The translations under genes and the position numbers were made by a program. Under the pieces are notes generated by a model, which worked only from the letters and a program-made list of their open reading frames with translations, searched no databases and was not told the DNA's origin. A DNA stretch of 64,000 bases from Roseivivax jejudonensis (GTDB taxonomy: Bacteria > Pseudomonadota > Alphaproteobacteria > Rhodobacterales > Rhodobacteraceae): the NCBI RefSeq assembly GCF_900172265.1, contig NZ_FWFK01000001.1:62001-126000 (forward strand). Direction: 5' to 3'. This document shows positions 1-64,000 of the stretch, piece by piece (positions within the stretch are counted from its first letter, which is position 1; each line of letters begins with the position of its first letter).

Positions 1-1
1 C

Positions 2-82
2 GGGATCGCGGTGATCTGCGCGATCATGGCGCGCTACTTCATCAAGGTGAAGGGCACGCAGGCACCGGACATCGCCGGATGA
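2..82 (+). CDS. C-terminal end of an unidentified gene (partial)
   Basis: An open frame enters from the left edge and stops at TGA 80-82. It encodes 26 residues that start hydrophobic (GIAVICAIMARYF) and end in a basic and polar tail (IKVKGTQAPDIAG). This looks like the last membrane helix and cytoplasmic tail of a membrane protein such as a transporter. The fragment is too short to name a family. No terminator is visible after it. Confidence 0.5.
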   Translation, partial: GIAVICAIMARYFIKVKGTQAPDIAG

Positions 83-259
83 CCTGCTACATCCTCGTGG
101 GGCGCCATCGTCGGCGCCCCGCATCTTCCGGCCCCGGAACACGCGGCAGAGATGCGTGCGATGCACCGCCGAAGGTGCCGTGCAACGCGTCGGCGGGGCC
201 CTGCAACATGGATCGCGACGACATCGCGTTATCGAACAGAACTGACATGGAGGGTCACA

Positions 260-499
260 TTGCCCGACACAGCCGGCGATCATCCACGCCAACATCCGTC
301 CTTCTGGAAGCGTTGGACCGTGGCCATGATCGCAGTCTATCCCCCGCTGGTGGCCCTGGTGTATCTGTCGCAAAGCGTGCTGCAGGGCGTGCCGACCCCG
401 GCATCGCTGTTTATCATCGCGCTGTGCCTGACCGGCCTGTCGACCGGACTCATCCTGCCGTTCCTGAACCGCCGACTTGCCGGCTGGCTGCACCGCTAG
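260..499 (+). CDS. small two-helix membrane protein, FWKRW...GWLHR module
   Basis: A 79-residue protein of unknown function. A TTG start at 260 is preferred because a GGAGG sits 6 nt upstream (249-253); the frame extends up to an ATG at 152, but that stretch is Arg-rich and not protein-like. It has a soluble N-terminus, the motif FWKRW, two hydrophobic helices, and ends GWLHR. The same arrangement forms the C-terminal third of the ABM-domain protein at 2071-2640, so the two are paralogous over this module. The two genes bracket the Rieske oxygenase at 648, which suggests a shared membrane-anchoring or partner role; that is inference. Confidence 0.65.
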   Translation: MPDTAGDHPRQHPSFWKRWTVAMIAVYPPLVALVYLSQSVLQGVPTPASLFIIALCLTGLSTGLILPFLNRRLAGWLHR

Positions 500-590
500 C
501 CAAGAGGGTCGGGAACCGCATCCTCGGCCCCGCGATCAATCGACAGGCGAGATCGTGACCCCAGCCAGCAAGCCTGAGCTTGACTCAACT

Positions 591-606
591 TCTTAGATAC
601 CTAAGA
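591..606. promoter_or_regulatory. 16-bp perfect inverted repeat upstream of the Rieske gene
   Basis: TCTTAG-atac-CTAAGA has 6-bp perfect arms and begins 57 bp before the Rieske ATG. A TTGACT that could serve as a -35 element sits just upstream at 580-585, but no convincing -10 is seen. The dyad is a candidate repressor operator; the regulator is unknown. Confidence 0.4.
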
Positions 607-647
607 CTAATCACAGATCCGAATGCCCTATTCCGGAGGAAAATTCG

Positions 648-1928
648 ATGCTCACGTATGAGGAAAACGAGCTGCTGACCCGCGTTAGCGGCGATGCGCC
701 GATGGCGCAGCTGATGCGCCAGCATTGGACCCCTGTCTGCCTGATCGAGGAAGTGGCAGAGCCGGACTGCAACCCGCTGCGCGTCGAAGTCCTCGGTGAA
801 AGCTACGTCGCGTTCCGTGACTCCGACGGGCGCCTGGGCATGCTCGACGAGCTTTGCCCACACCGCAAGGCGTCGCTCGTCTACGGGCGCAACGAGGATT
901 GCGGCCTGCGCTGCCTCTACCACGGCTGGAAGATGGACGTGGACGGCAACGTCGTCGCGATGTCATCCGAGCCCGAGGGCAGCCCGCTGATGGACAAGGT
1001 GAAGGCACGCGCCTACCCGGTGCGCGAATGGGGCGGTTTCGTCTGGGCATGGCTCGGCGATCCCGAAGAAGTCCCCGAGTTCCAGCCCCCCGCCTTCGCA
1101 CCCGAAGAGGACACGCCCGTTTCGATCCTCAAGATCCGCGTTCCGGCCAACTGGGCGCAGATCCACGAGGGCCAGATCGACAGCGCGCACAGCTCGTCGC
1201 TGCACTCCTCGACGATGAAACCGGCCAAGGTCGAAGGCGCCGCGTCGGACGACAAGTCCTGGTATCGGCCGTCGACCGACAAGTCGCCGAAGATGCAGAC
1301 GGAAACCACGAGCTACGGCTTCCACTACGCGGCGATCCGCAAGCCGATCAAGAACGCGAAGACCCACCACTACCTTCGGATCACCGAATTCGTGGCGCCC
1401 TACTACTCGCTGATCCCGCCGAACAACAACTACAAGGTCGCGAGCGTCATCGTTCCGATCAACGACGATGAATCCGCCTTCCACTTCATTGCGTGGGGCG
1501 GGCCCAACGTCCCGTCGACCGAGGAGTGGCGCAGCTTCAACCACGCCGTTCCCGGCGAGGACGTCGATCACAAGTGGCGCACGAAGCGGACGCTCGAGAA
1601 CGACTTCATGCAAGACCGCGAGGCCATGAAGGAAGGACACTTCACCGGCGTTCCGGGCATCCCGAACGAGGACATCATCATGTGGGTCTCGATGGGAAGC
1701 CGCGTCCAGCGCCATACGGACACGCTCGGCGCGTCCGACCTCGCAATCGTCGAGTTTCGCCGCCTCATGGTGGACGCGGCGAAGAAGGTTCAGGACGGCG
1801 GCCGCGCGATCGGGACGGACTCGGACATTCCGCAGGCCCGGATCGCCTCGCACGAAGGCGTCTACTCCAAGGACGTCGACTGGCGCACGCTGGTGGCGCC
1901 AAGCTCGGCGTCGCAAGCGGCGGAGTAA
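648..1928 (+). CDS. Rieske [2Fe-2S] aromatic-ring oxygenase, phthalate 4,5-dioxygenase-like alpha subunit
   Basis: A 426-residue terminal oxygenase of the single-component-type (phthalate/vanillate) Rieske family, which hydroxylates or demethylates aromatic acids with electrons from a separate reductase. The Rieske cluster ligands are Cys70-x-His72 and Cys89-x2-His92. The mononuclear iron motif is Asp178-x2-His181-x4-His186. The start has a GGAGG about 8 nt upstream. No ferredoxin/reductase gene is adjacent, so the electron donor must be encoded elsewhere. It is flanked by two genes sharing a two-helix membrane module. The substrate cannot be deduced; a phthalate-like aromatic acid is a guess from family similarity. 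Confidence 0.88.
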   Translation: MLTYEENELLTRVSGDAPMAQLMRQHWTPVCLIEEVAEPDCNPLRVEVLGESYVAFRDSDGRLGMLDELCPHRKASLVYGRNEDCGLRCLYHGWKMDVDGNVVAMSSEPEGSPLMDKVKARAYPVREWGGFVWAWLGDPEEVPEFQPPAFAPEEDTPVSILKIRVPANWAQIHEGQIDSAHSSSLHSSTMKPAKVEGAASDDKSWYRPSTDKSPKMQTETTSYGFHYAAIRKPIKNAKTHHYLRITEFVAPYYSLIPPNNNYKVASVIVPINDDESAFHFIAWGGPNVPSTEEWRSFNHAVPGEDVDHKWRTKRTLENDFMQDREAMKEGHFTGVPGIPNEDIIMWVSMGSRVQRHTDTLGASDLAIVEFRRLMVDAAKKVQDGGRAIGTDSDIPQARIASHEGVYSKDVDWRTLVAPSSASQAAE

Positions 1929-1958
1929 CCTCGCCCGGGCATAGGGCCCGTGCCGCGG

Positions 1959-1990
1959 CGTCCGCCCTCCGGCCCGAGGGCGGGCGTCTT
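1959..1990 (+). terminator. rho-independent-like terminator after the Rieske gene
   Basis: An 11-bp GC-rich stem with one G-T wobble (1959-1969 with 1976-1986) and a 6-nt loop is followed by TCTT. The T run is short, so this is a moderately convincing terminator 30 bp after the Rieske stop. Confidence 0.5.
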
Positions 1991-2070
1991 GCGTTCGGCG
2001 CTGGCACCGAGTGCTGACGGACCACACAACCCGGCCCCGGCCGGGACCACAGGCGAAGGACAGGACCAAG

Positions 2071-2640
2071 GTGCTCGACGCGAAGATGCTGGATGAGTCC
2101 GGCAGTTCCCTCATGGTCGCGCTGCGCGTGCGGCAGTCCGACGCCGACCTGTGTGCCGAACGGCTCGAGGCGCTCAATCGACGCCTGACCGAGGCCGACG
2201 GGTTCCGGTCCCTCGACGTGATCCGCCGCGATGGCGGTCTCGGCACCGACTTCTTCATCATCGCGCGCTTCGACACGGTCGAAGCCCTCGAGGCGTGGCG
2301 GGCGTCTCCCGAACGCGCGGAGCGCTTGCGCGATGTCGAGGCGCTCGCAATCACCGATGTGTCGCGGCAGCAAATGGCGGGGTCCAACATCTGGTTCGAA
2401 CCAGTCGTCTCCATCCCCAGCGCGCCGACGCCGCCGCCGTTCTGGAAGCGCTGGCTCCTGAGCTTCGTGGCGGTGTATCCCGCGCTGATCCTGCTCGTCG
2501 CGATCCTCTCGCCGGTCACGGCCTCCCTGCCCGAGGCGCTTCGGCTCCTCGTCATCGCGATCGTCCTGACGGGCCTGACCACGGCCTTCATCGTGCCCAT
2601 CCTGACCCGCTCGCTTTCGGGCTGGCTGCATCGCGGCTGA
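2071..2640 (+). CDS. antibiotic biosynthesis monooxygenase (ABM)-domain protein with two C-terminal membrane helices
   Basis: A 189-residue protein. Residues about 12-95 fit the ABM/YgiN-type ferredoxin-like barrel (a heme- and cofactor-free small-molecule oxygenase or stress-protein fold), with the usual pattern of a hydrophobic strand, a helix, an FFIIARF strand and EALEAWRASPE. Residues about 124-189 carry FWKRW, two membrane helices and GWLHR, as in the protein at 260-499. The GTG at 2071 is chosen for its upstream AGGA; an in-frame GTG at 2011 would add 20 residues. It probably sits in the inner membrane with the ABM domain in the cytoplasm. Its catalytic activity is unproven. Confidence 0.7.
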   Translation: MLDAKMLDESGSSLMVALRVRQSDADLCAERLEALNRRLTEADGFRSLDVIRRDGGLGTDFFIIARFDTVEALEAWRASPERAERLRDVEALAITDVSRQQMAGSNIWFEPVVSIPSAPTPPPFWKRWLLSFVAVYPALILLVAILSPVTASLPEALRLLVIAIVLTGLTTAFIVPILTRSLSGWLHRG

Positions 2641-2720
2641 GACACGCAGTCCGGGAATGGCAGAAGACGTGAAGCCGTGCGCGACCCCGACCTCGCGCGT
2701 CAGATCCTGCGGAGATCTTC

Positions 2721-3653
2721 ATGCAACTGATCGGTGAAGGTTTCGCGGTCCTCGCGGCATTTCTGTACGCGCTCGGATCGGTCGGGGTAACGCTCGACGC
2801 GCGCGAAAATGGCGGGCGTGGCACGTCCGTTGTCCTGTCGGTGGCGATCACGGCGGTTCTGTCGGGCGTGCTATGGCTGTTGGTGGGCCAGCCGATCCCT
2901 GGCATGAGCACGGACCTTCTCGTGGGTATCGGCTATTTCTGCCTTGCGGGCCTGCTTGCCACGGTCCTCGGTCGTGTCTTCTTCTTTCGATCGATCGAGC
3001 TGACCGGCGCGGTCGAGACCTCGCTTCTGCGTCGGCTGATCCCGGTGTTCGCCACGGCGCTGGCCGTTGTCTTCCTCGGCGAAGCGTTGAGCGCGGAGGT
3101 TCTGCTGGCCTTCGCGCTGGTGTTTTCGGGCGTCGCGATCGTGGTCCTGAAATCGCCAGGCAGGCTGGCCGCGAGCCGAGACGATGCGGCTGCCGACCGC
3201 AAGGCCCGGATGGCGGGGCGCGGCCTCGCCGTGGGGTCCGCCGCGAGCTATGGCGGCGCTTACGTGACGCGCAAGTTCGGGATGATGACGCTGCCCGATC
3301 CGCTGGCCGGCACGTTCATCGGCGCGATCGTCGGGCTCGTGTTCTTCGCCGCGGCATCCCCGTTCAGCCCCCGGTACCGAAGCCAGATCGCGACCCTTCT
3401 AAACCGCCCGACTCGGTGGCAGGCGCTGTCGGCCGGGGCGATCTCCTGCGGCCAGATCTCGCAATTCGCGGCGCTGAAATACACCAGCGTCACCAACGTC
3501 GCCATTATCGCGTCGATCGAGATGTTCTTTGCCGCCTGGCTGGCCGGCTTCGTGATCCGGTCGGAACCCCGGCCGGGGATGGGCTTTGCCATCGCATCGC
3601 TGCTGGCGATGGCCGGCGTGGTGGTGCTCGCGCTCGAGCGCGGCGGGCCGTGA
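2721..3653 (+). CDS. EamA-family (DMT superfamily) transporter
   Basis: A 310-residue integral membrane protein made of two EamA repeats of five helices each (about residues 1-140 and 160-305), the standard size for drug/metabolite transporters such as RhaT/YdcZ-like exporters. The repeat-type sequence GEALSAEVLLAFALVFSGVAIVVL closes the first half; a corresponding stretch closes the second. The linker at about residues 145-170 is charged and cytoplasmic. It follows the ABM gene by 80 bp on the same strand. The substrate is unknown; amino acids or metabolites are typical for the family. Confidence 0.85.
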   Translation: MQLIGEGFAVLAAFLYALGSVGVTLDARENGGRGTSVVLSVAITAVLSGVLWLLVGQPIPGMSTDLLVGIGYFCLAGLLATVLGRVFFFRSIELTGAVETSLLRRLIPVFATALAVVFLGEALSAEVLLAFALVFSGVAIVVLKSPGRLAASRDDAAADRKARMAGRGLAVGSAASYGGAYVTRKFGMMTLPDPLAGTFIGAIVGLVFFAAASPFSPRYRSQIATLLNRPTRWQALSAGAISCGQISQFAALKYTSVTNVAIIASIEMFFAAWLAGFVIRSEPRPGMGFAIASLLAMAGVVVLALERGGP

Positions 3654-3820
3654 CGCCATCCCGCGGCCGCGCGAGGCACGCGGCACGGGCGCCAGCCAAC
3701 CAGGGTCCGGTGCAACACCGAAGTGGCTTGGCCCCGATGCGAAAGGCGACACCTCAGGCTCAGCACCGTGCCGCATGCCGCGTCTCCGAGGTCGCGCCAC
3801 GGCCCAAAGTCGGGCGGCAG

Positions 3821-4216
3821 TCAGATGCCGTAGTCCTCGTCGGATACCTTCTTCAGCCAGGTCACTGGCGAGCCGTCGATGCTTTCCTGGATCGCGATGT
3901 GGCTCATTGCGGTGTCGGGTGCGGCGCCGTGCCAGTGCTTTTCGCCCGCGGGAAACCAGACGATATCGCCCTCGCTGATCTCCTCAATCGCGCCACCCTC
4001 GCGGGCGACGCGTCCGCGGCCGAAGGTCACGATCAGGGTCTGCCCGGCGGGATGGGTGTGCCACGCGGTCCGGGCGCCGGGTTCGAACGTGACATGCGCG
4101 CCGGAACTGCGGCCTGGCTCTTCCGCCTGGAACAGCGGGTCGATGCGCACGGTGCCAGTGAAGGTCTCGGCGGGGCCGACGCTCGACGGCGTCTGGCCGG
4201 ATCGGGTGATTTTCAT
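3821..4216 (-). CDS. small manganese-type cupin, GtHNL-like (hydroxynitrile lyase family)
   Basis: A 131-residue single-domain cupin without a signal peptide. The metal ligands are His53, His55, Gln59 and His94 in WHTHPAGQT and KHWHG. Length, positions and flanking sequence match, from memory, the bacterial cupin hydroxynitrile lyase of Granulicella tundricola, including Ala40, Val42 and Gln110 in the pocket. That family makes or cleaves cyanohydrins in vitro, but the natural role of most members is unknown. It is the third gene of a minus-strand operon after a secreted CMD protein and a reductase (23-bp gap). Expression is probably under the LysR boxes at 5778. Confidence 0.8.
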
Positions 4217-4239
4217 GGCGATCTCCTTTGCTGCTGTGC

Positions 4240-4875
4240 TCAGCTCAGCTTGTCGAAACGGTAGGTGAGGGCCGGCCCGCCGGGCTGCCCGTAGGCAAGG
4301 ACGGCAGTGACCATCGCAAAGGGTTCGGCGTAGCGTCCCGTGGCCAAGCCGCCCGCGTCGAGCGGATCGAACCCGATGTCGCGGATGAGGCCACCCGCGA
4401 GTTCCTTTGCTCCATCGTTGTCACCGTAGATCAGCAAGTGCGGGCGCGGCTCGGTGTTCTTGCGGGAGAACACCGGATCGAACGCCTCCGACGGGCTGGT
4501 GTTGAAGCACGACACCCATGCCGCGCCCGGACGCATCGCCGCCAGCTCTTCCGCACCCGACGTCTCGGGCCCGAGAACGAGCGCATCGTTGGCCTCGTTG
4601 AGCGGCACGCAGCAATTGAGCACGACCCGGCCCTCGAGATCGCCCGCCTGCGCGAGCACATCGCCGATGCGCGACCAGTGCACCGCGAGCAGGATCGCAT
4701 CGGCGCCTGCGACAGCCTCGGCCACGGTGCCGGATGTCGCGCCCGCATCGCGCGCGAGCCGTGCGAGTTTGTCCGCGCTCCGGGAATAGGCGAAGGTCAC
4801 GTCATGGCCGCCGGCGGCCCAGAGCCGCCCCAGTTTCGATCCCATGAGACCCGCGCCGAGAATGGCGATCTTCAT
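4240..4875 (-). CDS. NADP-dependent F420-type oxidoreductase family protein
   Basis: A 211-residue Rossmann protein with the dinucleotide motif GAGLMG at residues 7-12 and an Arg-containing loop (SRSADK) after strand 2 that favours NADPH. The fold resembles the NADP-binding domain of F420-dependent NADP reductases (NPD1-type) and of ProC-like reductases. In organisms without F420 such proteins act as reductases of unknown substrate. It is the middle gene of the cupin/CMD operon, 55 bp from the CMD gene with a strong hairpin between. Whether it acts on the product of the neighbouring enzymes is not known. Confidence 0.75.
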
Positions 4876-4893
4876 GATCTCTGCCTCCGATTG

Positions 4894-4925
4894 TCGGGCG
4901 GGCGGGCCGGCCCCCGCCCGCCCGA
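4894..4925 (-). other. strong intercistronic hairpin
   Basis: Perfect 10-bp GC arms (4894-4903 and 4916-4925) separated by 12 nt lie between the CMD gene and the reductase gene. There is no T run. It may be an mRNA stabiliser or attenuator that sets the relative level of the first gene. Confidence 0.5.
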
Positions 4926-4930
4926 GGGGA

Positions 4931-5692
4931 TTACTGCCGCCGGCTTTCGAACACGTCCTTCGCGACCGGCATCGCGGAGAAGACGCGCGGCCAGCCGGTG
5001 TAGAACGCGAGGTGCGATAGCATCGCCCCGGCCTCGTCCTGCGTCAGGCCGTTGTCCATGGCGCGATTGAGGTGGAACGTCATCTGCTCGGGTTGGCCCG
5101 CGGCGATCAGCGCGGCCACCGTGACGAGGCTGCGGTCGCGGGGGTCGAGCGCGGGGCGGAGCCAAAGGTCTCGGAACAGCAGCTCCTCGGTATTGTCCAC
5201 GACACCCTGGCTCACGTCGCCATAGGTCGATTGCACGAAGTCCTGGCGCTCGGCCTCCGCGTCCTCGTCCAGCGGAAGAAGCTCGGGGTCCTCGGCCGGC
5301 AGGTCCTCGGACGACACGCCGCGTTCTTCGAAGACCGGCGCGGCGGACTCGGCGGCCGCGACAGCATTCCCCCAGCCACTGTAAAAGGCGAGGTGCGTGA
5401 TCGTCTCGGAGATCTCGGCCGGCGTCACACCGGCATCGAGCGCGAGCGCCACGTGCTCGGACAGGCTATCCGTTTCGTTGCGGGTCAGCTTGGCGGCGAA
5501 TGTCACCAGCGCCCGGTCGCGCATCGACAGCTGCTCGTCGGACCAGACCGACCCGAACAGATCGTTCTGTGCGTATGTTTCGAGCTTGGGGGCAACCTGG
5601 CCGACTGCATCCGGCAGCGTGGTTGACAGGTCCTGCGCCGCGAGGGGCGCGGCGACAACGGCGAGGGCCGAGGCGGCAAGGCGGGTCTTCAT
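4931..5692 (-). CDS. secreted carboxymuconolactone decarboxylase (CMD/AhpD)-family protein, two CMD domains
   Basis: A 253-residue protein. Residues 1-20 form a cleavable signal peptide ending AAPLAAQ, so it is exported. Two CMD-like repeats follow (about residues 30-120 and 150-245), each with the RDRALVTFAA / RDRSLVTVAAL signature and a second conserved helix (ITHLAFYSGWGNA, LSHLAFYTGWPRV). The CxxC of AhpD is absent, so peroxidase activity is unlikely. The ATG at 5692 is chosen because GGGAG lies 8 nt upstream and the signal peptide begins there; the open frame extends upstream to 5782. It heads the cupin operon, and a LysR-type box lies 86 bp upstream. Confidence 0.82.
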   Translation of the reverse strand: MKTRLAASALAVVAAPLAAQDLSTTLPDAVGQVAPKLETYAQNDLFGSVWSDEQLSMRDRALVTFAAKLTRNETDSLSEHVALALDAGVTPAEISETITHLAFYSGWGNAVAAAESAAPVFEERGVSSEDLPAEDPELLPLDEDAEAERQDFVQSTYGDVSQGVVDNTEELLFRDLWLRPALDPRDRSLVTVAALIAAGQPEQMTFHLNRAMDNGLTQDEAGAMLSHLAFYTGWPRVFSAMPVAKDVFESRRQ

Positions 5693-5777
5693 CGGTGGTC
5701 TCCCGTAGAGAGTTTCTGACTCTCCACGGGATGTGGACCTTCGTGTCGGGACCTTAATGGCCCGCACAGCGAAGGCG

Positions 5778-5798
5778 CTCATGAGCGCGCCTCATCAG
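5778..5798. promoter_or_regulatory. LysR-type operator, box 1 (T-N11-A)
   Basis: CTCATGAG (5778-5785), 5 nt, then CTCATCAG (5791-5798). The inner dyad ATGAG-N5-CTCAT has the classic LysR T-N11-A form. The same box occurs at 7356 and 7403, at the other promoters of this gene set. It lies upstream of the CMD-reductase-cupin operon and next to the 3' end of the LysR gene. Confidence 0.65.
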
Positions 5799-5802
5799 TC
5801 GC

Positions 5803-6699
5803 TCAGCCGCGTTCGCGCAAGGCATCGAGAACGACCTGGAACGCCGAAGATGGGCGGAGGCGGCTCGGGTAGTAGAGGTAGAACCCCGGAAAGGCGGGGC
5901 AGAAGGTCTCGAGGCACGTCTCGAGCGCTCCCGCCGCGAGCGATTTCGCGGCCAGACGCTCTGGCACAAGCGCGAGGCCGATCCCGTCCACCGCGGCCTG
6001 CATGACCGGCCCGATCGTGTTGAAACAGGCCTGCCCGCTCACCTTTACTGTGATTTCGGTGCCGTCCGGCTCCTCGAACTCCCATGCATAAAGCCCGCCA
6101 TGGTTCGACAGGCGCAGATTGATGCAGGCGTGCTCCGACAGATCCTGAGGGGTCTCGGGTCGTCCGCGGCTCTCGAAGTAGTCGGGCGATCCGATGCAGA
6201 TCATGCGCTCGTCCGGGCCGATCCGCGCGGCGATCATGCCCTCGCTCACCTGGTCGCCGTAGCGCACGCCGGCGTCGCATTGCGACGCGGCGAGGTCGGT
6301 GTATCCGTAGTCGTTGACGAGCTCGATGCGCACCGAGGGATAGGCTCGCAGAACCGGCGCAAGTTTTGGCCAGAGCAGCGTGTCGATGGCATAGTCGGTG
6401 GCCGCGATCCGCACGGTGCCGGTTGGCTCATCCCGCGCCTCGTTCAACGCGAGGAGCCGCGCCTCGATCTTCTCGAAGCACGGGTTGAGGGTCGCGAGCA
6501 GGTCCTCGCCCTCGAGCGTCGGCGCGACGGACCGGGTCGTACGGGTCAGAAGGCGCAGGCCGAGCCGCGCCTCCAGGGATTTGATCGTGTGGCTGAGCGC
6601 GGATTGCGACACGTTCAGCCGCGCCGCCGCGCGCGTAAAACTCCGCTCTTCCGCAACGGCGGCCAGGGCGATCAGGTCGGTGATGTTCTCGCGAAGCAT
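5803..6699 (-). CDS. LysR-family transcriptional regulator
   Basis: A 298-residue regulator with an N-terminal winged HTH (residues about 5-62; SFTRAAARLNVSQSALSHTIKSLE) and a LysR substrate-binding domain to the end (TGTVRIAATDYAIDTLLWPKL onwards). It resembles the group that controls aromatic or quinone-stress genes and has the usual length. The ATG at 6699 places the HTH at the standard position; an ATG at 6762 and a GTG at 6771 are in frame. It lies between the two cupin transcription units, and three T-N11-A boxes flank it, so it is the likely activator of both. The inducer is unknown. Confidence 0.85.
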   Translation of the reverse strand: MLRENITDLIALAAVAEERSFTRAAARLNVSQSALSHTIKSLEARLGLRLLTRTTRSVAPTLEGEDLLATLNPCFEKIEARLLALNEARDEPTGTVRIAATDYAIDTLLWPKLAPVLRAYPSVRIELVNDYGYTDLAASQCDAGVRYGDQVSEGMIAARIGPDERMICIGSPDYFESRGRPETPQDLSEHACINLRLSNHGGLYAWEFEEPDGTEITVKVSGQACFNTIGPVMQAAVDGIGLALVPERLAAKSLAAGALETCLETFCPAFPGFYLYYPSRLRPSSAFQVVLDALRERG

Positions 6700-6791
6700 G
6701 AGCGCGGCACGGGCCTGCGTGTCGATTGCACTGTCCCGCTGCGATATATGCGTCAGGCTCATGACGTCCACCGACTAAGTGGCCTGAGCGC

Positions 6792-7250
6792 TTATTGCGC
6801 GTATTCGGCGTCGGTGACCTGATCGCCCCATTCGACCGCGGATCCGTCTTCGGCTGCCTGCACGGCAAGATGCGTGACCGACGTGGTGTCGGTGGCCCCG
6901 TGCCAGTGCTCGACGCCGGCCGGCGCCCAGATCACGTCACCGGCCTGCATGGTGATCTTCTCGCCGCCGCGCTCCTGCACCCAGCCGGTGCCGGCGGTAA
7001 CGACGAGCCATTGGCCGATCGGATGCGTGTGCCAGGCCGAGCGGGCCCCGGGCATGAAGATCACCTCGCCGGCGTTCACGTCGTTCATCTCCGGGCCGAA
7101 GACGGGCGCGACATAGACGGTCCCGGTGAAGGTTTCCGCGCTGCCGAGCTGTCCGGCGCGGTCTTCCGCCCGGGTCACGTCGAGCGATTGCGCCAGTGCG
7201 GCAGGCGCGGTGAGCGAGAGAGCCAGGGTAGTTGCGATCAGTCGGGTCAT
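6792..7250 (-). CDS. secreted cupin, GtHNL-like
   Basis: A 152-residue protein with a clear signal peptide (residues 1-20, cleavage after ALA). The mature part is a cupin homologous to the cytosolic one at 3821, with ligands His74, His76, Gln80 and His115 ([14 protein letters not shown]). The ATG at 7250 fits the signal peptide and has GGAG 9 nt upstream. It is transcribed toward the LysR gene; two LysR-type boxes lie 106-173 bp upstream. A periplasmic and a cytosolic copy of the same small metalloenzyme under one regulator suggest action on a compound met on both sides of the membrane. Confidence 0.8.
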
Positions 7251-7355
7251 TCGGTTCGTCTCCAGGTGCGGGTAGAAATGTCGCGGGCGGTCGATCGCCC
7301 TGTCCTTCACTTGGCGCGCGCGCGGCGACGCATCATCGCCCCCGGACAGGATCCG

Positions 7356-7423
7356 CTCATGAGCGGCCCTCATGAGCGATCGGCGTGCACGCGGCCAAGC
7401 GACTGATGAGCCCCCCTCATGAG
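7356..7423. promoter_or_regulatory. LysR-type operators, boxes 2 and 3
   Basis: Two 21-bp dyads in tandem: CTCATGAG-N5-CTCATGAG (7356-7376) and CTGATGAG-N5-CTCATGAG (7403-7423), 26 bp apart. Both contain ATGAG-N5-CTCAT (T-N11-A). They lie between the divergent secreted cupin (start 7250) and the cyclophilin-like gene (start 7501), so one cluster can serve both promoters. Confidence 0.68.
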
Positions 7424-7500
7424 TAATAGTGATTTGCGGCGGATTATCCCGCGGGGCTCACGCATCTACTTGCACGGCATCGACACGGGAGCACGGCGCC

Positions 7501-7935
7501 ATGGATCAGAAGCAACGAACCGCCATGGTTTTTGCCGTCGCCCTGTGGACAGGGCCCGCAGCATCGCAAGAGGAGGCCGGAATGATACCGATCACCATCA
7601 CCGTCGGCGCGGAGACCCTTTCCGCCACGCTCGACGGCAGCACTGCGGGACGAGACTTCGCCGCGATGCTGCCGCTCGACCTCACGCTGTCGGATTTCCA
7701 CGGCATCGAGAAGGTCGCGGACCTGCCTCGCGCCGTTGATACGAGGGACGCGCCCGAAAGCTACACGCCCCGGGCCGGCGACATCACGATCTACGCGCCG
7801 TGGGGCAACCTCGCGATCTTCTACAAGCCATTCCGGACCGCGCGCGGCCTCGTCCGCCTCGGCGCGTTCGACGATCTCATCGACCCGCTCCTGCAGAGCG
7901 GGTCCTTCGCGGTCCGCATCGCGCGGGCCGACTGA
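7501..7935 (+). CDS. cyclophilin-like fold protein
   Basis: A 144-residue protein whose residues about 28-142 match the cyclophilin-like family found near flavin reductases and SDRs in many bacteria: ITVGAETLSATL, AMLPLDLTLSDF, AGDITIYAPWGNLAIFYK. Peptidyl-prolyl isomerase activity is not established for this family. The first about 23 residues resemble a signal peptide. An alternative ATG at 7582 has a far better ribosome-binding site (AGGAGG, 5 nt away) and gives a 117-residue cytoplasmic protein of typical family length, so the start is uncertain. It is followed by an SDR in the same direction, under LysR boxes 2 and 3. Confidence 0.7.
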   Translation: MDQKQRTAMVFAVALWTGPAASQEEAGMIPITITVGAETLSATLDGSTAGRDFAAMLPLDLTLSDFHGIEKVADLPRAVDTRDAPESYTPRAGDITIYAPWGNLAIFYKPFRTARGLVRLGAFDDLIDPLLQSGSFAVRIARAD

Positions 7936-7990
7936 TCCCCGGGGCGGACGCGTGCCGCCTGCACACACCAAGAAACCAGGAGAACGATCC

Positions 7991-8737
7991 ATGACCGACA
8001 ACATCAGCGGAAAAGTCATCGTCATCACCGGCGCCTCCAGCGGCATGGGCGAGGCGACGGCCCGCGACCTTGCCGCGAAGGGCGCGAAGGTCGCGCTCGG
8101 CGCGCGCCGTCAGGACCGGCTCGACGCCATCGTCAAGGACATCGAAGCGGCCGGCGGCGCGGCCGTGGCTCTCACCACCGACGTCACCAAGCGCGATCAG
8201 GTCGAGACGCTGGTCACCAAGGCCAAGGACGCCTTCGGCCGGGTGGACGTGATGTTCAACAATGCCGGCCTGATGCCGCTCTCGCCGATGGAAAGCCTGC
8301 GCGTCGACGAATGGGACCAGATGGTCGACGTCAACGTGAAGGGGACGCTCTACGGCATCGGGGCGGTCCTGCCGATCTTCAAGGAGCAGAAATCGGGTCA
8401 GATCATCAACGTCAGTTCCGTCTATGGCCACAAGGCCGTAGCCACCGGAGCGGTCTACTGCGGCACCAAGTTCGCGGTTCGCGCCATTTCCGAGGGTCTG
8501 CGTCAGGAGGTGAAGGACTACAACGTCCGCGTCACGGTCATCTCCCCCGGCGCGGTCGACACCGAGCTGACACAGCACATCGCCGAGCCGGATCTCGGCG
8601 ACCAGATCCGCGACTTCGTCAAGGACATCGCTGTGCCCTCCTCGACCATGTCCGACATGGTCGCCTTCGCAATTTCCCAGCCCGAGAACGTGGACGTGAA
8701 CGAGATCCTCTTCCGCCCGACCGTTCAGCCGGTCTGA
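7991..8737 (+). CDS. short-chain dehydrogenase/reductase (SDR)
   Basis: A 248-residue classical SDR with TGASSGMG at residues 13-20, NNAG at 90-93, catalytic Ser142/143, Tyr156 and Lys160. The Arg pair after strand 2 (GARRQDR) favours NADPH. It resembles the YdfG/serine-3-dehydrogenase-like group often induced by LysR regulators together with cupin and CMD genes. A GGAG ribosome-binding site precedes ATG 7991, and a strong terminator follows. It is the second gene after the cyclophilin-like protein. The substrate is unknown. Confidence 0.88.
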   Translation: MTDNISGKVIVITGASSGMGEATARDLAAKGAKVALGARRQDRLDAIVKDIEAAGGAAVALTTDVTKRDQVETLVTKAKDAFGRVDVMFNNAGLMPLSPMESLRVDEWDQMVDVNVKGTLYGIGAVLPIFKEQKSGQIINVSSVYGHKAVATGAVYCGTKFAVRAISEGLRQEVKDYNVRVTVISPGAVDTELTQHIAEPDLGDQIRDFVKDIAVPSSTMSDMVAFAISQPENVDVNEILFRPTVQPV

Positions 8738-8773
8738 CCCCCTCGGGGATCTATCGACACGGTCGTCTTGAAG

Positions 8774-8806
8774 CACCCCCGCCGCGTGCGGGGGTGTCTT
8801 TCGTCT
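8774..8806 (+). terminator. rho-independent terminator after the SDR
   Basis: A perfect 9-bp stem CACCCCCGC/GCGGGGGTG with a 5-nt loop is followed by TCTTTCGTCT. It ends the LysR-controlled plus-strand unit 36 bp after the SDR stop. Confidence 0.75.
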
Positions 8807-9023
8807 GAAGGCGGCAGAATCGAGCGCGGCTGGCCTCCGAGGTCCGGGCCCGGCCTCTTCGGACATCGTCGGCCTGCGCCTTTTTGGAGGTTCCCTGTTG
8901 CACCGGAGCCAGACCTCGCAATGCAACTTCGGCAGCAGCGCATGATTTCACGGAAGCTCCGCGCCCGGGCGCATCGTTTGTGTTACGCTCCCGCCGAGGC
9001 AACCCGAGCAGGAGCGCTTCCCG

Positions 9024-10004
9024 ATGTTCGCGATTTCACGCCGGTTCGTACTGGTATCCGCGATGCTTGCCATCGCGACAGGGTCGATCCCGGCCCGAAC
9101 GGGCGCAGAGACGGCCGATATTCCGGCATGGCTGCAGCAGCATGTGGGGACGGACGAAGGTCAGATCGCGCCCATCGTGCTTCAGCGGGCACGGGCGCTC
9201 CATCAGCGAAAACGGCGCGAGGGCGTCGTCCAGAACCCCTGCTACCTCGCGAAGGATGCGACACGTCCGAGCACGTCCACCAACGGGCAGCCCAACCCCC
9301 GGTTCTATGTCATCTGCGAGCAGAGCCAGCAGTTCCAGGCGGTGTCATCGGGTTACGGCAACGGCCGGTCGCTGCCGCGCGCGGACTTCTCGAACAATCG
9401 CCAGTGCGCCCGACACTTCAGCAATGCCGAAGGGTCGAAGCTGACGATGGGCGGGACCTACCTGACCGCGGAGACGCGTACGTCTTTCAAGGGCTACTAC
9501 AGCCAAGCCGGCCAGTCTCGCCCGTTCAATCGCACGTTTCTGCTGTTCGATGGCGAAGGTGAGACGCGCAACGCACGCGAGCGCGCCATCGGCGGCCACG
9601 AGGCTGTTTTCCTGAAATGGCAATGCCGTGGCCGGAAGCCGGACAGCGCATATGCTGATGAGGACGGATATGTCCCGTACGGACGGCTGGTCGATTACAC
9701 CGGGGGCCGCAGCAACGGGTGCACGACGTGGTCGAGCGAGGTGTCAGACGACATCATCTCTCTTGTCGAGGGCAATCCCACATCCCTCTACATCTATCCC
9801 GAATCCGAAGACATCGATGCCGTGGCCCGGGCCGTGCGGTCAGGAACGTCTCCGTCGGAGGCCGGGCTCTACTGGAACAGCACCTGCCTCGCGGCGATCG
9901 GGGAGCCGAAGTTCTGGCCGAAACGACAGCTTCAACCGATCATCGACGAATGGCGTCGGTCGCTGCCGCCGAGCGAACCATTGGTCCTTCCGATCTGCCG
10001 GTAG
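9024..10004 (+). CDS. secreted murein L,D-transpeptidase-like protein (YkuD_2 type)
   Basis: A 326-residue exported protein with an N-terminal signal peptide (residues 1-28, RRFVLVSAMLAIATG core). The body matches the catalytic-domain family related to L,D-transpeptidases: RFYVICEQSQQF, then a GGTYLT stretch, IGGHEAVFLKWQCRG with His192, and YTGGRSNGCTTWS with the candidate nucleophile Cys233. Such proteins are thought to act on peptidoglycan peptides, though this subfamily is poorly studied. It has its own promoter region (8807-9023) with AGGAG before the start. It is convergent with znuA, and no partner gene is adjacent. Confidence 0.68.
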   Translation: MFAISRRFVLVSAMLAIATGSIPARTGAETADIPAWLQQHVGTDEGQIAPIVLQRARALHQRKRREGVVQNPCYLAKDATRPSTSTNGQPNPRFYVICEQSQQFQAVSSGYGNGRSLPRADFSNNRQCARHFSNAEGSKLTMGGTYLTAETRTSFKGYYSQAGQSRPFNRTFLLFDGEGETRNARERAIGGHEAVFLKWQCRGRKPDSAYADEDGYVPYGRLVDYTGGRSNGCTTWSSEVSDDIISLVEGNPTSLYIYPESEDIDAVARAVRSGTSPSEAGLYWNSTCLAAIGEPKFWPKRQLQPIIDEWRRSLPPSEPLVLPICR

Positions 10005-10192
10005 CAGCGCTCGATCTCACCCCTCGCGGTTGGCCGCAGACGGGCGTTGGGTGGCCGATTGGCAAGACGTCGCGTCCGCTGCTGACCTGGAGCGATGCGT
10101 CGAAAGAGGCGCCTGTGGTATCCCCGCCGGGACTGGTGGCGCGCGGTCGGTTCGAGGCGCCCCGCCGGCGGTGCGGCGACGCGCATTGAAAA

Positions 10193-11350
10193 TCAGGACG
10201 CCGACCCGCAGCCGGCAATGCTGTCGGCGACGGTGCGGATCAGGTCGGGATAGAAGCCCGGACCCATCTGCAGGTCGAAGCCGAGCGGGTCGATGACGGC
10301 CGCTTGCGCGTCGGTGCCCTCGGACACGACGGCCACGAGATCCTGATTGAATTGCGGTTCCGCGAAAACGCACCGGACCTCGAGATCGCGGATGGTGTCG
10401 CGCACCTCCTCAACCCGCGCGGGGCTCGGGTCCGTCGCGTCGCTGAGCGAGATCGCTCCGGCCGCCGCGAGGCCGAACCGGTTCTCGAAGTAGTGATATG
10501 CGTCGTGGAAGACCACGAAGCTGATCTCGCCGGCTGCGGACAGGGTGTCCTCCGCTTCCGCCATTGCGGCGTCGATCTCCGCCTGCCCCGCGGCGGCGTT
10601 GTCGCGATAGGTTTCGGCGTTTTCGGGGTCGAGTTCGGCCAGTTCCGCGGCGATCACGTTCAGCCAGATCTTGCCGTTCTCCGGGTCGAGCCAGGCGTGC
10701 GTGTCGACACCTTCGTGGCTGTGACCCGCATGATCCTCGCCTTCGTGCGCATGGTCGTGGTCGGCGTGCTCCTCGCCGTCATGCGCGTGGTCGTGGTCGG
10801 CATGTTCCTCGCCGTCATGCGCGTGGTCGTGGTTGGCATGTTCCTCGCCGTCATGCGCGTGGTCGTGGTCGGCATGCTCCTCGTCGTCATGCGCGTGGTC
10901 GTGGTCGGCATGTTCCTCGCCTTCGTGCGCATGGTCGTGGTCGGCATGCTCCTCGCCGTCATGCGCGTGGTCGTGACCCTCGAAAGTCGCGCCTTCGCGG
11001 TAGTCCAGCGTGGTGATGCCGTCGACGTCGAGCAATTCGACGACGCGCGCGCCCGAGGCCAGCGTGCCGATCGAGTCCGAGAGCCACGGCGCCAGTTCGG
11101 ATCCGACCCAGAAGACCGCGTCGGCCTGCTCGAGCGCCTGCGCTTCGGACGGGCGCATCGAGTAATTGTGCGGCGACGCGCCCGGCTGGACCACGAGGTC
11201 CGGCGTGCCGAGGCCCTCCATGACACGCGCCACCAGCCCGTGCACCGGCGCAATGTCGGTCGCCACGCGCGGCACATCCGCCTGCACCGCACTTGCTGCC
11301 GTGATCGCGACGACGCTGCCGGCCAGAGAATTGGCAAAGCTCATGGACAT
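10193..11350 (-). CDS. znuA: zinc ABC transporter substrate-binding protein ZnuA
   Basis: A 385-residue periplasmic zinc-binding protein of the cluster A-I family. It has an N-terminal signal peptide (ending about residue 24, QADVP), the ligand region QPGASPHNYSMRP (His61), a very long His/Asp/Glu-rich loop (residues 126-209) and VDTHAWLDP with a second His. The loop is built from seven tandem 12-residue units and is longer than in most ZnuA proteins; it probably scavenges Zn2+. The ATG at 11350 has AGGAG 7 nt upstream. It is divergent from zur-znuCB, with palindromic operators in the 85-bp gap. Confidence 0.95.
   Translation of the reverse strand: MSMSFANSLAGSVVAITAASAVQADVPRVATDIAPVHGLVARVMEGLGTPDLVVQPGASPHNYSMRPSEAQALEQADAVFWVGSELAPWLSDSIGTLASGARVVELLDVDGITTLDYREGATFEGHDHAHDGEEHADHDHAHEGEEHADHDHAHDDEEHADHDHAHDGEEHANHDHAHDGEEHADHDHAHDGEEHADHDHAHEGEDHAGHSHEGVDTHAWLDPENGKIWLNVIAAELAELDPENAETYRDNAAAGQAEIDAAMAEAEDTLSAAGEISFVVFHDAYHYFENRFGLAAAGAISLSDATDPSPARVEEVRDTIRDLEVRCVFAEPQFNQDLVAVVSEGTDAQAAVIDPLGFDLQMGPGFYPDLIRTVADSIAGCGSAS
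10724..10975 (-). repeat. seven tandem 36-bp repeats coding the ZnuA His-rich loop
   Basis: The stretch is exactly 7 x 36 bp and codes seven units of HDHAHDGEEHAD with a few substitutions (D/E, G/D, D/N; the last ends EDHAG). Units are nearly identical in DNA as well as protein, so recent expansion by slippage or recombination is likely and copy number may vary between strains. Confidence 0.95.
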
Positions 11351-11365
11351 CCAAAGCTCCTGTAA

Positions 11366-11407
11366 TTAGGTAACACCTAAATGCCTTAGTCGTTATGATA
11401 TTTCATA
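11366..11407. promoter_or_regulatory. znuA/zur divergent promoter with two palindromes (candidate Zur boxes)
   Basis: TTAGGT-aac-ACCTAA (11366-11380) is a perfect 15-bp dyad next to znuA. TATGA-tatt-TCATA (11394-11407) is a second, AT-rich dyad 28 bp before zur. Zur represses znu genes in related bacteria through AT-rich palindromes, so the second is the better candidate; the first could be a second operator. Confidence 0.6.
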
Positions 11408-11435
11408 GCAACCCGAAATCACGCAGGAGCTGGCA

Positions 11436-11912
11436 ATGACCGACCCGGCATTCGAGGCGCATGACCACCATGCATGTATCGTCGACGGCGTTGCGGCCGT
11501 CGAGCGGGCCTGCGTCGCGCGGGGCCTTCAACTCACGCAGACCCGAAAACGCGTGCTCGAGATCCTGCTGTCCGAGCACAAGGCAATGGGGGCCTACGAG
11601 ATCCTCGACGTGCTGCGCGCCGAAGGCCTCGGATCGCAGCCTCCCGTCGCCTACCGCGCGCTCGAGTTCCTGACAAAGCACGGCTTCGCCCACCGGATCG
11701 AACGGCTCAACGCGTTCATCGCCTGCTCGCATTTCGGGGACGCTCACGCGCCCGTCTTCCTGATCTGCCGACGGTGCAATTCGGTCGCGGAATCCCGGTC
11801 GGACGTTGCGAAGAGCGAGATCGGCCGCATTGCGAAGGGAGCCGGCTTCGTGATTGAACGCACGGTGCGCGAGGCCGAAGGGCTTTGCCCGAAATGCGTG
11901 GAGGCCGCCTGA
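11436..11912 (+). CDS. zur: zinc uptake regulator Zur (Fur family)
   Basis: A 158-residue Fur-family repressor with an N-terminal winged helix (about residues 15-90, LTQTRKRVLEILLSEHKAMGAYEIL) and a dimerisation domain. Structural zinc ligands are Cys111-x2-Cys114 and Cys151-x2-Cys154. The gene context (divergent znuA, downstream znuC and znuB) identifies it as Zur rather than Fur or PerR. With Zn2+ bound it would repress znuA and its own operon. Its stop overlaps the znuC start (TGATG). Confidence 0.93.
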   Translation: MTDPAFEAHDHHACIVDGVAAVERACVARGLQLTQTRKRVLEILLSEHKAMGAYEILDVLRAEGLGSQPPVAYRALEFLTKHGFAHRIERLNAFIACSHFGDAHAPVFLICRRCNSVAESRSDVAKSEIGRIAKGAGFVIERTVREAEGLCPKCVEAA

Positions 11913-12661
11913 TGACGGACGCGAGCCCCCTCGTTTCGGCCAGCGACCTGACCGTCCGCTTCGGCGAGACGACCGTGCTGCACGACGTCAACCTGCGCGT
12001 TCAAGCCGGCGAGATCGTGACGATCGTCGGGCCGAACGGCTCGGGCAAGTCGACGCTGATCGCGGCCCTTCTGGGCGGTGTGACGCCAGCGACGGGCCGC
12101 ATCGACCGCGCGGCCGGCCTTCGGATCGGCTACGTGCCGCAGCGGCTCGTGCTCGACCCGACGCTGCCGATGACGGTCGAGCGGTTCCTGTCCCTGCCCC
12201 GCCGCGTGTCGGCGCGCCGCGCCCGCGAAGCGCTGGAGCGCGCCGGCGTGCCGGAGATCGGCAATCGCCAGATGGCGGCGCTCTCGGGCGGCCAGTTCCA
12301 GCGCGCGCTGCTGGCACGCGCGATCCTCGAAGAGCCCGACCTGCTGATCCTCGACGAGGCCACCGCGGGGCTTGACCAGCCGGGCGCCGCCGCCTTCTAC
12401 CAGCGCATCGAGGAGGTCCGGGCCACGACCGGCTGCGGCGTGCTGATGATCAGCCACGACCTGCACGTGGTGATGAGCGCGTCGGACCGTGTGATCTGCC
12501 TCAACGGCCATGTCTGCTGCGAAGGCACGCCCGAGGTGGTCGCGGCGGCTCCAGATTACCGCCGCCTCTTCGGCGAGGGCACCCAGGGCGCGCTGGCGCT
12601 CTATCGCCACCATCACGACCACACCCATGCGCACGATCATTCGCAGGACGCCGCTGAGTAA
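11912..12661 (+). CDS. znuC: zinc ABC transporter ATPase ZnuC
   Basis: A 249-residue ATPase with Walker A GPNGSGKST at residues 40-48, signature LSGGQ at 124-128, Walker B LLILDEA and the switch His in ISHDLH. A His-rich tail (HHHDHTHAHDH, residues 233-243) may bind zinc in the cytoplasm, a known feature of alphaproteobacterial ZnuC. The ATG at 11912 overlaps the zur stop by 1 nt; an in-frame ATG at 11885 lies inside zur. It energises import through ZnuB and overlaps znuB in the same way. Confidence 0.95.
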   Translation: MTDASPLVSASDLTVRFGETTVLHDVNLRVQAGEIVTIVGPNGSGKSTLIAALLGGVTPATGRIDRAAGLRIGYVPQRLVLDPTLPMTVERFLSLPRRVSARRAREALERAGVPEIGNRQMAALSGGQFQRALLARAILEEPDLLILDEATAGLDQPGAAAFYQRIEEVRATTGCGVLMISHDLHVVMSASDRVICLNGHVCCEGTPEVVAAAPDYRRLFGEGTQGALALYRHHHDHTHAHDHSQDAAE

Positions 12662-13455
12662 TGCTCGACGACTTCATGACCCGCGCCGCACTGGCCGGCA
12701 TCGGCACCGGCCTCGCGGCGGCGCCGCTCGGATGCTTCGTGGTCTGGCGCCGCATGGCCTATTTCGGCGATGCGACCGCGCATGCCGCGATTCTCGGCGT
12801 CGCGCTGTCGCTCGCCTTTTCGCTTCCGATCTTCGCAGGCGCGCTGGTCATCGCTCTGGTCATGGCGACGGTCGTGTCGATCATCTCGGGCCGCGGTTAC
12901 GCGATGGACACGCTCCTCGGAGTTATGGCGCATTCCGCGCTCGCGTTCGGCCTCGTCGGCGTGACGTTTCTTCAGGGCGTCCGGATCGACCTGATGGCGT
13001 ATCTGTTCGGCGACATCCTGTCCGTTTCGCGCGCCGACCTCGGCGTGATCTGGGGCGGCGCGGCCTTGGTGATCGCGCTGATCGGCTGGCGCTGGTCGGC
13101 GCTTCTGACGGCGACGCTGAACCCCGACCTCGCCCGCGCCGCCGGGATCGACCCCAAGCGCGAACAGCTCGTCCTGACGCTGGCGCTCGCCGTCGTCGTG
13201 GCGGTCGCGATCAAGGTCGTCGGCGTCCTGCTGATCACTGCGCTCCTGATCATCCCGGCGGCGACCGTGCGCCCGTTCGCCGCCACGCCCGAACGCATGG
13301 GCGTCATGGCCGCGCTCGTGGGCATGGCGTCTGCCTGGGTCGGGCTGCGCGTCTCCTACGCACTGGACACGCCGACCGGGCCGACGATCGTCTGCATGGC
13401 CGCGCTGCTCTTCAGCCTCTCCACCGTGGCGTCGGGCGTGAAGCGCGCGGTATAG
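12661..13455 (+). CDS. znuB: zinc ABC transporter permease ZnuB
   Basis: A 264-residue ABC-3-family permease with about seven to eight membrane helices and typical motifs (GCFVVWRRMAYFGDATAHAAILG near the N-terminus, KVVGVLLITALLIIPAATVRPFA in the second half). It forms the inner-membrane channel for zinc delivered by ZnuA. The start overlaps the znuC stop (TAATG), showing translational coupling. It is the last gene of the zur-znuC-znuB operon; no clear terminator follows. Confidence 0.95.
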   Translation: MLDDFMTRAALAGIGTGLAAAPLGCFVVWRRMAYFGDATAHAAILGVALSLAFSLPIFAGALVIALVMATVVSIISGRGYAMDTLLGVMAHSALAFGLVGVTFLQGVRIDLMAYLFGDILSVSRADLGVIWGGAALVIALIGWRWSALLTATLNPDLARAAGIDPKREQLVLTLALAVVVAVAIKVVGVLLITALLIIPAATVRPFAATPERMGVMAALVGMASAWVGLRVSYALDTPTGPTIVCMAALLFSLSTVASGVKRAV

Positions 13456-13799
13456 GGCGCGCCGCAGGTCCGGCCGCGCAGACGGAGCCGCCGCCCGCAC
13501 GAGGCTTGTGCGACATCCGGACGCGCACCGAGCCCAGTCGGCCCGAAACCCGGTTACACTCGCGGGGCTGCCTTTTTACGAGGATCGCGATGTGAGCCGA
13601 TCGGCCGCTTGCACAGGCCCGTAGCGTCGACACGATGGGAGCAGCGCCGCCGAATGAGTCGCCCGTCCAAAAACCCGCACATCTGCAAAGCCCCGAGCCG
13701 CCGCACCGATTTGTCGCACGCTGCGGCGCGCGTCGTGTTACGTTCCCGACACACTGCCTTGTTACGGCCCGACCCAGACGAAACAGACAGGGGAAACTC
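13456..13799. other. 344-bp intergenic region between znuB and phnD
   Basis: I see no gene here. A GTGTTACGTTCCCG motif at 13735-13748 closely resembles GTGTTACGCTCCCG at 8980-8993, which lies upstream of the L,D-transpeptidase-like gene; both may mark promoters. There is no recognisable Pho box or riboswitch. GGGGA before the phnD start serves as its ribosome-binding site. Confidence 0.4.
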
Positions 13800-14750
13800 A
13801 TGAAAACGCTCAGCACTCTGACGGCGATCGCGGCACTGTCCTTCGCGGGCGCAGCACATGCGCAATTTGCGCTCGGCGACCGCTACGAAGACAACGACGG
13901 CGACCTGATCGCGGACATCCCCGAAGACGAATCGGAGCTGATCGATCCCGACACGCTGATCTTCGCCTACACGCCGGTGGAAGATCCGGCCGTCTATGCC
14001 GAGGTCTGGCAGGGCTTTCTCGACCACATGTCCGAAGTGACCGGCAAGGAGGTCCAGTTCTTCCCGGTCCAGTCGAACGCCGCCCAGATCGAGGCGATGC
14101 GCGCCGGGCGCCTGCACGTCGCGGGCTTCAACACCGGTTCGAACCCGCTGGCCGTGGCTTGCGCCGGCTTCCGTCCCTTCGCGATGATGGCGGCCGAGGA
14201 TGGCTCGTTCGGATACGAGATGGAGATCATCACCTACCCCGATTCCGGCATCGAGGAGGTCGCGGATCTGCAGGGCGAGACGCTGGCCTTCACCTCCGAG
14301 ACGTCCAACTCGGGCTTCAAGGCGCCGTCGGCCATCCTCCAGGCCGAGTTCGACATGACGGCTGGCGAAGATTTCGAGACCACCTTCTCGGGCGCGCATG
14401 ACAGCTCGATCCTCGGCGTCGCCAACCAGGACTATATCGCCGCCTCGATCGCCAACTCGGTCAAGGCGCGCATGATCGAGCGCGAAGTCATCTCCGAAGA
14501 CCAGATCGAGGTCGTCTACCAGTCGCAGACCTTTCCGACGACGGGCTACGGCACGGTCTACAACCTGACGCCGGAGCTGCAGGACAGCATCCGCGAAGCG
14601 TTCTTCAGCTTCGAGTGGGAAGGCACCGCGCTCGCCGAAGAGTTCGGCAAGAACGGCGAGGACCAGTTCATCGAGATTTCGTTCGAAGAAGACTGGGCCG
14701 TGATCCGGACTATCGACGAGGCGAACGGCGTCTCCTACGACTGTAACTGA
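13800..14750 (+). CDS. phnD: phosphate/phosphonate/phosphite ABC transporter substrate-binding protein
   Basis: A 316-residue periplasmic binding protein with a signal peptide (residues 1-21, AHAQ). The mature protein matches the PhnD family: [18 protein letters not shown], then [23 protein letters not shown] with the conserved GFNTG ligand-loop, and SGFKAPSA for the phosphoryl pocket. It captures a phosphonate or phosphite for PhnC/PhnE1/PhnE2. The ATG at 13800 is chosen for signal peptide and GGGGA. No C-P lyase, phosphonatase or phosphite dehydrogenase is nearby, so the exact ligand is open. Confidence 0.9.
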
Positions 14751-14772
14751 GCCGGGCCACTGGCCCCGATCG

Positions 14773-14796
14773 ACGGGCGGCTCCGGCCGCCCGTTT
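14773..14796 (+). terminator. attenuating hairpin between phnD and phnC
   Basis: Perfect 9-bp stem ACGGGCGGC/GCCGCCCGT with a TCCG loop, followed by only a few Ts. Such hairpins commonly lie after a binding-protein gene and lower expression of the downstream ATPase and permeases. Confidence 0.6.
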
Positions 14797-14817
14797 GCGT
14801 TCGACGGAGACTGCGCG

Positions 14818-15639
14818 ATGCTGCATCTGGACGGATTGTCCAAGACCTATGCCACCGGGGAGGCGGCGCTCAGCGATGTCACGCTGACCGTTCCGCAGGG
14901 ACAGATCATGGGGCTGATCGGCCCGTCCGGCGCCGGCAAATCCACCCTGATCCGCTGCATCAACCGACTGGTGGAGCCGAGCTCGGGCAAGGTGATCCTC
15001 GGCGATGTCGACCTCGCCCGGCTGGGCAAGGCCGAGCTGCGCCGGCAGCGCCGGCGCATCGGGATGATCTTTCAGGAATACGCGCTCGTCGAACGGCTGA
15101 CCGTGATGGAAAACGTCCTGTCCGGGCGTCTTGGATACGTGCCGTTCTGGCGCAGCCTGCTGCGCAAGTATCCCGCGCGCGACATCCAGACCGCCTACCG
15201 GCTGCTTGATCGCGTGGGGCTGATGAACCGCGCCGACAGCCGCGCAGACGCTCTGTCGGGCGGCCAGCGGCAACGCGTCGGCATCGCGCGGGCGCTCGCG
15301 CAGGAGCCCGAGCTTCTTCTTGTGGACGAACCGACGGCGAGCCTCGACCCCAAGACGTCGCGCCAGATCATGCGGCTCATCACGGAGATCTGCGCCGAGC
15401 GCGGACTTCCTGTCATCGTCAACATCCACGACGTGCCGCTCGCCCAGCAATTCATGCAACGCATTGTCGGTCTCCGGGCGGGCCGGATCGTGTTCGACGG
15501 CGCGCCGGCGGACCTGACCGAGGCCGCGCTGACCGAGATCTACGGCGCCGAAGATTGGAACGCCATGCGCCAGGGGGACAGCGAGCAGGCGGAGGCCGAG
15601 GCCGACGCGGCGCGCCGGCTGGAGGCGCTGGCGAAATGA
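14818..15639 (+). CDS. phnC: phosphonate-type ABC transporter ATPase
   Basis: A 273-residue ATPase with Walker [10 protein letters not shown] at residues 35-43, Q-loop in [18 protein letters not shown], signature [15 protein letters not shown] and Walker [14 protein letters not shown]. The characteristic GRLGY stretch after the Q-loop is typical of PhnC. It drives uptake through the two PhnE-type permeases. The stop overlaps the phnE1 start (ATGA). Confidence 0.92.
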
Positions 15640-16439
15640 GCGAGACCTATCCCACGACGTGGCGGCGGCCGCCACAGATCATCCGTTCCGCGCGATGGCG
15701 CTACGCGGTGCAGCTCGGGATCGCCATCTACCTCGCGCTCGCCCTGGGAACGATCGAGGTCGACTGGGGACGCGTCGCCGATGGCCTCGCCCGCGGCCAA
15801 CGCTTTGCCGCCGGCTTCCTGCAGCCGGACTTCGTCAGCCGCTGGGCCGACATCTCGCGCGGGCTGATCGAAAGCCTGACGATGACCCTGACATCGACGG
15901 TGGTCGGTGTGCTGATCTCGATACCCGTGGGCATCGGCGCCGCCGCGAACCTCGTGCCCGCGCCTGTCTATTTTGTCTGCCGCGGGATCATCGCGGTCAG
16001 CCGCGCGCTGCAGGAGGTCATCATCGCGATCTTCCTGGTGGCGATGTTCGGCTTCGGTCCGTTCGCCGGATTCCTGACACTGTCATTCGCGACGATCGGG
16101 TTCCTCGCCAAGCTCCTGGCCGACGACATCGAGGAGATCGAGCCCGGCCAGGTGGAGGCCGTGCGCGCGACCGGCGCCTCCTGGACGCAGCTCGTGAACT
16201 ACGCCGTCCAACCGCAGGTCATGCCGCGCCTCATCGGGCTGTCGCTCTACAGGCTCGACATCAATTTCCGCGAAAGCGCGGTGATCGGGATCGTCGGCGC
16301 CGGCGGTATCGGCGCGACGCTGAACACTGCAATCGACCGCTACGAATACGACAGCGCGGGCGCGATCCTGCTGCTGATCATCGGCATCGTCATGATCGCC
16401 GAGTACGGCTCCAGCTATCTGAGGAAGTTCCTGCAATGA
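15636..16439 (+). CDS. phnE: phosphonate-type ABC transporter permease 1
   Basis: A 267-residue permease with the PhnE topology and the EAA loop [41 protein letters not shown]. About six membrane helices are visible. The ATG at 15636 overlaps the phnC stop by 4 nt; the in-frame ATG at 15555 is inside phnC. It pairs with the second permease as a heterodimer. Confidence 0.92.
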
Positions 16440-17245
16440 CCGCGCACGACTATCCCGAGGTCTGGCAGCGCCGGACGCCGCGGGCGCGGCTCGTGCAATG
16501 GATGGGCTGGCTGTGCCTCGTCGCGCTCTTCGTCTGGTGCTGGCAGGTGATGACGGCGAACACGATCTGGGCGTTCGTCACCGACGCACCGCGGCAGGCC
16601 GCCGACATCGGAAGCCGGATGTGGCCGCTCGAGTGGGGATACGTGCCCGAGCTTCTGTTGCCGCTGTGGGACACGATCAACATCGCCACGCTCGGCACGA
16701 TCGGCGGCGTCGCGATGGCCTTCCCGATCGCCTTCCTCGCCGCGCGCAACACGACACCGTCGGCCATGATCCTGAGGCCCATCGCGCTCTTCATCATCGT
16801 GGCGTCGCGCTCGATCAATTCGCTGATCTGGGCGCTGCTTCTGGTGGCGATCATCGGGCCGGGCCTCCTCGCCGGGATCGTCGCGATCGCGCTGCGCTCC
16901 ATCGGCTTCGTTGGCAAACTTCTCTACGAGGCGATCGAGGAAACCGACGCGCGCCAGGTGGAAGCCGTCGAGGCGACCGGCGCCAGCGGTCTGCAGGTTC
17001 TCAGCTACGGCATCATTCCGCAGATCATGCCGGCGTTCTGGGGCATCTCGGTCTTCCGGTGGGACATCAACATCCGCGAAAGCACGATCCTCGGGCTTGT
17101 CGGCGCGGGCGGGATAGGGCTCAAGCTGAACGCCTCGATCAATACCTTGTCGTGGGACGAGGTCGCGGTGATCCTGCTTCTGATCCTCGGGACCGTCGTG
17201 GTCAGCGAGTGGGTCTCCGCCAAACTGCGGCGCGCGATCATCTGA
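16436..17245 (+). CDS. phnE: phosphonate-type ABC transporter permease 2
   Basis: A 269-residue PhnE paralog with the EAA-loop EAVEATGASGLQVLSYGIIPQIMPAFWGISVFRWDINIRES and six predicted helices. It starts at ATG 16436, overlapping the first permease stop (ATGA). It is the last gene of the phnD-C-E1-E2 operon and is followed by a convergent ABC operon 75 bp away; a weak GC hairpin is the only terminator-like element in that gap. Confidence 0.92.
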   Translation: MTAHDYPEVWQRRTPRARLVQWMGWLCLVALFVWCWQVMTANTIWAFVTDAPRQAADIGSRMWPLEWGYVPELLLPLWDTINIATLGTIGGVAMAFPIAFLAARNTTPSAMILRPIALFIIVASRSINSLIWALLLVAIIGPGLLAGIVAIALRSIGFVGKLLYEAIEETDARQVEAVEATGASGLQVLSYGIIPQIMPAFWGISVFRWDINIRESTILGLVGAGGIGLKLNASINTLSWDEVAVILLLILGTVVVSEWVSAKLRRAII

Positions 17246-17320
17246 CGACCCGGCGCGCCCGGCTCGGCGCCCGTTTCGTGCCGCCCTTCCCCCGGTCCTT
17301 CATGCAGTCCAGCCGGCGCG

Positions 17321-18073
17321 TCAGCTCCGGCTGCCGGCGTAATATTCGACCCGCGCCTCGAGACGGTTGATCAATTCGGCAAGCGACAGCGCGAAGGCGA
17401 AGAGGATCAGGATCAGCGCCCAGAAATGCGCCATCAGGAAGTTCTGCGAGTAGAGCGAGAACAGCGCGCCCACGCCGATGATCGACACCAGAAGCTGACC
17501 GATCACAACGCCCTTCACGCCGCGAATGACGCCGAGCCTAATGCCGGCCAGGATCTCCGGCAAGGCCGACAGCAGGATCAGCTTCAGCCGCTGGCCCCGC
17601 GACGCGCCGAAGGCGCGCCCCATCTCGAGCAATGACGGCGACGCGTGCAGCACGCCCGCGCGGGTGTCGAGCGCGATGATCCAGACCGCGAACATGAAAA
17701 CCGTCGCCACCACCGTGGGAGATCCCATCCCGAACAGGATCATGATGACCGGAACGAGCGCCGAAAGCGGCGCCGACAGAAAGATGTTCACCCACATGTT
17801 CAGGATCTGGTCGGCCCGCTTCACCAGCCCCATCAGCAGCCCGATACCGATCCCGACAACGATCGCGAGCGCCAGCCCGGCCAGGTAGCTGACGACCGTG
17901 ATGCGCGCGGCCTCGGCGAAGCTTGGAGTGCCGATCACATCGGGCAACGAGGCCAGCACCTCGGTGAAGGGCGGAAACATCAGCAGAAGGTCGAACCGGC
18001 CGACGATCTCCCAGATCACCACCCAGACGATCAACGCGGCGGCAGCGGGCACCCGGTATCCGTAGATCTCCAT
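17321..18073 (-). CDS. nitrate/taurine-type ABC transporter permease (system A, second permease)
   Basis: A 250-residue permease of the SsuC/TauC/NrtB family with six helices and an EAA loop in EMGRAFGASRGQRLKLILLSALPEILAGIRLGVIRG. It is the last gene of a four-gene minus-strand operon (binding protein 20786, permease 19723, ATPase 18899, this gene), 4 bp after the ATPase. Two different permease genes imply a heterodimeric channel. The substrate is unknown. Confidence 0.88.
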   Translation of the reverse strand: MEIYGYRVPAAAALIVWVVIWEIVGRFDLLLMFPPFTEVLASLPDVIGTPSFAEAARITVVSYLAGLALAIVVGIGIGLLMGLVKRADQILNMWVNIFLSAPLSALVPVIMILFGMGSPTVVATVFMFAVWIIALDTRAGVLHASPSLLEMGRAFGASRGQRLKLILLSALPEILAGIRLGVIRGVKGVVIGQLLVSIIGVGALFSLYSQNFLMAHFWALILILFAFALSLAELINRLEARVEYYAGSRS

Positions 18074-18077
18074 CGGC

Positions 18078-18899
18078 TCACTCCACGTAGGTTCGCAGGC
18101 CCGCCCAGATCTCGTCGATCAGGTCGAGGTATTCCGGCGTCCGGCGGATCGCGTCGGGATCGCCAGACCGATCAATCTCGGGCGTGACGATCTGCGCCAC
18201 ACGGCCCGGCCGCGGCGACAGCAGCACGATCCGGTCCGACAGGTAGACCGCTTCTTCGATCGAGTGGGTGACGAGCAGGAACGTCTTCTTCTCGATCTCG
18301 CGCAGGCGGATCAGATCCTCCTGGAACTTGCGGCGGGTCTGTTCGTCGACCGCCGAGAAGGGCTCGTCCATCAGCAGCACATCGGCGTCGACCGCCAGGG
18401 CACGGGCCAGCCCGACCCGCTGGCGCATCCCGCCCGACAACTCGTGCGGATACTTGTCCTCGAATCCCGACAGGCCGACCTCGTCGATGTAGTGGCGCGC
18501 GCGCTCCTCGCGCTCGCGCAGCGACACACCGCGCAGTTCGAGACCATAGGCCGCGTTGCGCAGGACCGTGGCCCACGGCATCAGCGCGAAATCCTGGAAC
18601 ACGAAGGCGCGCTCGGGCCCCGGGCCGGTTACCGGCGTACCGTTCACCCGCACCTCGCCCGACGTCGGCTGCAACAGCCCGGCGAGGATCTTGAGCAGCG
18701 TTGTCTTTCCGCAGCCCGACGGGCCCAGAAGGCTGGTCAGGGCACCACGGTGAAAGTCGAGGTTGATGTTCTCGAGCGCCGTAACGCTGCCGCCGTAGAT
18801 CTTGTGGATGCCCTCCACTTCGATGATCGCATCCCGGGCGGCGTCGCCGGCGGCCGGCGCGCTGTGCGCGCGGGACTCGGACAGGTGGGTCACGTTCAT
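18078..18899 (-). CDS. nitrate/taurine-type ABC transporter ATPase (system A)
   Basis: A 273-residue SsuB/TauB-type ATPase with Walker [11 protein letters not shown]-loop FVFQDFALMPWATVLRNAAYG, signature LSGGMRQRVGLARAL and Walker B VLLMDEPFSAVDEQT. The ATG at 18899 overlaps the stop of the upstream permease (ATGA). An N-terminal extension of about 25 residues precedes the nucleotide-binding domain. It belongs to the same operon as the two permeases and the Tat-exported binding protein. Confidence 0.92.
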   Translation of the reverse strand: MNVTHLSESRAHSAPAAGDAARDAIIEVEGIHKIYGGSVTALENINLDFHRGALTSLLGPSGCGKTTLLKILAGLLQPTSGEVRVNGTPVTGPGPERAFVFQDFALMPWATVLRNAAYGLELRGVSLREREERARHYIDEVGLSGFEDKYPHELSGGMRQRVGLARALAVDADVLLMDEPFSAVDEQTRRKFQEDLIRLREIEKKTFLLVTHSIEEAVYLSDRIVLLSPRPGRVAQIVTPEIDRSGDPDAIRRTPEYLDLIDEIWAGLRTYVE

Positions 18900-19723
18900 C
18901 AGACGCCTCTCTTTTCGGGACGGAACAGCGTCACCTCCAGCCGATGGAGCAGCGACACGGTGATGACCGCCAGCGCGACGATCGAGAAGATCGCGGCGTA
19001 CATGTGCGCGAACTTGGCGATCGAGCGGTTGTAGGTGATGAGATCGCCGATGCCGGTCGGAGTGATGAGAAGCTCTGCCAGCACGGCACCGGAAAAGCCC
19101 TCGGCCACGCCCAGCCGGATGCCGGCGAACATCATCGGGCTGGCGGCCGGCAGGATGATCCCGAAGACCTGCTGCCGACGCGAGCCCATGAACGATCGTG
19201 ACATGTCGACCAGCGAGGACGGCACGTTGCGCACCGCCTTGTAGCTGTTGATCGCGATGACCGGCAGCGACAGCATCACGACGGCCAGCACCTTGGAGGC
19301 GAGGCCGATGCCGTAGACGAAGGTGACGAGCGGGATGAGTGCGGCCATCGGCGCCGCCTGCATCGTAATGAATATGGGCAGGGTCAGCCACTCGACATCG
19401 CGGCGCAGACCCATCGCGACGCCCGAGCTGACGCCGATCGCCAGCGAGATGACGAGGCCGAGGACGAGTGGCTCGGCGGTCCGCAGGTAGGCCGCGCCCA
19501 TCGAGCCGTCCGCGATCATCTCCCACAGCGCGGCCATGGTCTCGAGAAAGCCGGGAAAGGCGTAGTTGAAGTTCGTCCTCCCCGCGATCTCCCAAGCGCC
19601 GAAGATCAGCGCGAGCGACAGGATCTTCCAGATCGCCGGCGTGTCGGCGGCCGCCGACGCCCAGCGTGAAGTGAGCCCGGCGACCGGGCCTTCCGCGGCA
19701 TTGGTCTGGGTCGTGGATGCCAT
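18899..19723 (-). CDS. nitrate/taurine-type ABC transporter permease (system A, first permease)
   Basis: A 274-residue permease of the SsuC/TauC type with an extra soluble N-terminus (about 30 residues, Ala/Thr-rich) before the first helix. The EAA loop reads DMSRSFMGSRRQQVFGIILPAASPMMFAGIRLGVAEG. It lies 70 bp after the binding-protein gene and overlaps the ATPase gene. It probably forms a heterodimer with the permease at 17321. Confidence 0.9.
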   Translation of the reverse strand: MASTTQTNAAEGPVAGLTSRWASAAADTPAIWKILSLALIFGAWEIAGRTNFNYAFPGFLETMAALWEMIADGSMGAAYLRTAEPLVLGLVISLAIGVSSGVAMGLRRDVEWLTLPIFITMQAAPMAALIPLVTFVYGIGLASKVLAVVMLSLPVIAINSYKAVRNVPSSLVDMSRSFMGSRRQQVFGIILPAASPMMFAGIRLGVAEGFSGAVLAELLITPTGIGDLITYNRSIAKFAHMYAAIFSIVALAVITVSLLHRLEVTLFRPEKRGV

Positions 19724-19793
19724 CTGCTTTCCGCTCGATCCGGGGGGCGCCCGCGCAGCGGCCGGCGCCGCGCGGGTCTGGGTCTCGATGCGA

Positions 19794-20786
19794 TCAGTTC
19801 GAGGCTTTCGCCGCCTCGAGCAGATCGAAGCTCCAGTAGTCCATCGGGTCGATCTCGGCAGGATCGCCGGTCACCTGACCTGCGGCGGCCAGGAACGCGA
19901 TGTCGTCGCCCACATCCGCAGGCTCGCCGCCATCGGTCGGGTAAACGCCGTTCTCGACCGCTTCGGTGTAGTACGGCACCGCCTCCGCCGCGACGTCCTC
20001 GGGCAGATCCTGCAGAAGGCCGTACTGCTCTCGCAGCTCGCCCACGATCTCGGGGTTTTCCTCGATCTCCTGCCACGTCCGCAGCAGTTCCTCGACAAAG
20101 ACCTGCATGTCCTCGGCGCGAGCCTCGAGCACGTCGGTGTTGGCGTACAGAGCCTCGTCAGTGGCGTTCACGCCTTCAAGCGGCAGGCGCTGGAACTTGT
20201 CGCCGCCTTCTTCCTTCAACAGGCGGAAATTCGCGGCATCGACGATCGACGCGTTGATCGTGCCCTGCAGCATCGCGCCGGCGCGCACCTCGGAGCCCGG
20301 GACGTAGGAAATGTTGGAATACTCGATCCCGTGCACCTCCTCCATCAGCCGCATGAGCGCCTCCGTGCCCGATCCGCGCGAATGGACGGTCACCTCCTGT
20401 CCGTCGAGGTCCTCCCATCCGGAATAGACCTCCGAATTCACCACCGGGAAGAACAGCAGCGTCGACATCCGGTAGAACATGCGGATTGGCGCATCGGAGT
20501 TCTGGATGAAGGCGTAAGGTGCGCCGACACCGATATCCGCTTCTCCCGACAGCACGGCCTGCACGGCGACGTCTTCGGAGTTGAAAAAGGTCATCTCCAT
20601 CGGCACGCCGCGCTCGCCTGCCCGCTCCATCGCGATCAGCAGGTTCAGGCTCTCGACGCTGGCAATGTCTCCCAGCGCGACCTGAAGCGGGTCGTCCTGA
20701 GCCAATGCGGGCGCGCCCGCCAGCGTCACGGTCGCGGTGATCGCCCCGGCCGCGGCGCGCATGAAGTCTCGTCTTTCGAAGGTCAT
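19794..20786 (-). CDS. nitrate/taurine-type ABC substrate-binding protein (NMT1/THI5-like), Tat signal
   Basis: A 330-residue binding protein. The N-terminus ERRDFMRAAAGAITATVTLAG...ALA has an RRxFxR twin-arginine motif, so export is probably by the Tat pathway. The mature domain is NMT1-like (GEADIGVGAPYAFIQN, STLLFFPVVNSEVY). The ATG at 20786 has GGGAGGAG upstream. The acidic C-terminus (DVGDDIAFL) is usual for the group. It heads the system-A operon. The ligand is unknown. A GntR-type operator half-site pair lies 187 bp upstream. Confidence 0.88.
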   Translation of the reverse strand: MTFERRDFMRAAAGAITATVTLAGAPALAQDDPLQVALGDIASVESLNLLIAMERAGERGVPMEMTFFNSEDVAVQAVLSGEADIGVGAPYAFIQNSDAPIRMFYRMSTLLFFPVVNSEVYSGWEDLDGQEVTVHSRGSGTEALMRLMEEVHGIEYSNISYVPGSEVRAGAMLQGTINASIVDAANFRLLKEEGGDKFQRLPLEGVNATDEALYANTDVLEARAEDMQVFVEELLRTWQEIEENPEIVGELREQYGLLQDLPEDVAAEAVPYYTEAVENGVYPTDGGEPADVGDDIAFLAAAGQVTGDPAEIDPMDYWSFDLLEAAKASN

Positions 20787-20972
20787 GGTCGCTCCTCCCT
20801 CAGGTTCGCGGGTGCTCCACCACCCGGCGGGACGCGCAGTGCCCGCTATCCTGTTCCTGCGCCGTCTCGGCGCCCCGAGGGTCGACTCCCCTTCGATCCG
20901 CGGGCTGCAGGACTGTTCCGACCAATACTCCTTCAATCTGCGCGAGTCACGCATTAATCCAAATTGATCTGG

Positions 20973-20986
20973 ATTGGTATACCGAT
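20973..20986. promoter_or_regulatory. GntR/FCD-type operator candidate upstream of ABC system A
   Basis: ATTGGTATACCGAT is a near-perfect dyad around GGTATACC. The 9-mer ATTGGTATA recurs in inverted form (TATACCAAT) at 22805-22813, upstream of the GntR gene. A second dyad, AATCCA-N8-TGGATT, overlaps its left side. These suggest control of system A by the GntR protein at 22881. Confidence 0.5.
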
Positions 20987-21070
20987 GCCCACCGCGAGCA
21001 GGTATGGCGGCTAACCGCAGCTTAATTACTTGATCGTAAAAGTATATTTTGAAACGAGAGTGACTGCGCC

Positions 21071-22018
21071 CTACGAACCGCGAAGAACGGCGTCGGCCAG
21101 CGCCGCGCCGCTTTGGACGGCGTGATCGGCCAAGGGGCCCAGCGTCCAATCACCGCCGAGAACGAGTCGGCCATCGCCAGAGGCCACGCATGGTTGCCCG
21201 AACGCCACCTCCACCTGCGAGAACCGCCAACGATGCCCCATGATGACCTCGACCGGCGGCAGCGGACCGTGCGCTGCATCGAGCGCGCCCAGCAATGCCT
21301 CGGCCGCATCCGGGCGCGGCATTTCGAGGTTGGCGCGGCTCCATTCGGCGCCGGCATGCGCCACCCAGCACTCTGCGCCACCGGCACGTCCGGGCTTCGA
21401 TGAATCTCGCATTACGTGTGCAAACGGTGCATTCGGCGCCGTGATCGCGTCGCCCCAACCGGGCGGTGCGGCAAAGGCGACCAAGAGCGTGTAGCACGGC
21501 GCATAGACCACCCGGTCAAGCGCGCGACACAGCGTGTCATCGACATCCGCAAGGAGTCGCTGGGCCTGCGGCGCGGGGATCGCCAGCACGACGCGATCGA
21601 AGGGCAACGCCCCCGCATCCGTGCCGACGATCCACTGACTGCCCTCGTCCCGCAGGCTGGTGACCTCGCTCTGGAAGGCGATGTCGAGCCCATCAGCCAA
21701 CGGGCGGCACAAGCCGCTCATCCCCGGCAGGCCAACCCATTCCGGCCCGTCAGCCAACGACCGGCCGGGCCACGCAACGGCGTGTTCCGCGGCCTCGGCG
21801 GCGGCGACCCAGGCCCGCCCTTGGGGCGACGACACAGCCACCGCGGGCGCACCGTGATCGAATTGCACGCCCTCGCGCCTCCGAGTCGCCAGCCGCCCAC
21901 CAAGCCCGCGGGATTTCTCGAACACCGTTATCGAAAAACCGCTCTCTGCCAGTGCCTTGGCGCAGGTCAGCCCTGCGGGCCCGGCACCGACGACGGCAAT
22001 CCTGGGTGGCTCACGCAT
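21071..22018 (-). CDS. FAD-dependent oxidoreductase, renalase-like
   Basis: A 315-residue flavoprotein with the N-terminal FAD motif VVGAGPAGLTCAKAL (GxGxxG), FEKSRGLGGRLATRR (Glu binding the ribose, then the GG loop), and VQFDHGAP. The C-terminal LGGDWTLGPLADHAVQSG closes the FAD site. The pattern matches bacterial renalase-like amine or NAD(P)H-isomer oxidases. It lies 36 bp after the FAH-family gene on the same strand, so co-transcription is likely. The substrate is unknown. Confidence 0.8.
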   Translation of the reverse strand: MREPPRIAVVGAGPAGLTCAKALAESGFSITVFEKSRGLGGRLATRRREGVQFDHGAPAVAVSSPQGRAWVAAAEAAEHAVAWPGRSLADGPEWVGLPGMSGLCRPLADGLDIAFQSEVTSLRDEGSQWIVGTDAGALPFDRVVLAIPAPQAQRLLADVDDTLCRALDRVVYAPCYTLLVAFAAPPGWGDAITAPNAPFAHVMRDSSKPGRAGGAECWVAHAGAEWSRANLEMPRPDAAEALLGALDAAHGPLPPVEVIMGHRWRFSQVEVAFGQPCVASGDGRLVLGGDWTLGPLADHAVQSGAALADAVLRGS

Positions 22019-22054
22019 GACTCGTGGTATCCTTGCCCGGCGCCGGATCGTATC

Positions 22055-22741
22055 TCAGGTAACCGTGACGGTCATCGATCCGAGTCCGTCGATCGTCATC
22101 TCGAGCGTGTCGCCCGGCTTTACCGGCCCGACGCCCGACGGCGTGCCGGACAGGATCACGTCGCCCGGGGCGAGTTCGAAATACTCGGACAGGTACGAGA
22201 TCATCTCCGGAACCTTCCAGATCATCTGATTGAGGTCGCCTTCCTGCTTCACGTCACCGTTCAGCTTCAACTCGAGCCGACCCTCTGAGGGGTGCCCCAC
22301 ATCCGCGGCCGGATGCACGGGACCGACGGGCGCGGAGCGCTCGAACGCTTTCCCGATCTCCCACGGGCGGCCCATCTTCTTCATCTCGCCCTGCAGATCC
22401 CGGCGCGTCATGTCGAGCGACAGACCGTAGCCGTAGACGTGCTCCAACGCATCATCGACCGGGATGCTCTTTCCGCCGGACTTCAGGTAAACCGCCAATT
22501 CCGCCTCGTGATGCACGTCAGAAGTGTGCTCGGGGTAGGGAAACGTGCCGGACGGATCGAGGTTGTTGGGGTTCTTCTGGAAGAAGAACGGCGGCTCGCG
22601 GTCCGGATCGTGACCCATCTCGACCGCGTGCGCGGCGTAGTTGCGGCCGATGCAGTAGACCCGGCGAACGGGAAACGCCCCCTGCTGCCCGGCCACCGGC
22701 AGGGCCGTGACCGGTGGCACGTCCGTAACGTAATCTGGCAT
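22055..22741 (-). CDS. fumarylacetoacetate hydrolase (FAH)-family protein, fumarylpyruvate hydrolase-like
   Basis: A 228-residue FAH-superfamily enzyme of the short type. YCIGRNYAAHAVEMG starts the domain; metal ligands lie in HHEAELAVYL (Glu-x-Glu) and SLDMTRRDLQ (Asp). GDVILSGTPSGVGPVKPGD is the family C-terminal signature. Close relatives cleave fumarylpyruvate or acylpyruvates in gentisate-type aromatic pathways. It is divergent from the GntR gene, so it is a likely target of that repressor, and it is followed by the renalase-like gene. Confidence 0.88.
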   Translation of the reverse strand: MPDYVTDVPPVTALPVAGQQGAFPVRRVYCIGRNYAAHAVEMGHDPDREPPFFFQKNPNNLDPSGTFPYPEHTSDVHHEAELAVYLKSGGKSIPVDDALEHVYGYGLSLDMTRRDLQGEMKKMGRPWEIGKAFERSAPVGPVHPAADVGHPSEGRLELKLNGDVKQEGDLNQMIWKVPEMISYLSEYFELAPGDVILSGTPSGVGPVKPGDTLEMTIDGLGSMTVTVT

Positions 22742-22804
22742 CGCAACCTCCCTGACGAACGATGATGGTCTCGTTGCTAACCTCCGGCGACGCCAAGATC
22801 AATC

Positions 22805-22825
22805 TATACCAATACGAAAATTGGT
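22805..22825. promoter_or_regulatory. GntR operator candidate between FAH and gntR
   Basis: TATACCAAT-acgaaa-ATTGGT contains a perfect ACCAAT-N6-ATTGGT dyad (22808-22825), 56 bp before the GTG of the GntR gene and 64 bp before the FAH gene on the other strand. The TATACCAAT 9-mer is shared with the site at 20973. Confidence 0.6.
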
Positions 22826-22880
22826 GACACGGCCGGATCGATTCGATACGGTCCACGTCTCAGAGGGAGGACATGATCAC

Positions 22881-23573
22881 GTGCTCGTTCGTGCAGACCA
22901 GCCGGAACGCGATGACGCCGCCGACCTTCTCCGCGCCATGATCGCGGAGCGCGAGCTCGGGCCGGGCGACCGCCTGCCCGCCGAACGCCACCTGATCGAC
23001 CTGCTCGGCATCGGCCGGTCCGCGCTGCGCAAGGCGCTCGACCAGCTGGAACGCGACGGGCTCATTTGGCGGCACGTGGGCAAGGGCACGTTCGTGTCTC
23101 ACGCGGCGGGCGACGAAACCGGGATCGACCCGTTCGCCGGCATCGGCGCGCACCTCACGCCCTACCGCATGATGCGCGCACGGATCACGATCGAGCCGGC
23201 AATGGCGCGCGAAGCGGCGATGAATGCGTCGCGCGATGCCCTCGCCCGGATCCGCACCACGCTCGCCCGGCAACGGGCCGCGGCAAGCTGGACCGAATAC
23301 GAACGCCAGGACGACCAGTTCCACCGCGACATTGCCGCGGCGGCAGACAACGCGCTGCTGCTGGCCCTTTTCGACAGTCTGAATCGGGTGCGGCGCGAGG
23401 TGGCGTGGGGGTCCGTCACCCGGACGACGACCCGTCCGCCCGAAGATCATTCGAGCTTTGGGGAGCACGAGGCGATCGCCGCCGCGATCGAGGCGCGCGA
23501 ACAGGACGCGGCCCACGACGCGATGCGCCGCCACCTCAAATCGGTCGCCGCGCGGCTGTTCGGGGATCCGTGA
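22881..23573 (+). CDS. GntR-family regulator, FCD (FadR) subfamily
   Basis: A 230-residue regulator. The N-terminal winged helix (residues about 10-75; ELGPGDRLPAERHLIDLLGIGRSALRKALDQLERDGLI) is followed by an FCD effector domain (about 95-225) with Asp, His and His metal-site residues in QDDQFHRDIAAAADN and GEHEAIAAAI. The GTG at 22881 is chosen for GGAGG 10 nt upstream; TTG and GTG codons further upstream overlap the operator. It likely represses the divergent FAH-renalase unit and perhaps ABC system A. It converges with the dihydroxyphthalate-decarboxylase-like gene. Confidence 0.88.
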   Translation: MLVRADQPERDDAADLLRAMIAERELGPGDRLPAERHLIDLLGIGRSALRKALDQLERDGLIWRHVGKGTFVSHAAGDETGIDPFAGIGAHLTPYRMMRARITIEPAMAREAAMNASRDALARIRTTLARQRAAASWTEYERQDDQFHRDIAAAADNALLLALFDSLNRVRREVAWGSVTRTTTRPPEDHSSFGEHEAIAAAIEAREQDAAHDAMRRHLKSVAARLFGDP

Positions 23574-23599
23574 TGCGACCCACGGCGCACCCAACCCGC

Positions 23600-24586
23600 T
23601 CAGGTGTCGAGCACGCTTTCGTGGAACAGGTCCTCGGGGGCGACGCGGTGGGGTGCGAGATACTGTTCGACGGAGTAGCGGCAGATCGCGTCGAGTTCCG
23701 CGCGATTGCGCCGGACGCCGTAGGACCAGAAATCCTCCCCCATCACCTCAAGCGTTCGCTCCATGCTCGCGTTGAGCCACGGCAACGACAGCCGGTTGGA
23801 GTTGCCGAGCCAGATCTCGCGCAGCCGCGCCACGGCCATGTCGCGCGCGGAGACGCCGGCCGCCTGCAGCGCCGCGGGCAGCCAGGGATGCGCTTCGGAC
23901 AGCGTCTTGCGGATGCCGAGCACGTGCATGATCGGAAAGAAGCCGGTGGCGCGATGGTACGCGATCTCGGCCGCCTCGAAGTCCGGCAGCACGCGCATGA
24001 TGTCGGGGTGCCCGTCGAGGAACGCCTGCGGCGGCTTCGGCGCCAGGAGCCCGTCGATCTCGCCGGCCAGCAGCAGCTCCTGCAGCGTTTCGCCCTCGGC
24101 GATCGGCTCCACGACCATCCCGTCGGGCAGCGCCAGCGCCAGCCGCTCGCGCCGTACGCCGGCATCGAGGGCGCCGGTGCGCCAATGGATGTCCTCGACA
24201 CTCACACCGTGCTCGTCTTGCAGGATGCCTCGCATCCAGAGGGCGGCGGTCATCTGGTATTCGGGCACGCCGATCCGTCGTCCGGCGAACTCGGCCAGCG
24301 TCGAGATGCCGGCGCCCCGGCGCGTGAAGAAGCCGGAGTGACGAAAGGCGCGGGAGGGAAAGACCGGGACCGCGGTATAAGCGGCCTCTCCGCGCGCGAT
24401 CTGCAGGATGTAGCTGGAGACGGACATTTCGGTGATGTCGAACCGCGCTTCCTGCACCGCCAGCGGGAAGAGCTTGGAGGTGGGCAGAACGTGGCTCTCG
24501 AGCGTCACGCCATCGATCGCAACGCGGCCGTCGTGGAGCGGCATCGTGCGGTCGTGATCCCACGTGGCGAAGGACAGCGTCAGCAT
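23600..24586 (-). CDS. 4,5-dihydroxyphthalate decarboxylase-like protein (Pht5 family, binding-protein fold)
   Basis: A 328-residue protein with strong Pht5-type signatures: TLSFATWDHDRTMPL at the N-terminus, FDITEMSVSSYILQ, VFPSRAFRHSGFF and RIGVPEYQMTAALWMRGIL. The fold belongs to the NMT1-like binding-protein superfamily but there is no signal peptide, so it is cytoplasmic. Family members are annotated as decarboxylases of 4,5-dihydroxyphthalate, but many have other roles. An ATG at 24622 with better spacing to GGGGAG would add 12 residues. It is divergent from ABC system B, and a Rieske phthalate-type oxygenase lies 23 kb away. Confidence 0.72.
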   Translation of the reverse strand: MLTLSFATWDHDRTMPLHDGRVAIDGVTLESHVLPTSKLFPLAVQEARFDITEMSVSSYILQIARGEAAYTAVPVFPSRAFRHSGFFTRRGAGISTLAEFAGRRIGVPEYQMTAALWMRGILQDEHGVSVEDIHWRTGALDAGVRRERLALALPDGMVVEPIAEGETLQELLLAGEIDGLLAPKPPQAFLDGHPDIMRVLPDFEAAEIAYHRATGFFPIMHVLGIRKTLSEAHPWLPAALQAAGVSARDMAVARLREIWLGNSNRLSLPWLNASMERTLEVMGEDFWSYGVRRNRAELDAICRYSVEQYLAPHRVAPEDLFHESVLDT

Positions 24587-24781
24587 CGTCCGCGCGCCTC
24601 TGACCGGTCGATCACGCTGCATGCCATGATGCTCTCCCCTTGCCCGGGCGCCCGAGATCGCGCCGCTCCAAACCGACGAACACCAAGCGAACCGCGCGGT
24701 CAAGCGCGGCACGACTGAGCGGGGGACCGCATCGGCGACGACACGCAGGGCGGCTGCCGACCGCCGAGGGAGGATGAACGA

Positions 24782-25603
24782 ATGAAGGACGCGACCGTCG
24801 ACGTCCCGGCCATCGAACTGCGCGGGATCCGCAAGACCTTCGCGCTGTCCGATGACGAGAATGCCCAGCGCGTGCTCGCGCTGGACGGCATCGACCTGTC
24901 GATCCGGCAGGGCGAGTTCCTGACGATCATCGGCCCGAGCGGATGCGGCAAGACAACGCTTCTGCGCATCATCGCGTCGCTCATCCTGCCCGACGACGGC
25001 GAGGTCATGGTGGAGGGAGAAACCGTCCGCGAGCCCGGCCTGAAACGCGCCATGGTCTTCCAGACTTTCGGGCTGTTTCCCTGGAAGACGGTCATCGACA
25101 ACGTGATGTTCCCGCTGCAGGTCAGGAACGAACCGGCCGAGACCGCACGCGAGACCGCGATGCACCATATCCGGCAAGTGGGGCTCGACCGCTTCGTGGA
25201 CGCCTACCCGCACCAGCTTTCGGGCGGCATGCAACAGCGGGTCGGACTGGCCCGGGCGCTGTCGACCGGCGCCGACATCCTGCTGATGGACGAACCGTTC
25301 GGCGCGATCGACGCGCAGACCCGGGAGCTCATGCAGGAAGAGCTGATGCGGATCTGGCAGGAAGAGCAGAAGACCGTCGTCTTCATCACTCACGACCTCG
25401 ACGAGGCCGTGCTGCTGGCCGATCGCGTTCTTCTGATGTCACGCGGCCCCGGCCGCGTGCGCGAGACGATCCCCGTCGAGTTGCCGCGCCCCCGCTTCGA
25501 CTATGACGTGCGCGGTCACGAAGGCTTTGCCAAGGTGCGCGGCCATCTGTGGCAGGCCCTGCGCAACGACCTCGTGGAACAGCGCGCGGAGGAGACGTCA
25601 TGA
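24782..25603 (+). CDS. nitrate/taurine-type ABC transporter ATPase (system B)
   Basis: A 273-residue ATPase with Walker [11 protein letters not shown]-loop MVFQTFGLFPWKTVIDNVMFP, signature LSGGMQQRVGLARAL and Walker B ILLMDEPFGAIDAQT. It begins a plus-strand operon of ATPase, two permeases, binding protein, CoA ligase and reductase. The start has GGAGG 8 nt upstream. Its stop overlaps the first permease (ATGA). Confidence 0.93.
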   Translation: MKDATVDVPAIELRGIRKTFALSDDENAQRVLALDGIDLSIRQGEFLTIIGPSGCGKTTLLRIIASLILPDDGEVMVEGETVREPGLKRAMVFQTFGLFPWKTVIDNVMFPLQVRNEPAETARETAMHHIRQVGLDRFVDAYPHQLSGGMQQRVGLARALSTGADILLMDEPFGAIDAQTRELMQEELMRIWQEEQKTVVFITHDLDEAVLLADRVLLMSRGPGRVRETIPVELPRPRFDYDVRGHEGFAKVRGHLWQALRNDLVEQRAEETS

Positions 25604-26355
25604 GCGCGCGCAGCCGCAAGGACGTGCGCCGCGACCAGCTGATCGGGGTCGCAGTCTTTCTCGTGCTGTGGGAGGTGACCGCGCGCGCGCTCGACAATCC
25701 GCTGACCATGCCTCCGATCAGCGCGATCCTCGCCGCGCTTCTCGACCTGATCCTCAGCGGCGAGCTTTTTCTGGCGCTCGGGCAGAGCATCTTTCTGCTG
25801 ATCGTCGGACTGATCGCGGCAACCGTGATCGGCTTTGTCTTCGGTGCGCTGATTGCGCGGTCGCAGACCGCGTACTGGATGCTGAACCCGTATTTCAGCG
25901 CGCTCTTCGTGACGCCGACGATCGCGCTCGTGCCGCTGGTGCTGGTGTGGTTCGGGTTCGGCTTTCCCGGCCGGGTCATCGTGGTGGTTCTGGCCGCGGT
26001 GGTGCCCATCCTGTTCAGCGTGGCCTCGGGCCTGCGCGATGCGCCGGGCGACCTGATCGACGTGGCGCGGTCCTTCGGCGTGAAGGGCGAGATCCCGCTA
26101 CTGTTCACCGTGCGCATCCGTGCAGCACTGCCGGTCCTGATGGCGGGGCTTCGCCTCGCGGCCGGGCGCGGGGTCGTCGGCATGGCGGTGGCCGAGACAT
26201 ATTTGCGGCTCGGCGGGATAGGTGGGCTCATCAAGTCCTACGGGGCGATGTTCCAGACCGACTACGTGTTCGCGTCGATCCTGCCGCTCTCGCTCCTCGG
26301 CATCGGCCTCGTCACCCTCATCGCGCGGGTCGAGCGCCGCCTGCACTGGACCTGA
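25600..26355 (+). CDS. nitrate/taurine-type ABC transporter permease (system B, first)
   Basis: A 251-residue SsuC/TauC-type permease with six helices. The EAA loop is DVARSFGVKGEIPLLFTVRIRAALPVLMAGLRLAAGRG. The ATG at 25600 overlaps the ATPase stop; the in-frame ATG at 25549 lies within the ATPase gene. It probably dimerises with the next permease. Confidence 0.9.
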   Translation: MSARSRKDVRRDQLIGVAVFLVLWEVTARALDNPLTMPPISAILAALLDLILSGELFLALGQSIFLLIVGLIAATVIGFVFGALIARSQTAYWMLNPYFSALFVTPTIALVPLVLVWFGFGFPGRVIVVVLAAVVPILFSVASGLRDAPGDLIDVARSFGVKGEIPLLFTVRIRAALPVLMAGLRLAAGRGVVGMAVAETYLRLGGIGGLIKSYGAMFQTDYVFASILPLSLLGIGLVTLIARVERRLHWT

Positions 26356-26367
26356 GGGAGGCTCTTG

Positions 26368-27132
26368 ATGCTTGCCACCATCTCGAAACCCCGCGTCTTG
26401 CTGCCGCTTCTGAGCCTCGTCGTCGTGGTCGGCGGCTGGGAACTCGTCGGGCGCAGCATCAACCCGCTGCTTTTCGCGCCGCCCTCGGTCGTCGCCCAGC
26501 AATTCGCCGAACTGCTTGCGACAGGAGAACTCCAGCGGGCCGCGACGATCACCGTTCAGGCACTGTTTCTTGGCTACGCGCTCGCCGTCGTCGCGGGCAT
26601 CCCCTTCGGCATCGTCATGGGGGCATGGGAACGCTTCGGCGACATTCTTCAGCCGTATCTCTACGCGATCTTCTCGACCCCGCGGGTCGTCGTGGTGCCG
26701 CTCATCATCGTGTGGTTCGGGATCGGCTTCGAGGCGCGGTTGTTCCTCGTGTTCTTCTGGTCCGCCATCGCGATCAGCGTGAACACCGCGCAGGGCGTGC
26801 GCCATGCGCGGCCGGACCTCGTCGAGGTGGCGCGCTCCTACCGGGCCAACCGCGTGCAGATGGCGCGGCACGTCCTGATCCCGGGTGCGATCCCCTTCGT
26901 GGTGGCGGGCCTCCGGATCGGGGCGGAGCGCGCTATCGTGGGCGTCATCATCGGCGAGATGTTCCTGCAGATCGTGGGCCTCGGAGGCGTGATCCAGAAG
27001 GGCTCAGAAGAGCTGCTTCCGGCCAAGATGCTGTGCGCCGTCGTCATCATCGCGACGCTGGGCACGATCATCGTGACCCTGCTCGATACGTTCGAGAAAC
27101 GCTTTCAGAACTGGAAGGGAGACGCTGCCTGA
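26368..27132 (+). CDS. nitrate/taurine-type ABC transporter permease (system B, second)
   Basis: A 254-residue permease paralogous to the preceding one, with EAA loop EVARSYRANRVQMARHVLIPGAIPFVVAGLRIGAERA. ATG 26368 is used because AGGGAGG lies 6 nt upstream; an adjacent TTG (26365) is too close to it. It is followed by a 132-bp gap and then the system-B binding protein. Confidence 0.9.
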   Translation: MLATISKPRVLLPLLSLVVVVGGWELVGRSINPLLFAPPSVVAQQFAELLATGELQRAATITVQALFLGYALAVVAGIPFGIVMGAWERFGDILQPYLYAIFSTPRVVVVPLIIVWFGIGFEARLFLVFFWSAIAISVNTAQGVRHARPDLVEVARSYRANRVQMARHVLIPGAIPFVVAGLRIGAERAIVGVIIGEMFLQIVGLGGVIQKGSEELLPAKMLCAVVIIATLGTIIVTLLDTFEKRFQNWKGDAA

Positions 27133-27264
27133 TCCCGTGACGCCAAGAACGCGTCGGCAGGCGTGCGGGCGCCCTCGCAAAGCCGACCAAAGGGACATCG
27201 CACCCGCCCCGCTCGCCGGAGGAGGATCGGCACCGGGGCATCGGCAACCAAGGAGGAGGAGAAG

Positions 27265-28296
27265 ATGACCATGACTGCCAATCTCGGAACGCTCGCCGCA
27301 TCGGCGAGCCTCGCCGCGGTGTTCGCCGCGGGCGGGACCGCCGCTTCGGCGCAGACCTTCGATCTTTCGGGCACGGAGGTCACCATCGGCACCGCGCAGG
27401 CGCAGGTGCTCAACGTCGGCACGCTGCGCATGATCGAAATGCTCGAGAGCTGGGGCGCGGATGTGACGCGCGTCGAGCTTCCGAACATCTCGGGGCTCGA
27501 AGCCATCGTGGCCGACCGGATCGACGTCGCCGCGCGCAGTTCCGACGAGATCATCTCGGGACAGTCGCGCGACGTCGACGTGGTCGCGTTCGGCGCACCG
27601 ATCTCGACCATGCACTACGCCGTCGTCTCGTCCGAAGGCGTCGCCAGCATGGAAGACCTCGAGGGCGGCGCGATCGCCACCAGCGGACCGGGCGGCTTCA
27701 ACGGCATGCTGTTCCGCTACATGCTCCGCCAAGCCGGCCTCGAACCCGAGGTGGACGTGCAGGTCGTGCCTGTCGGCGGCAGCTCCGAACGCGCGGCCGC
27801 CGTCATGGCCGGGCAGGTTCAGGCGACGATCGTCTACATCGACAACTGGCTGGCGATGAAGGAGCAGGGCGCGAACACGCAGCTGCTCGGCTATGTCGCC
27901 GATCTCGTGCCCGGCCTGTCGTCGCGCGCGATCTACGCCCCACGCGAGTACATCGAGGCAAACGAAGAGCTGGTCACGGCGATCGCCTGCGCCAATCTCG
28001 AGATCAACCACTGGATAAATTCCAGCAAGGAGGATTTCGTGTCCTACACGATGGACAACGTGCGCGGCGCCAACGAGGCCGCGGTTTCGGCCTTCTACGA
28101 TGTGGCGGTGGAAATCGAGATGTTCCCGACCGATCCGCAGGCGGTGCTCAACACCTCGGGCTATCAGGCGCTCGCCGATCTCATGCACGACGGCGGCGCG
28201 ATCGAGGAGGAACTGGACGCGGCGAACTTTGTCACCCACACCTATCTCGAAGAGGCGGCCGGCATGGGCTGCGGCACCGGCGAGATGGCAAGCTGA
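27265..28296 (+). CDS. ABC transporter substrate-binding protein (system B, NMT1-like)
   Basis: A 343-residue exported binding protein with a signal peptide (residues about 1-29, TAASAQ) and an NMT1/SsuA-like fold: TVTIGTAQAQ-type first strand, ISGLEAIVADRIDVAARSSDE, GGFNGMLFRYMLRQAGLEP and PVGGSSERAAAVMAGQVQATIVY. The ATG at 27265 follows a repeated AGGAGGAGGA ribosome-binding site. Two Cys near the C-terminus and in AIACAN could form a disulfide. It feeds the permeases at 25600 and 26368. The presence of a CoA ligase next in the operon suggests a carboxylic acid ligand. Confidence 0.85.
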   Translation: MTMTANLGTLAASASLAAVFAAGGTAASAQTFDLSGTEVTIGTAQAQVLNVGTLRMIEMLESWGADVTRVELPNISGLEAIVADRIDVAARSSDEIISGQSRDVDVVAFGAPISTMHYAVVSSEGVASMEDLEGGAIATSGPGGFNGMLFRYMLRQAGLEPEVDVQVVPVGGSSERAAAVMAGQVQATIVYIDNWLAMKEQGANTQLLGYVADLVPGLSSRAIYAPREYIEANEELVTAIACANLEINHWINSSKEDFVSYTMDNVRGANEAAVSAFYDVAVEIEMFPTDPQAVLNTSGYQALADLMHDGGAIEEELDAANFVTHTYLEEAAGMGCGTGEMAS

Positions 28297-28303
28297 CCCG
28301 CCG

Positions 28304-28375
28304 GGTCGGCGGGCCGGTCCCGCCGACCGACGAGCGTTACCCGCGCCCCGGCGCGCCTGACGGCGCCCGGGGCGC
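28304..28375 (+). other. two intercistronic hairpins after the system-B binding protein
   Basis: A perfect 10-bp stem GGTCGGCGGG/CCCGCCGACC (28304-28328, 5-nt loop) is followed by a second imperfect GC hairpin whose outer 9-bp stem pairs 28343-28351 with 28367-28375. Neither has a T run. They probably protect the binding-protein mRNA or attenuate the CoA ligase. Confidence 0.55.
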
Positions 28376-28409
28376 GCGGCCAGAAGCGGACCCGCGAGGA
28401 AGAGACATC

Positions 28410-29942
28410 ATGGCGGACACGATTGCAGACCTGATCGCGCCTCACCCGGACGACGCCCCCGCGCTCGGCGCGCCCGGGCGCGGCTGGATGGACTACGGCG
28501 CGCTGCGCGCGCTTTCGGGCTACGTCCATACGGCGCTGCGCGCCGCGGGCGTCGGCCCCGAGGACCGCGTGGCCATCGTGCTGCCGAACGGGCCGGAGAT
28601 GGCCGCGGCCTTCGTGACGATCGCCCAGGCGGCCACGACCGCACCGCTGAACCCGGCATATCGGGAGGAGGAGTTCGCCTTCTACCTCGAGGATCTGGGC
28701 GCCCGCGCGATCGTCGTTGCGGCCGACTACGACGGCCCGGCACTCGCCGCCGCGGGTCGGTTCGGGCTGACGGTGCTTCGGCTTGCCGCGGATCCCGAAG
28801 CGCCCGCCGGATCGTTCTCGCTGTCGCCCGAGGGCGAGACCACCAGCGCGCCGGAAGGAACACCGGGCGCGCGGGACGTGGCGCTCATCCTGCACACATC
28901 CGGCACGACCTCGCGGCCCAAGATCGTGCCGCTGCTGCACGCCAACATCGCGGCCTCGGCCCGGAACGTCGCGGCCTCGCTCGACCTGACGGCGCGAGAC
29001 AGGTGCCTGAACATCATGCCGCTCTTTCACATCCACGGGCTGATCGCCGCCCTGACGGGATCGTTCGCCGCCGGCGGCTCAATTGCCTGCGCCCCGGGCT
29101 TCGACGCCCTGCGCTTCTTCGGCTGGCTGCGGGAGGCACGGCCCAGCTGGTACACGGCGGTGCCGACAATGCATCAGGCGATCCTCGCCCGGGCGCCGCG
29201 CAACGCCGAGGCCATCGCCGAGGCGCCGCTCCGCTTTCTGCGTTCGTCGTCCTCGTCCCTTCCCGGGCCGGTCATGACGCGGCTGGCCGAGACGTTCGGC
29301 GCGCCGGTGGTCGAGGCCTACGGCATGACGGAGGCCGCCCATCAGATGTGCTGCAACCCGATCCGGCCGGGCGCGCAGAAACCCGGCGCGGTCGGCCTGC
29401 CGGCGGGCCCCGAGGTTCGGATCGCCGACGAGATCGAGGACCGGCTGATCGACGGTACGGGCGAGGTCGTGATCTCGGGCCCGAACGTCACGCCGGGCTA
29501 CGAGGGCAATCCCGAGGCCAATGCCAAGAACTTCTTCGAGGATGGCGGCAAGCGCTGGTTCCGCACCGGCGATCAGGGCGCCTTCGACGACGAGGGATAC
29601 CTGACGCTGACCGGTCGATTGAAGGAAATCATCAATCGCGGCGGCGAGAAGATAAGCCCGCTTGAGGTGGACGGCGTCCTGTCCGATCATCCGGCCGTGG
29701 CGCAGGCGGTAACATTCGCCCTGCCCCACCCGAAGCTCGGCGAGGATGTGGCCGCCGCGATCGTGCTGGCCGAGGGCGCAGAGGCGACGGAGCGCGAGAT
29801 CCGCGACTTCGCCGCGGCGCGACTCGCCGAATTCAAGGTTCCGCGCAAGGTTCTGATCCTCGACGAGATCCCCAAGGGCGCGACCGGCAAGCTCCAGCGC
29901 ATCGGACTGGCCGCGAAACTCGGTCTGGCTGAGGACGCCTGA
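28410..29942 (+). CDS. AMP-forming acyl-CoA synthetase, AAE3/oxalyl-CoA synthetase-like
   Basis: A 510-residue ANL-superfamily ligase with the P-loop HTSGTTSRPK (residues 162-171), NIMPLFHIHGL, WYTAVPTMHQAIL, AYGMTEAAHQM, WFRTGDQG, GRLKEIINRGGEKISP and the catalytic C-terminal Lys in IPKGATGKLQR. The IMPLFHIHG and WYTAVPT motifs are typical of the Pcs60/AAE3 group, which activates oxalate and other small dicarboxylates. It uses ATP and CoA to form an acyl-CoA. It lies downstream of ABC system B and upstream of a ketopantoate-reductase-like gene. Confidence 0.85.
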   Translation: MADTIADLIAPHPDDAPALGAPGRGWMDYGALRALSGYVHTALRAAGVGPEDRVAIVLPNGPEMAAAFVTIAQAATTAPLNPAYREEEFAFYLEDLGARAIVVAADYDGPALAAAGRFGLTVLRLAADPEAPAGSFSLSPEGETTSAPEGTPGARDVALILHTSGTTSRPKIVPLLHANIAASARNVAASLDLTARDRCLNIMPLFHIHGLIAALTGSFAAGGSIACAPGFDALRFFGWLREARPSWYTAVPTMHQAILARAPRNAEAIAEAPLRFLRSSSSSLPGPVMTRLAETFGAPVVEAYGMTEAAHQMCCNPIRPGAQKPGAVGLPAGPEVRIADEIEDRLIDGTGEVVISGPNVTPGYEGNPEANAKNFFEDGGKRWFRTGDQGAFDDEGYLTLTGRLKEIINRGGEKISPLEVDGVLSDHPAVAQAVTFALPHPKLGEDVAAAIVLAEGAEATEREIRDFAAARLAEFKVPRKVLILDEIPKGATGKLQRIGLAAKLGLAEDA

Positions 29943-30020
29943 CCCCGCGCGGCACCGCCCCGCAACATGAACGGGCCAACGACACGAAAAGGGAGGGGCG
30001 CTGCGCGCCCGGAGACCAAC

Positions 30021-30998
30021 TTGAAGATCTGCATTTTCGGCGCCGGTGCGATCGGCGGATACATGGCGGCCAAGCTCGCGCAGGCAGGCGCGGACGTGAG
30101 CGTCGTCGCGCGCGGCCCTCACCTTGCCGCGATGCAGGCGAACGGCCTGCGCCTCATCGAGGGCGAAACCGACACGCACGTCGATATCACCGCCGAGGAG
30201 GATCCCGCCCGGCTCGGCCCGCAGGACTACGTGATCGTCACGCTCAAGGCGCATTCGGTGCCTCCCGTCGTGGACAAGATGCAGCCGCTGATCGGGCCGG
30301 AGACCACGATCGTTTCGGGCGTCAACGGCCTGCCCTGGTGGTATTTCCACGGCCACGGCGGCCCCTACGAGGGCACGCGGCTCGAAACCGTCGACCCGGG
30401 CAACGCGCAGTGGGACGGGTTCGGCCCCGATCGCGTTCTGGGCTGCGTGGTATATCCCGCCGCCGAGGTGTCAGAGCCCGGCGTGGTGCGCCATATCGAG
30501 GGCAATCGCTTCTCGCTGGGTGAGCCCGACGGCTCCAAATCCGAGCGGGCGCAAGCGTTGTCGAAGGCGCTGGCCGAAGCCGGCCTGCGCGCGCCGGTTC
30601 GGCCGCGCCTGCGCGACGAGATCTGGCTGAAGCTTTGGGGGAACCTGTCCTTCAACCCGATTTCCGCGCTGACGCACGCGACACTCGATGTCCTGTGCAC
30701 CGATGACGGAACGCGCCAGGTCGCGCGCGCCATGATGGTCGAGGCGCAGCAGATCGCCGAGACGCTGGACATCAAGTTCCCTGTCGATGTCGACCGCCGC
30801 ATTCGCGGCGGCGCGGAGGTCGGCGCGCATCGCACGTCCATGCTGCAGGACCTGGAGGCGGGCCGACCGATGGAGATCGATGCGCTCGTGCGCTCGGTGC
30901 AGGAACTTGGCCGGATCACGAGCATCCCGACGCCGACGATCGACACAGTGCTGGCCCTCGTGACCCTGCGCGCCCGCGTCGCCGGAACCTATCCCTGA
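30021..30998 (+). CDS. ketopantoate reductase family protein (ApbA/PanE-like)
   Basis: A 325-residue NADPH-dependent reductase with GAGAIGGYMAAKL at the N-terminus (GxGxxG), the conserved Lys in VTLKAHSVP, and the C-terminal helical domain with EIWLKLWGNLSFNPISALT and the family Glu/Ser region. The TTG at 30021 is preferred (GGAG 6 nt upstream, domain starts at once); an ATG at 29967 lacks a ribosome-binding site. In catabolic operons such paralogs often reduce 2-oxoacids other than ketopantoate, so a pantothenate role should not be assumed. Confidence 0.82.
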   Translation: MKICIFGAGAIGGYMAAKLAQAGADVSVVARGPHLAAMQANGLRLIEGETDTHVDITAEEDPARLGPQDYVIVTLKAHSVPPVVDKMQPLIGPETTIVSGVNGLPWWYFHGHGGPYEGTRLETVDPGNAQWDGFGPDRVLGCVVYPAAEVSEPGVVRHIEGNRFSLGEPDGSKSERAQALSKALAEAGLRAPVRPRLRDEIWLKLWGNLSFNPISALTHATLDVLCTDDGTRQVARAMMVEAQQIAETLDIKFPVDVDRRIRGGAEVGAHRTSMLQDLEAGRPMEIDALVRSVQELGRITSIPTPTIDTVLALVTLRARVAGTYP

Positions 30999-31102
30999 GC
31001 ACCCTATTCGACGGGTCGACACTCAAAGACCGGGCCACGCCGACGCGGCGGTGAGACAGGAAATCGTTGCACTTGAGACGATGACACGGAACACTCCGCG
31101 CC

Positions 31103-31567
31103 ATGCGAGCCGCAGCGGACCCAGACGTGAGCAAGGACCTTCCGGACTTCGACCTCGCCCGGTTCCTGCCGTATCGCGTCACCGTTGTCGGCGAGCATCT
31201 CAGCGCCGGGCTCGCGCGGCGCTACCGGGCGGAGTTCGGGATCTCGGTAGCCGAATGGCGCGTGCTGGTGCATCTCGCCGATGCCGGAACGGTGTCGATC
31301 CGCGACCTCGAACGGCGCGTCCACCTCGAGAAATCCAAGGCCAGCCGCGCGGCCTCCCGGCTCGCGCGCGAAGGCTACGTGACCAAGGTTCCCGACCTGT
31401 CCGACCGGCGCCTCGTGTGCCTGTCCCTGAGCGATCGGGGGCGGTCGCTGATGGCCGATCTCCTGCCGCTCGCGGCCGCCTACCAGGCACGGCTCGAAGC
31501 GGTTGTCGGCAACAGCCTGCGCGATCTGGAAGCCGCGCTCGATCGGTTGATGCAGGAGGATCTGTGA
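31103..31567 (+). CDS. MarR-family transcriptional regulator
   Basis: A 154-residue MarR protein with the winged helix ISVAEWRVLVHLADAGTVSIRDLERRVHLEKSKASRAASRLAREGYV and the wing motif DLSDRRLVCLSLSDRG. The length is typical. It lies downstream of the system-B catabolic operon and upstream of xylA; it could control either. No obvious dyad is seen next to it. The ligand is probably an aromatic or other organic acid, as in many MarR proteins of catabolic operons (inference). Confidence 0.85.
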   Translation: MRAAADPDVSKDLPDFDLARFLPYRVTVVGEHLSAGLARRYRAEFGISVAEWRVLVHLADAGTVSIRDLERRVHLEKSKASRAASRLAREGYVTKVPDLSDRRLVCLSLSDRGRSLMADLLPLAAAYQARLEAVVGNSLRDLEAALDRLMQEDL

Positions 31568-31708
31568 GCCGGCCGGCGCCACGCCCCCCGCGGACCGTGC
31601 GGCGAATCGGTTGTAATGTCACGATCTGTCCGACCCTTCTGGACCCCGCGCAGCCGATCTGCGCATGATCCGCCCGAACTGATAGCGCAAACGGACCGGA
31701 GACACGGC

Positions 31709-33004
31709 ATGAGCGATTTCTTCGCAGACATTCCAAAGCTGACCTACGCCCCCGATGCCGAGGGCCTCGCGTTCCGGCACTACAACCCCGACGAGATGGT
31801 GATGGGCAAGCGCATGGAGGACCAGCTGCGATTTGCCTGCGCCTACTGGCACAGCTTCGCCTGGCCCGGCGGCGATCCGTTCGGCGGCCAGACTTTCGAC
31901 CGGCCGTGGTTCGGCGACACGATGGCCGATGCCCGGCTCAAGGCCGACGTCGCGTTCGAGATGTTCGATCTGCTGGGCGTGCCGTTCTTCTGCTTCCACG
32001 ATGTCGACATTCGGCCTGAAGGCGAAAGCTTTGCCGAGAGCCGCCGCAACTTCGAAGAGATTGTCGACATCTTCGCGGCAAAGATGGAGACATCGAAGAC
32101 CCGGCTCCTGTGGGGCACCGCCAACCTGTTCTCGAACCGGCGCTTCATGTCCGGCGCGGCGACTAACCCCGACCCCGATGTCTTCGCGTGGTCGGCCGCC
32201 ACGGTAAAGCTGTGCATGGACGCGACCCATCGGCTCGGTGGCGAAAACTATGTGCTCTGGGGCGGGCGCGAAGGCTATGAGACGCTGCTCAATACCGATC
32301 TGTCCCGCGAGCTCGACCAGATGGGCCGCTTCCTGTCGATGGTCGTGGACTACAAGCACAAGATCGGCTTTCCCGGTACGATCCTCATCGAACCGAAACC
32401 GCAGGAACCGACCAAGCATCAGTACGACTACGATGTCGCCACGGTCTACGGCAACCTCAAGCGCTTCGGTCTCGAGAACGAGGTCAAGGTCAACATCGAG
32501 CAGGGTCACGCGATCCTCGCCGGGCACAGCTTCGAGCACGAGATCGCGCTGGCGAACGCGCTTGGCGTGTTCGGATCGATCGACATGAACCGCAACGACT
32601 ACCAGTCCGGTTGGGACACCGACCAGTTCCCGAACAATGTGCCCGAAGTCGCGCTGGCGTATTACGAGATTCTCAAGGGCGGCGGCTTCGGCACCGGCGG
32701 CACCAATTTCGACGCCAAGCTCCGGCGCCAGTCCCTCGATCCGGAGGATCTTGTGGCGGCTCATGCCGGTGCGATGGACGTATGCGCGCGCGGGCTCAAG
32801 GCGGCGGCGCGCATGCTCGAGGACGATGCGCTGGAGGCGCCGCGCCGCGCCCGGTATTCCGGCTGGGAAGATCCGCAGGCCCAGGCCATGCTCACGAGCG
32901 ACCTCGAGACGATTGCCGCGCGGGTCGAAGCCGAGGGGCTCGATCCGCAGCCCCGCTCGGGCCGGCAGGAGATCCTGGAGAACGTGGTGAATCGTTACGT
33001 CTGA
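31709..33004 (+). CDS. xylA: xylose isomerase
   Basis: A 431-residue class II xylose isomerase that converts D-xylose to D-xylulose. The N-terminus ([21 protein letters not shown]) and the catalytic/metal regions [88 protein letters not shown] and GGTNFDAK are all present. ATG 31709 gives the normal length. No xylulokinase or xylose transporter is adjacent, and the 3' end overlaps the convergent sulfotransferase gene by 10 nt. Confidence 0.97.
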
Positions 33005-33888
33005 ACGGACGCGCGTGCCGTGGCGGCCGGCGTCGGCCGCCGGCGCAGCGCCTCCGAGTGAAGGCGCGCATCCGCAGCGTAATAGTCGGCGATGAACGCC
33101 TCCACGTCGGGGCCGAAATCCACGTCTCGGTAGCTCTGGGCGGCGTCGGTAAAGGCCGCGCTGTTCATCCAGAGCGGATGCAGCGCCGCCTTGACCGGCC
33201 GCGGCAGAAGCCGGCGGCCGACAAAGCGCGCGGCCGGCTGCAACGACTTCGACCACCGGGTCGGCTGGCGCCGCGAATGCGTGTGCGCCACTTCGATCGT
33301 CAGCCCGCTCTCGGCCTCGATCCAGTCCACGAGAGCGCGCATGTCCTCGACCGGAAACACCGTGCACAGGCGCGTGCCGTCCGGGGTATCGACATAGTCG
33401 ACCTGCCGGGTGAAGTGCACGAATTCGATGTCGGTGAAGCGATCGCGCGCGGACAGCCAGTCGCACACCGCGGACGCTTCGCGCCGGACGAGCGGATCGT
33501 CGGCGCTGATGGCCCCGGCGTCGCGGAACTCCTTGAGACGCTGCATCAGCGCCGAAACGAAACGATCGCGCGGCGCGCGTACGACGGCGAACGGGCGCGC
33601 CTCCGACAGCGCACGCCACGTGCGCGGCAGCTCCGAACGGATGGCAGCCAGCGGCAGATGCGCCGGATGGATCCGGCCGAGGACCGGGTGATCGAAGCCA
33701 TTGCCGCGCTCCGTCACGCGCTCGGCCTCCTCTGGCGACAGCCCGAGATCGTCGGCGAGCGGCCCGAAATCCGTTTCTCCGGGGATGGTCAGCGCCGAAC
33801 GCAGGCTCATGCCGGCGCATTTCGGCACGTGCAGAAAGAACAGCTTGCGGCGATGCAGGTATTTCACGCGCCAACCTTTCGGCACCAT
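32995..33888 (-). CDS. sulfotransferase-family protein (Sulfotransfer_2 type)
   Basis: A 297-residue protein with the PAPS 5'-phosphosulfate loop [12 protein letters not shown] (about residues 18-29), a 3'-phosphate motif in [18 protein letters not shown] and a downstream RRR-rich region. The fold is that of carbohydrate sulfotransferases used for surface polysaccharides. It has no signal peptide; the N-terminus is basic. It converges on xylA with a 10-nt overlap and is divergent from the next sulfotransferase. The acceptor is unknown. Confidence 0.75.
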
Positions 33889-33988
33889 ACGTTAACGGTT
33901 GAATAACGATCTCGGCTTCAACTGGAAACGGCCGGACGTTCGCACAATGGCGGGGCGTCTCGGCCACGAACCGGCGGGATCAAAGGCG

Positions 33989-34756
33989 ATGCGCGAAACG
34001 ATCAAACGGGCGGCGGGCGCCGGCGTGGCCGCGGTCTGTCGCCAATGCACGTTCGAGACTTGCATATTCGTGATCGCCCACATGCGGTGCGGCTCCACGG
34101 CGCTGTCGAATATCCTGTGCTCTCGGTCCGACCTGTCGGGGTATGGCGAGGCGCATATCCGCTACGATGGACCAGGCGCGCTCGGTCGGCTCGTCGTGAA
34201 CCAGGCCCTGCGCGGGGTATGGGCGCCGGCGGCTCGCGGTCTGTTCGACAAGATCCTTCACGACCGGCATGACGCCGCGGCCAGCCCCGAATTCTTCGCG
34301 GCGCGCGCGATCTTCGTCGCCCGAACGCCGAGCCCCGCGATTCGCTCGATCCGGCGCCTCTACGATCGGCTCGGGCGCAATGAGTACGACACCGACACGA
34401 AGGCGGCCGACTATTACGTGCGTCGGCTCTCGACGATCTCCGCCCTCTGGGACCGCTTCGCGCCGGAGCGTCGGGTCGCGCTGACGCACACGGCGCTGAT
34501 GGCCGACCCTCAGGCGAGCCTCGACCGGATCAGCGCGCGCTTCGCGCTCGATCCGCCCCTGCAGAATCGCTATGACAGCGCCGCCGCCTCGCGCCGGGGC
34601 GGTGGAGGCGACCCGTTCGACAGCGGGATGTTCGACCGCATCGTCGCGCGTTCACCCGGAACCGACGCGCCGGCGCACCTCGATATCGACCCTGCGCTGG
34701 GGGACGCGGCCGAGGCTCGATACGCGGAATTCGAAGCCCTCGCCCTGCGCGATTGA
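33989..34756 (+). CDS. sulfotransferase-like protein (Stf0-like PAPS loop)
   Basis: A 255-residue protein with a candidate PAPS loop FVIAHMRCGSTALSNIL near the N-terminus, followed by SGYGEAHIRY, and AIFVARTPSPAIRSIRRL as the likely 3'-phosphate motif. Start is uncertain: ATG 33989 has AAAGG close upstream; ATG 33947 and TTG 33899 are also in frame. It is divergent from the other sulfotransferase gene. Similar short sulfotransferases are common in Rhodobacterales and are usually linked to surface glycans. The acceptor is unknown. Confidence 0.7.
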   Translation: MRETIKRAAGAGVAAVCRQCTFETCIFVIAHMRCGSTALSNILCSRSDLSGYGEAHIRYDGPGALGRLVVNQALRGVWAPAARGLFDKILHDRHDAAASPEFFAARAIFVARTPSPAIRSIRRLYDRLGRNEYDTDTKAADYYVRRLSTISALWDRFAPERRVALTHTALMADPQASLDRISARFALDPPLQNRYDSAAASRRGGGGDPFDSGMFDRIVARSPGTDAPAHLDIDPALGDAAEARYAEFEALALRD

Positions 34757-34846
34757 GCGGCCGCTCGCGGCCCCAATGAGCTAGGCCATTGCACTCGCGA
34801 CCGCTTTCGCGCTTCATTGACGCGACGGGACCCGGGGGCAGCCGAC

Positions 34847-35614
34847 ATGACACGCGCCAGTATCGACCTCAACTGCGACATGGGCGAGGGCTTCGGGCAC
34901 TGGAGCTACGGCGACGCGCCGGACGAGGACCTGATGCCGATCATCTCCTCGGCGAACGTGGCCACGGGGTTCCACGCCGGCGATCCGATGATCATGGATC
35001 GGCTTGCCGGGCTCGCGCGAGAGCATGACGTGGGGCTCGGCGCGCACCCGGCCTATCGCGACATGCAGGGGTTCGGTCGCCGCGCCATCGCGGCGTCGAG
35101 CGAGGAACTCGTCAACGACATCCTTTATCAGGTGGGCGCGCTCGACATCTTCGCGCGCCGGCACGGGATCGCGCTCAGCCACGTGAAGCCGCACGGTGCG
35201 CTCTACATGACCGCCGCGAAGGACCGCGCGCTGTCGGAAAAGCTGATCGAGGCGCTGCAGGTCGTCGCACCGAACCTGCCGATTTTTTGCATGGGCGTGT
35301 CCGAGACATGGGAGGTCGCGCAAGCGGCGGGCCATCCCGCACGGCGCGAATTCTATGCCGACCGCGAATACGACGCCTCGGGTGCGATCGTGTTCGCGCG
35401 CAAGGCCCCGAGTTTCGAGCCCGCCGCGCTGGCCGACAAATGCGTGCGCGCCTGCGTCGAAGGCAAGGTCACCTGCATCGACGGGCACGACGTCGACGTC
35501 GCCTTCGAGTCGATATGCTTTCACTCCGACACGCCCGGCGCGCGCGACATCGGCCGCGCCATCCGCGACGCGCTCGAGGCCGAGGGCATCACGGTCGCCC
35601 GTCCCGCATCCTGA
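34847..35614 (+). CDS. pxpA: 5-oxoprolinase subunit A, LamB/YcsF family
   Basis: A 255-residue protein with the family start IDLNCDMGEGFG (residues 6-17), ANVATGFHAGDP, GAHPAYRDMQGFGRR and LSHVKPHGALY. PxpA works with PxpB and PxpC in ATP-dependent opening of 5-oxoproline (pyroglutamate). Here it heads an operon with a biotin carrier, a biotin carboxylase and two carboxyltransferase-like subunits. ATG 34847 is chosen over an in-frame ATG at 34817 because the conserved domain starts there. The true substrate may be another lactam. Confidence 0.9.
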   Translation: MTRASIDLNCDMGEGFGHWSYGDAPDEDLMPIISSANVATGFHAGDPMIMDRLAGLAREHDVGLGAHPAYRDMQGFGRRAIAASSEELVNDILYQVGALDIFARRHGIALSHVKPHGALYMTAAKDRALSEKLIEALQVVAPNLPIFCMGVSETWEVAQAAGHPARREFYADREYDASGAIVFARKAPSFEPAALADKCVRACVEGKVTCIDGHDVDVAFESICFHSDTPGARDIGRAIRDALEAEGITVARPAS

Positions 35615-35634
35615 CCCCCAACGGAGGCCCGATC

Positions 35635-35871
35635 ATGGCCAAGGAAATTCAGTGCCCCCTGCCCGGCATCTTCTATCGCAAACCCGCGCCGGAAGAGCCG
35701 CCCTTCGTCGAGGACGGTGGAGCGGTCGAGGCGGGCGCGGTGATCGGGCTTGTCGAGGTGATGAAGTCCTTCCACGAGGTGACGGCCGAGGAAGCGGGTG
35801 AGAATATCCGCTTCGAGGTCGAGAACGAGGGCCAGGTAACCGCGGGCGCCGTGCTCGCGCGGATGGACTGA
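35635..35871 (+). CDS. small biotin carboxyl carrier protein
   Basis: A 78-residue single biotinyl-lipoyl domain: CPLPGIFYRKPAPEEPPFVEDG at the start, and VIGLVEVMKSFHEV with the biotin-accepting Lys44 (VMKS replaces the usual AMKM). No Ala/Pro-rich N-terminal extension, unlike AccB. Both neighbours, pxpA (20 bp) and accC-like (8 bp), are in the same operon. It would shuttle carboxybiotin between the biotin carboxylase at 35880 and the AHS1/AHS2 subunits. Confidence 0.85.
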   Translation: MAKEIQCPLPGIFYRKPAPEEPPFVEDGGAVEAGAVIGLVEVMKSFHEVTAEEAGENIRFEVENEGQVTAGAVLARMD

Positions 35872-35879
35872 TCCGGCGC

Positions 35880-37238
35880 ATGGATCTCAGCGGCAAGACG
35901 CTCTTCGTCGCCAACCGTGGCGAGATCGCGGTCAGGATCGTGCGCGCCGGGCAAGCTCTCGGGATGACGGTCGTGCAGGCCCACTCCGAGGCCGATGCCG
36001 ACATGCTGGCCGTCCGTATCGCTGACCGCGCGGTCGAGATCGGACCGGCGCAGGCCACGAAATCCTATCTCGACGTCGACCGCGTGGTCGCCGCCGCGAC
36101 CGAGGCCGGCGCCGACGCGGTGCACCCCGGCTACGGCTTTTTGTCCGAGAGCCCGCGCTTCGCTCGCGCCGTGGAGGCGGCGGGCCTGATCTTCGTCGGG
36201 CCCTCGGCGGACACCATCGAGCGCATGGGCGACAAGGCGCGTGCCCGCGCCACGGCGATCGAGGCCGGTGTGCCCGTCACCCCCGGCAGCGACGGCCGCA
36301 TCGAAAGCGTCGATGCGGCCCGGAGCGTGGCCGACGAGCTGGGCTATCCGGTGATGATCAAGGCCGCCGCGGGCGGCGGCGGGCGCGGCATCCGGGTCAT
36401 TGCGGATGCCGAGGCGCTCGCCAAGCAGATGCCGCAGGCGCAGTCCGAGGCGCAGGCCGCCTTCGGCGATGGCGGGCTCTACATGGAACGCTTCGTGCCC
36501 GACGCGCGCCATGTCGAGGTGCAGATCCTCGGCGACGGGACCCGCGCGATCCACGCGTTCGAGCGGGAATGCTCGCTCCAGCGGCGACGCCAGAAGGTGT
36601 GGGAAGAGGCTCCGGCCACCTGCCTGACCGAGGACGAGCGCGCCGAACTCTGCGCCTCCGCCGTGCGTCTGGCCGAAAACGTCGGCTACCGGGGCGCCGG
36701 AACGCTGGAATACCTCTTCGATCCGGCGCGGCGCGAGTTCTACTTCATCGAGATGAACACCCGCATCCAGGTCGAACACCCGGTGACCGAGATGGTGACC
36801 GGCCTCGACCTCGTGGCCGAACAGATTCGCGTCGCCTTCGGCGCACCGCTGTCGGTCGCGCAGGAAGACATCCGGCTCGACGGCCACGCCATCGAAGTCC
36901 GCGTGAACGCCGAGGATCCAACCAAGAACTTCATGCCCTTTCCCGGCGTGACCGGCGCGATGCACATCCCCGATGGCGTGCGTTTCGACACGATGCTCTA
37001 CGAGGGCTACGCGATCCCGCCGTTCTACGACTCGCTGCTGGGAAAGCTGATCGTGCACGCCACGGACCGCGACGCCGCGATCGACGCGCTCGCGCGCGCC
37101 ATCGACGGGATGTCGATCGACGGGCTCAAGACGACCCTGCCGCTTCACGCCGCGCTCGCCCGCGACCCGGACGTGCGCGGCGGCGAATATCACACGACCT
37201 GGCTGGAAGACTGGCTGGAACGCACCGAGCTCAACTGA
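35880..37238 (+). CDS. biotin carboxylase subunit (AccC-like)
   Basis: A 452-residue biotin carboxylase with ANRGEIAVRI at the N-terminus, VHPGYGFLSESP, the ATP-grasp loop KAAAGGGGRGIR, ARHVEVQILGDG, ECSLQRRRQKVWEEAP and the catalytic FIEMNTRIQVEHPVTE. Full length for AccC. It carboxylates the biotin on the small carrier using ATP and bicarbonate. Because the downstream carboxyltransferase-type genes are AHS1/AHS2 and not AccA/AccD, this is a dedicated carboxylase and not the housekeeping acetyl-CoA enzyme. Confidence 0.93.
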   Translation: MDLSGKTLFVANRGEIAVRIVRAGQALGMTVVQAHSEADADMLAVRIADRAVEIGPAQATKSYLDVDRVVAAATEAGADAVHPGYGFLSESPRFARAVEAAGLIFVGPSADTIERMGDKARARATAIEAGVPVTPGSDGRIESVDAARSVADELGYPVMIKAAAGGGGRGIRVIADAEALAKQMPQAQSEAQAAFGDGGLYMERFVPDARHVEVQILGDGTRAIHAFERECSLQRRRQKVWEEAPATCLTEDERAELCASAVRLAENVGYRGAGTLEYLFDPARREFYFIEMNTRIQVEHPVTEMVTGLDLVAEQIRVAFGAPLSVAQEDIRLDGHAIEVRVNAEDPTKNFMPFPGVTGAMHIPDGVRFDTMLYEGYAIPPFYDSLLGKLIVHATDRDAAIDALARAIDGMSIDGLKTTLPLHAALARDPDVRGGEYHTTWLEDWLERTELN

Positions 37239-37259
37239 GATCCGGAGGGAGACACCGCC

Positions 37260-38135
37260 GTGAAGACGAGATATTCCCACGGAGGCGACGAGCACATCTT
37301 CGTCGAGATGGACGAGGAGATGTCGCTCGACGCCTTCTTCAAGAGCCTGTCGATGACGAACGCGCTGCGCGAGGCAAAGATCGACGGCGTGACCGAGATC
37401 TGCCCGGCGAACGCCTCGTGCCAGGTCAAGTTCGATCCCGACGTGATCGCGCCCGACGCCATGCTCGAGGAGCTCAAGAAGCTCGAGGACGTGGCCGAGG
37501 CGGCGGAAAAGCGGATGACCACGCGCATCGTCGAGGTGCCGGTCTTCTATCAGGATCCGTGGACTCACGAGACGCTGATGCGGTTCCGTGAACGCCACCA
37601 GGATCCCTCGGGCACGGATCTCGATTATGCGGCGAAGATCAACGGGTTCGACAACGCGGAGGGGTTCATTGCCGCGCACCACGCGAACCCGTGGTTCGTA
37701 TCGATGGTCGGTTTCGTGTCGGGCCTGCCCTTCCTCTACCAGCTGGTCGAACGGGAGCGGCAGCTGCAGGTGCCGAAGTACCTCAGGCCCCGCACCGACA
37801 CGCCCAAGCAAACGGTCGGCTACGGCGGCTGTTTCTCGTGCATCTACTCGGTGCGCGGCGCGGGCGGCTACCAGATGTTCGGCATCACGCCGATGACGAT
37901 CTTCGATCCGAAGCAGGAGGTGAGCTACCTTCGCGACTTCATGGTCTTCTTCCGCCCCGGGGACATCGTGAAGTTCTCGCCCATCGACCGCGACGAGTAC
38001 GACCGCATCCTCAAGGAGGTCGAGGCGGGCACCTACACGCCGAAGATCGCCGAGGTCGATTTCGATCTGGAGGCGTTCAACGCCGACATCGCCGGCACCA
38101 ACGCGAAACTGATGGAGGCTCTCGATGGCGCTTGA
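37260..38135 (+). CDS. carboxyltransferase-domain protein AHS1 (PxpB/KipI-like, urea carboxylase-like subfamily)
   Basis: A 291-residue AHS1-domain protein. N-terminal PxpB-like region (residues 1-80), then VPVFYQ, an insertion (about residues 110-145) and GFVSGLPFLYQL. The usual GGxQxGIYP motif reads GGCFSCIYSVRGAGGYQMFGITP, closer to urea carboxylase (GGCF...) than to E. coli PxpB. GTG start at 37260 with GGAGGGA upstream. With AHS2 (38125) it would accept the carboxyl group and act on an amide-like substrate. The insertion and Cys residues set it apart from canonical PxpB. Confidence 0.82.
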   Translation: MKTRYSHGGDEHIFVEMDEEMSLDAFFKSLSMTNALREAKIDGVTEICPANASCQVKFDPDVIAPDAMLEELKKLEDVAEAAEKRMTTRIVEVPVFYQDPWTHETLMRFRERHQDPSGTDLDYAAKINGFDNAEGFIAAHHANPWFVSMVGFVSGLPFLYQLVERERQLQVPKYLRPRTDTPKQTVGYGGCFSCIYSVRGAGGYQMFGITPMTIFDPKQEVSYLRDFMVFFRPGDIVKFSPIDRDEYDRILKEVEAGTYTPKIAEVDFDLEAFNADIAGTNAKLMEALDGA

Positions 38136-39093
38136 GATCCGCAAACCGGGCCTGCTGACCACGATCCAGGATCTCGGCCGTCCGGGCTATTTCCATCTAG
38201 GAATTCCCATCGGCGGTGCGATGGACCGCCTGTCGCTGCGCGCCGCCAACCGGCTGGTCGGCAATCCCGAGGACGCCGCCTGCCTCGAGGCCGTGTTCAT
38301 GGGGCCCGAACTCGTCGTGACCGAGGACACGCTGCTGGCGGTGACAGGTGGCGAGATGCCCGTGAAGCTCGACGGAGCCGAAGTGCCGACATGGACCTCC
38401 TTTGCCGCGAAGAAGGGCCAGGTGCTGAGCTTCGGCTATCTGACCGACGGCGCGCGGATCTACATCGCCGTCGCCGGTGGCATCGCCACGGAGCCCATGC
38501 TGGGCAGCCGCGCCACCTACGCGATCGGGGCCCTCGGCGGCGTTGACGGTCGCGCGGTCGCCGCCGGCGACGTGCTTCCCGTGGGCGACGGTGCAGGCAC
38601 GCCAGGCCGCACGGTACCCGAGGCGCTGCGTCGCCGGCCCGGCCGACCTGCCGAACTGCGGGTCCTGCCCGGCCTCTACTGGCACCGCATCACCGAAGCC
38701 TCGCAGAAGGCGTTTTTCGATGACGAGTGGTCCGTCGCGCCCGAGGCCGACCGGATGGGCTATCGCTTTCGCGGCGGCCGGCCGCTCGAATTCGTCGAAC
38801 GCGAACAGCCGTTCGGCGCGGGATCGGACCCCTCCAACATCGTCGACGGGTGCTATCCCTACGGCTCGATTCAGGTGCCGGGCGGGACGGAGCCGATCGT
38901 GCTTCACCGAGACGCGGTCTCGGGCGGCGGGTACTTCATGATCGGTGCGGTCATTTCGGCGGACATGGATCTGATCGGTCAACTGCAGCCCAACGTCCCG
39001 GTCCGGTTCCAACGTGTCGACATGGACGCCGCCCTCAAGGCGCGCGCCGAACGGACCGCCGTGCTCGACGAGATCCGGGCCGCGACCGCGTGA
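38125..39093 (+). CDS. carboxyltransferase-domain protein AHS2 (PxpC/KipA-like)
   Basis: A 322-residue AHS2 protein with LLTTIQDLGRPGYFHLGIPIGGAMD at the N-terminus, NRLVGNPEDAACLEAVFMGPEL, AVTGGEMPVKLDG and the conserved RVLPGLYW region with SDPSNIVDGCYPYGSIQVPGG near the C-terminus. It overlaps the AHS1 gene by 11 nt, so the two are probably translated as a complex. Its stop overlaps the GTG of the next gene. Partner of AHS1 in the proposed biotin-dependent enzyme. Confidence 0.9.
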   Translation: MALEIRKPGLLTTIQDLGRPGYFHLGIPIGGAMDRLSLRAANRLVGNPEDAACLEAVFMGPELVVTEDTLLAVTGGEMPVKLDGAEVPTWTSFAAKKGQVLSFGYLTDGARIYIAVAGGIATEPMLGSRATYAIGALGGVDGRAVAAGDVLPVGDGAGTPGRTVPEALRRRPGRPAELRVLPGLYWHRITEASQKAFFDDEWSVAPEADRMGYRFRGGRPLEFVEREQPFGAGSDPSNIVDGCYPYGSIQVPGGTEPIVLHRDAVSGGGYFMIGAVISADMDLIGQLQPNVPVRFQRVDMDAALKARAERTAVLDEIRAATA

Positions 39094-40292
39094 GCATCGG
39101 AACCGCCGAAGCGCCCCAGGCTCCGCGGGTGCGTCGCCCGCGGGAGCCGATGCGCGTGCTCGGCACGACCGTCACGCAGGTGCCGGCGCTCAAGCGCGCG
39201 GCCGAGGAAGATCTCGGCATCCAGCTCGAGTTCATCTCGCTCGACGGAACGGCGGCGCAGCGCGTCGGCGCCCTCTACCCCGACAGGTTCGACGTCTACG
39301 ACCAGTGGTTTCACGACATCGACCTGATCTGGCCCACGGGCTCGATCCAGCCGATCGACGTCACGCGCATCTCGCGCTGGACCGAGATCGAGACGCTTCC
39401 GCGCCTTGCACACCAGACGTCGGGCGCGCCGCCGGCCTCGGGCTCCGAGCCGTCCGAACGTCTTTTCGTGCAGATGGACGGCTCGCTCGGCGACCGGCCG
39501 ACATCATGGATCTCGATGGCGCCGACCGTCCACAACGCCGACAGCTTCGCGGTGGTCGGAGCCGACCCGAAATCCGTACGCAGCTGGGGCGCCCTGCTCG
39601 ATCCGGACTGGTCCGGCGCGGTCTGCCTTCAGACCGACGCGGCGATCGGTGTGCTCGACATGACGCTGGCGCTTCACGCGCGCGGTGGGTTCGCTCCCGA
39701 TGACGCCGGCGACCTGTCGCTCGAGGAGATCGATACCCTCGTTGCGAAGACCGAGACCTATCGGCGAGAAGGGCATTTCGGCTGTCTCTGGGCCGACGAG
39801 AGCGAGGCGATCCGCGCCTTCGGCCGGTCCGAGCGTATGCTCGGTTCGCTCTGGTGGTCGGGCTTCACCAAGCTGCGCGCGCTCGGCATCCCGGTGGAGA
39901 TGGTCACGCCCGAGGTCGGATACCGCGGCTGGTTCGGGGGACTGTCCCTGTCCTCGCGCGCCGATCCTTGGCACGTCGACGCCGCCTACGACTACTTCAA
40001 CTGGTGGTACGGCGGCCGCGCCGGCGCGCTCATGTCCCGCAACGGCGCGTACATGATGGCGCGCGAAACCGTGCGCACCTACCTCACCGAGGCGGAATGG
40101 GATTTCTGGTACGCCGGCAAGCCCGCCGCGACCGAGATCCGCAACTCCGACGGGGCAATCGTCTTCGATGTGGGCGAGGTGCGCGAGGGCGGCTCCTACA
40201 CCGAACGCATGTCGCGGATCGCCATCTGGGACACGATCATGCGCGAGCACAATTACCTCGTGCGGCGCTGGGAGCACGCGCTCAGTCGTTGA
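39090..40292 (+). CDS. polyamine-type substrate-binding-protein homolog without a signal peptide
   Basis: A 400-residue protein of the spermidine/putrescine-binding (PotD-like) superfamily. It is a paralog of the exported binding protein at 46015: both share a C-terminal block (FWYxGKP..., EGGSYTER versus DGGSLEER, IMREHNYLVRRWEHAL versus YDHLIMRWDEFL). Neither the GTG start at 39090 (overlapping the AHS2 stop, GTGA) nor the ATG at 39150 (GGGAG upstream) gives a signal peptide or lipobox. It is co-encoded with the carboxylase operon, so it may be a cytoplasmic sensor or carrier; it is unusual. Confidence 0.75.
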   Translation: MSIGTAEAPQAPRVRRPREPMRVLGTTVTQVPALKRAAEEDLGIQLEFISLDGTAAQRVGALYPDRFDVYDQWFHDIDLIWPTGSIQPIDVTRISRWTEIETLPRLAHQTSGAPPASGSEPSERLFVQMDGSLGDRPTSWISMAPTVHNADSFAVVGADPKSVRSWGALLDPDWSGAVCLQTDAAIGVLDMTLALHARGGFAPDDAGDLSLEEIDTLVAKTETYRREGHFGCLWADESEAIRAFGRSERMLGSLWWSGFTKLRALGIPVEMVTPEVGYRGWFGGLSLSSRADPWHVDAAYDYFNWWYGGRAGALMSRNGAYMMARETVRTYLTEAEWDFWYAGKPAATEIRNSDGAIVFDVGEVREGGSYTERMSRIAIWDTIMREHNYLVRRWEHALSR

Positions 40293-41304
40293 AGCGGCTC
40301 TCGCGCATCAGGTAGTCCGGCAAGTCGGGCGGCGGAAAGACCGAGATCGCCATCAGACGTTTCTGCGTGCGCGCGGCCGACAGCCGCAGGTGCTCGTCGA
40401 GGGCGCGGGCAGCGGCCTCGATCGAGCCACGCCGCAGGAAGCCCAGCACGAAGAGGTGCTCGCGCAGCGCGGGCTCGAACGGCCGGCCGCCGATCACGTT
40501 GGAAAAGACCGCGTTGACCGTCAGCGCGATCTGGCTCTGCTCGATGAAGCGCAGGAGCTGGCTGTTCGGTGTTTCCTGCAGCAGTCGACGATGGATGTCG
40601 TGCTCCAGCTTCTCGACCTGTTCGGACGTGAGCGTGTCGCCGCCCGCGGCCAGCGCCGCCTCGGTGTCGTCCAGCATCTGGACAATCGTTCCGGGCGGCA
40701 GCCGTGGCGCGCTGTCCTCCAACGCCAGCGGCTCCAGCCGCTGACGGATCGCGAAATAGTGCGCGATGTCCCGCGCCGTCAGCGGGCCGAGAACCCAGTG
40801 CGAGCGTCTGTCCTTGCGCAGGAGCCCGCGATCCTGATGACGCTGCAGCAGTTCGCGGATGATCGTGCGCGAGACGTTGTAGTGTTCGGCCGCGCCCACC
40901 TCGTTGATGCGAAACCGGCCGAACGGCAGCGCGCCGGCGATCGTGGCCTCGAAGTCCTGCGCAATCCGTTCCGCGCCGGCCCGCGGCGCGGCGCCCAGCC
41001 GATCGTCTTCGGCGCCGAGCATGTGCGCCGTAAGCGTGATCCGCTGTGGCGCGGCGTCGGCGTCCGCGCCAGCAACGAGAAAGCCGCGGCCATCGAAGCG
41101 GACGAGCCGGCCCTTGGCGACCAGTTCGGCCAGCGCCTTGCGCGCTGGGGTGCGCGAGACACCGAAAATTCGCGCGACCGGATCCTCGCTGACGACGGTC
41201 CCGGCCGGCAGCCGACCGTCGCCTATCGCACCGGTGAGCGCGACCTCGATCGCCGCGTAGCGTGGGGTCTGCCGTCTGCCGTCGAAGTCCCTGGAATCGT
41301 CCAT
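40282..41304 (-). CDS. GntR-family regulator with two winged-helix domains and an FCD domain
   Basis: A 340-residue regulator, about 100 residues longer than usual. Two GntR-type winged helices occur in tandem: residues about 14-78 (SEDPVARIFGVSRTPARKALAELVAKGRLV) and about 111-172 (INEVGAAEHYNVSRTIIRELLQRHQDRGLL). An FCD ligand domain follows (about 176-325). It overlaps the SBP-like gene end by 11 nt and is divergent from the ABC operon at 41583. Direct GAATAC repeats and several dyads in the 278-bp gap are plausible sites. It probably controls uptake and the carboxylase genes. Confidence 0.85.
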   Translation of the reverse strand: MDDSRDFDGRRQTPRYAAIEVALTGAIGDGRLPAGTVVSEDPVARIFGVSRTPARKALAELVAKGRLVRFDGRGFLVAGADADAAPQRITLTAHMLGAEDDRLGAAPRAGAERIAQDFEATIAGALPFGRFRINEVGAAEHYNVSRTIIRELLQRHQDRGLLRKDRRSHWVLGPLTARDIAHYFAIRQRLEPLALEDSAPRLPPGTIVQMLDDTEAALAAGGDTLTSEQVEKLEHDIHRRLLQETPNSQLLRFIEQSQIALTVNAVFSNVIGGRPFEPALREHLFVLGFLRRGSIEAAARALDEHLRLSAARTQKRLMAISVFPPPDLPDYLMRESRFND

Positions 41305-41582
41305 CGGAAATCCTGAGTGCGCCTGTCCAAATTTGTGTCAGTGCCGACGGAGTCGCAACCGGTATACAAATGCACTCTGTGCACAGAATTTCACAATCGT
41401 TCGACAGGGTGCCCCAAAAATTCGTCATGAGCAAATTTTGATGCGCATAAACCCAAGAAAAACGCGTCTTGATGGTGCAGAAGGGGATTGACCGAGCGGA
41501 AACGCCAACGGAATACTAGTATCTGAATACAGAATACATAATGCAGCATCGGAAGCTGCGTTCAAAATACAGGGAGCCGTCC
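41305..41582. promoter_or_regulatory. divergent promoter region of the double-HTH GntR and the ABC operon
   Basis: No gene. It contains GGTATACAAA (41361-41370, GntR-like), a perfect 12-bp palindrome TCTGTGCACAGA (41376-41387), a perfect 10-bp palindrome ATACTAGTAT (41513-41522) and three direct GAATAC repeats at 41511, 41525 and 41532. The right-hand part is AT-rich compared with its surroundings and lies 46-72 bp before the ATPase start. The repeats at 14- and 7-bp intervals fit a regulator with more than one DNA-binding domain per subunit. Confidence 0.55.
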
Positions 41583-42683
41583 ATGCTGGAGCTCAGCCGG
41601 GTCACCAAGGCCTATGCCGGGATCCCCGCGATCGACGCCGTCGACCTGACGATCCGCGACGACGAGTATCTGACGCTGCTCGGCCCGTCCGGATCGGGCA
41701 AGTCCACTCTGCTGCGCCTGATCGCCGGCCTCGACATGGCGGATTCGGGTCGCATCTCGCTTGATGGCGACGACATCACCTTCCGGCCCACGCACCTTCG
41801 CAATCTCGGCTTCGTCCAGCAGAGCTACGGCCTCTTTCCGCACATGAACGTGTTCGACAACGTGGCGTTCGGACTGCGCTACCGCGAAATCGATCCCGTC
41901 ACGGACGACTCCGAGGTTACCCGCCGCGTGCGGTCGATCCTCGACCTCGTTGGGCTCGGCGACCTTGGGGGACGCATGGTCGGCCAGCTCTCGGGCGGGC
42001 AAAAACAGCGCGTGTCGCTGGCGCGCACGCTGGTCACGGAACCCAAGGTCTGCCTGCTCGACGAACCGCTGGGCGCGCTCGACGCCAACCTGCGCGAGCG
42101 GATGACGGTCGAACTGCGCAAGATCCGTGAAACGCTCGGCGTGACCTTCATGCACGTGACCGGCAACGAGGCCGAAGCGCTCGCCATGGGCGACAGGATG
42201 ATCGTCCTCGACCGTGGCCGGCTCCTGCAGGTCTCGGACCCCGACAGCGTGTTCCGGGCGCCGCGCAACGTCGGCGTCGCGCGCTTCGTCAACGCCTACA
42301 ACATCCTCGAGGGAGAGGTGAGCGACGGCAGCTTCCGCTACCGCGACCTGCGCTTTCCCGCACACGGCGCGCCTTCGGGCCGCGCCTCCTACGCGATCCG
42401 TCACGACGCCGCCGAAATCCATACCGACACCGCCCCGCCCGAAAGCCACGCCAGCCTGCCGGCGACCTTCGTCGCCTCGGAATTCCTGGGCAGTCGCTTC
42501 TTCTACTTCCTGCGCCTGCCCGACGGCACGATCTTCGACGTTGAGCGGCACCTGAGCCGTGAGGATCCGCGCCGGATCGAGGCCGGAACCGCCTGCACGG
42601 TGTCCTGGGATCCCGCCAGCGCGCTGGTCTTTGACGCACAGGGCGCGCGTCTGGGTGACGACACGCTGAAGGGAGCCGCCTGA
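41583..42683 (+). CDS. spermidine/putrescine-type ABC transporter ATPase 1
   Basis: A 366-residue PotA-like ATPase with Walker A GPSGSGKST, Q-loop FVQQSYGLFPHMNVFDNVAFG, signature [15 protein letters not shown], Walker [14 protein letters not shown] and a C-terminal TOBE domain (about 280-355). The usual switch His is replaced: FMHVTGNEAEALAMGD has Gly-Asn where THD is expected, so the H-loop His may be missing. It starts at ATG 41583 with AGGGAG upstream and overlaps the permease gene (TGATG). A second ATPase for the same permeases lies at 47295. Confidence 0.85.
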   Translation: MLELSRVTKAYAGIPAIDAVDLTIRDDEYLTLLGPSGSGKSTLLRLIAGLDMADSGRISLDGDDITFRPTHLRNLGFVQQSYGLFPHMNVFDNVAFGLRYREIDPVTDDSEVTRRVRSILDLVGLGDLGGRMVGQLSGGQKQRVSLARTLVTEPKVCLLDEPLGALDANLRERMTVELRKIRETLGVTFMHVTGNEAEALAMGDRMIVLDRGRLLQVSDPDSVFRAPRNVGVARFVNAYNILEGEVSDGSFRYRDLRFPAHGAPSGRASYAIRHDAAEIHTDTAPPESHASLPATFVASEFLGSRFFYFLRLPDGTIFDVERHLSREDPRRIEAGTACTVSWDPASALVFDAQGARLGDDTLKGAA

Positions 42684-43594
42684 TGGCCGACAGTACCGCA
42701 GACATGGCCGCCGGCACCGCGCACGCCGCCCGCGACGGGCGCGGCTTTCTCGCCCGGCACGGCAACTACCTCCTGCTGGTTCCCGGCGTGATCTGGATGA
42801 TCCTGTTCCTCGTCGTGCCGCTGGGCATGATGGTCTATGTCAGCTTCTGGACGCAGACGACCTTTTCGATCTCGTCGGACCTCACGCTGCAGAGCTGGAT
42901 CACCTTCTTCAGTTCCGACACGTATTTCGGAGCCCTCCTCAGAACGCTGAAGATCTGGCTCTACGTCCTCGTCCTGACCTTCGTCATCGGCTACCCGACC
43001 GCGCTCTTCATCGGGCAGGTGGTGCGCAACAAGACGGTGCAGACCGTCCTTCTCGTGACATGCGTCATCCCGTTCTGGACGTCGTTCCTTATCCGGGTTC
43101 TCGCATGGCGCCCGATGCTGGGCGTCGAGGGTGCGATCAACATCCTGCTTCAGAAGTTCGGCCTCATCGCGGAACCGATCGAGGTCCTGCTGTTCACCGA
43201 GCTGTCGGTCGTGATCGGCATGGTCCAGATCTATGTGGTGTTCATGGTCGGTCCGATCGCCTTCATGCTGGCGCGGATCGACGAGAGCCTGATCGAGGCG
43301 GCGCGCGACCTCGGCGCGTCCACCTGGACGATCTTCCGCAAGATCATCTTCCCGCTGTCCCTGCCCGGCGTGGTCGTGGGCGCGATCTTCGTGTCGGTGA
43401 TGGTTCTGGGCGAGTTCGCGACCGCATCGGCCCTGTCGGGGCGCAAGGTCAACCTTCTGGGCAACATCATCGTCACGCAGGTCGGATCGCTCAAATGGGC
43501 CTTCGCCGCGGTGATCGGGGTGATCCTGACCGTGATCATGGCGGTCGTGATCACCGGCCTCCTGCGCATCGTCAACCTGCGCCGCGCGCTCTGA
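42683..43594 (+). CDS. spermidine/putrescine-type ABC permease (PotB-like)
   Basis: A 303-residue permease with six helices after a hydrophilic N-terminus of about 28 residues. The EAA loop is IEAARDLGASTWTIFRKIIFPLSLPGVVVGAIFVSVMVLGEF. It forms a heterodimer with the PotC-like protein encoded next (13-bp gap). Confidence 0.9.
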   Translation: MADSTADMAAGTAHAARDGRGFLARHGNYLLLVPGVIWMILFLVVPLGMMVYVSFWTQTTFSISSDLTLQSWITFFSSDTYFGALLRTLKIWLYVLVLTFVIGYPTALFIGQVVRNKTVQTVLLVTCVIPFWTSFLIRVLAWRPMLGVEGAINILLQKFGLIAEPIEVLLFTELSVVIGMVQIYVVFMVGPIAFMLARIDESLIEAARDLGASTWTIFRKIIFPLSLPGVVVGAIFVSVMVLGEFATASALSGRKVNLLGNIIVTQVGSLKWAFAAVIGVILTVIMAVVITGLLRIVNLRRAL

Positions 43595-43607
43595 GGAGGA
43601 GACGGAC

Positions 43608-44459
43608 ATGCAATCGAACAACCTTCTCCGCACGATCCTCGGCGCCTATACCGGCCTCTTCATCCTGTTCCTCTACGGCCCGTTCATCGTCATGGGCATC
43701 CTGTCCTTCCAGGCGGGTCCGGAGGGCGGGCCGCAATTCCCGATCATCGAGTGGTCGACCTACTGGTATCAGCACGTCTTCGGGCTGACGCCGCCGTCGC
43801 GGGTGGCGCCGCTGCCGATCGGCGAGGCACTGCTGCGCTCGCTGACCCTGGCCTTTGCCACGATGGTGGTCTCCACGGTGCTCGGGACGCTCACGGCACA
43901 GGGATTCCGTCGCAATTTCCGCGGCTCGGGCTTCGTCTTCTACCTCGTCGTCCTCGGGATGATGGTGCCCGGGGTGCTTCTGGGCCTCGGCATGGCGCTG
44001 GTCGCGGATCAGGTCGGCATCGACCGCACGTGGTGGGGCACCGCCTTCGTGCTCCACGTGGTCTATACCTTTCCCTTCGCATTCCTCGTGATGCTCGCGA
44101 TCTTCAACCGCTTCGACAAGTCGGTGGAGGAAGCGGCGTGGGCGCTCGGCGTGCCGCCGGGGCGGACCTTCCGGAAGGTGACCTTCCCGATGATTTTTCC
44201 CGGGGTTCTGTCGGCGATGCTGTTCGCCTTCACGCTGAGCTATGACGAGTTTCCGCGCACGCTCTTCACCGCCGGGTCCGACGTGACCATGCCGATCGCG
44301 ATCTACGGCACCTTCGCGGTCGAGATCCATCCGAACATCTTCGCCTTCGGCGTGCTGACGACGCTCTTCAGCTTCGCGCTCCTGAGCGTCTACGGCGTGC
44401 TCATGACGCTGTCGGTGCGGCGCGCCAAGACCGCGGCGGTGCAGGAGGAGATCGCGTGA
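43608..44459 (+). CDS. spermidine/putrescine-type ABC permease (PotC-like)
   Basis: A 283-residue permease with EAA loop VEEAAWALGVPPGRTFRKVTFPMIFPGVLSAMLFAFTLSYDEFPRTLF and six helices. GAGGAG precedes the ATG. It pairs with the PotB-like permease. The SDR gene that follows starts within its stop codon (GTGA), so transporter and dehydrogenase are translationally coupled. Confidence 0.9.
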   Translation: MQSNNLLRTILGAYTGLFILFLYGPFIVMGILSFQAGPEGGPQFPIIEWSTYWYQHVFGLTPPSRVAPLPIGEALLRSLTLAFATMVVSTVLGTLTAQGFRRNFRGSGFVFYLVVLGMMVPGVLLGLGMALVADQVGIDRTWWGTAFVLHVVYTFPFAFLVMLAIFNRFDKSVEEAAWALGVPPGRTFRKVTFPMIFPGVLSAMLFAFTLSYDEFPRTLFTAGSDVTMPIAIYGTFAVEIHPNIFAFGVLTTLFSFALLSVYGVLMTLSVRRAKTAAVQEEIA

Positions 44460-45202
44460 GCCGTCTTGCCGGACAGCATATCCTCGTCACCGGCGCGGGC
44501 GCCGGGATCGGCGCCGCCGTGGCCCGCCGCCTCGCGGCCGAGGGCGCGTCAGTCACCTGCACCGATCTCGACGGCGCCGCGGCTGATGCCACCGCAGAGG
44601 CGATCCGGACCGCGGGGGGAGCAGCGACCGCTGTCGCCTGTGACGTCTCGGACGATGCCGCGATGGATGCCGCCTTCACGACGGCGGAGGCGGAATTCGG
44701 CCCGGTGACGGGCCTCGTCAACAACGCGGGCATCGTGCTGCAATCGCGCCTCGAGGACATGGCGATCGCGGATTTCGACCGCATGATCGCGGTGCATCTG
44801 CGCGGCACGTTCCTCGGATGCCGCCGCGCCATCGGCCCTATGCTCGAGGCAGGACGGGGCAGCATCGTCAACATGGCCTCGCAACTCGGCCAGATCGGCG
44901 GCGTCGAGCTCACGCATTACTCGGCGGCCAAGGCCGGCATCATCGGCCTGACCAAGGCGCTGGCCCGCGAGGTGAGCGACCGCGGCGTGCGCGTTAACGC
45001 GGTCGCGCCCGGGCCGATCAATACCGACCTCGTACGCAGTCTCAGCGCCGACTGGCGCGCGGCCAAGGCTGCCGACCTGCCGCTCGGCCGCTTCGGAGAG
45101 TCCGAGGACGTGGCGGCGACGGTCGCCTTCCTGATGTCGGACGACGCCGCGATATACGTGGGCCAGACCCTCGGCCCGAATTCCGGCGACGTGATGCTTT
45201 GA
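44456..45202 (+). CDS. short-chain dehydrogenase 1 of the cyclic-amide cluster
   Basis: A 248-residue classical SDR: TGAGAGIG at residues 12-19, CTDLD after strand 2 (Asp37 region favours NAD+), NNAG at 89-92, Ser142, Tyr155 and Lys159. GTG start at 44456 overlapping the PotC-like stop. It resembles 3-oxoacyl-ACP reductase or sugar/amino-alcohol dehydrogenases. Coupling to the transporter implies that the imported compound or its first product carries an oxidisable hydroxyl or reducible carbonyl. Confidence 0.88.
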   Translation: MSRLAGQHILVTGAGAGIGAAVARRLAAEGASVTCTDLDGAAADATAEAIRTAGGAATAVACDVSDDAAMDAAFTTAEAEFGPVTGLVNNAGIVLQSRLEDMAIADFDRMIAVHLRGTFLGCRRAIGPMLEAGRGSIVNMASQLGQIGGVELTHYSAAKAGIIGLTKALAREVSDRGVRVNAVAPGPINTDLVRSLSADWRAAKAADLPLGRFGESEDVAATVAFLMSDDAAIYVGQTLGPNSGDVML

Positions 45203-45216
45203 GGAGCCGAGACACC

Positions 45217-45969
45217 ATGCGCAACGTTCTCATTACCGGATCGGGCATCGGCATCGGCCGCGCCACCGCCAAGGCCTTCGCGGCCGCGGGGGACCGGGTG
45301 ATCGTGACCGACGTTCTCGATTGCGAGGGCCGCGCGGTCGCCGACGAGATCAACGCCACCGACGGCACGGCCGAGTTCCACGCGCTCGACGTCACCTCGA
45401 CGGAGGCCGCCGATGCCGTCGTGGCCAAGGTCGAGGCCGACCACGGGCCTCTCGATGTCATCGTGTGCAACGCGGGCATCGCGCACCGCGTGCCGCTTAC
45501 CGACATGACGGACGAGGCGTGGGACCGCACCTTCGAGATCGATCTCAAGGGGATGATGCGGCTCGTGCGAGCCGCCGCGCCGGCGATGCGCGCACGCGGC
45601 AGCGGCGCCATCGTCTGCCTGTCCTCGATCATGGGCGTGGCCTACGGCTGGGACGAGCATGTGCACTATTCCGCGGCAAAGTCCGGCGTCGTCGGGCTGG
45701 TCCGCGGTCTCGCGGTCGAACTCGCCGGCGACGGGCTGCGCGTCAACGGCATCGCGCCCGGCTACATCCGCACGGCCCAGGCGCTGTCGGAGAAGCATTC
45801 GCTCGGGCCTGCGGGCCTCGAGAAGGCGGCGAGCTTCATTCCCATGGGACGCGTGGGCGAACCCGAGGACATCGCCGACGTCATCACATTCCTCGCCTCC
45901 GACAAGGCCCGGTACATGACCGGGCAGACCATAACCGTGGACGGGGGATTGCTCGTCGGACGCTACTAG
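45217..45969 (+). CDS. short-chain dehydrogenase 2 of the cyclic-amide cluster
   Basis: A 250-residue classical SDR with TGSGIGIG at residues 7-14, an acidic residue after strand 2 (VTDVLD, NAD+-type), CNAG at 84-87 (first Asn replaced by Cys), Ser136/137, Tyr151 and Lys155. ATG 45217 follows GAGGAG; an in-frame upstream start at 45199 adds six residues. It follows SDR 1 by 14 bp. The two SDRs share the fold but are not close copies, so they probably act on different steps. Confidence 0.88.
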   Translation: MRNVLITGSGIGIGRATAKAFAAAGDRVIVTDVLDCEGRAVADEINATDGTAEFHALDVTSTEAADAVVAKVEADHGPLDVIVCNAGIAHRVPLTDMTDEAWDRTFEIDLKGMMRLVRAAAPAMRARGSGAIVCLSSIMGVAYGWDEHVHYSAAKSGVVGLVRGLAVELAGDGLRVNGIAPGYIRTAQALSEKHSLGPAGLEKAASFIPMGRVGEPEDIADVITFLASDKARYMTGQTITVDGGLLVGRY

Positions 45970-46014
45970 GCGCCGGCGCGCGAAACTGAGTGCAATCAGC
46001 AACAGGGACCAAAG

Positions 46015-47226
46015 ATGACCAGGACACACCTTTCGCGACGCGGCATGCTCGCCTCGATGGGCGCCTTCGCCGGCTCCTCCGCCCTGATGACCCCACAGAT
46101 GGCCTTTGCGCAGAGCCTCGGCGACCAGGCGCTGCGCACCGTCGGGCTGTCGGTGACGGTGCAGGAGCGGATCCTCAACAACTTCCAGGAGCAGTCGGGC
46201 GTGGGCTCGGTGTCGGGCAAGGCCGACATCTTCCCCAACACCCAGACGGAGCTTCTGTCGGGCTCGACCGCCTACGATTGCTGGGAGATCATCGGCGAGC
46301 GCCTGCCGGCGATGACCATCACCGAAACGATCAGCCCGATCCCGGTGGCAGACCTGCAGAACTGGAACGCGATCCGCGACACGTTCGTGCAAACCGACGA
46401 CCGGATGGAGGCGCGCGCGCAGATCTCCGGCCAGATCTGGGCGGACGACGAGCAGTCGCAGCTCTGGATGGTGCCGAGCGTCTACAACTTCGACTCCATC
46501 GGCTACCGCCCCGATCTCGTCGATGCCGAGGAAGCCAACACCTGGACGGCGCTGTTCGATGAGAAGTTCAAGGGCAAGACCGGCCTCAACGTCGATCCGC
46601 TCATCGCCTTCGGCCAGGCGATCCTCGCGATGAACTCGATGGGCATGCTCGAGGTGCCGAACCCGGGCAACCCCAGCCGTGAAGAGATCGACGAGGCCGC
46701 GGCCTTCCTGATCGACAAGAAGAAGCAGGGCCAGTTCCGCGCGCTCTGGGGCGATTTCGGCGAACTCGTGAACCTTCTGGCTTCGGGCGAAATGATCCTC
46801 GCCGACGCGTGGCAGCCGGCGGTGATGGCGGTGAAGGCACAGGGCATCCAGTGCTCCTACGCCGTCCCGCGCGAGGGGTATCGTGCGTGGGCGATCGGCG
46901 TCACGCAGATCGCGTCCTCGCCCAATGCTGCGGCGGTCAAGGCCTATGCCGATTACTGGCTGTCCGGCCCTCCGGGCATCATCGTGTCCGAGCAGGGCTA
47001 CTACTCGCCGACCACGACGATCAAGGACGTCATGGACCCAGCCAAGTACGGCTTCTGGTACGAGGGCAAGCCGTGGGAAGGCGCGCCCGAGCGCGGCATC
47101 CAGGAAGGCGAGACGCGCGACGGCGGCAGCCTCGAGGAGCGCGCCAGCCATGTCAGCTACTGGCACCAGTGGCCCGACGAATACGATCACCTCATCATGC
47201 GCTGGGACGAGTTCCTCAGCGCCTGA
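46015..47226 (+). CDS. spermidine/putrescine-type ABC substrate-binding protein, Tat signal
   Basis: A 403-residue binding protein with a twin-arginine signal (LSRRGMLASMGAFAGSSAL, cleavage near MAFAQ). The mature part matches PotD/PotF-like proteins (DIFPNTQTELLSGSTAYDCWEI, LWMVPSVYNFDSIGYRPD, WADDEQSQ). It delivers ligand to the permeases at 42683 and 43608. It is a paralog of the signal-less protein at 39090. A strong hairpin separates it from the downstream ATPase. Confidence 0.87.
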   Translation: MTRTHLSRRGMLASMGAFAGSSALMTPQMAFAQSLGDQALRTVGLSVTVQERILNNFQEQSGVGSVSGKADIFPNTQTELLSGSTAYDCWEIIGERLPAMTITETISPIPVADLQNWNAIRDTFVQTDDRMEARAQISGQIWADDEQSQLWMVPSVYNFDSIGYRPDLVDAEEANTWTALFDEKFKGKTGLNVDPLIAFGQAILAMNSMGMLEVPNPGNPSREEIDEAAAFLIDKKKQGQFRALWGDFGELVNLLASGEMILADAWQPAVMAVKAQGIQCSYAVPREGYRAWAIGVTQIASSPNAAAVKAYADYWLSGPPGIIVSEQGYYSPTTTIKDVMDPAKYGFWYEGKPWEGAPERGIQEGETRDGGSLEERASHVSYWHQWPDEYDHLIMRWDEFLSA

Positions 47227-47235
47227 TCCGATGTC

Positions 47236-47260
47236 GGAGACGGCGCCCGGCGCCGTCTCC
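47236..47260 (+). terminator. strong hairpin after the Tat-exported binding protein
   Basis: Perfect 11-bp stem GGAGACGGCGC/GCGCCGTCTCC with a 3-nt loop, 10 bp after the stop and followed by TCCCC. It lacks a T run, so it is more likely an attenuator or mRNA-end stabiliser than a full terminator. Confidence 0.6.
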
Positions 47261-47294
47261 TCCCCTGCCCGATCGCCCCGCGCCGGAGAAGAGA

Positions 47295-48398
47295 ATGTCC
47301 GACCACGACCTCGAACTCGTGAAGCTCAAGAAGGTCTACCCCGGCGGTACGCTGGCGGTCGAAGCCTTCGACCTTAAGGTGAAGAAGGGCGAATTCATCT
47401 CCTTCGTCGGCCCATCGGGCTGCGGCAAGACCACCACGCTGCGCATGATCGCGGGGCTCGAGAGCATCACCTCTGGCAACCTGCTGATCCGCGGCAAGGA
47501 TTTCACCACCGTTCGGGCCGAGGACCGCCCGACCGCGACGATCTTTCAGAATTACGCGATCTTCCCGCACATGACTGTCGCCGAAAACATCGCCTTCGGC
47601 TTGCAGGTGCGAGGCAAGGAGCCGGCAGAGGTGAAGCGTCGCGTCGACGCGATCATCGAGACGCTGCAGATCGGCGATATCCGCGATGCCCGAGAAAGCG
47701 CGCTTTCCGGTGGGCAGAAGCAGCGCGTGTCGCTCGCCCGCGGCCTCGTGACCGAACCCGATATCCTTCTGCTCGACGAACCGCTGGGCGCGCTCGACGC
47801 CAACCTGCGCAAGTCGATTCAGGAAGAGCTGAAGATCCTTCAGCGCGACCTCGGGATCACCTTCATCTTCGTCACGCACGCGCAATCCGAAGCGCTTTCG
47901 ATGGGCGACCGCGTGGTGGTGATGAACTCCGGCCGGGTCGAACAGATCTCCGAACCGTTCGAGCTCTACACCCGCCCGAAGAGCCCGTTTGTCGCGCGCT
48001 TCATCGGCCGCAACAAGATTATCGAGGGCAAGCTCGGCGGCCTGTCGGACGGTCGCGCGACCGTCGAGACCGCGTTCGGGCCGCTCGCCGGAATCCCGAG
48101 TTTCGACGCCGGGCATGTCGCCTCGGGCGGCGCGGTCTTCGTCGTGGCGCCGTCTGAGTACGTGGAGATCCTGCCGGCCGGACAGGCCGCAGCGGAGCCC
48201 GGCTACGACACGATTTCGGGCACGGTGTCGACGATCGAGCCGGTCGGACAGGTTGTCTACGTCACCGTCGAGCTGCCCGGCATGGCCCCCATCCGCATCG
48301 AGGCCTACCGCGACAAGATCGAGGGCGCGGGCCTCGCGCCCGGCGCGTCGGTCGACCTGCGCTGGAAGGCCGAGCGCGCCACCGTCGTCGCGGCCTGA
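47295..48398 (+). CDS. spermidine/putrescine-type ABC transporter ATPase 2
   Basis: A 367-residue PotA/UgpC-like ATPase with Walker [11 protein letters not shown]-loop [20 protein letters not shown], signature [15 protein letters not shown], Walker [14 protein letters not shown], intact switch His in [14 protein letters not shown] and a C-terminal TOBE domain. Unlike ATPase 1 (41583) it keeps the switch His, so this may be the main motor, or the two may form a mixed pair with one degenerate site. GGAGAAGAG precedes ATG 47295. Confidence 0.9.
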
Positions 48399-48453
48399 CC
48401 GCGATGGCCATTCGACACCAGATATCGAAAACGAGGGAGTGAAGGAGAACCCC

Positions 48454-49329
48454 ATGGCCAAGAAGATCTATTGCGCGTTCGGCGTCGACGTGGACGCCGT
48501 GGGCGGCTGGCTCGGCTCCTACGGCGGCGAGGACAGCCCCTGCGACATAAGCCGCGGCATGTTCTCGGGCGAAGTCGGCTCGATGCGCCTGCTCGAGCTG
48601 TTCCGGCGCTGGGGCATCAAGACGACGTGGTTCATCCCGGGCCACTCGCTCGAGACCTTTCCCGATCAGATGAAAGCTGTCGCCGATGCCGGCCACGAGA
48701 TCGGGATGCACGGCTACAGCCACGAGAACCCGATTGCCATGACGCCGGAGCAGGAAGAGGCGGTCATGGACAAGTCCATCGGCCTGATCGAGGAACTCTG
48801 CGGCCGACGGCCCACTGGCTATGTCGCGCCCTGGTGGGAATTCAGCCGGGTCTCGAACGAGCTGCTTCTGAAGAAGGGCATCAAGTACGATCACTCGCTG
48901 ATGCACAACGACTTCACGCCCTACCGCGTGCGCGTCGGCGACAGCTGGACCAAGATCGACTACTCCAAACCGGCCGAGGAGTGGATGAAACCGCTCGTGC
49001 GCGGCGAGGAAACCGACCTGATCGAGATCCCGGCATCGTGGTACCTCGACGATCTGCCGCCGATGATGTTCATGAAGGCGGCTCCGAACAGCCACGGCTT
49101 CGTCAACCCGCGCCACCTCGAGGAGATCTGGCGCGATCAGTTCGACTGGGTCTACCGGGAGATGGACTACGCGGTCTACACGCTGACGATCCATCCGGAC
49201 GTGTCGGGCAAACCGCAGGTGCTTCTGATGCTCGAACGGCTGTTCAACCATATCAGCAGCCATCCGGGCGTGGAGTGGACGACCTTCGACTCCATCGCCG
49301 ACGACTTCGACAAGCGCCACCCGCGCTGA
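48454..49329 (+). CDS. HpPgdA/cyclic-imidase-type polysaccharide deacetylase family hydrolase
   Basis: A 291-residue cytoplasmic metal hydrolase. It aligns, by memory, almost end to end with Helicobacter pylori PgdA (HP0310): Asp12 and Asp14 ([10 protein letters not shown]), His86-x3-His90 (HGYSHEN), [38 protein letters not shown] and His247 (TIHPDV). The same subfamily is said to include cyclic imide hydrolases, which open cyclic imides or ureides. With no signal peptide and amide-cleaving neighbours, imide or ureide hydrolysis is more likely than peptidoglycan deacetylation. GGAG precedes ATG 48454. Confidence 0.85.
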
Positions 49330-49408
49330 TCGAGAGCGGGCGGGCGGCGCTCCCCCCCGACGCCGGCCGTCCGATCAGAACCGGAACTCGAACAAAGGAC
49401 GACGCGGC

Positions 49409-49729
49409 ATGTGCGGATTGTGCGGCCTTCTGGGTATCGTGCACTGGACCGAGACGAACGCGCATCCCGGCGCCTTCACCGGAACTGGGCGGCGCACGAT
49501 CCGCGCCGAGCGCGCGCATCGCGCCCGGCTGGTCAACGCCGCACTGGCGCCGGTCCGGATGAGCGTATCGGACTTCCAGGCGAGCGCATACCTGGTGCGC
49601 GCGCCGACCGGCCGGCAGGAGATCGTCGATGACCTGCAGTCGGTGTGGGGCGCGGTTGACCGGCTGAGGGGTGGGCCGGTCGACCCGCTCGACGAAGACT
49701 GGATCGCGGCGATGGAACGCGGATCATGA
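49409..49729 (+). CDS. small conserved protein with CGLCG motif, unknown function
   Basis: A 106-residue protein I do not recognise beyond its N-terminus MCGLCGLLG, which has two Cys two residues apart and is followed by HW. The middle is Arg/Ala-rich (RAERAHRARLVN), the end acidic. The final four bases overlap the CobW gene start (ATGA), so the two are translated together. A role as metal-binding partner of the CobW GTPase is a reasonable guess. It lies between the deacetylase-family gene and cobW in the same operon. Confidence 0.6.
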   Translation: MCGLCGLLGIVHWTETNAHPGAFTGTGRRTIRAERAHRARLVNAALAPVRMSVSDFQASAYLVRAPTGRQEIVDDLQSVWGAVDRLRGGPVDPLDEDWIAAMERGS

Positions 49730-50766
49730 TCCCGGTCAACGTCGTCACGGGCTTTCTCGGCTCCGGCAAGACGACGCTCCTGCGCGAGATCCTGCGCGCG
49801 CCGGCGTTCTCGGACAGCGCCGTCATCGTCAACGAATTCGGCGAGGTCGGGCTCGATCACCTGCTCATCGAGGAGGTCGAGGAGGGTGTTCTGCTGCTCG
49901 ACTCCGGGTGCATCTGCTGCACCGTGCGCTCTGACCTGCAGGAGACGATCCGCGACTTGCAGGCCAAGGCGGCGCGCGGCGCGATCCCCTCCTTCGCCCG
50001 CGTGATCGTCGAGACGACCGGCGTGGCGGACCCCGCGCCCATCGTGTCGACCATCGCGGCGGAGCCGGTGATCCGGCAGCATTTCCGCATCGGCAACATC
50101 GTCGCCTGCGTCGACGGCGTGAACGGCGCCGCGACGCTCGATGCCCATCCCGAGCCTGAAAAACAGATCGCAGTCGCCGACCGAATCCTCGTGACCAAGG
50201 CGGATATCGCCGATGCCGGCGCGCTTGCCGCGGTCGAGGCGCGCGTCGCCGCGCTCAACCCGTTGACGCCGATGGCCCGGTCGACCGGGGCCGGGTTCGA
50301 CCCCGAGTTCCTGTTTGGCGACGATGTCGGCGACGCGGCCCGGCGCGCGGCCGAGGTGTCGCGCTGGCTGGCCCTGTCCGAACAGGCTGGCGCAGACGGA
50401 CACGCCCATCACAGCGACCATACGGCCGGGACGCAGTCGTTCGTCCTGCGCTACCCCGACCGGATCGACTGGACCGCGTTCGGCGTCTGGCTGACCGCGC
50501 TTCTGCACGCCCACGGCGAGAAAATCCTGCGCGTGAAGGGCATCCTGAACGTGCGGGAGAGCGACACGCCGGTGGTCATCCACGGCGTTCAGCACGTCGT
50601 GCATCCGCCCATGCATCTGAACGCGTGGCCCGACGACGACCGGGAGTCGCGCATCGTCTTCATCACCCGCGGGCTCGACAAGAGCAGGATCCTCCGCTCG
50701 CTGTCCGCGTTCATCGGAGAACCGACGCCGGGCCGCACGGCGGATGCGGCAGATCGGGTCAGCTGA
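49726..50766 (+). CDS. CobW/COG0523-family GTPase (metallochaperone)
   Basis: A 346-residue G3E GTPase: Walker A GFLGSGKTTL (residues 9-18), the metal motif Cys62-x-Cys64-Cys65 in SGCICCTV, ETTGVADPAPI, a guanine-specificity TKAD motif, a His-rich linker (GHAHHSDHT) and a C-terminal CobW domain. Such proteins insert Zn2+ or other metals into client enzymes. Clients here could be the metal-dependent deacetylase-type hydrolase upstream. Several nitrile hydratase and amidase operons also carry such activators. It has a 4-nt overlap with the CGLCG gene. Confidence 0.92.
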   Translation: MIPVNVVTGFLGSGKTTLLREILRAPAFSDSAVIVNEFGEVGLDHLLIEEVEEGVLLLDSGCICCTVRSDLQETIRDLQAKAARGAIPSFARVIVETTGVADPAPIVSTIAAEPVIRQHFRIGNIVACVDGVNGAATLDAHPEPEKQIAVADRILVTKADIADAGALAAVEARVAALNPLTPMARSTGAGFDPEFLFGDDVGDAARRAAEVSRWLALSEQAGADGHAHHSDHTAGTQSFVLRYPDRIDWTAFGVWLTALLHAHGEKILRVKGILNVRESDTPVVIHGVQHVVHPPMHLNAWPDDDRESRIVFITRGLDKSRILRSLSAFIGEPTPGRTADAADRVS

Positions 50767-50853
50767 CCGCGCAGCCCGCGCGCATGCATGTTCCAGCATC
50801 GGCCGACCGCAGCGCGCGGGCCTGAATGCCCGCCTCAATTCGAAAGTCCAGCC

Positions 50854-52218
50854 ATGAGCGACCTCGAAACCCTCGCACGTCTTCCTGCGACCGAGATCGG
50901 CGCAGCGCTCGGCCGACGGGAGATCCGCGCCAGCGACCTCGCCGAGCATTGCCTGGCGCGGATCGCGGCGCAGACGGAGCCTGTCTTCCTGTGCGTCACC
51001 GCCGATCGGGCCCGGGCCGAGGCGCGCGCCGCCGATGCGCGGCTCGACGCCGGGCGGCCCCTGTCGCCGCTCGACGGTGTGCCCGTGGCATGGAAGGACC
51101 TGTTCGACCTCGCCGGCGAGGTCACGACCGCCGGGTCTGACACGCGCCGCGCCGCCGCGCCCGCGGTCCGCGATTGCCGCGTGGCCGAACGCCTGACGCA
51201 GGCCGGCATGGTGTCGATGGGCAAGCTGAACATGACCGAGTTCGCGTATTCGGGCCTCGGGCTCAATCCGCATTTCGGCACGCCCGCGAACCCGCATGGC
51301 CGTGACGAGCCGCGGGTGCCGGGCGGGTCGTCCTCGGGGTCCGGCGTGGCGGTGGCGGCGGACCTCGTGCCCTGCGCGATGGGCACGGACACCGGAGGAT
51401 CGATCCGCATTCCCGCCGCGCTGAACGGGATCTTCGGATACAAGCCGTCCTCTGGCCGGATTCCCGACGCGGGGGTATTCCCTCTGTCGCGGACGCTCGA
51501 CACGGTCGGACCGCTTGCGCGCTCGGTTCCGGATCTCGTGGCGCTCGATGCGGCGCTGCGCGGCGGGGCGCCCGTCGCTCCGCGCCCGGCCGGCCTGCGC
51601 GGGCAACGGATCGTCGTGCCCGAAACCATCGTCTTCGACGACATCGAACCCGAAGTTGCGGAGGCTTTCGAGGCGGCGCTCGCAGCGCTGGAGACTGCCG
51701 GGGCCCTGATCGACCGCGCGCCGTTCGCGCCGTTCGCGCTCAGCGCCTCGCTCGCCGCGCAGCACGGATCGCTGGCAGCCGCGGACGCCTACGCGGAGCA
51801 TCGCACCCTGGTCGAAAGCGAGGCCGGGGCCCGCGTCGATCCCCGCGTGACCGACCGGATCATGGGCGGGGCGCAGATGTCGGCATTCGACGTCATCACG
51901 CTGCAGCGGGCGCGCAAACGTCTCGTGGCGCAGACCGCCGACGTTCTGGACGATGCGCTCCTCGCGTTTCCGACGGTTCCGCACGTCGCGCCCGAGATCG
52001 CGCCGCTCGACGCCGACCGCGCCCTGTTCCACCGGGTCAATCTGCTGACCCTGCGCAACACGATGCTCGGCAATTTCCTCGACATGCCCGGGGTCGCGAT
52101 GCCGATGGGAACGGGAGCCGCTGGCCTGCCGGTGAGCCTGCTGCTCTCGGCGCCGAGGGGTCGGGATGCGGCGCTTCTGGCAACGGCACTGGCCGCCGCG
52201 GATACGTTGGCAAGGTGA
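50854..52218 (+). CDS. amidase (amidase signature family)
   Basis: A 454-residue serine amidase with catalytic Lys81 (AWKDLF), the Gly/Ser loop GGSSSGSGVAVA (residues 157-168) and the nucleophile Ser183 in TDTGGSIRIPAALNG. It hydrolyses an amide to acid and ammonia; it resembles aspartyl/glutamyl-tRNA amidotransferase A and allophanate-type amidases, but gatB/gatC are absent. ATG 50854 is preferred over 50788. It follows cobW by 87 bp and ends in a bidirectional terminator. A half-amidase role after ring opening would fit the cluster. Confidence 0.9.
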   Translation: MSDLETLARLPATEIGAALGRREIRASDLAEHCLARIAAQTEPVFLCVTADRARAEARAADARLDAGRPLSPLDGVPVAWKDLFDLAGEVTTAGSDTRRAAAPAVRDCRVAERLTQAGMVSMGKLNMTEFAYSGLGLNPHFGTPANPHGRDEPRVPGGSSSGSGVAVAADLVPCAMGTDTGGSIRIPAALNGIFGYKPSSGRIPDAGVFPLSRTLDTVGPLARSVPDLVALDAALRGGAPVAPRPAGLRGQRIVVPETIVFDDIEPEVAEAFEAALAALETAGALIDRAPFAPFALSASLAAQHGSLAAADAYAEHRTLVESEAGARVDPRVTDRIMGGAQMSAFDVITLQRARKRLVAQTADVLDDALLAFPTVPHVAPEIAPLDADRALFHRVNLLTLRNTMLGNFLDMPGVAMPMGTGAAGLPVSLLLSAPRGRDAALLATALAAADTLAR

Positions 52219-52244
52219 CCCGGCCGAAGGCGGGTCACCTTGCC
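52209..52244. terminator. bidirectional terminator between amidase and hyuB
   Basis: Perfect 14-bp arms (52209-52222 and 52231-52244) around an 8-nt loop lie between the convergent amidase and hydantoinase B genes, overlapping the amidase stop. No long T run follows on either strand. It marks the boundary of the plus-strand operon. Confidence 0.7.
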
Positions 52245-52249
52245 GTCTG

Positions 52250-54211
52250 TCAGGTCCAGTTCACGACGGTGCGCTTCTCGTAGCTTTCGCGGAACTGCTC
52301 GGTTGTCTTGGGCAGCAACGCCCCGCTCTCCCAATCGAGGATGACGGCATAGCGCCGCACGGCGTCGAGCGCGTCGATCTCGCCGTCGCGGTAGAGTTTC
52401 GCGACCGCTTCGGGATCCATCCGCGCCCAACCGACACGCTCGGCCCGGATCTCGGCGCGCATGGCCTCGGTGGCGTCCGCATCGATCTCGAACTCGCAGA
52501 GCTCGGCGTCGACCTCCCGGATCGCGACGCCGTAGTCGCGCGCCGCCCGCTCGATCGAGACGTAGTCGTCGATCACGTCCTCCAGCACGCGCGCAGGGTC
52601 GCGGTCGAGCGGGTCGCCGAAGCCTCCGCCACCCGCGGTCGGACGCGCGAACTCGTCACCCGTGGAGACCGGATAGTCCGAAAAGACCGAGCCGAGCCAC
52701 TTCGCTTCGGTCTCGCCCTCGCGGCGGATCGAAAGGCCGTGCGGCATGGACGGCAGCCCGCCCTCGACGCCCCAGACCACCGCGCGCTCGCGGTCGCAGA
52801 TGTAGGACATCACCGCGTTCTCGCTCTCCAGAAGGACCGATGTCTTCTGCACGCCGCAGCCGCCGCGCCATTTCCCCGGCCCGGCGCTGTCGCGCAGGAT
52901 CTGGAACTCGGAGGTGCGCGTCGGATTGACCCGTTCGTTGCCCTCGTTCGGCTGCGACATCAGGCCGGTGCCGAAGCAGGCGGTCGTCACGTCCGAGCCG
53001 TCCTTGCCGTTGCGGCCGCCCCAGCCGCCGGGCAGCCATTCGTAGAACATGAACATCGGCTTCTCGGGCGTGCGCAGGTCGGTGCCGCCCGCAAGCAGGT
53101 ATTCGAGGTTGAACGCGCAGGCGATGGCGCGATCGGGCATGATCTCGGACCACATCTCGAAGATCGCGTTCATGATCTTCTCGAACGGCATCAGGAATCC
53201 TGTCACCGCCACCGGCCACTCGGCGCTGACAACGGTATTGTCCGGAGCGTCGATATCGATCACCCGGTAGAACCCGGAGTTGAGCGGCAGGTCGGGGAAG
53301 AAGGTCTTCATCCCCGCGACAACGGCCGAGAAGGTCGCGCCCGGCGCAGAGTTGTAGATCGACGAGATCGTTGGATGGCTGCCCGCGAAATCGTAAAGGA
53401 TCCGGTCGCCCTTGATCGTCATCTTGATGTGGATCGGGATCATGCCCTCGCCCTGCCCCGGGTCGCGGTCGATGTAGTCGACCGTTTCCCAGGTGCCGTC
53501 GGGCAGCGCCGAGATGCGCTGGCGCACGGCGCGTTCCACGTAGTCCTGAACCTCTTCCATGCCCTGCAGCACCGCGTCGCGTCCGTACTTGCCGATCAGG
53601 CGGAGCACCTCGCGTTCGGCGACCTGCGTCGCGCTCGCCTGGCTGTGAATGTCGCCGATGATCGACGCCGGATCGCGGGTGTTCGCCGCGATCATCCCCG
53701 CCACGTCATGGCAGAACTCGCCCTGCCGGAAGAGCCGGACCGGCGTGATCCGCACCGCCTCGCGAAACATGTCCCGGGCGGAGACGTCGAAGGACCCCGG
53801 CACCGACCCGCCGAGGTCCGACCAGTGACCGTTCGATTGCGAGAAGCCGACGAGCGTGTCGTCGTCGAAGATCGGCCGCACCAGCCGGACGTCGCTGAAG
53901 TGCGTGCCGCCGGCATAGGGATCGTTGATGGCATAGACGTCGCCCGGCATCATCTCGCCGCCGAAGACGCGGATCACGTCCTTGCATGTGAAATGCAGTG
54001 TGCCGACATGCACGGCGATGTCTTGGTTGCCCTGCGCGACGGAATTGCCGTCGGCATCGTGCAACCCGTTCGAAAAGTCGCGGTTATAGATCACGAACGA
54101 GTAGCAGGTGCGCAGCATCTGCTCGGACATCTGGTCGACGGCCGTGATGAACGAGTTCTTCAGCACCTCGAAGGTGACCGGATCGAGCGGTTGGGTGTTC
54201 GCGTCACGCAT
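52250..54211 (-). CDS. hyuB: hydantoinase/oxoprolinase subunit B
   Basis: A 653-residue HyuB-family protein. Motifs include DPVTFEVLKNSF at the N-terminus, SQGNQDIAVHVGTLHFT, MPGDVYAINDPYAGGTHFSDVRLV, and a C-terminal GGGGFGDPLDRDP. With HyuA it hydrolyses cyclic amides (hydantoin, 5-oxoproline, N-methylhydantoin) using ATP, or carboxylates ketones in the acetone carboxylase branch. Only A and B are present with no small gamma subunit, favouring the hydantoinase branch. It lies 3 bp after hyuA. Confidence 0.92.
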   Translation of the reverse strand: MRDANTQPLDPVTFEVLKNSFITAVDQMSEQMLRTCYSFVIYNRDFSNGLHDADGNSVAQGNQDIAVHVGTLHFTCKDVIRVFGGEMMPGDVYAINDPYAGGTHFSDVRLVRPIFDDDTLVGFSQSNGHWSDLGGSVPGSFDVSARDMFREAVRITPVRLFRQGEFCHDVAGMIAANTRDPASIIGDIHSQASATQVAEREVLRLIGKYGRDAVLQGMEEVQDYVERAVRQRISALPDGTWETVDYIDRDPGQGEGMIPIHIKMTIKGDRILYDFAGSHPTISSIYNSAPGATFSAVVAGMKTFFPDLPLNSGFYRVIDIDAPDNTVVSAEWPVAVTGFLMPFEKIMNAIFEMWSEIMPDRAIACAFNLEYLLAGGTDLRTPEKPMFMFYEWLPGGWGGRNGKDGSDVTTACFGTGLMSQPNEGNERVNPTRTSEFQILRDSAGPGKWRGGCGVQKTSVLLESENAVMSYICDRERAVVWGVEGGLPSMPHGLSIRREGETEAKWLGSVFSDYPVSTGDEFARPTAGGGGFGDPLDRDPARVLEDVIDDYVSIERAARDYGVAIREVDAELCEFEIDADATEAMRAEIRAERVGWARMDPEAVAKLYRDGEIDALDAVRRYAVILDWESGALLPKTTEQFRESYEKRTVVNWT

Positions 54212-54214
54212 GGC

Positions 54215-56242
54215 TCAGCCCTTCGTGTGGATGCGGATGTTCATGTAGGCGTCGACCTCGGCGCGCATGCCGGGCGGGACAACGATGGTGGAGTCGACCT
54301 GTTCGACGACAGCCGGACCGGTGATTTCCGCGCCCGCCGTCAACGTATCGCGGACGTGGATGCCGGCATCATGGCGGGTGCCGTCGAACCAGACCGCGCG
54401 TGTCGACGCTGGTTCGGGACTGTGGGTCTTCACGTCCGATTTGGGAAGCTCCGCCTTGGGCACGACGCCGGTGGCCTTGACCGCAACGCGGAAGAGCGAC
54501 ACCGGCGCGTCGCGGCGCGCGAAGTTGTACTCGCGCTCGTGTGCGGCGTGAAACGCGTCGGTCAGTTCGGAAATGCTGGTGATCTCGGGCGGAGCGGACA
54601 CCTCGAGCGACCGCCATTGCCCGTGATACATCATTTCGGACGAGCGCTGGAACACCATGTCCGCGGGCGACACCCCCTCCTTTTCGAGCTGCGTGCGGGC
54701 GTCGTCCTCGATGCGGCGGAACGCGGCTTCGAGATCGGCCGGATCGGTCGTCGCGGCGGGCTGCATGAAGCTGTCTGAGAAATCATGCTGGATGTCGACG
54801 AGCAGGCAGCCCAGCGCCGAGGTCACGCCCGGGTTCGGCGGCACGATCACGGTCGGGATCGACAGCTCGCGCGCGATCGCGGCGCCGTGGAGTGCGCCCG
54901 CGCCACCGAACGCGCAAAGCGCGAAGTCGCGCGGATCGTAGCCGCGCGTGATCGACAGCAGGCGCACGGCGTTCGCCATGTTCGCGTTCGCCACACGCAC
55001 GATCGCCTCGGCCGCCTCGTGAAGCTCCATCCCGAAGGGCTCGGCCACCGTCCGGCGCACCGCGGCCTCGGCCAGCTCGGGGTCGAGCGTGATCTTGCCC
55101 CCCGCCAGCGAGGTGCCGAGGCGCCCCAGAACCACGTTGGCATCGGTGTTCGTCGCGACCTCGTTGCCGTTCTTGTAACACGCGGGCCCCGGGTCGGCGC
55201 CGGCAGATTGCGGTCCGTTGCGCAGCGACCCGCCCTCGTCCTTCCAGGCCAGCGACCCGCCGCCCGCGCCGATGGTCAGAACCTCGATCGAGGGAAAGCG
55301 GATGGGGAAGCCGTATTCGATGTACCAGTCCTTGGTAATCCGCGGCTTGCCTTCGTAGCTGACCGACACGTCGGTCGACGTGCCGCCCATGTCGAAGCCG
55401 ATCGTGTTCGGAAAGCCGCAGAGATTGCCGATGAAGCGGCTCGCGATCGCGCCGGCCGCGATGCCCGATCCGGCGAGCCGCGCGGCGAAGTCGCGCACCG
55501 CGTGCGGTGTCATCACGCCGCCGCCGGTGTGCAGCAGCAGCAGCTCGCGCTCGTAGCCGCCCTCGGCCAGCTTGTCGCTGAGCCGCGAGACGTAATCGAC
55601 CACCACCGGCGAGACCACGGCGTTCGCCATCGTGGTGGAGAAGCGCTCGTGCTCGAAGATCTCCGGCATGATCTCGGCGGAGATCGATACCGGCATGTCG
55701 GGCATCTCCTCCTTGAGGATGTCGCGCATCCGCCGCTCGTTCTCGGGGTTCACGTACGAGTTCATGAAGCAGACCGCGATCGACGCGACGCCGCGCCGCG
55801 CGAGGATGCGCGCCACGCGGCGGGCATCGTCCTCGTTCAGGGATTCGAGCACGCGGCCCTCGGCATCGACGCGCTCGCGCACGGTCAGCCGATCGCGGCG
55901 CGGGATGTAGGGCTTGGCCACGTCCTTGTAGGTATCCCAGAGGTCCTCCTTGTTGGCGCGGCGGATCTCGACCACGTCGCGGAATCCCTCGGTGCAGACC
56001 ATCGCCGTGCGCGGCAGGTTGCGGGTGATCAGCGCGTTCGTCGCGACCGTCGTTCCGTGCGAGAACATCGACACATCGGACAGGTCGATCCGTCCCTGTT
56101 CGATGCCGGTCATGATGGCCTGCATCGGGTCCGACGGGGTGGACGCGGTCTTTTCGATCCGGATCTCGCCGGTGCCCTCGTCCATGATGCAGATGTCTGT
56201 GAAGGTGCCGCCGACATCGACGGCCACGCGTGTCTTGCTCAT
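54215..56242 (-). CDS. hyuA: hydantoinase/oxoprolinase subunit A
   Basis: A 675-residue HyuA protein with the actin-like ATPase motifs VDVGGTFTDICIMDE (N-terminus), FSHGTTVATNALITRNLPRTAMVCTEGFRD, GFDMGGTSTDVS and the third phosphate loop FGGAGALHGAAIARE. ATG 56242 has AGGAGAGAG upstream; a longer open frame to 56446 is not protein-like. It binds ATP and, with HyuB, opens the ring. It follows the AraC gene by 103 bp on the same strand. Confidence 0.93.
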   Translation of the reverse strand: MSKTRVAVDVGGTFTDICIMDEGTGEIRIEKTASTPSDPMQAIMTGIEQGRIDLSDVSMFSHGTTVATNALITRNLPRTAMVCTEGFRDVVEIRRANKEDLWDTYKDVAKPYIPRRDRLTVRERVDAEGRVLESLNEDDARRVARILARRGVASIAVCFMNSYVNPENERRMRDILKEEMPDMPVSISAEIMPEIFEHERFSTTMANAVVSPVVVDYVSRLSDKLAEGGYERELLLLHTGGGVMTPHAVRDFAARLAGSGIAAGAIASRFIGNLCGFPNTIGFDMGGTSTDVSVSYEGKPRITKDWYIEYGFPIRFPSIEVLTIGAGGGSLAWKDEGGSLRNGPQSAGADPGPACYKNGNEVATNTDANVVLGRLGTSLAGGKITLDPELAEAAVRRTVAEPFGMELHEAAEAIVRVANANMANAVRLLSITRGYDPRDFALCAFGGAGALHGAAIARELSIPTVIVPPNPGVTSALGCLLVDIQHDFSDSFMQPAATTDPADLEAAFRRIEDDARTQLEKEGVSPADMVFQRSSEMMYHGQWRSLEVSAPPEITSISELTDAFHAAHEREYNFARRDAPVSLFRVAVKATGVVPKAELPKSDVKTHSPEPASTRAVWFDGTRHDAGIHVRDTLTAGAEITGPAVVEQVDSTIVVPPGMRAEVDAYMNIRIHTKG

Positions 56243-56345
56243 GCGAACTCTCTCCTGTTGGCGCACGGACACAGGCAGGCGGCCGCCCGACGGGCGGACC
56301 GCGCGCCGTGGCACGCGCTGAACTCGTTGTTGGATACCGGCGGCG

Positions 56346-57296
56346 CTAGCCTGCGCCGCGGAACCGGGCCGCCTCCTTGCGGGTGGCGGTGGGCGTGCGG
56401 CCGAACCTGGCCTTGTAGTGACGCGAGAACTGCGACTGGTCGGCAAAGCCCCAGCGATAGGCGATCTCGGCCACGCTCAGGCCGGTCGGCGCGGCGCGCA
56501 GTTCCTCGTCGCAGCGGCTGAGGCGGCGGTCTCGGATATAGCCGTTCACCGAGTTGCCGGTCTCGGCGAAGAGATCCTGAAGATAGCGCAACGAGATACC
56601 GCAGGCGTCCGCCACCGTCTGCGGGCCGAGTTCGGGATCCTTGAGGTGATCCCGGATCACCTGCTCCGCCCTGTAGAGATGCGCGGCCCGAACCGACGAG
56701 CGCTGCGAACGCAGCACCCGCGCGTCGCCCTCGATCGCGAGGCAGAGCAGATCCAGAAGGTGCCGCCCCGCCGCCTCGCGCCCCGGCGCGTCGAGCCGGT
56801 CCACGTGGCTCACGGCGGCGCGCATGCTGGACAGGAAGTAGGCGCCCACGCCCTCCTGCGCGTCGAGCGTCAGACCGCCCAGACGATCGGTCGGCCCGAG
56901 CCGCGCGAGGACGCTGGCCGTGGGCACCTTCACCACCCACTGCGCATTGCGCCCGGCGTGCCAGTATTCGTAGGGAGCATCGGACCGTTCCACGAGCAGC
57001 CCGCCGGGGGCACAAGACGTGCGGCGGCGGTTCTGCGTGAAGTGCACCGGTTCGTTCTCGGGGATCGCGATCAGCAGTGAGCTGTCGCGCTCATTGAGGA
57101 AGTGGCGCCGGTGACGGCGATAGAGCACGCCGTCGCATTCGATACGGCTGAGGCCGATCACGCCGAGCGACCAGCGCTGCATGTCGCCGCCGAACGATTC
57201 CCGGTCGTGATACTCGGTCTCCAGCTCGAAATAGGTGCTGGAGACGGTCTGCTGCCATCTGTCGCCGCCGGACAGGCGAGGCTCGGGCTTTGACAT
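56346..57296 (-). CDS. AraC-family transcriptional regulator
   Basis: A 316-residue regulator with an N-terminal sensor domain (AraC-binding-like 2 type, with RHRRHFLNERDSSLLIAIPENEP) and a C-terminal double HTH (about residues 205-310; GPQTVADACGISLRYLQDLFAETGNSVNGYIRDRRL and LSVAEIAYRWGFADQSQFSRHYKARFGRTP). ATG 57296 has GGAGGAG 4-10 nt upstream, better than ATG 57356. It probably activates hyuAB, which follow on the same strand. The inducer is unknown. Confidence 0.9.
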   Translation of the reverse strand: MSKPEPRLSGGDRWQQTVSSTYFELETEYHDRESFGGDMQRWSLGVIGLSRIECDGVLYRRHRRHFLNERDSSLLIAIPENEPVHFTQNRRRTSCAPGGLLVERSDAPYEYWHAGRNAQWVVKVPTASVLARLGPTDRLGGLTLDAQEGVGAYFLSSMRAAVSHVDRLDAPGREAAGRHLLDLLCLAIEGDARVLRSQRSSVRAAHLYRAEQVIRDHLKDPELGPQTVADACGISLRYLQDLFAETGNSVNGYIRDRRLSRCDEELRAAPTGLSVAEIAYRWGFADQSQFSRHYKARFGRTPTATRKEAARFRGAG

Positions 57297-57458
57297 GTCA
57301 CTCCTCCACGGCGCCGCGATCGGGGCCGGTGCGTCGATCTTGGCAAACGATGCCACAACAGCGTCCGCGTTCTTGCCGATTCGCGCAGAAAAATTTTCCG
57401 GCGTCGCGGTCGCACCGGCACCGTGCCCGGATATCGGGCCGTCCCTGGCCGCACGGGC

Positions 57459-57764
57459 CTATTTCGGATCGAGGAGTTCGATCTCGATGAAGGCGCACTC
57501 GAAGTCGTTGCCGTTCACCACGTCATGTTCGACGCCCGCCTCGCGGAAATAGGGGACACCGGTCTTCAGGTGCGCCTCGTTGCGCGTGCCGCCCTCGGTC
57601 TCGATCACGAGCGTTCCGTCGAATTGCGGAACGACGACGTAGTCGACCGCGTGCCGATGCCAGCCGGTGTTGTCGCCCTTGCGCGGAAAGCGCCACTCGG
57701 TGACGCGCACGCGCGCATTGTCGATCATCACCGTCGGCGTCGCGGTTCCGGTCGTTTCGGTCAT
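57459..57764 (-). CDS. small cupin, BauB-like
   Basis: A 101-residue cupin with VRVTEWRFPRKGDNTGWHRHAVDYVVVP and PYFREAGVEHDVVN; His residues in GWHRHAVDY and VEHDV form the usual metal site. It resembles BauB proteins found in beta-alanine/amino-amide degradation clusters, whose function is not established. It lies 162 bp upstream of the AraC gene on the same strand and next to the hydantoinase genes, consistent with the amide-degradation theme. Confidence 0.8.
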   Translation of the reverse strand: MTETTGTATPTVMIDNARVRVTEWRFPRKGDNTGWHRHAVDYVVVPQFDGTLVIETEGGTRNEAHLKTGVPYFREAGVEHDVVNGNDFECAFIEIELLDPK

Positions 57765-57875
57765 GATGTGTTCCCCACTTGCAGCGGGGCGATGGTGGCC
57801 GATCCGAACCGCGCAATCCAGCGCGACGACGTCTCGGGCGTACCGACCCTCGCCACGCCTTCGGTGGGGCAGGTG

Positions 57876-60227
57876 TCACACGAAGAGGAAGTCGTCCACG
57901 CCGAGATCGGCCGCCCGCACGCCCGAAAGCTCGATCCGGTGGCCCGCGTATTCCACCACCGCGCCGGTCGGCGTGTCGTGGAGCGACAGCGCCTCGAACC
58001 GGCCGGCGAGCCCCGAGCCGGGCGCGTTCTCGACACCCGACAGCCGGATCAGGTCCGCGCCGAGGGCGAAGTCCGAGATCTGGTCCCGCTCTCCGGCGAT
58101 GAGGTCGTTGAACACGAAGACGTCCGCGCCGGTGCCCCCGACGAGCACGTCGTCGCCGTCGCCGCCGTTGATCGTGTCCGCGCCCGCGCCGCCCCAGACG
58201 CGATCATCGCGACCACCCCCGGCGAGGAAGTCGTCGCCATCGCCCCCGATGACGGTGTCGTCCCCCTCGCCGCCGCCGAGCGAGTCGTTGCCCGCCTCGC
58301 CATGCAGCACGTCGCGCCCGGTCCCGCCGCCGAGGCTATCGTCGCCGTCGTCGCCGATGATCCGGTCGTGATGGTACGAGCCGCCCACGGTGTCGTTTCC
58401 GGTCCCGGCGACGAGGAAATCGCCGCCGGCCCCGCCGGCGAGGCGGTCGGCGCCATCGTTGCCGTAGATCAGGTCGTCGCCGAACCCGCCGCCAATCGTG
58501 TCCGCGCCGGCATTGCCGGTCAGGGTATCGGTGCCGAGACCACCCCCGAGCAGATCGTTGCCCGCCGCGCCGTCGATATCGTCGTTTCCGTCCTTGCCCC
58601 CGATCGTATCGTTGCCCGTCCCGCCGATGACCCGGTCATCCCCGTTCCCCGTCACGCTCCGCTCCGGCATCGCCGGCTCGCGCGGATCGGCGGCGTGGGG
58701 GGTCGGCGTGTCGACGGCCTCCGAGGGCGCCCGGGCAAAGATCCGAAGCTGCAGGATCTCGCCCTCGGCAAGCGTGGCCGTCACGATTCCGTCCTCGTAG
58801 ACCGATGCCGCGGCCAGCTCCTCCAGCTGAACCTCCGAGCGATTGTGCCCGGCTTCGGCGCCATCGGCCACGCCAAGCAGGATCGCGTGCACCAGAGCGG
58901 GGCCGGACAGCAGATCCGACAGATCGATGCGCGTGGTCTCTGTCCGCGCGCTGTCCGAGGCGATGTAGACCACCGTCTCGTTCGCGTCCGAAAAGGCATG
59001 AACGTGGACCGGGCCGAGTTGGGCCTCGGTTTCGCCTCTGTCGGCCGGGTCGAGGTCGACCATCGTCTTGCCCGGCAACGCGTCGGCCATCATGCGGAAG
59101 AACACGCCGGGCGCGTTCAGCGCGGTGAACTCGAACCCGGAGGACAGCGCGTTCGGCGTGTTCTGGATCAGCGGCCAGACCTGCGCCGCAGTCACGCCCT
59201 GCGCCATGAAGGCCTCGACGATGTTGAGCATCTCGTGCGCCTGGTGCAGGCCGTAGTCGGCCCGGTCGTCGAAATGCCCGGACGACCCGGACTGGCTCCA
59301 CTCCGTGACGTGGATCCCGGTGCCCTCGAACCGCGCATCGGCGCCCCACGTCTCGCGGATGGTCGTAAGGTCGAGGTCGCGCTGGCCGTCGACCGCGGGC
59401 TCCTTCGAGTAGACATGGGCCACGATCGCATCGACGGCCGAAATTTCTTCGGCGGTGTCGAATGGCTGCATGACGATCCGGTTGGCGACGAGGCCCCAGT
59501 TCACCTCGCCGTTGCCGCGCACCACTTCGGCCCCGAGATCGAGATCGTAGGCGGCGTTGAGCGCGGCGAGGATGTCGGGCGCCGCCATGCCGTGGAATTC
59601 CGCGCTCAGGTTCGAGTGATTGAAGTTCGTGCCCATCTGCACGGCGATCTCGATGGCCTCGCCGCCCGGCACGCGCGCCAGTTCCTCGTCGATCACGGTC
59701 GCCATCTCTGCCGCCAACCGCCCGTACTCGGCGGCGCTCATCATGCCGGAGCCCCAGTATTCGTTGCCGATCTCGAAGCTGGCGACGCGCGCGTCGCCGT
59801 AGGCGCCGCCGGCGACGTCGCGTACGAACGCGCGCAGCTCGGACTCATCGATCTGCGGCACGCGGTGCCCGTCGGCGTCGCGGCGGTCCGACAGCTGATC
59901 CCGCGTCGGGATCACGATGTTCACGGCGTGCCCGTTCGCACCGGCGAACGCCATGAATTCGGACAGCGGGATAAAATCGATGACCTCCCCGGTCACGCCA
60001 TGGGTGGCGCGCGTCGCGTCTGGATCGGAGATGTCGAAATAGAATTCCGTCAGCGACCCACCGGGATAGCGCAGGTCCGTGACCCCGAGCTGGTCGATCG
60101 CCTCGGCGTAGGAGCCGTCGCCGGTCATCGCGCCGCGCGGCGCGAGCACATTGCCACCGAAAAGCCGCGCGTCCGCCATTCCACCGGCGGGCCCGTACGT
60201 TTGTATCGTGTAAGTCATCGCATGCAC
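57876..60227 (-). CDS. secreted RTX protein with glycoside-hydrolase-like TIM barrel
   Basis: A 783-residue protein. Residues about 20-410 look like a clan-A glycosidase barrel: LRYPGGSLTEFYFD, FEIGNEYWG (Asn155-Glu156, acid/base) and HVTEWS (Glu309, nucleophile). A beta-sandwich-like part follows (about 410-500). Residues about 520-705 carry some 18 RTX nonapeptide repeats (GGxGxDxxx type: GGTGNDTIGG, GGDGDDFLAG), then a C-terminal stretch ending DDFLFV, as expected for type I secretion. There is no N-terminal signal. GTG 60227 or ATG 60218 are both possible starts. T1SS genes are not in the window. Confidence 0.82.
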   Translation of the reverse strand: MHAMTYTIQTYGPAGGMADARLFGGNVLAPRGAMTGDGSYAEAIDQLGVTDLRYPGGSLTEFYFDISDPDATRATHGVTGEVIDFIPLSEFMAFAGANGHAVNIVIPTRDQLSDRRDADGHRVPQIDESELRAFVRDVAGGAYGDARVASFEIGNEYWGSGMMSAAEYGRLAAEMATVIDEELARVPGGEAIEIAVQMGTNFNHSNLSAEFHGMAAPDILAALNAAYDLDLGAEVVRGNGEVNWGLVANRIVMQPFDTAEEISAVDAIVAHVYSKEPAVDGQRDLDLTTIRETWGADARFEGTGIHVTEWSQSGSSGHFDDRADYGLHQAHEMLNIVEAFMAQGVTAAQVWPLIQNTPNALSSGFEFTALNAPGVFFRMMADALPGKTMVDLDPADRGETEAQLGPVHVHAFSDANETVVYIASDSARTETTRIDLSDLLSGPALVHAILLGVADGAEAGHNRSEVQLEELAAASVYEDGIVTATLAEGEILQLRIFARAPSEAVDTPTPHAADPREPAMPERSVTGNGDDRVIGGTGNDTIGGKDGNDDIDGAAGNDLLGGGLGTDTLTGNAGADTIGGGFGDDLIYGNDGADRLAGGAGGDFLVAGTGNDTVGGSYHHDRIIGDDGDDSLGGGTGRDVLHGEAGNDSLGGGEGDDTVIGGDGDDFLAGGGRDDRVWGGAGADTINGGDGDDVLVGGTGADVFVFNDLIAGERDQISDFALGADLIRLSGVENAPGSGLAGRFEALSLHDTPTGAVVEYAGHRIELSGVRAADLGVDDFLFV

Positions 60228-61077
60228 ATTCGTTCAGGGACGAGCAGGCACCACGATCCCGGTCCGCGCCCCGGGCGGGTGCGGTCTGCAACGGCAAACG
60301 GGATCACGTGCGCGCTGCGGACGGACGCAGCGCGGGCCAGATCGTCAGATCAGGTTGGTTCGGTGGCAGCCGGTCCTACCGGACCGCGGATACAGCCCAA
60401 GGCGGCTTCAGAAGGCTGACGTGCTGCAGGCGCTTGATGGCCGCTGCCACTATGTCGTGCGAGGTCATCGCGAAACTCCGGACTATGCACACCCGGATAT
60501 GTTTTTTCTGTTGGAGAGAAGGGTAAGATTCGGCCGGGCAAAAATGTGGCAGACCCTTCCGGAAGCTTGTCCAAACGCCCCCTTATCTGCCACGAAGTCG
60601 CGCTCCGACCGATGTTATGCGTCTAAACGATTGAATCTTGAATATTTCCCGAGTCCACATTGTGGCGAATAATGGTGTAGCTTTTTTGCGATTTTTTAAC
60701 CTTTATGCATTGCCGAACCGAGGCACCGGCTCAATCCAGCGTTTGCTCTATGCAGTTGATTTATTGGAAAGACTCGCACCGCCGCTGCATACATTTGCAC
60801 GCCGAGACGTCGGCGTAAGTCCAGAAGATTAAGGCACGCTGTCGGGCGCACCCGAACCGCCGCGTATGGCTCGCAACGTCATGGCGGCCCGACGCACCGA
60901 GGCCGGCACCATCCCGCAGGGGTTTCCGGACATGACGCAGAGCTTGCTTGAGGCGGCGGCGAGCTGTCACGACACGCCGCTGCAAGCGGATTCCTGCGAT
61001 GCTGCGTCGCAGGAAACCGGTGCTCTGGAACCAAGCCCCCCGCGCCATCGCTCCGCCCGGAATCAACGGAGAGTCCG
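60228..61077. other. 850-bp region without a convincing gene
   Basis: No open frame here resembles a protein. Part of it (about 60480-60780) is clearly AT-richer than the rest, with T6 runs near 60500 and 60682-60698. A spaced inverted repeat GTGGCAGA...TCTGCCAC lies at 60546-60593. The right end holds a 25-bp dyad upstream of the MFS gene. It probably contains the promoters for the divergent RTX and MFS genes, and perhaps decayed sequence. Confidence 0.5.
60991..61015. promoter_or_regulatory. 25-bp perfect dyad upstream of the MFS gene
   Basis: TTCCTGCGA-tgctgcg-TCGCAGGAA has 9-bp perfect arms and lies 62 bp before the MFS start. It could be an operator or an RNA hairpin in the leader. No regulator gene is adjacent. 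Confidence 0.5.
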
Positions 61078-62271
61078 ATGCGCACACTGACACGAGTTGC
61101 CTCCGCCGGATCGGCCGCCACCGCCATCGCGTTCGGCCCGGCGCGTGTCGGCTTCGGGCTATTCCTGCCGCAATTCCGCGAGGAGTTCGGCATCTCGACG
61201 AGCACGGCCGGCCTGATCTCCAGCGCTGGATTCGCCGCGTTTCTGATGGGGCTCATCGGCTCCTACCTGATGATCCTGCGCTTCGGCCCGCGTGCGCCGA
61301 TCGTCGCCGGCATGGTGCTCGCGCTTCTCGGCTTGACCACGGCGGCGATGGCCCCGAACGCGCTCATGCTCGCACTCGGCGTGTTCTTCGCGTCCGCAAG
61401 CGCGGGCCTCGCATGGACCCCCTTCAACGACGCGGCCAAACGAGCGCTCTACGACGAAGAGAGGCCCGAAGCCCTGTCGGTCATCAGCAGCGGCACGGCC
61501 GTCGGCGTCATGGGTGCCGGCGTGTTCGCGCTTGCGCTGGTGCTGGGCGGGTTCGACTGGCGCCTCGCCTGGGCGGCTTTTGCCCTGGCCAGCGGGCTCG
61601 CCGCGCTCGCCAACTTCATCGCCCTGTCCGATACCACCGGCCCCGACGGCGGCGTCACCCGCGCGATGGCCGAGCGACTGGCCGAGCGATCGGCCATTCC
61701 GCTCTTCCTCGTCGCGGCGTCCTTCGGCGTGACCAACGGCATCTACGTCACATTCGCAGCGGACCGCGTGTCCGGTCTCGGCGGCTTGCCCGGTCTCCCG
61801 GCGGAGGCCAGCGCGGCCATCGTGTTCAGCGCCTACGGCGCCGCCGGACTGATCGGGCTGGCGACCGCACGCGTCAAATCCGGGATTGGCCTGGCCTGGC
61901 TGTTGCGCCTCCTGCATGTGGGCGCGGCCACCTCGATCGCGCTGATCGCGTTTGTGCCGCAGAGCTGGCCTGGGCTGATCGTCTCCGCGGGACTTCAGGG
62001 CATCTACGTGATGATGCTCAGCGCGACCCTGTCGATGTGGTCCGAACGGTTGTTCCCGGCCATCCCCTCGCTGAGCTTCACCGCCGCGCTCCTGGTCACG
62101 GCTCTCGGCAATGTCGGAGGCCCTGCCATTGCCGGCATTGCGGCCGACAGCTTCGGCGCGGTGCCCATGTTCGCCGCGACCGCCGCCGTCGCGCTGGCGA
62201 CGGCGCTGGTGCTGAAGCCCGGCATACTCCGGGAACGCCCGGAACCAGAGCCCAAGCCCGCCGCAGCCTGA
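61078..62271 (+). CDS. MFS transporter
   Basis: A 397-residue major-facilitator protein with 12 predicted helices. RVGFGLFLPQFREEFGIS and SSAGFAAFLMGLIGSYLMI are in the first bundle, AGLAWTPFNDAAKRALYDEERPEALSVISSGTAVGVMGAG in helices 4-5. The second half starts at about residue 205 (IPLFLVAASFGVTNGIYVTF). GGAGAG precedes ATG 61078. It resembles the YbfB/OFA-like exporters; the substrate is unknown. It stands alone between the RTX gene and tRNA-Cys. Confidence 0.88.
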   Translation: MRTLTRVASAGSAATAIAFGPARVGFGLFLPQFREEFGISTSTAGLISSAGFAAFLMGLIGSYLMILRFGPRAPIVAGMVLALLGLTTAAMAPNALMLALGVFFASASAGLAWTPFNDAAKRALYDEERPEALSVISSGTAVGVMGAGVFALALVLGGFDWRLAWAAFALASGLAALANFIALSDTTGPDGGVTRAMAERLAERSAIPLFLVAASFGVTNGIYVTFAADRVSGLGGLPGLPAEASAAIVFSAYGAAGLIGLATARVKSGIGLAWLLRLLHVGAATSIALIAFVPQSWPGLIVSAGLQGIYVMMLSATLSMWSERLFPAIPSLSFTAALLVTALGNVGGPAIAGIAADSFGAVPMFAATAAVALATALVLKPGILRERPEPEPKPAAA

Positions 62272-62474
62272 GGAACCGGCGCGGCCGAGTATGGATTTTC
62301 GGTCATTCAAGGCAGGCGCGGCGGCAAGGTCCGCCTCGCGCGGTGCGCGCGTTTCTGCGCCCGCCGCAATTCACCCGGCGAAGCTCCCGCGCGAGACGCG
62401 GGCGCCGCACGCGCGTGCGACGCCGATCACCTCTTGCGGCGAGGAAATCAAACGTCTAGGTCATGCAGCACTCT

Positions 62475-62548
62475 GGCGAGTTGGCGGAGTGGTTACGCAG
62501 CGGATTGCAAATCCGTGTACACCGGTTCGATTCCGGTACTCGCCTCCA
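62475..62548 (+). tRNA. tRNA-Cys (anticodon GCA)
   Basis: A 74-nt gene with CCA encoded. The acceptor stem is GGCGAGT/ACTCGCC, the D loop contains GGTTA, the anticodon GCA is at 62507-62509 in loop TTGCAAA, the T arm has GGTTCGATTCC, and the discriminator base is T, as expected for tRNA-Cys. A short inverted repeat ATTTTAC-ca-GTAAAAT starts at its last base (62548-62563). Its 3' end appears to border an integrated element. Confidence 0.96.
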
Positions 62549-62899
62549 TTTTACCAGTAAAATCAACACCATGCGAGCGCAGGCCCCTCTATGGGTGCCG
62601 CCACGAAGCGTTTTCTGAATACCTCGCTTCAAGGCTTTTCGCACCCTCTTAGACTCAGAAGGGGGTTTCTCTCAGGGGCGTTTTCAGGTTATTTAGCGTC
62701 AGGCTGCCCGCTCGCCGAAGAGCGGGGTTAAACGGCCTTTGTGCAAGCATCGCAATCGCCGGGGTCGATGCCCGGTTCGTCAGGCTTCCACGCAGCCGCC
62801 CGGAAATCGGCAACCTCCGAGCAATGACGATCTCTTCAACGCAGCAAGCGTCGAGGGATCGTGTGCGCACTCCCTCGACCGTTTCGAGAGGAGGCCGTG
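62549..62899. other. 351-bp gap after tRNA-Cys, probable attachment-site side of the element
   Basis: No gene is supported. It starts with the ATTTTAC/GTAAAAT dyad touching the tRNA 3' end and ends with a hairpin upstream of the AlpA-like gene. Base composition is less GC-rich than the region before the tRNA. No integrase is encoded here, so if an element begins at this tRNA its integrase is elsewhere, beyond the window. Confidence 0.45.
62850..62879 (+). promoter_or_regulatory. hairpin/dyad upstream of the AlpA-like gene
   Basis: Perfect 9-bp arms GTCGAGGGA/TCCCTCGAC with a 12-nt loop that itself contains the palindrome GTGCGCAC. It lies 21 bp before the start. It could be an autoregulatory operator or an RNA leader structure. 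Confidence 0.5.
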
Positions 62900-63193
62900 A
62901 TGCCCCGTCAAGAAGTCGAGCCCGCCCGCTCCTACAACACCGCGCCGGTGAACAGCGCCCGCGCGCGCTCCGATTGGAACACCATGCCCGATTATGACCG
63001 CCTTCCGATGTGGTCGCTGATCGGTGTTTCGGAGGTCTCAATCCTTACCGGCCTATCCCGTACGGCGCTCGATGCGCGCCTTGCGGAAGGCACCTTCCCC
63101 GCTCCCTCCAAGCACGGGAAGAACCGCGTTTGGTCGCTCCAGCAGGTTCGCAATTGGTGCGTCTCCGTCACGGAGGGCGCTCTCAATGGATAA
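62900..63193 (+). CDS. AlpA/excisionase-like helix-turn-helix protein
   Basis: A 97-residue protein. The C-terminal half reads LIGVSEVSILTGLSRTALDARLAEGTFPAPSKHGKNRVWSLQQVRNWC, a MerR/AlpA-type winged helix typical of small phage and island regulators and excisionases. The N-terminal 35 residues are polar. ATG 62900 has GAGGAGG 5 nt upstream. It may control excision or expression of the element. The stop overlaps the next gene by 8 nt. Confidence 0.75.
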   Translation: MPRQEVEPARSYNTAPVNSARARSDWNTMPDYDRLPMWSLIGVSEVSILTGLSRTALDARLAEGTFPAPSKHGKNRVWSLQQVRNWCVSVTEGALNG

Positions 63194-63641
63194 GCAGGTT
63201 ATCGAGCGCAAGACCTCGGTCGAGAAGATGATCGAGGACGCCAACCGGCATTCGCGGCGCCAACAGAGCGCGGAAAAGATTGTTCGCCAAGCTGACAAGC
63301 TGCGACGGGAGACGGCGCAGGACGGCCATGACCCCCGCTTCCCGGAGGGATGGGGCGAGCCGCTGGCCAAGTTCTTCGTCACCTATCGCTTCACAGAGAA
63401 CGGGACGGAAGAGACCGTCCACCCCGTTCGCCCGTCGACCGATCAGTATCTCACAGTCTACCGCTTCGGCGGGTTCGAGGCCACGGCGACCTTCGACAGA
63501 TACTACTTCGGCCCCCACGAAGATCTGAACTGGGAGAGGACGCCGCCGCCTTCCGGCGCTTGGAAAGAAGCCGGGCCGACTGAGAACCGCTCTACGCTCT
63601 GGACGCGTACCCGTTCGACCGGAGGGCAGCGCGATGACTGA
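63186..63641 (+). CDS. hypothetical protein of the integrated element
   Basis: A 151-residue protein I do not recognise. The first about 45 residues are charged and likely helical or coiled coil (VEKMIEDANRHSRRQQSAEKIVRQADKLRRE). The rest is mixed alpha/beta with aromatic-rich strands (FFVTYRFTENGTEE, YLTVYRFGGFEATATFDRYYF) and a polar C-terminus. No cysteine pair, membrane helix or signal peptide is seen. It overlaps both neighbours by 8 nt, so it belongs to the same transcript and probably to the same element. Confidence 0.6.
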   Translation: MDKQVIERKTSVEKMIEDANRHSRRQQSAEKIVRQADKLRRETAQDGHDPRFPEGWGEPLAKFFVTYRFTENGTEETVHPVRPSTDQYLTVYRFGGFEATATFDRYYFGPHEDLNWERTPPPSGAWKEAGPTENRSTLWTRTRSTGGQRDD

Positions 63642-64000
63642 CCGCTCGGACCATCGAAACAAAACCGCCCCCAGCGAGGGACCGGGGGCGGGCGAATTTC
63701 ACAACAGCAAGGAGGGGGCTATGCCCCTTGATAGTATCGCTGAAAATGCTGACGGTGGAAAGGTTTATCAGCCTTCAGCCAATCGCGGCAGCGGTAATAG
63801 TGGCGATGTCGACCGCCCGCGCTGGAACTTCCAGACCGAGCTAATTCGACAGCACGACTATCACCACGCCGATGGGACTTATGCCTTCACGACCCAGAAA
63901 GGCCGCAACGGTAGTGGCGAGCAGGTGTGGCGCACGATCCGCAAGAACATGCTCCACCCGAAAGAGCGCTTCGAGCTGGAGGAGAAGCGCGAAGAGTTTC
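63634..64000 (+). CDS. probable phage/plasmid-type primase or replication protein (N-terminal part, partial)
   Basis: An open frame starts at ATG 63634 and runs past the window end (122 codons visible). The first about 60 residues are polar and Gly/Ser-rich. The stretch WNFQTELIRQHDYHHADGTYAFTTQKGRNGSGEQVWRTI resembles the YxYxDxxGxxxFxxxRxxxxxGKxFxQ pattern found near the N-terminus of phage and plasmid DNA primase/helicase proteins. Function is therefore tentative. It overlaps the preceding gene by 8 nt. Confidence 0.5.
   Translation, partial: MTDRSDHRNKTAPSEGPGAGEFHNSKEGAMPLDSIAENADGGKVYQPSANRGSGNSGDVDRPRWNFQTELIRQHDYHHADGTYAFTTQKGRNGSGEQVWRTIRKNMLHPKERFELEEKREEF

Follow-up and report, generated by a model that had tools for sequence, protein, structure and literature searches.

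At positions 34847 to 57764 of the window (the whole 64,000-nucleotide stretch of Roseivivax jejudonensis DNA that was analysed), a polyamine-type ABC importer is encoded together with several families of enzymes that open or cleave C-N bonds, which raises the question of whether the block encodes one pathway and, if so, for what compound. An earlier note had proposed one 23-kb system for a cyclic amide, imide or hydantoin. This proves too wide: the ~18 genes of the first two transcription units (34847-52218), which are most of the block, make up one conserved system whose order is kept in other genera, and the third unit is linked to them in few genomes. We read units 1 and 2, with moderate confidence, as a single system for breaking down small cyclic amides. 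The most likely nitrogen source is a hydroxylated lactam or a cyclic imide, with hydantoin, imide and lactam all candidate substrate classes.

Gene content and transcription units

Pfam and NCBIfam profile searches verified the family assignments of most of the block's genes, among them the enzyme and transport families that the earlier note had named (PxpA and AHS1/AHS2 with their own biotin carboxylase, the hydrolase, the amidase, HyuA/HyuB, the ABC importer, two SDRs and CobW). Its coordinates hold as well, apart from the HyuA start, for which 56242 is the better position. Two small genes had been overlooked, the separate biotin carrier of the PxpA module at 35635-35871 and a CxxC protein, and of three regulators claimed we find two (GntR/FCD and AraC). 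The three transcription units run from pxpA to SBP2 (+), from potA1 to the amidase (+) and through cupin, AraC, HyuA and HyuB (-), with the GntR gene (-) sitting between the first two; unit 2 comprises 11 genes whose neighbours overlap or lie at most 90 bases apart. The features are as follows.

34847..35614, +, PxpA-like LamB/YcsF protein (PF03746, 283 bits; NF003814, 286.5 versus cut-off 226)
35635..35871, +, biotin carboxyl carrier protein (BCCP), EVMKS motif; carrier annotated at the same place on the R. johnstonii 3841 and R. leguminosarum Ta9k plasmids
35880..37238, +, biotin carboxylase (Pfam; NF009471, 734 bits versus cut-off 686)
37260..38135, +, AHS1, carboxyltransferase subdomain C-D (CT_C_D; PF02682; TIGR00370 below cut-off)
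38125..39093, +, AHS2, carboxyltransferase subdomain A-B (CT_A_B; PF02626; NF045499 below cut-off)
39090..40292, +, SBP2, solute-binding-protein fold without visible signal peptide (start 39090 GTG or 39150 ATG)
40282..41304, -, GntR/FCD transcription regulator, divergent from the ABC operon (PF00392, PF07729; relatives in 60 of 80 loci)
41541..42683, +, ABC ATPase 1, PotA-like (PF00005, PF08402)
42683..43594, +, ABC permease, PotB-like (PF00528)
43608..44459, +, ABC permease, PotC-like (PF00528)
44456..45202, +, SDR1, Y155/K159 and D37 conserved (PF13561/PF00106)
45199..45969, +, SDR2, Y157/K161 conserved (PF13561/PF00106)
46015..47226, +, SBP1, PotD-like (SBP_bac_8, PF13416), twin-arginine-type signal (SRRGM at the N-terminus)
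47295..48398, +, ABC ATPase 2 (PF00005, PF08402)
48454..49329, +, HpPgdA/HxnM-type hydrolase, polysaccharide-deacetylase fold, predicted Zn-dependent cyclic imide hydrolase (PF01522)
49409..49729, +, small CxxC protein (MCGLCG), invariant C2, C5 and W13 in 31 rows
49726..50766, +, CobW/COG0523 GTPase, GKT and CxCC motifs (PF02492; PF07683, CobW_C)
50788..52218, +, amidase-signature hydrolase, start possibly nearer 50854 (PF01425; NF004766, 580 bits versus cut-off 559)
52250..54211, -, HyuB (Hydantoinase B), facultative module (PF02538; caprolactamase-beta, 288.6 versus cut-off 1000)
54215..56242, -, HyuA (Hydantoinase A), facultative module (PF01968; caprolactamase-alpha, 524.3 versus cut-off 1000)
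56346..57356, -, AraC-type regulator, frequent companion of HyuAB (PF14525, PF12833)
57459..57764, -, cupin (PF07883, 19.8 bits, below the Pfam cut-off of 27.2)

Judged by the NCBIfam cut-offs, the predicted PxpA module is not a canonical 5-oxoprolinase: NF003814 is passed, four other PxpA models stay below their cut-offs, and the scores reach 79 of 145.55 for PxpB (TIGR00370) and 205.8 of 500 for PxpC (NF045499). The module has relatives of PxpA, AHS1 and AHS2 in common with prokaryotic PxpABC and adds a biotin carboxylase and a carrier; in Aspergillus, a biotin-carboxylase-like LamA and a LamB/YcsF protein (lamA/lamB) reportedly serve for the lactam 2-pyrrolidinone. The amidase was also compared with the AtzE type (TIGR02715, 253.1 of 425.75 bits), which it does not match. 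HyuA and HyuB belong to the families of the ATP-dependent caprolactamase CapAB described for Pseudomonas jessenii (PMC8453981), and the caprolactamase models are their best NCBIfam matches, yet the cut-offs of NF050156 and NF050157 are not reached, so they are not the same enzyme as CapAB. The gene that had been called a BauB-like cupin has a cupin match that likewise stays under its cut-off.

Conservation across genomes

The same genes occur in nearly the same order on plasmids of Rhizobium johnstonii 3841 and R. leguminosarum Ta9k, the Rhizobium order being pxpA-BCCP-BC-AHS1-AHS2 / GntR(-) / ABC-SDR-SDR-SBP1-ATPase-hydrolase-CxxC protein-CobW-SBP2-amidase, and across other genera the order of units 1 and 2 is conserved beyond chance; the core of the block also turns up in bacteria of distant kinship. 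In the 80 top-ranked loci out of 491 hits, we find the CxxC protein in 76, CobW in 75, SDR2 in 61, GntR in 60, SBP2 in 58, SDR1 in 57 and the amidase in 56, counts that are not independent, the loci being the hydrolase's closest relatives and many of them Pseudomonas. Twenty-six of the 80 are shorter than 20 kb, and the presence calls rest on identity cut-offs that we set ourselves; at one locus (L090) the AMP-binding control from upstream had two matches of 26-28%, below those cut-offs. Alignment A2 has ten rows, the L007 row (wrong strand) and L028 were removed from A1, L008 was left out because of a stop-codon error, and the tree was built on 43 rows of our choosing.

Co-conservation, which the proposal of a joint system implies, is found throughout the 20 loci (of these 80) with SBP1: all 20 also carry GntR, both ATPases, both permeases, both SDRs, SBP2, the hydrolase, the CxxC protein and CobW. 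An MFS carrier is present in 41 loci and the full ABC set in 20, never together (again among the best 80 of 491 hits); in gamma- and betaproteobacteria the carrier takes the place of the ABC importer, and SBP2 is kept where it does. An amidase or asparaginase-like gene stands in 56 of 61 MFS- or ABC-type loci. Elsewhere, the hydrolase cassette adjoins a dihydropyrimidinase/D-hydantoinase gene above the TIGR02033 cut-off or lies no more than 2 kb from one (L123, L124, L076 and L082), in L124 together with an Asp/Glu/hydantoin racemase-family gene and a CN hydrolase, and L038 unites HyuAB, pxpA-BCCP-BC-AHS1-AHS2, cupin, hydrolase, CxxC protein, CobW, HyuBA and SBP2; this company of dihydropyrimidinases, HyuAB or the PxpA module supports a role in cyclic-amide metabolism.

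HyuA, HyuB and AraC are a separate module that is linked to the rest in few genomes. HyuA or HyuB at 50% identity or more is present at none of the 80 loci (best 80 of 491 hits), and the block's SBP1 was found in two, both Ensifer, of the 25 plasmid records with a close HyuA among the matches listed. Beside HyuA, an AraC relative stands in all five fetched plasmid loci in which HyuA is at least 65% identical (L031 and L136-L139), and none was seen beside the HyuA of genomes G120 (L135) or G220 (L130). The cupin has a 46% relative between AHS2 and the hydrolase at one of the 80 loci (L038).

These distributions bear on whether the block is instead a set of two or three unrelated nitrogen-scavenging neighbours, each with its own substrate (an imidase-amidase pair, a biotin-dependent PxpA lactam module and a HyuAB lactamase), which we judge unlikely. 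Such a reading would accommodate, besides the rarity of HyuA at the 80 loci, AraC-HyuAB standing alone in the fetched stretches of Rhizobium B21/90 and Sulfitobacter, the Methylobacterium locus that has pxp and AraC-HyuAB with no hydrolase in 20 kb, and the absence of pxp beside the hydrolase cassette at all 41 MFS-type loci among the best 80 of 491 hits. It fits poorly with the pxp genes adjoining GntR in 17 of 25 ABC-type loci (compare 0 of 41 MFS-type and 1 of 19 other loci), with independent assemblies (L038, L026, L139 and L116) that join the same modules, and with the placement of SBP2, which belongs to the pxp unit in the window, at L033 and at L116, to the hydrolase unit in Rhizobium, and so ties the two units together. 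The block of G120 (L116) lacks the hydrolase, the CxxC protein and CobW, and its genome gave no match to the hydrolase at E 0.001 or to the CxxC protein at 1e-6; the imidase is thus dispensable to the rest of the block, a point against the main reading.

The importer, the hydrolase and its companions

The earlier note's two binding-protein homologs differ in how they are recognised. SBP1 is identified by Pfam, and all 25 of its relatives carry the twin-arginine motif; the window's SBP2 has no match of its own in the Pfam profile search, and is assigned by a two-lobed SBP fold in its predicted structure and by an SBP_bac_8 match in one of two homologues scanned. A twin-arginine motif is absent from 63 of 69 SBP2 rows, those with a located start motif (the N-terminal motif is unlocated in the other six, the window's SBP2 among them), and the N-termini inspected have no visible signal; in several rows, L070 being the worst, the automatic choice of start extends the protein too far 5', which leaves hydrophobic stretches upstream of the likely start. 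SBP2 probably binds a ligand of the pathway in the cytoplasm.

The hydrolase at 48454 had been called an HpPgdA/cyclic-imidase type, and so it appears: it aligns with H. pylori HpPgdA (HP0310; 3qbu) without gaps over 291 residues (506.6 bits), shares its fold family, and has every published active-site residue. These are the Zn ligands Asp14, His86 and His90, the water contacts Asp12 and His247, and the gate residues Tyr23, Trp127, Trp196 and Leu201 (PMC3084791); D12, D14, Y23, H86, H90, W127, W196, L201 and H247, numbered as in that paper, all fall in columns at least 95% identical across 91 sequences. Against the main reading, the structural study reports HpPgdA inactive on all the pure compounds it tried, allantoin included (PMC3084791). 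We also compared the 48454 hydrolase with PuuE allantoinase (TIGR03212, 71.1 of 424.6 bits), a match that fails. It is a probable Zn-dependent cyclic imide hydrolase.

Could the system serve opine or polyamine-derivative catabolism, the importer bringing in an opine or polyamine conjugate whose lactam or N-acyl part is opened, with the SDRs acting on a polyol side chain and ring chemistry secondary? The importer and both binding proteins are of the polyamine/opine group, the SBP2 model is structurally matched by, among others, PotD, PotF and the receptors for mannopine (MotA) and agropinic acid (AgtB), and agropinic acid contains a lactam. Importers of this type, for their part, are no pointer to imides, which speaks against the main reading. 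HpPgdA relatives have, moreover, been noted beside polyamine importers (PMC3084791). Against this stand the MFS carrier in place of the ABC importer in the gamma- and betaproteobacterial versions, the cassette's company of dihydropyrimidinase and HyuAB genes, and the inactivity of HpPgdA on N-acetylputrescine, -spermidine and -cadaverine (PMC3084791), and we consider such a role, too, rather improbable. A true deacetylase, with SDRs and amidase processing amino sugars, is very unlikely: the plasmid-record annotation, the family name, the general-type SDRs and earlier work cited in PMC3084791 (crude H. pylori peptidoglycan deacetylated by HpPgdA, mutants in support) are outweighed by the lack of a visible signal peptide on the hydrolase, by its conservation of all the bulky side chains that close the HpPgdA pocket, by the inactivity of HpPgdA on GlcNAc and chitotriose (PMC3084791) and by neighbours in other lineages that are cyclic-amide enzymes.

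CobW and the CxxC protein, which matched no known family in Pfam and NCBIfam searches, lie near the hydrolase in 53 of 54 full-length loci. In CobW, Walker A residues G12, K15 and T16 and the cysteines C62, C64 and C65 are at least 95% identical across 86 sequences. In a set of 289 alphaproteobacterial genomes, the hydrolase is found at E 1e-100 or better in 17, each of which also encodes the CxxC protein. All 20 CxxC genes found there lie within 1.2 kb of a hydrolase relative; one further genome has a CxxC gene, and it encodes CobW and a hydrolase relative of 29% identity. The CxxC protein was never away from a hydrolase relative in the genomes sampled. Counting against the main reading, a Streptomyces locus (L089) encodes the hydrolase, SDRs and an MFS carrier and neither CobW nor the CxxC protein. 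The two proteins most likely metallate the 48454 hydrolase, a client read from gene neighbourhood only.

A candidate pathway and its published relatives

From gene content, conservation, active-site residues and the absence of a visible signal on SBP2, we infer the reactions, metal partner and substrate of a cyclic-amide pathway as follows. Periplasmic SBP1 and the polyamine/opine-type ABC importer (an MFS carrier in gamma- and betaproteobacteria) would bring in a hydroxylactam, whose ring hydroxyl one or both SDRs would oxidise to give a cyclic imide; the HpPgdA/HxnM-type Zn hydrolase would open the imide to a half-amide, from which the amidase (an asparaginase in some genomes) would release ammonia and a dicarboxylate. 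PxpA-BCCP-BC-AHS1-AHS2 would use ATP, bicarbonate and biotin to open the lactam form, and HyuAB-AraC-cupin would be an optional, separately regulated lactam-opening module.

The logic of imidase plus half-amidase, proposed here for the block, is also known for bacterial cyclic imides, and Blastobacter is said to have such a cyclic-imide/half-amidase pathway; for the imide enzymes of P. putida and Blastobacter we found no gene cluster in print. In nicotinate breakdown by Aspergillus nidulans, the SDR HxnW oxidises a dihydroxypiperidinone to a cyclic imide, HxnM is assigned to open the ring, and the amidase HxnN frees ammonia (PMC9304392). HxnM is a CE4_HpPgdA_like protein that shares more than 60% identity with the cyclic-imide hydrolase of Pseudomonas putida (PMC8478523); AAY98498, that hydrolase, is placed in the family of the 48454 enzyme through this link. 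HxnW-HxnM-HxnN thus has three families in common with the block (PMC9304392, PMC8478523), and the order proposed earlier for the steps after import (SDR oxidation, ring opening and half-amide hydrolysis) matches these steps. At the level of parts, the SDR-imidase-amidase logic is already published in a fungus (PMC9304392). Where the fungal steps have HxnW, the block has two SDRs, and the portions of PMC9304392 and PMC8478523 used here report no ABC importer, CobW, CxxC protein, SBP2 or PxpA module; conversely, the gene families of the block include no counterpart of the upstream fungal nicotinate hydroxylase, monooxygenases or alkene reductase. In Ruegeria pomeroyi, naaR-naaABB'CC'-naaS-naaT (N-acetyltaurine) resembles the block, going by published description, in an amide hydrolase, a putative metallochaperone, an ABC importer with two ATPases and an adjoining regulator, whereas its substrate is a linear amide and its gene table has no SDRs, PxpA module or CxxC protein (PMC4334477).

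Tentatively, we go further and suggest that bacterial HpPgdA/CIH-type imidases may have their own maturation system (CobW and a CxxC adaptor), that a widespread and so far undescribed cyclic-imide/lactam pathway may have this cassette as its movable core, and that SBP2 may be importer-derived and moved to the cytoplasm as ligand sensor, buffer or enzyme subunit. The block would offer a testable setting for the enzyme family of which HpPgdA, its best-studied member, failed on all pure compounds tried (PMC3084791), with CobW and the CxxC protein as its likely metal-delivery pair. SBP2, a transporter binding protein apparently kept inside the cell, is unusual in this respect, and the block suggests that the fungal imide steps have a counterpart in bacteria, which bears on what becomes of imides and lactams in soil.

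Layout of the block

Third-position G+C and family searches together delimited three transcription units in the block at 34847-57764 of the window (G000:C6:62001-126000; genome 4.3 Mb; G+C 67%).

Genes of the block, with families from Pfam and NCBIfam
Unit 1 (+): pxpA, biotin carrier (35635-35871, EVMKS motif), biotin carboxylase, AHS1, AHS2 and the binding-protein homolog SBP2
Between units 1 and 2 (-): GntR/FCD regulator
Unit 2 (+): two ATPases, two permeases, two SDRs, the PotD-like binding protein SBP1 (46015-47226), HpPgdA/HxnM-type hydrolase (48454-49329), small CxxC protein (49409-49729), CobW and amidase
Unit 3 (-): cupin, AraC, HyuA and HyuB

Throughout unit 2, each gene overlaps the next or lies within 90 bases of it. 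The biotin carrier had been overlooked in the earlier note, which also counted three regulators where two are found (GntR/FCD and AraC); so corrected, its observation stands. NCBIfam backs PxpA and the biotin carboxylase, and does not support AHS1 and AHS2 of the window as PxpB and PxpC equivalogs. Having both carrier and carboxylase, the pxp module (pxpA to AHS2) may resemble a split biotin-dependent lactam or urea-type enzyme. A sulfotransferase-family gene directly upstream of pxpA (33899-34756, +) stays with the block in 0/80 of the loci compared below (best 80 of 491), and a 783-residue protein with RTX calcium-binding repeats is encoded just outside (57876-60227, -). No description of this gene cluster was found in the literature searched.

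Conservation of the gene set

A ten-row hydrolase alignment was used to scan 84,980 species genomes, and the best 80 of 491 confirmed stretches were compared, gene presence being judged by identity thresholds chosen in this analysis. These 80 loci are mostly alpha-, beta- and gammaproteobacterial (many from Pseudomonas), with one SAR324 and three actinobacterial records. They hold the CxxC protein (76/80), CobW (75/80), SDR2 (61/80), GntR (60/80), SBP2 (58/80), SDR1 (57/80), amidase (56/80), an MFS carrier (41/80), the full ABC set (20/80) and an asparaginase-like gene (7/80); MFS and full ABC set never share a locus, and control genes (five upstream of the block, two downstream of the cupin) occur in 0/80. 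An amidase or asparaginase-like gene lies within the stretch in 56 of the 61 ABC- or MFS-type loci among them. A perfect palindrome, AAATGTACATTT, a candidate operator, occurs in 27 of 63 GntR intergenic stretches (Pseudomonas and Pantoea loci, e.g., L041 and L023) and was not found in the window's own.

All 20 SBP1-bearing loci of the best 80 carry the whole ABC-SDR-SBP2-hydrolase-CxxC-CobW-GntR set. On plasmids, tblastn matched the hydrolase in 412 records (71 at 60-80% identity) and the CxxC protein in 64. R. johnstonii 3841 pRL12 and R. leguminosarum Ta9k pRL1 carry pxpA-BCCP-BC-AHS1-AHS2, then GntR (-), then ATPase-permease-permease-SDR-SDR-SBP1-ATPase-hydrolase-CxxC-CobW-SBP2-amidase; SBP2 thus lies between CobW and amidase there, whereas in the window it follows AHS2. 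On Klebsiella, Pantoea and Paraburkholderia plasmids an MFS carrier replaces the ABC importer, though SBP2 is retained, and a Thioclava plasmid has an asparaginase in the amidase's usual place. On a Shinella plasmid (L028, 17106-18299) an L-2-hydroxyglutarate oxidase gene, not found at the other 89 loci compared, adjoins the amidase and would fit a hydroxyglutarate product.

Of 25 ABC-type loci, 20 from the best 80 and five from plasmids, 17 have the pxp module next to GntR; in L034-L037, which are four of the remaining eight, SBP2 occupies that place and the stretches end less than 800 bases beyond. The module is found in 0/41 MFS-type loci of the best 80 and in one MFS-type plasmid, from Acidiphilium (L026), where MFS, both SDRs and pxp module are joined.

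HyuAB is less constant. A close HyuA occurs in 27 plasmid records, and SBP1 of the block in two of the 25 listed, both Ensifer, where HyuAB lies a few kilobases beyond the amidase; an aminotransferase behind HyuAB in both would be consistent with lactam opening that yields an amino acid. Among the other HyuA plasmid loci compared, Methylobacterium has pxpA-BCCP-BC-AHS1-AHS2-AraC-HyuA-HyuB, with no hydrolase found in the surrounding 20 kb, and Rhizobium B21/90 and Sulfitobacter have AraC-HyuA-HyuB with neither pxp module nor hydrolase. Among 289 alphaproteobacterial genomes sampled separately, close HyuA occurs in four (the window's, G120, G105 and G220), three of them with the hydrolase; the HyuA neighbourhoods of G120 and G220 showed no AraC relative. 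G120 carries a near-complete block copy (L116, G120:C15:148700-168600, and L134; HyuAB 76-80% identical). Hydrolase, CxxC protein and CobW are absent at L116, with no hydrolase or CxxC match elsewhere in that genome, as if, in this single case, HyuAB or pxp might suffice by itself. Past the amidase, L116/L134 contains a further, distant HyuAB pair.

Co-conservation, the check named in the earlier note, is borne out for units 1 and 2 by the 20 SBP1 loci and the Rhizobium plasmids. The extent proposed there is right in part: units 1 and 2 belong together, and unit 3 is facultative, HyuAB accompanying them on two Ensifer plasmids.

Pairing of hydrolase, CxxC protein and CobW

Two features stand out most: CobW and the CxxC protein accompany the hydrolase almost without exception, and SBP2 has no visible signal peptide. 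Of the best 80 loci, 54 have 10 kb on both sides, and CobW and the CxxC protein are each present in 53 of these, the exception for both being L089 (Streptomyces); L052, L054, L059 and L071, which lack one or both, are all shorter stretches. Across the 289 genomes, the hydrolase occurs, at E 1e-100 or better, in 17 (19 places) and the CxxC protein in 18 (20 places), including all 17 hydrolase genomes (Fisher's exact p = 1.5e-26, treating as independent genomes that are not). The two genes are at most 400 bases apart in 18 of 19 pairs and 1172 bases apart in the remaining one; in G193, the twentieth CxxC gene is flanked by CobW on one side and, on the other, by a gene whose product is 29% identical to the window hydrolase. 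G105 and G220 have two hydrolase copies each (L131, L132, L133, L142), every copy with its own CxxC protein nearby. The extended importer set is rare, SBP1 being found in 2/289 genomes at E 1e-120.

CobW carries GTPase and CxCC motifs. The 106-residue CxxC protein, with C2, C5, G6 and W13 invariant in 31 aligned rows, had no match in Pfam or NCBIfam, and fold comparison gave no clear relative. R. pomeroyi offers a precedent: its putative metallochaperone naaT is listed beside naaS, an amide hydrolase, and an ABC importer with two ATPases (PMC4334477). By gene neighbourhood, the hydrolase is the putative client of CobW and the CxxC protein.

Substrate class

The hydrolase-CxxC-CobW cassette has differing neighbours with one theme, cyclic-amide opening. 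A dihydropyrimidinase/D-hydantoinase above the NCBIfam cut-off is adjacent or less than 2 kb away in L123, L124, L076 and L082 (L124 also encodes a carbon-nitrogen hydrolase and a protein of the Asp/Glu/hydantoin racemase family); HyuA/HyuB relatives (27-39% identity) share the stretch in L038, L093, L118 and L119, and a fused biotin-dependent carboxylase in L111. Some other cassette loci have none of these. L038, a Kiloniellaceae bin, strings together HyuAB, pxpA-BCCP-BC-AHS1-AHS2, cupin, hydrolase, CxxC, CobW, HyuBA and SBP2, with no SDR of the block type found within the stretch. Such neighbours in other lineages uphold the cyclic-amide theme that had been proposed from the window. Beyond the window in the same genome, L120 (G000:C6:140000-159900) is another polyamine-type ABC locus. 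Its binding protein resembles SBP2 (34-37%), and further genes there encode a racemase-like protein (38%) and a distant protein of polysaccharide-deacetylase fold (22%).

The closest solved relative of the hydrolase is H. pylori HpPgdA (506.6 bits, 291 residues, gapless), whose zinc ligands (Asp14, His86, His90), water contacts (Asp12, His247) and gate residues (Tyr23, Trp127, Trp196, Leu201) (PMC3084791) are kept at the same numbering, in columns at least 95% identical across 91 sequences. That the hydrolase is a true polysaccharide deacetylase of an amino-sugar pathway is very improbable: earlier reports have HpPgdA deacetylating crude H. pylori peptidoglycan, which weakens the imidase reading of HpPgdA, but the protein is described as inactive on GlcNAc and chitotriose, as well as on N-acetylated polyamines, N-acetyl dipeptides and allantoin, and the same source argues for a small-molecule substrate and notes polyamine importers near HpPgdA relatives (PMC3084791).

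Fungal HxnM is assigned to CE4_HpPgdA_like and is reported to be >60% identical to AAY98498, a cyclic-imide hydrolase from P. putida (PMC8478523). Mutant metabolites place it after the SDR HxnW, which turns a dihydroxypiperidinone into a cyclic imide, and before the amidase HxnN (PMC9304392); the window's SDR, hydrolase and amidase families, and their combination, fit these three steps. By this analogy, the proposed reaction order of SDR, ring opening and half-amide hydrolysis would be plausible. The earlier peptidoglycan reports take a little from the cyclic-amide reading and add a little to the deacetylase rival. Units 1 and 2 probably, by a small margin over even chances, constitute one catabolic system for small cyclic amides.
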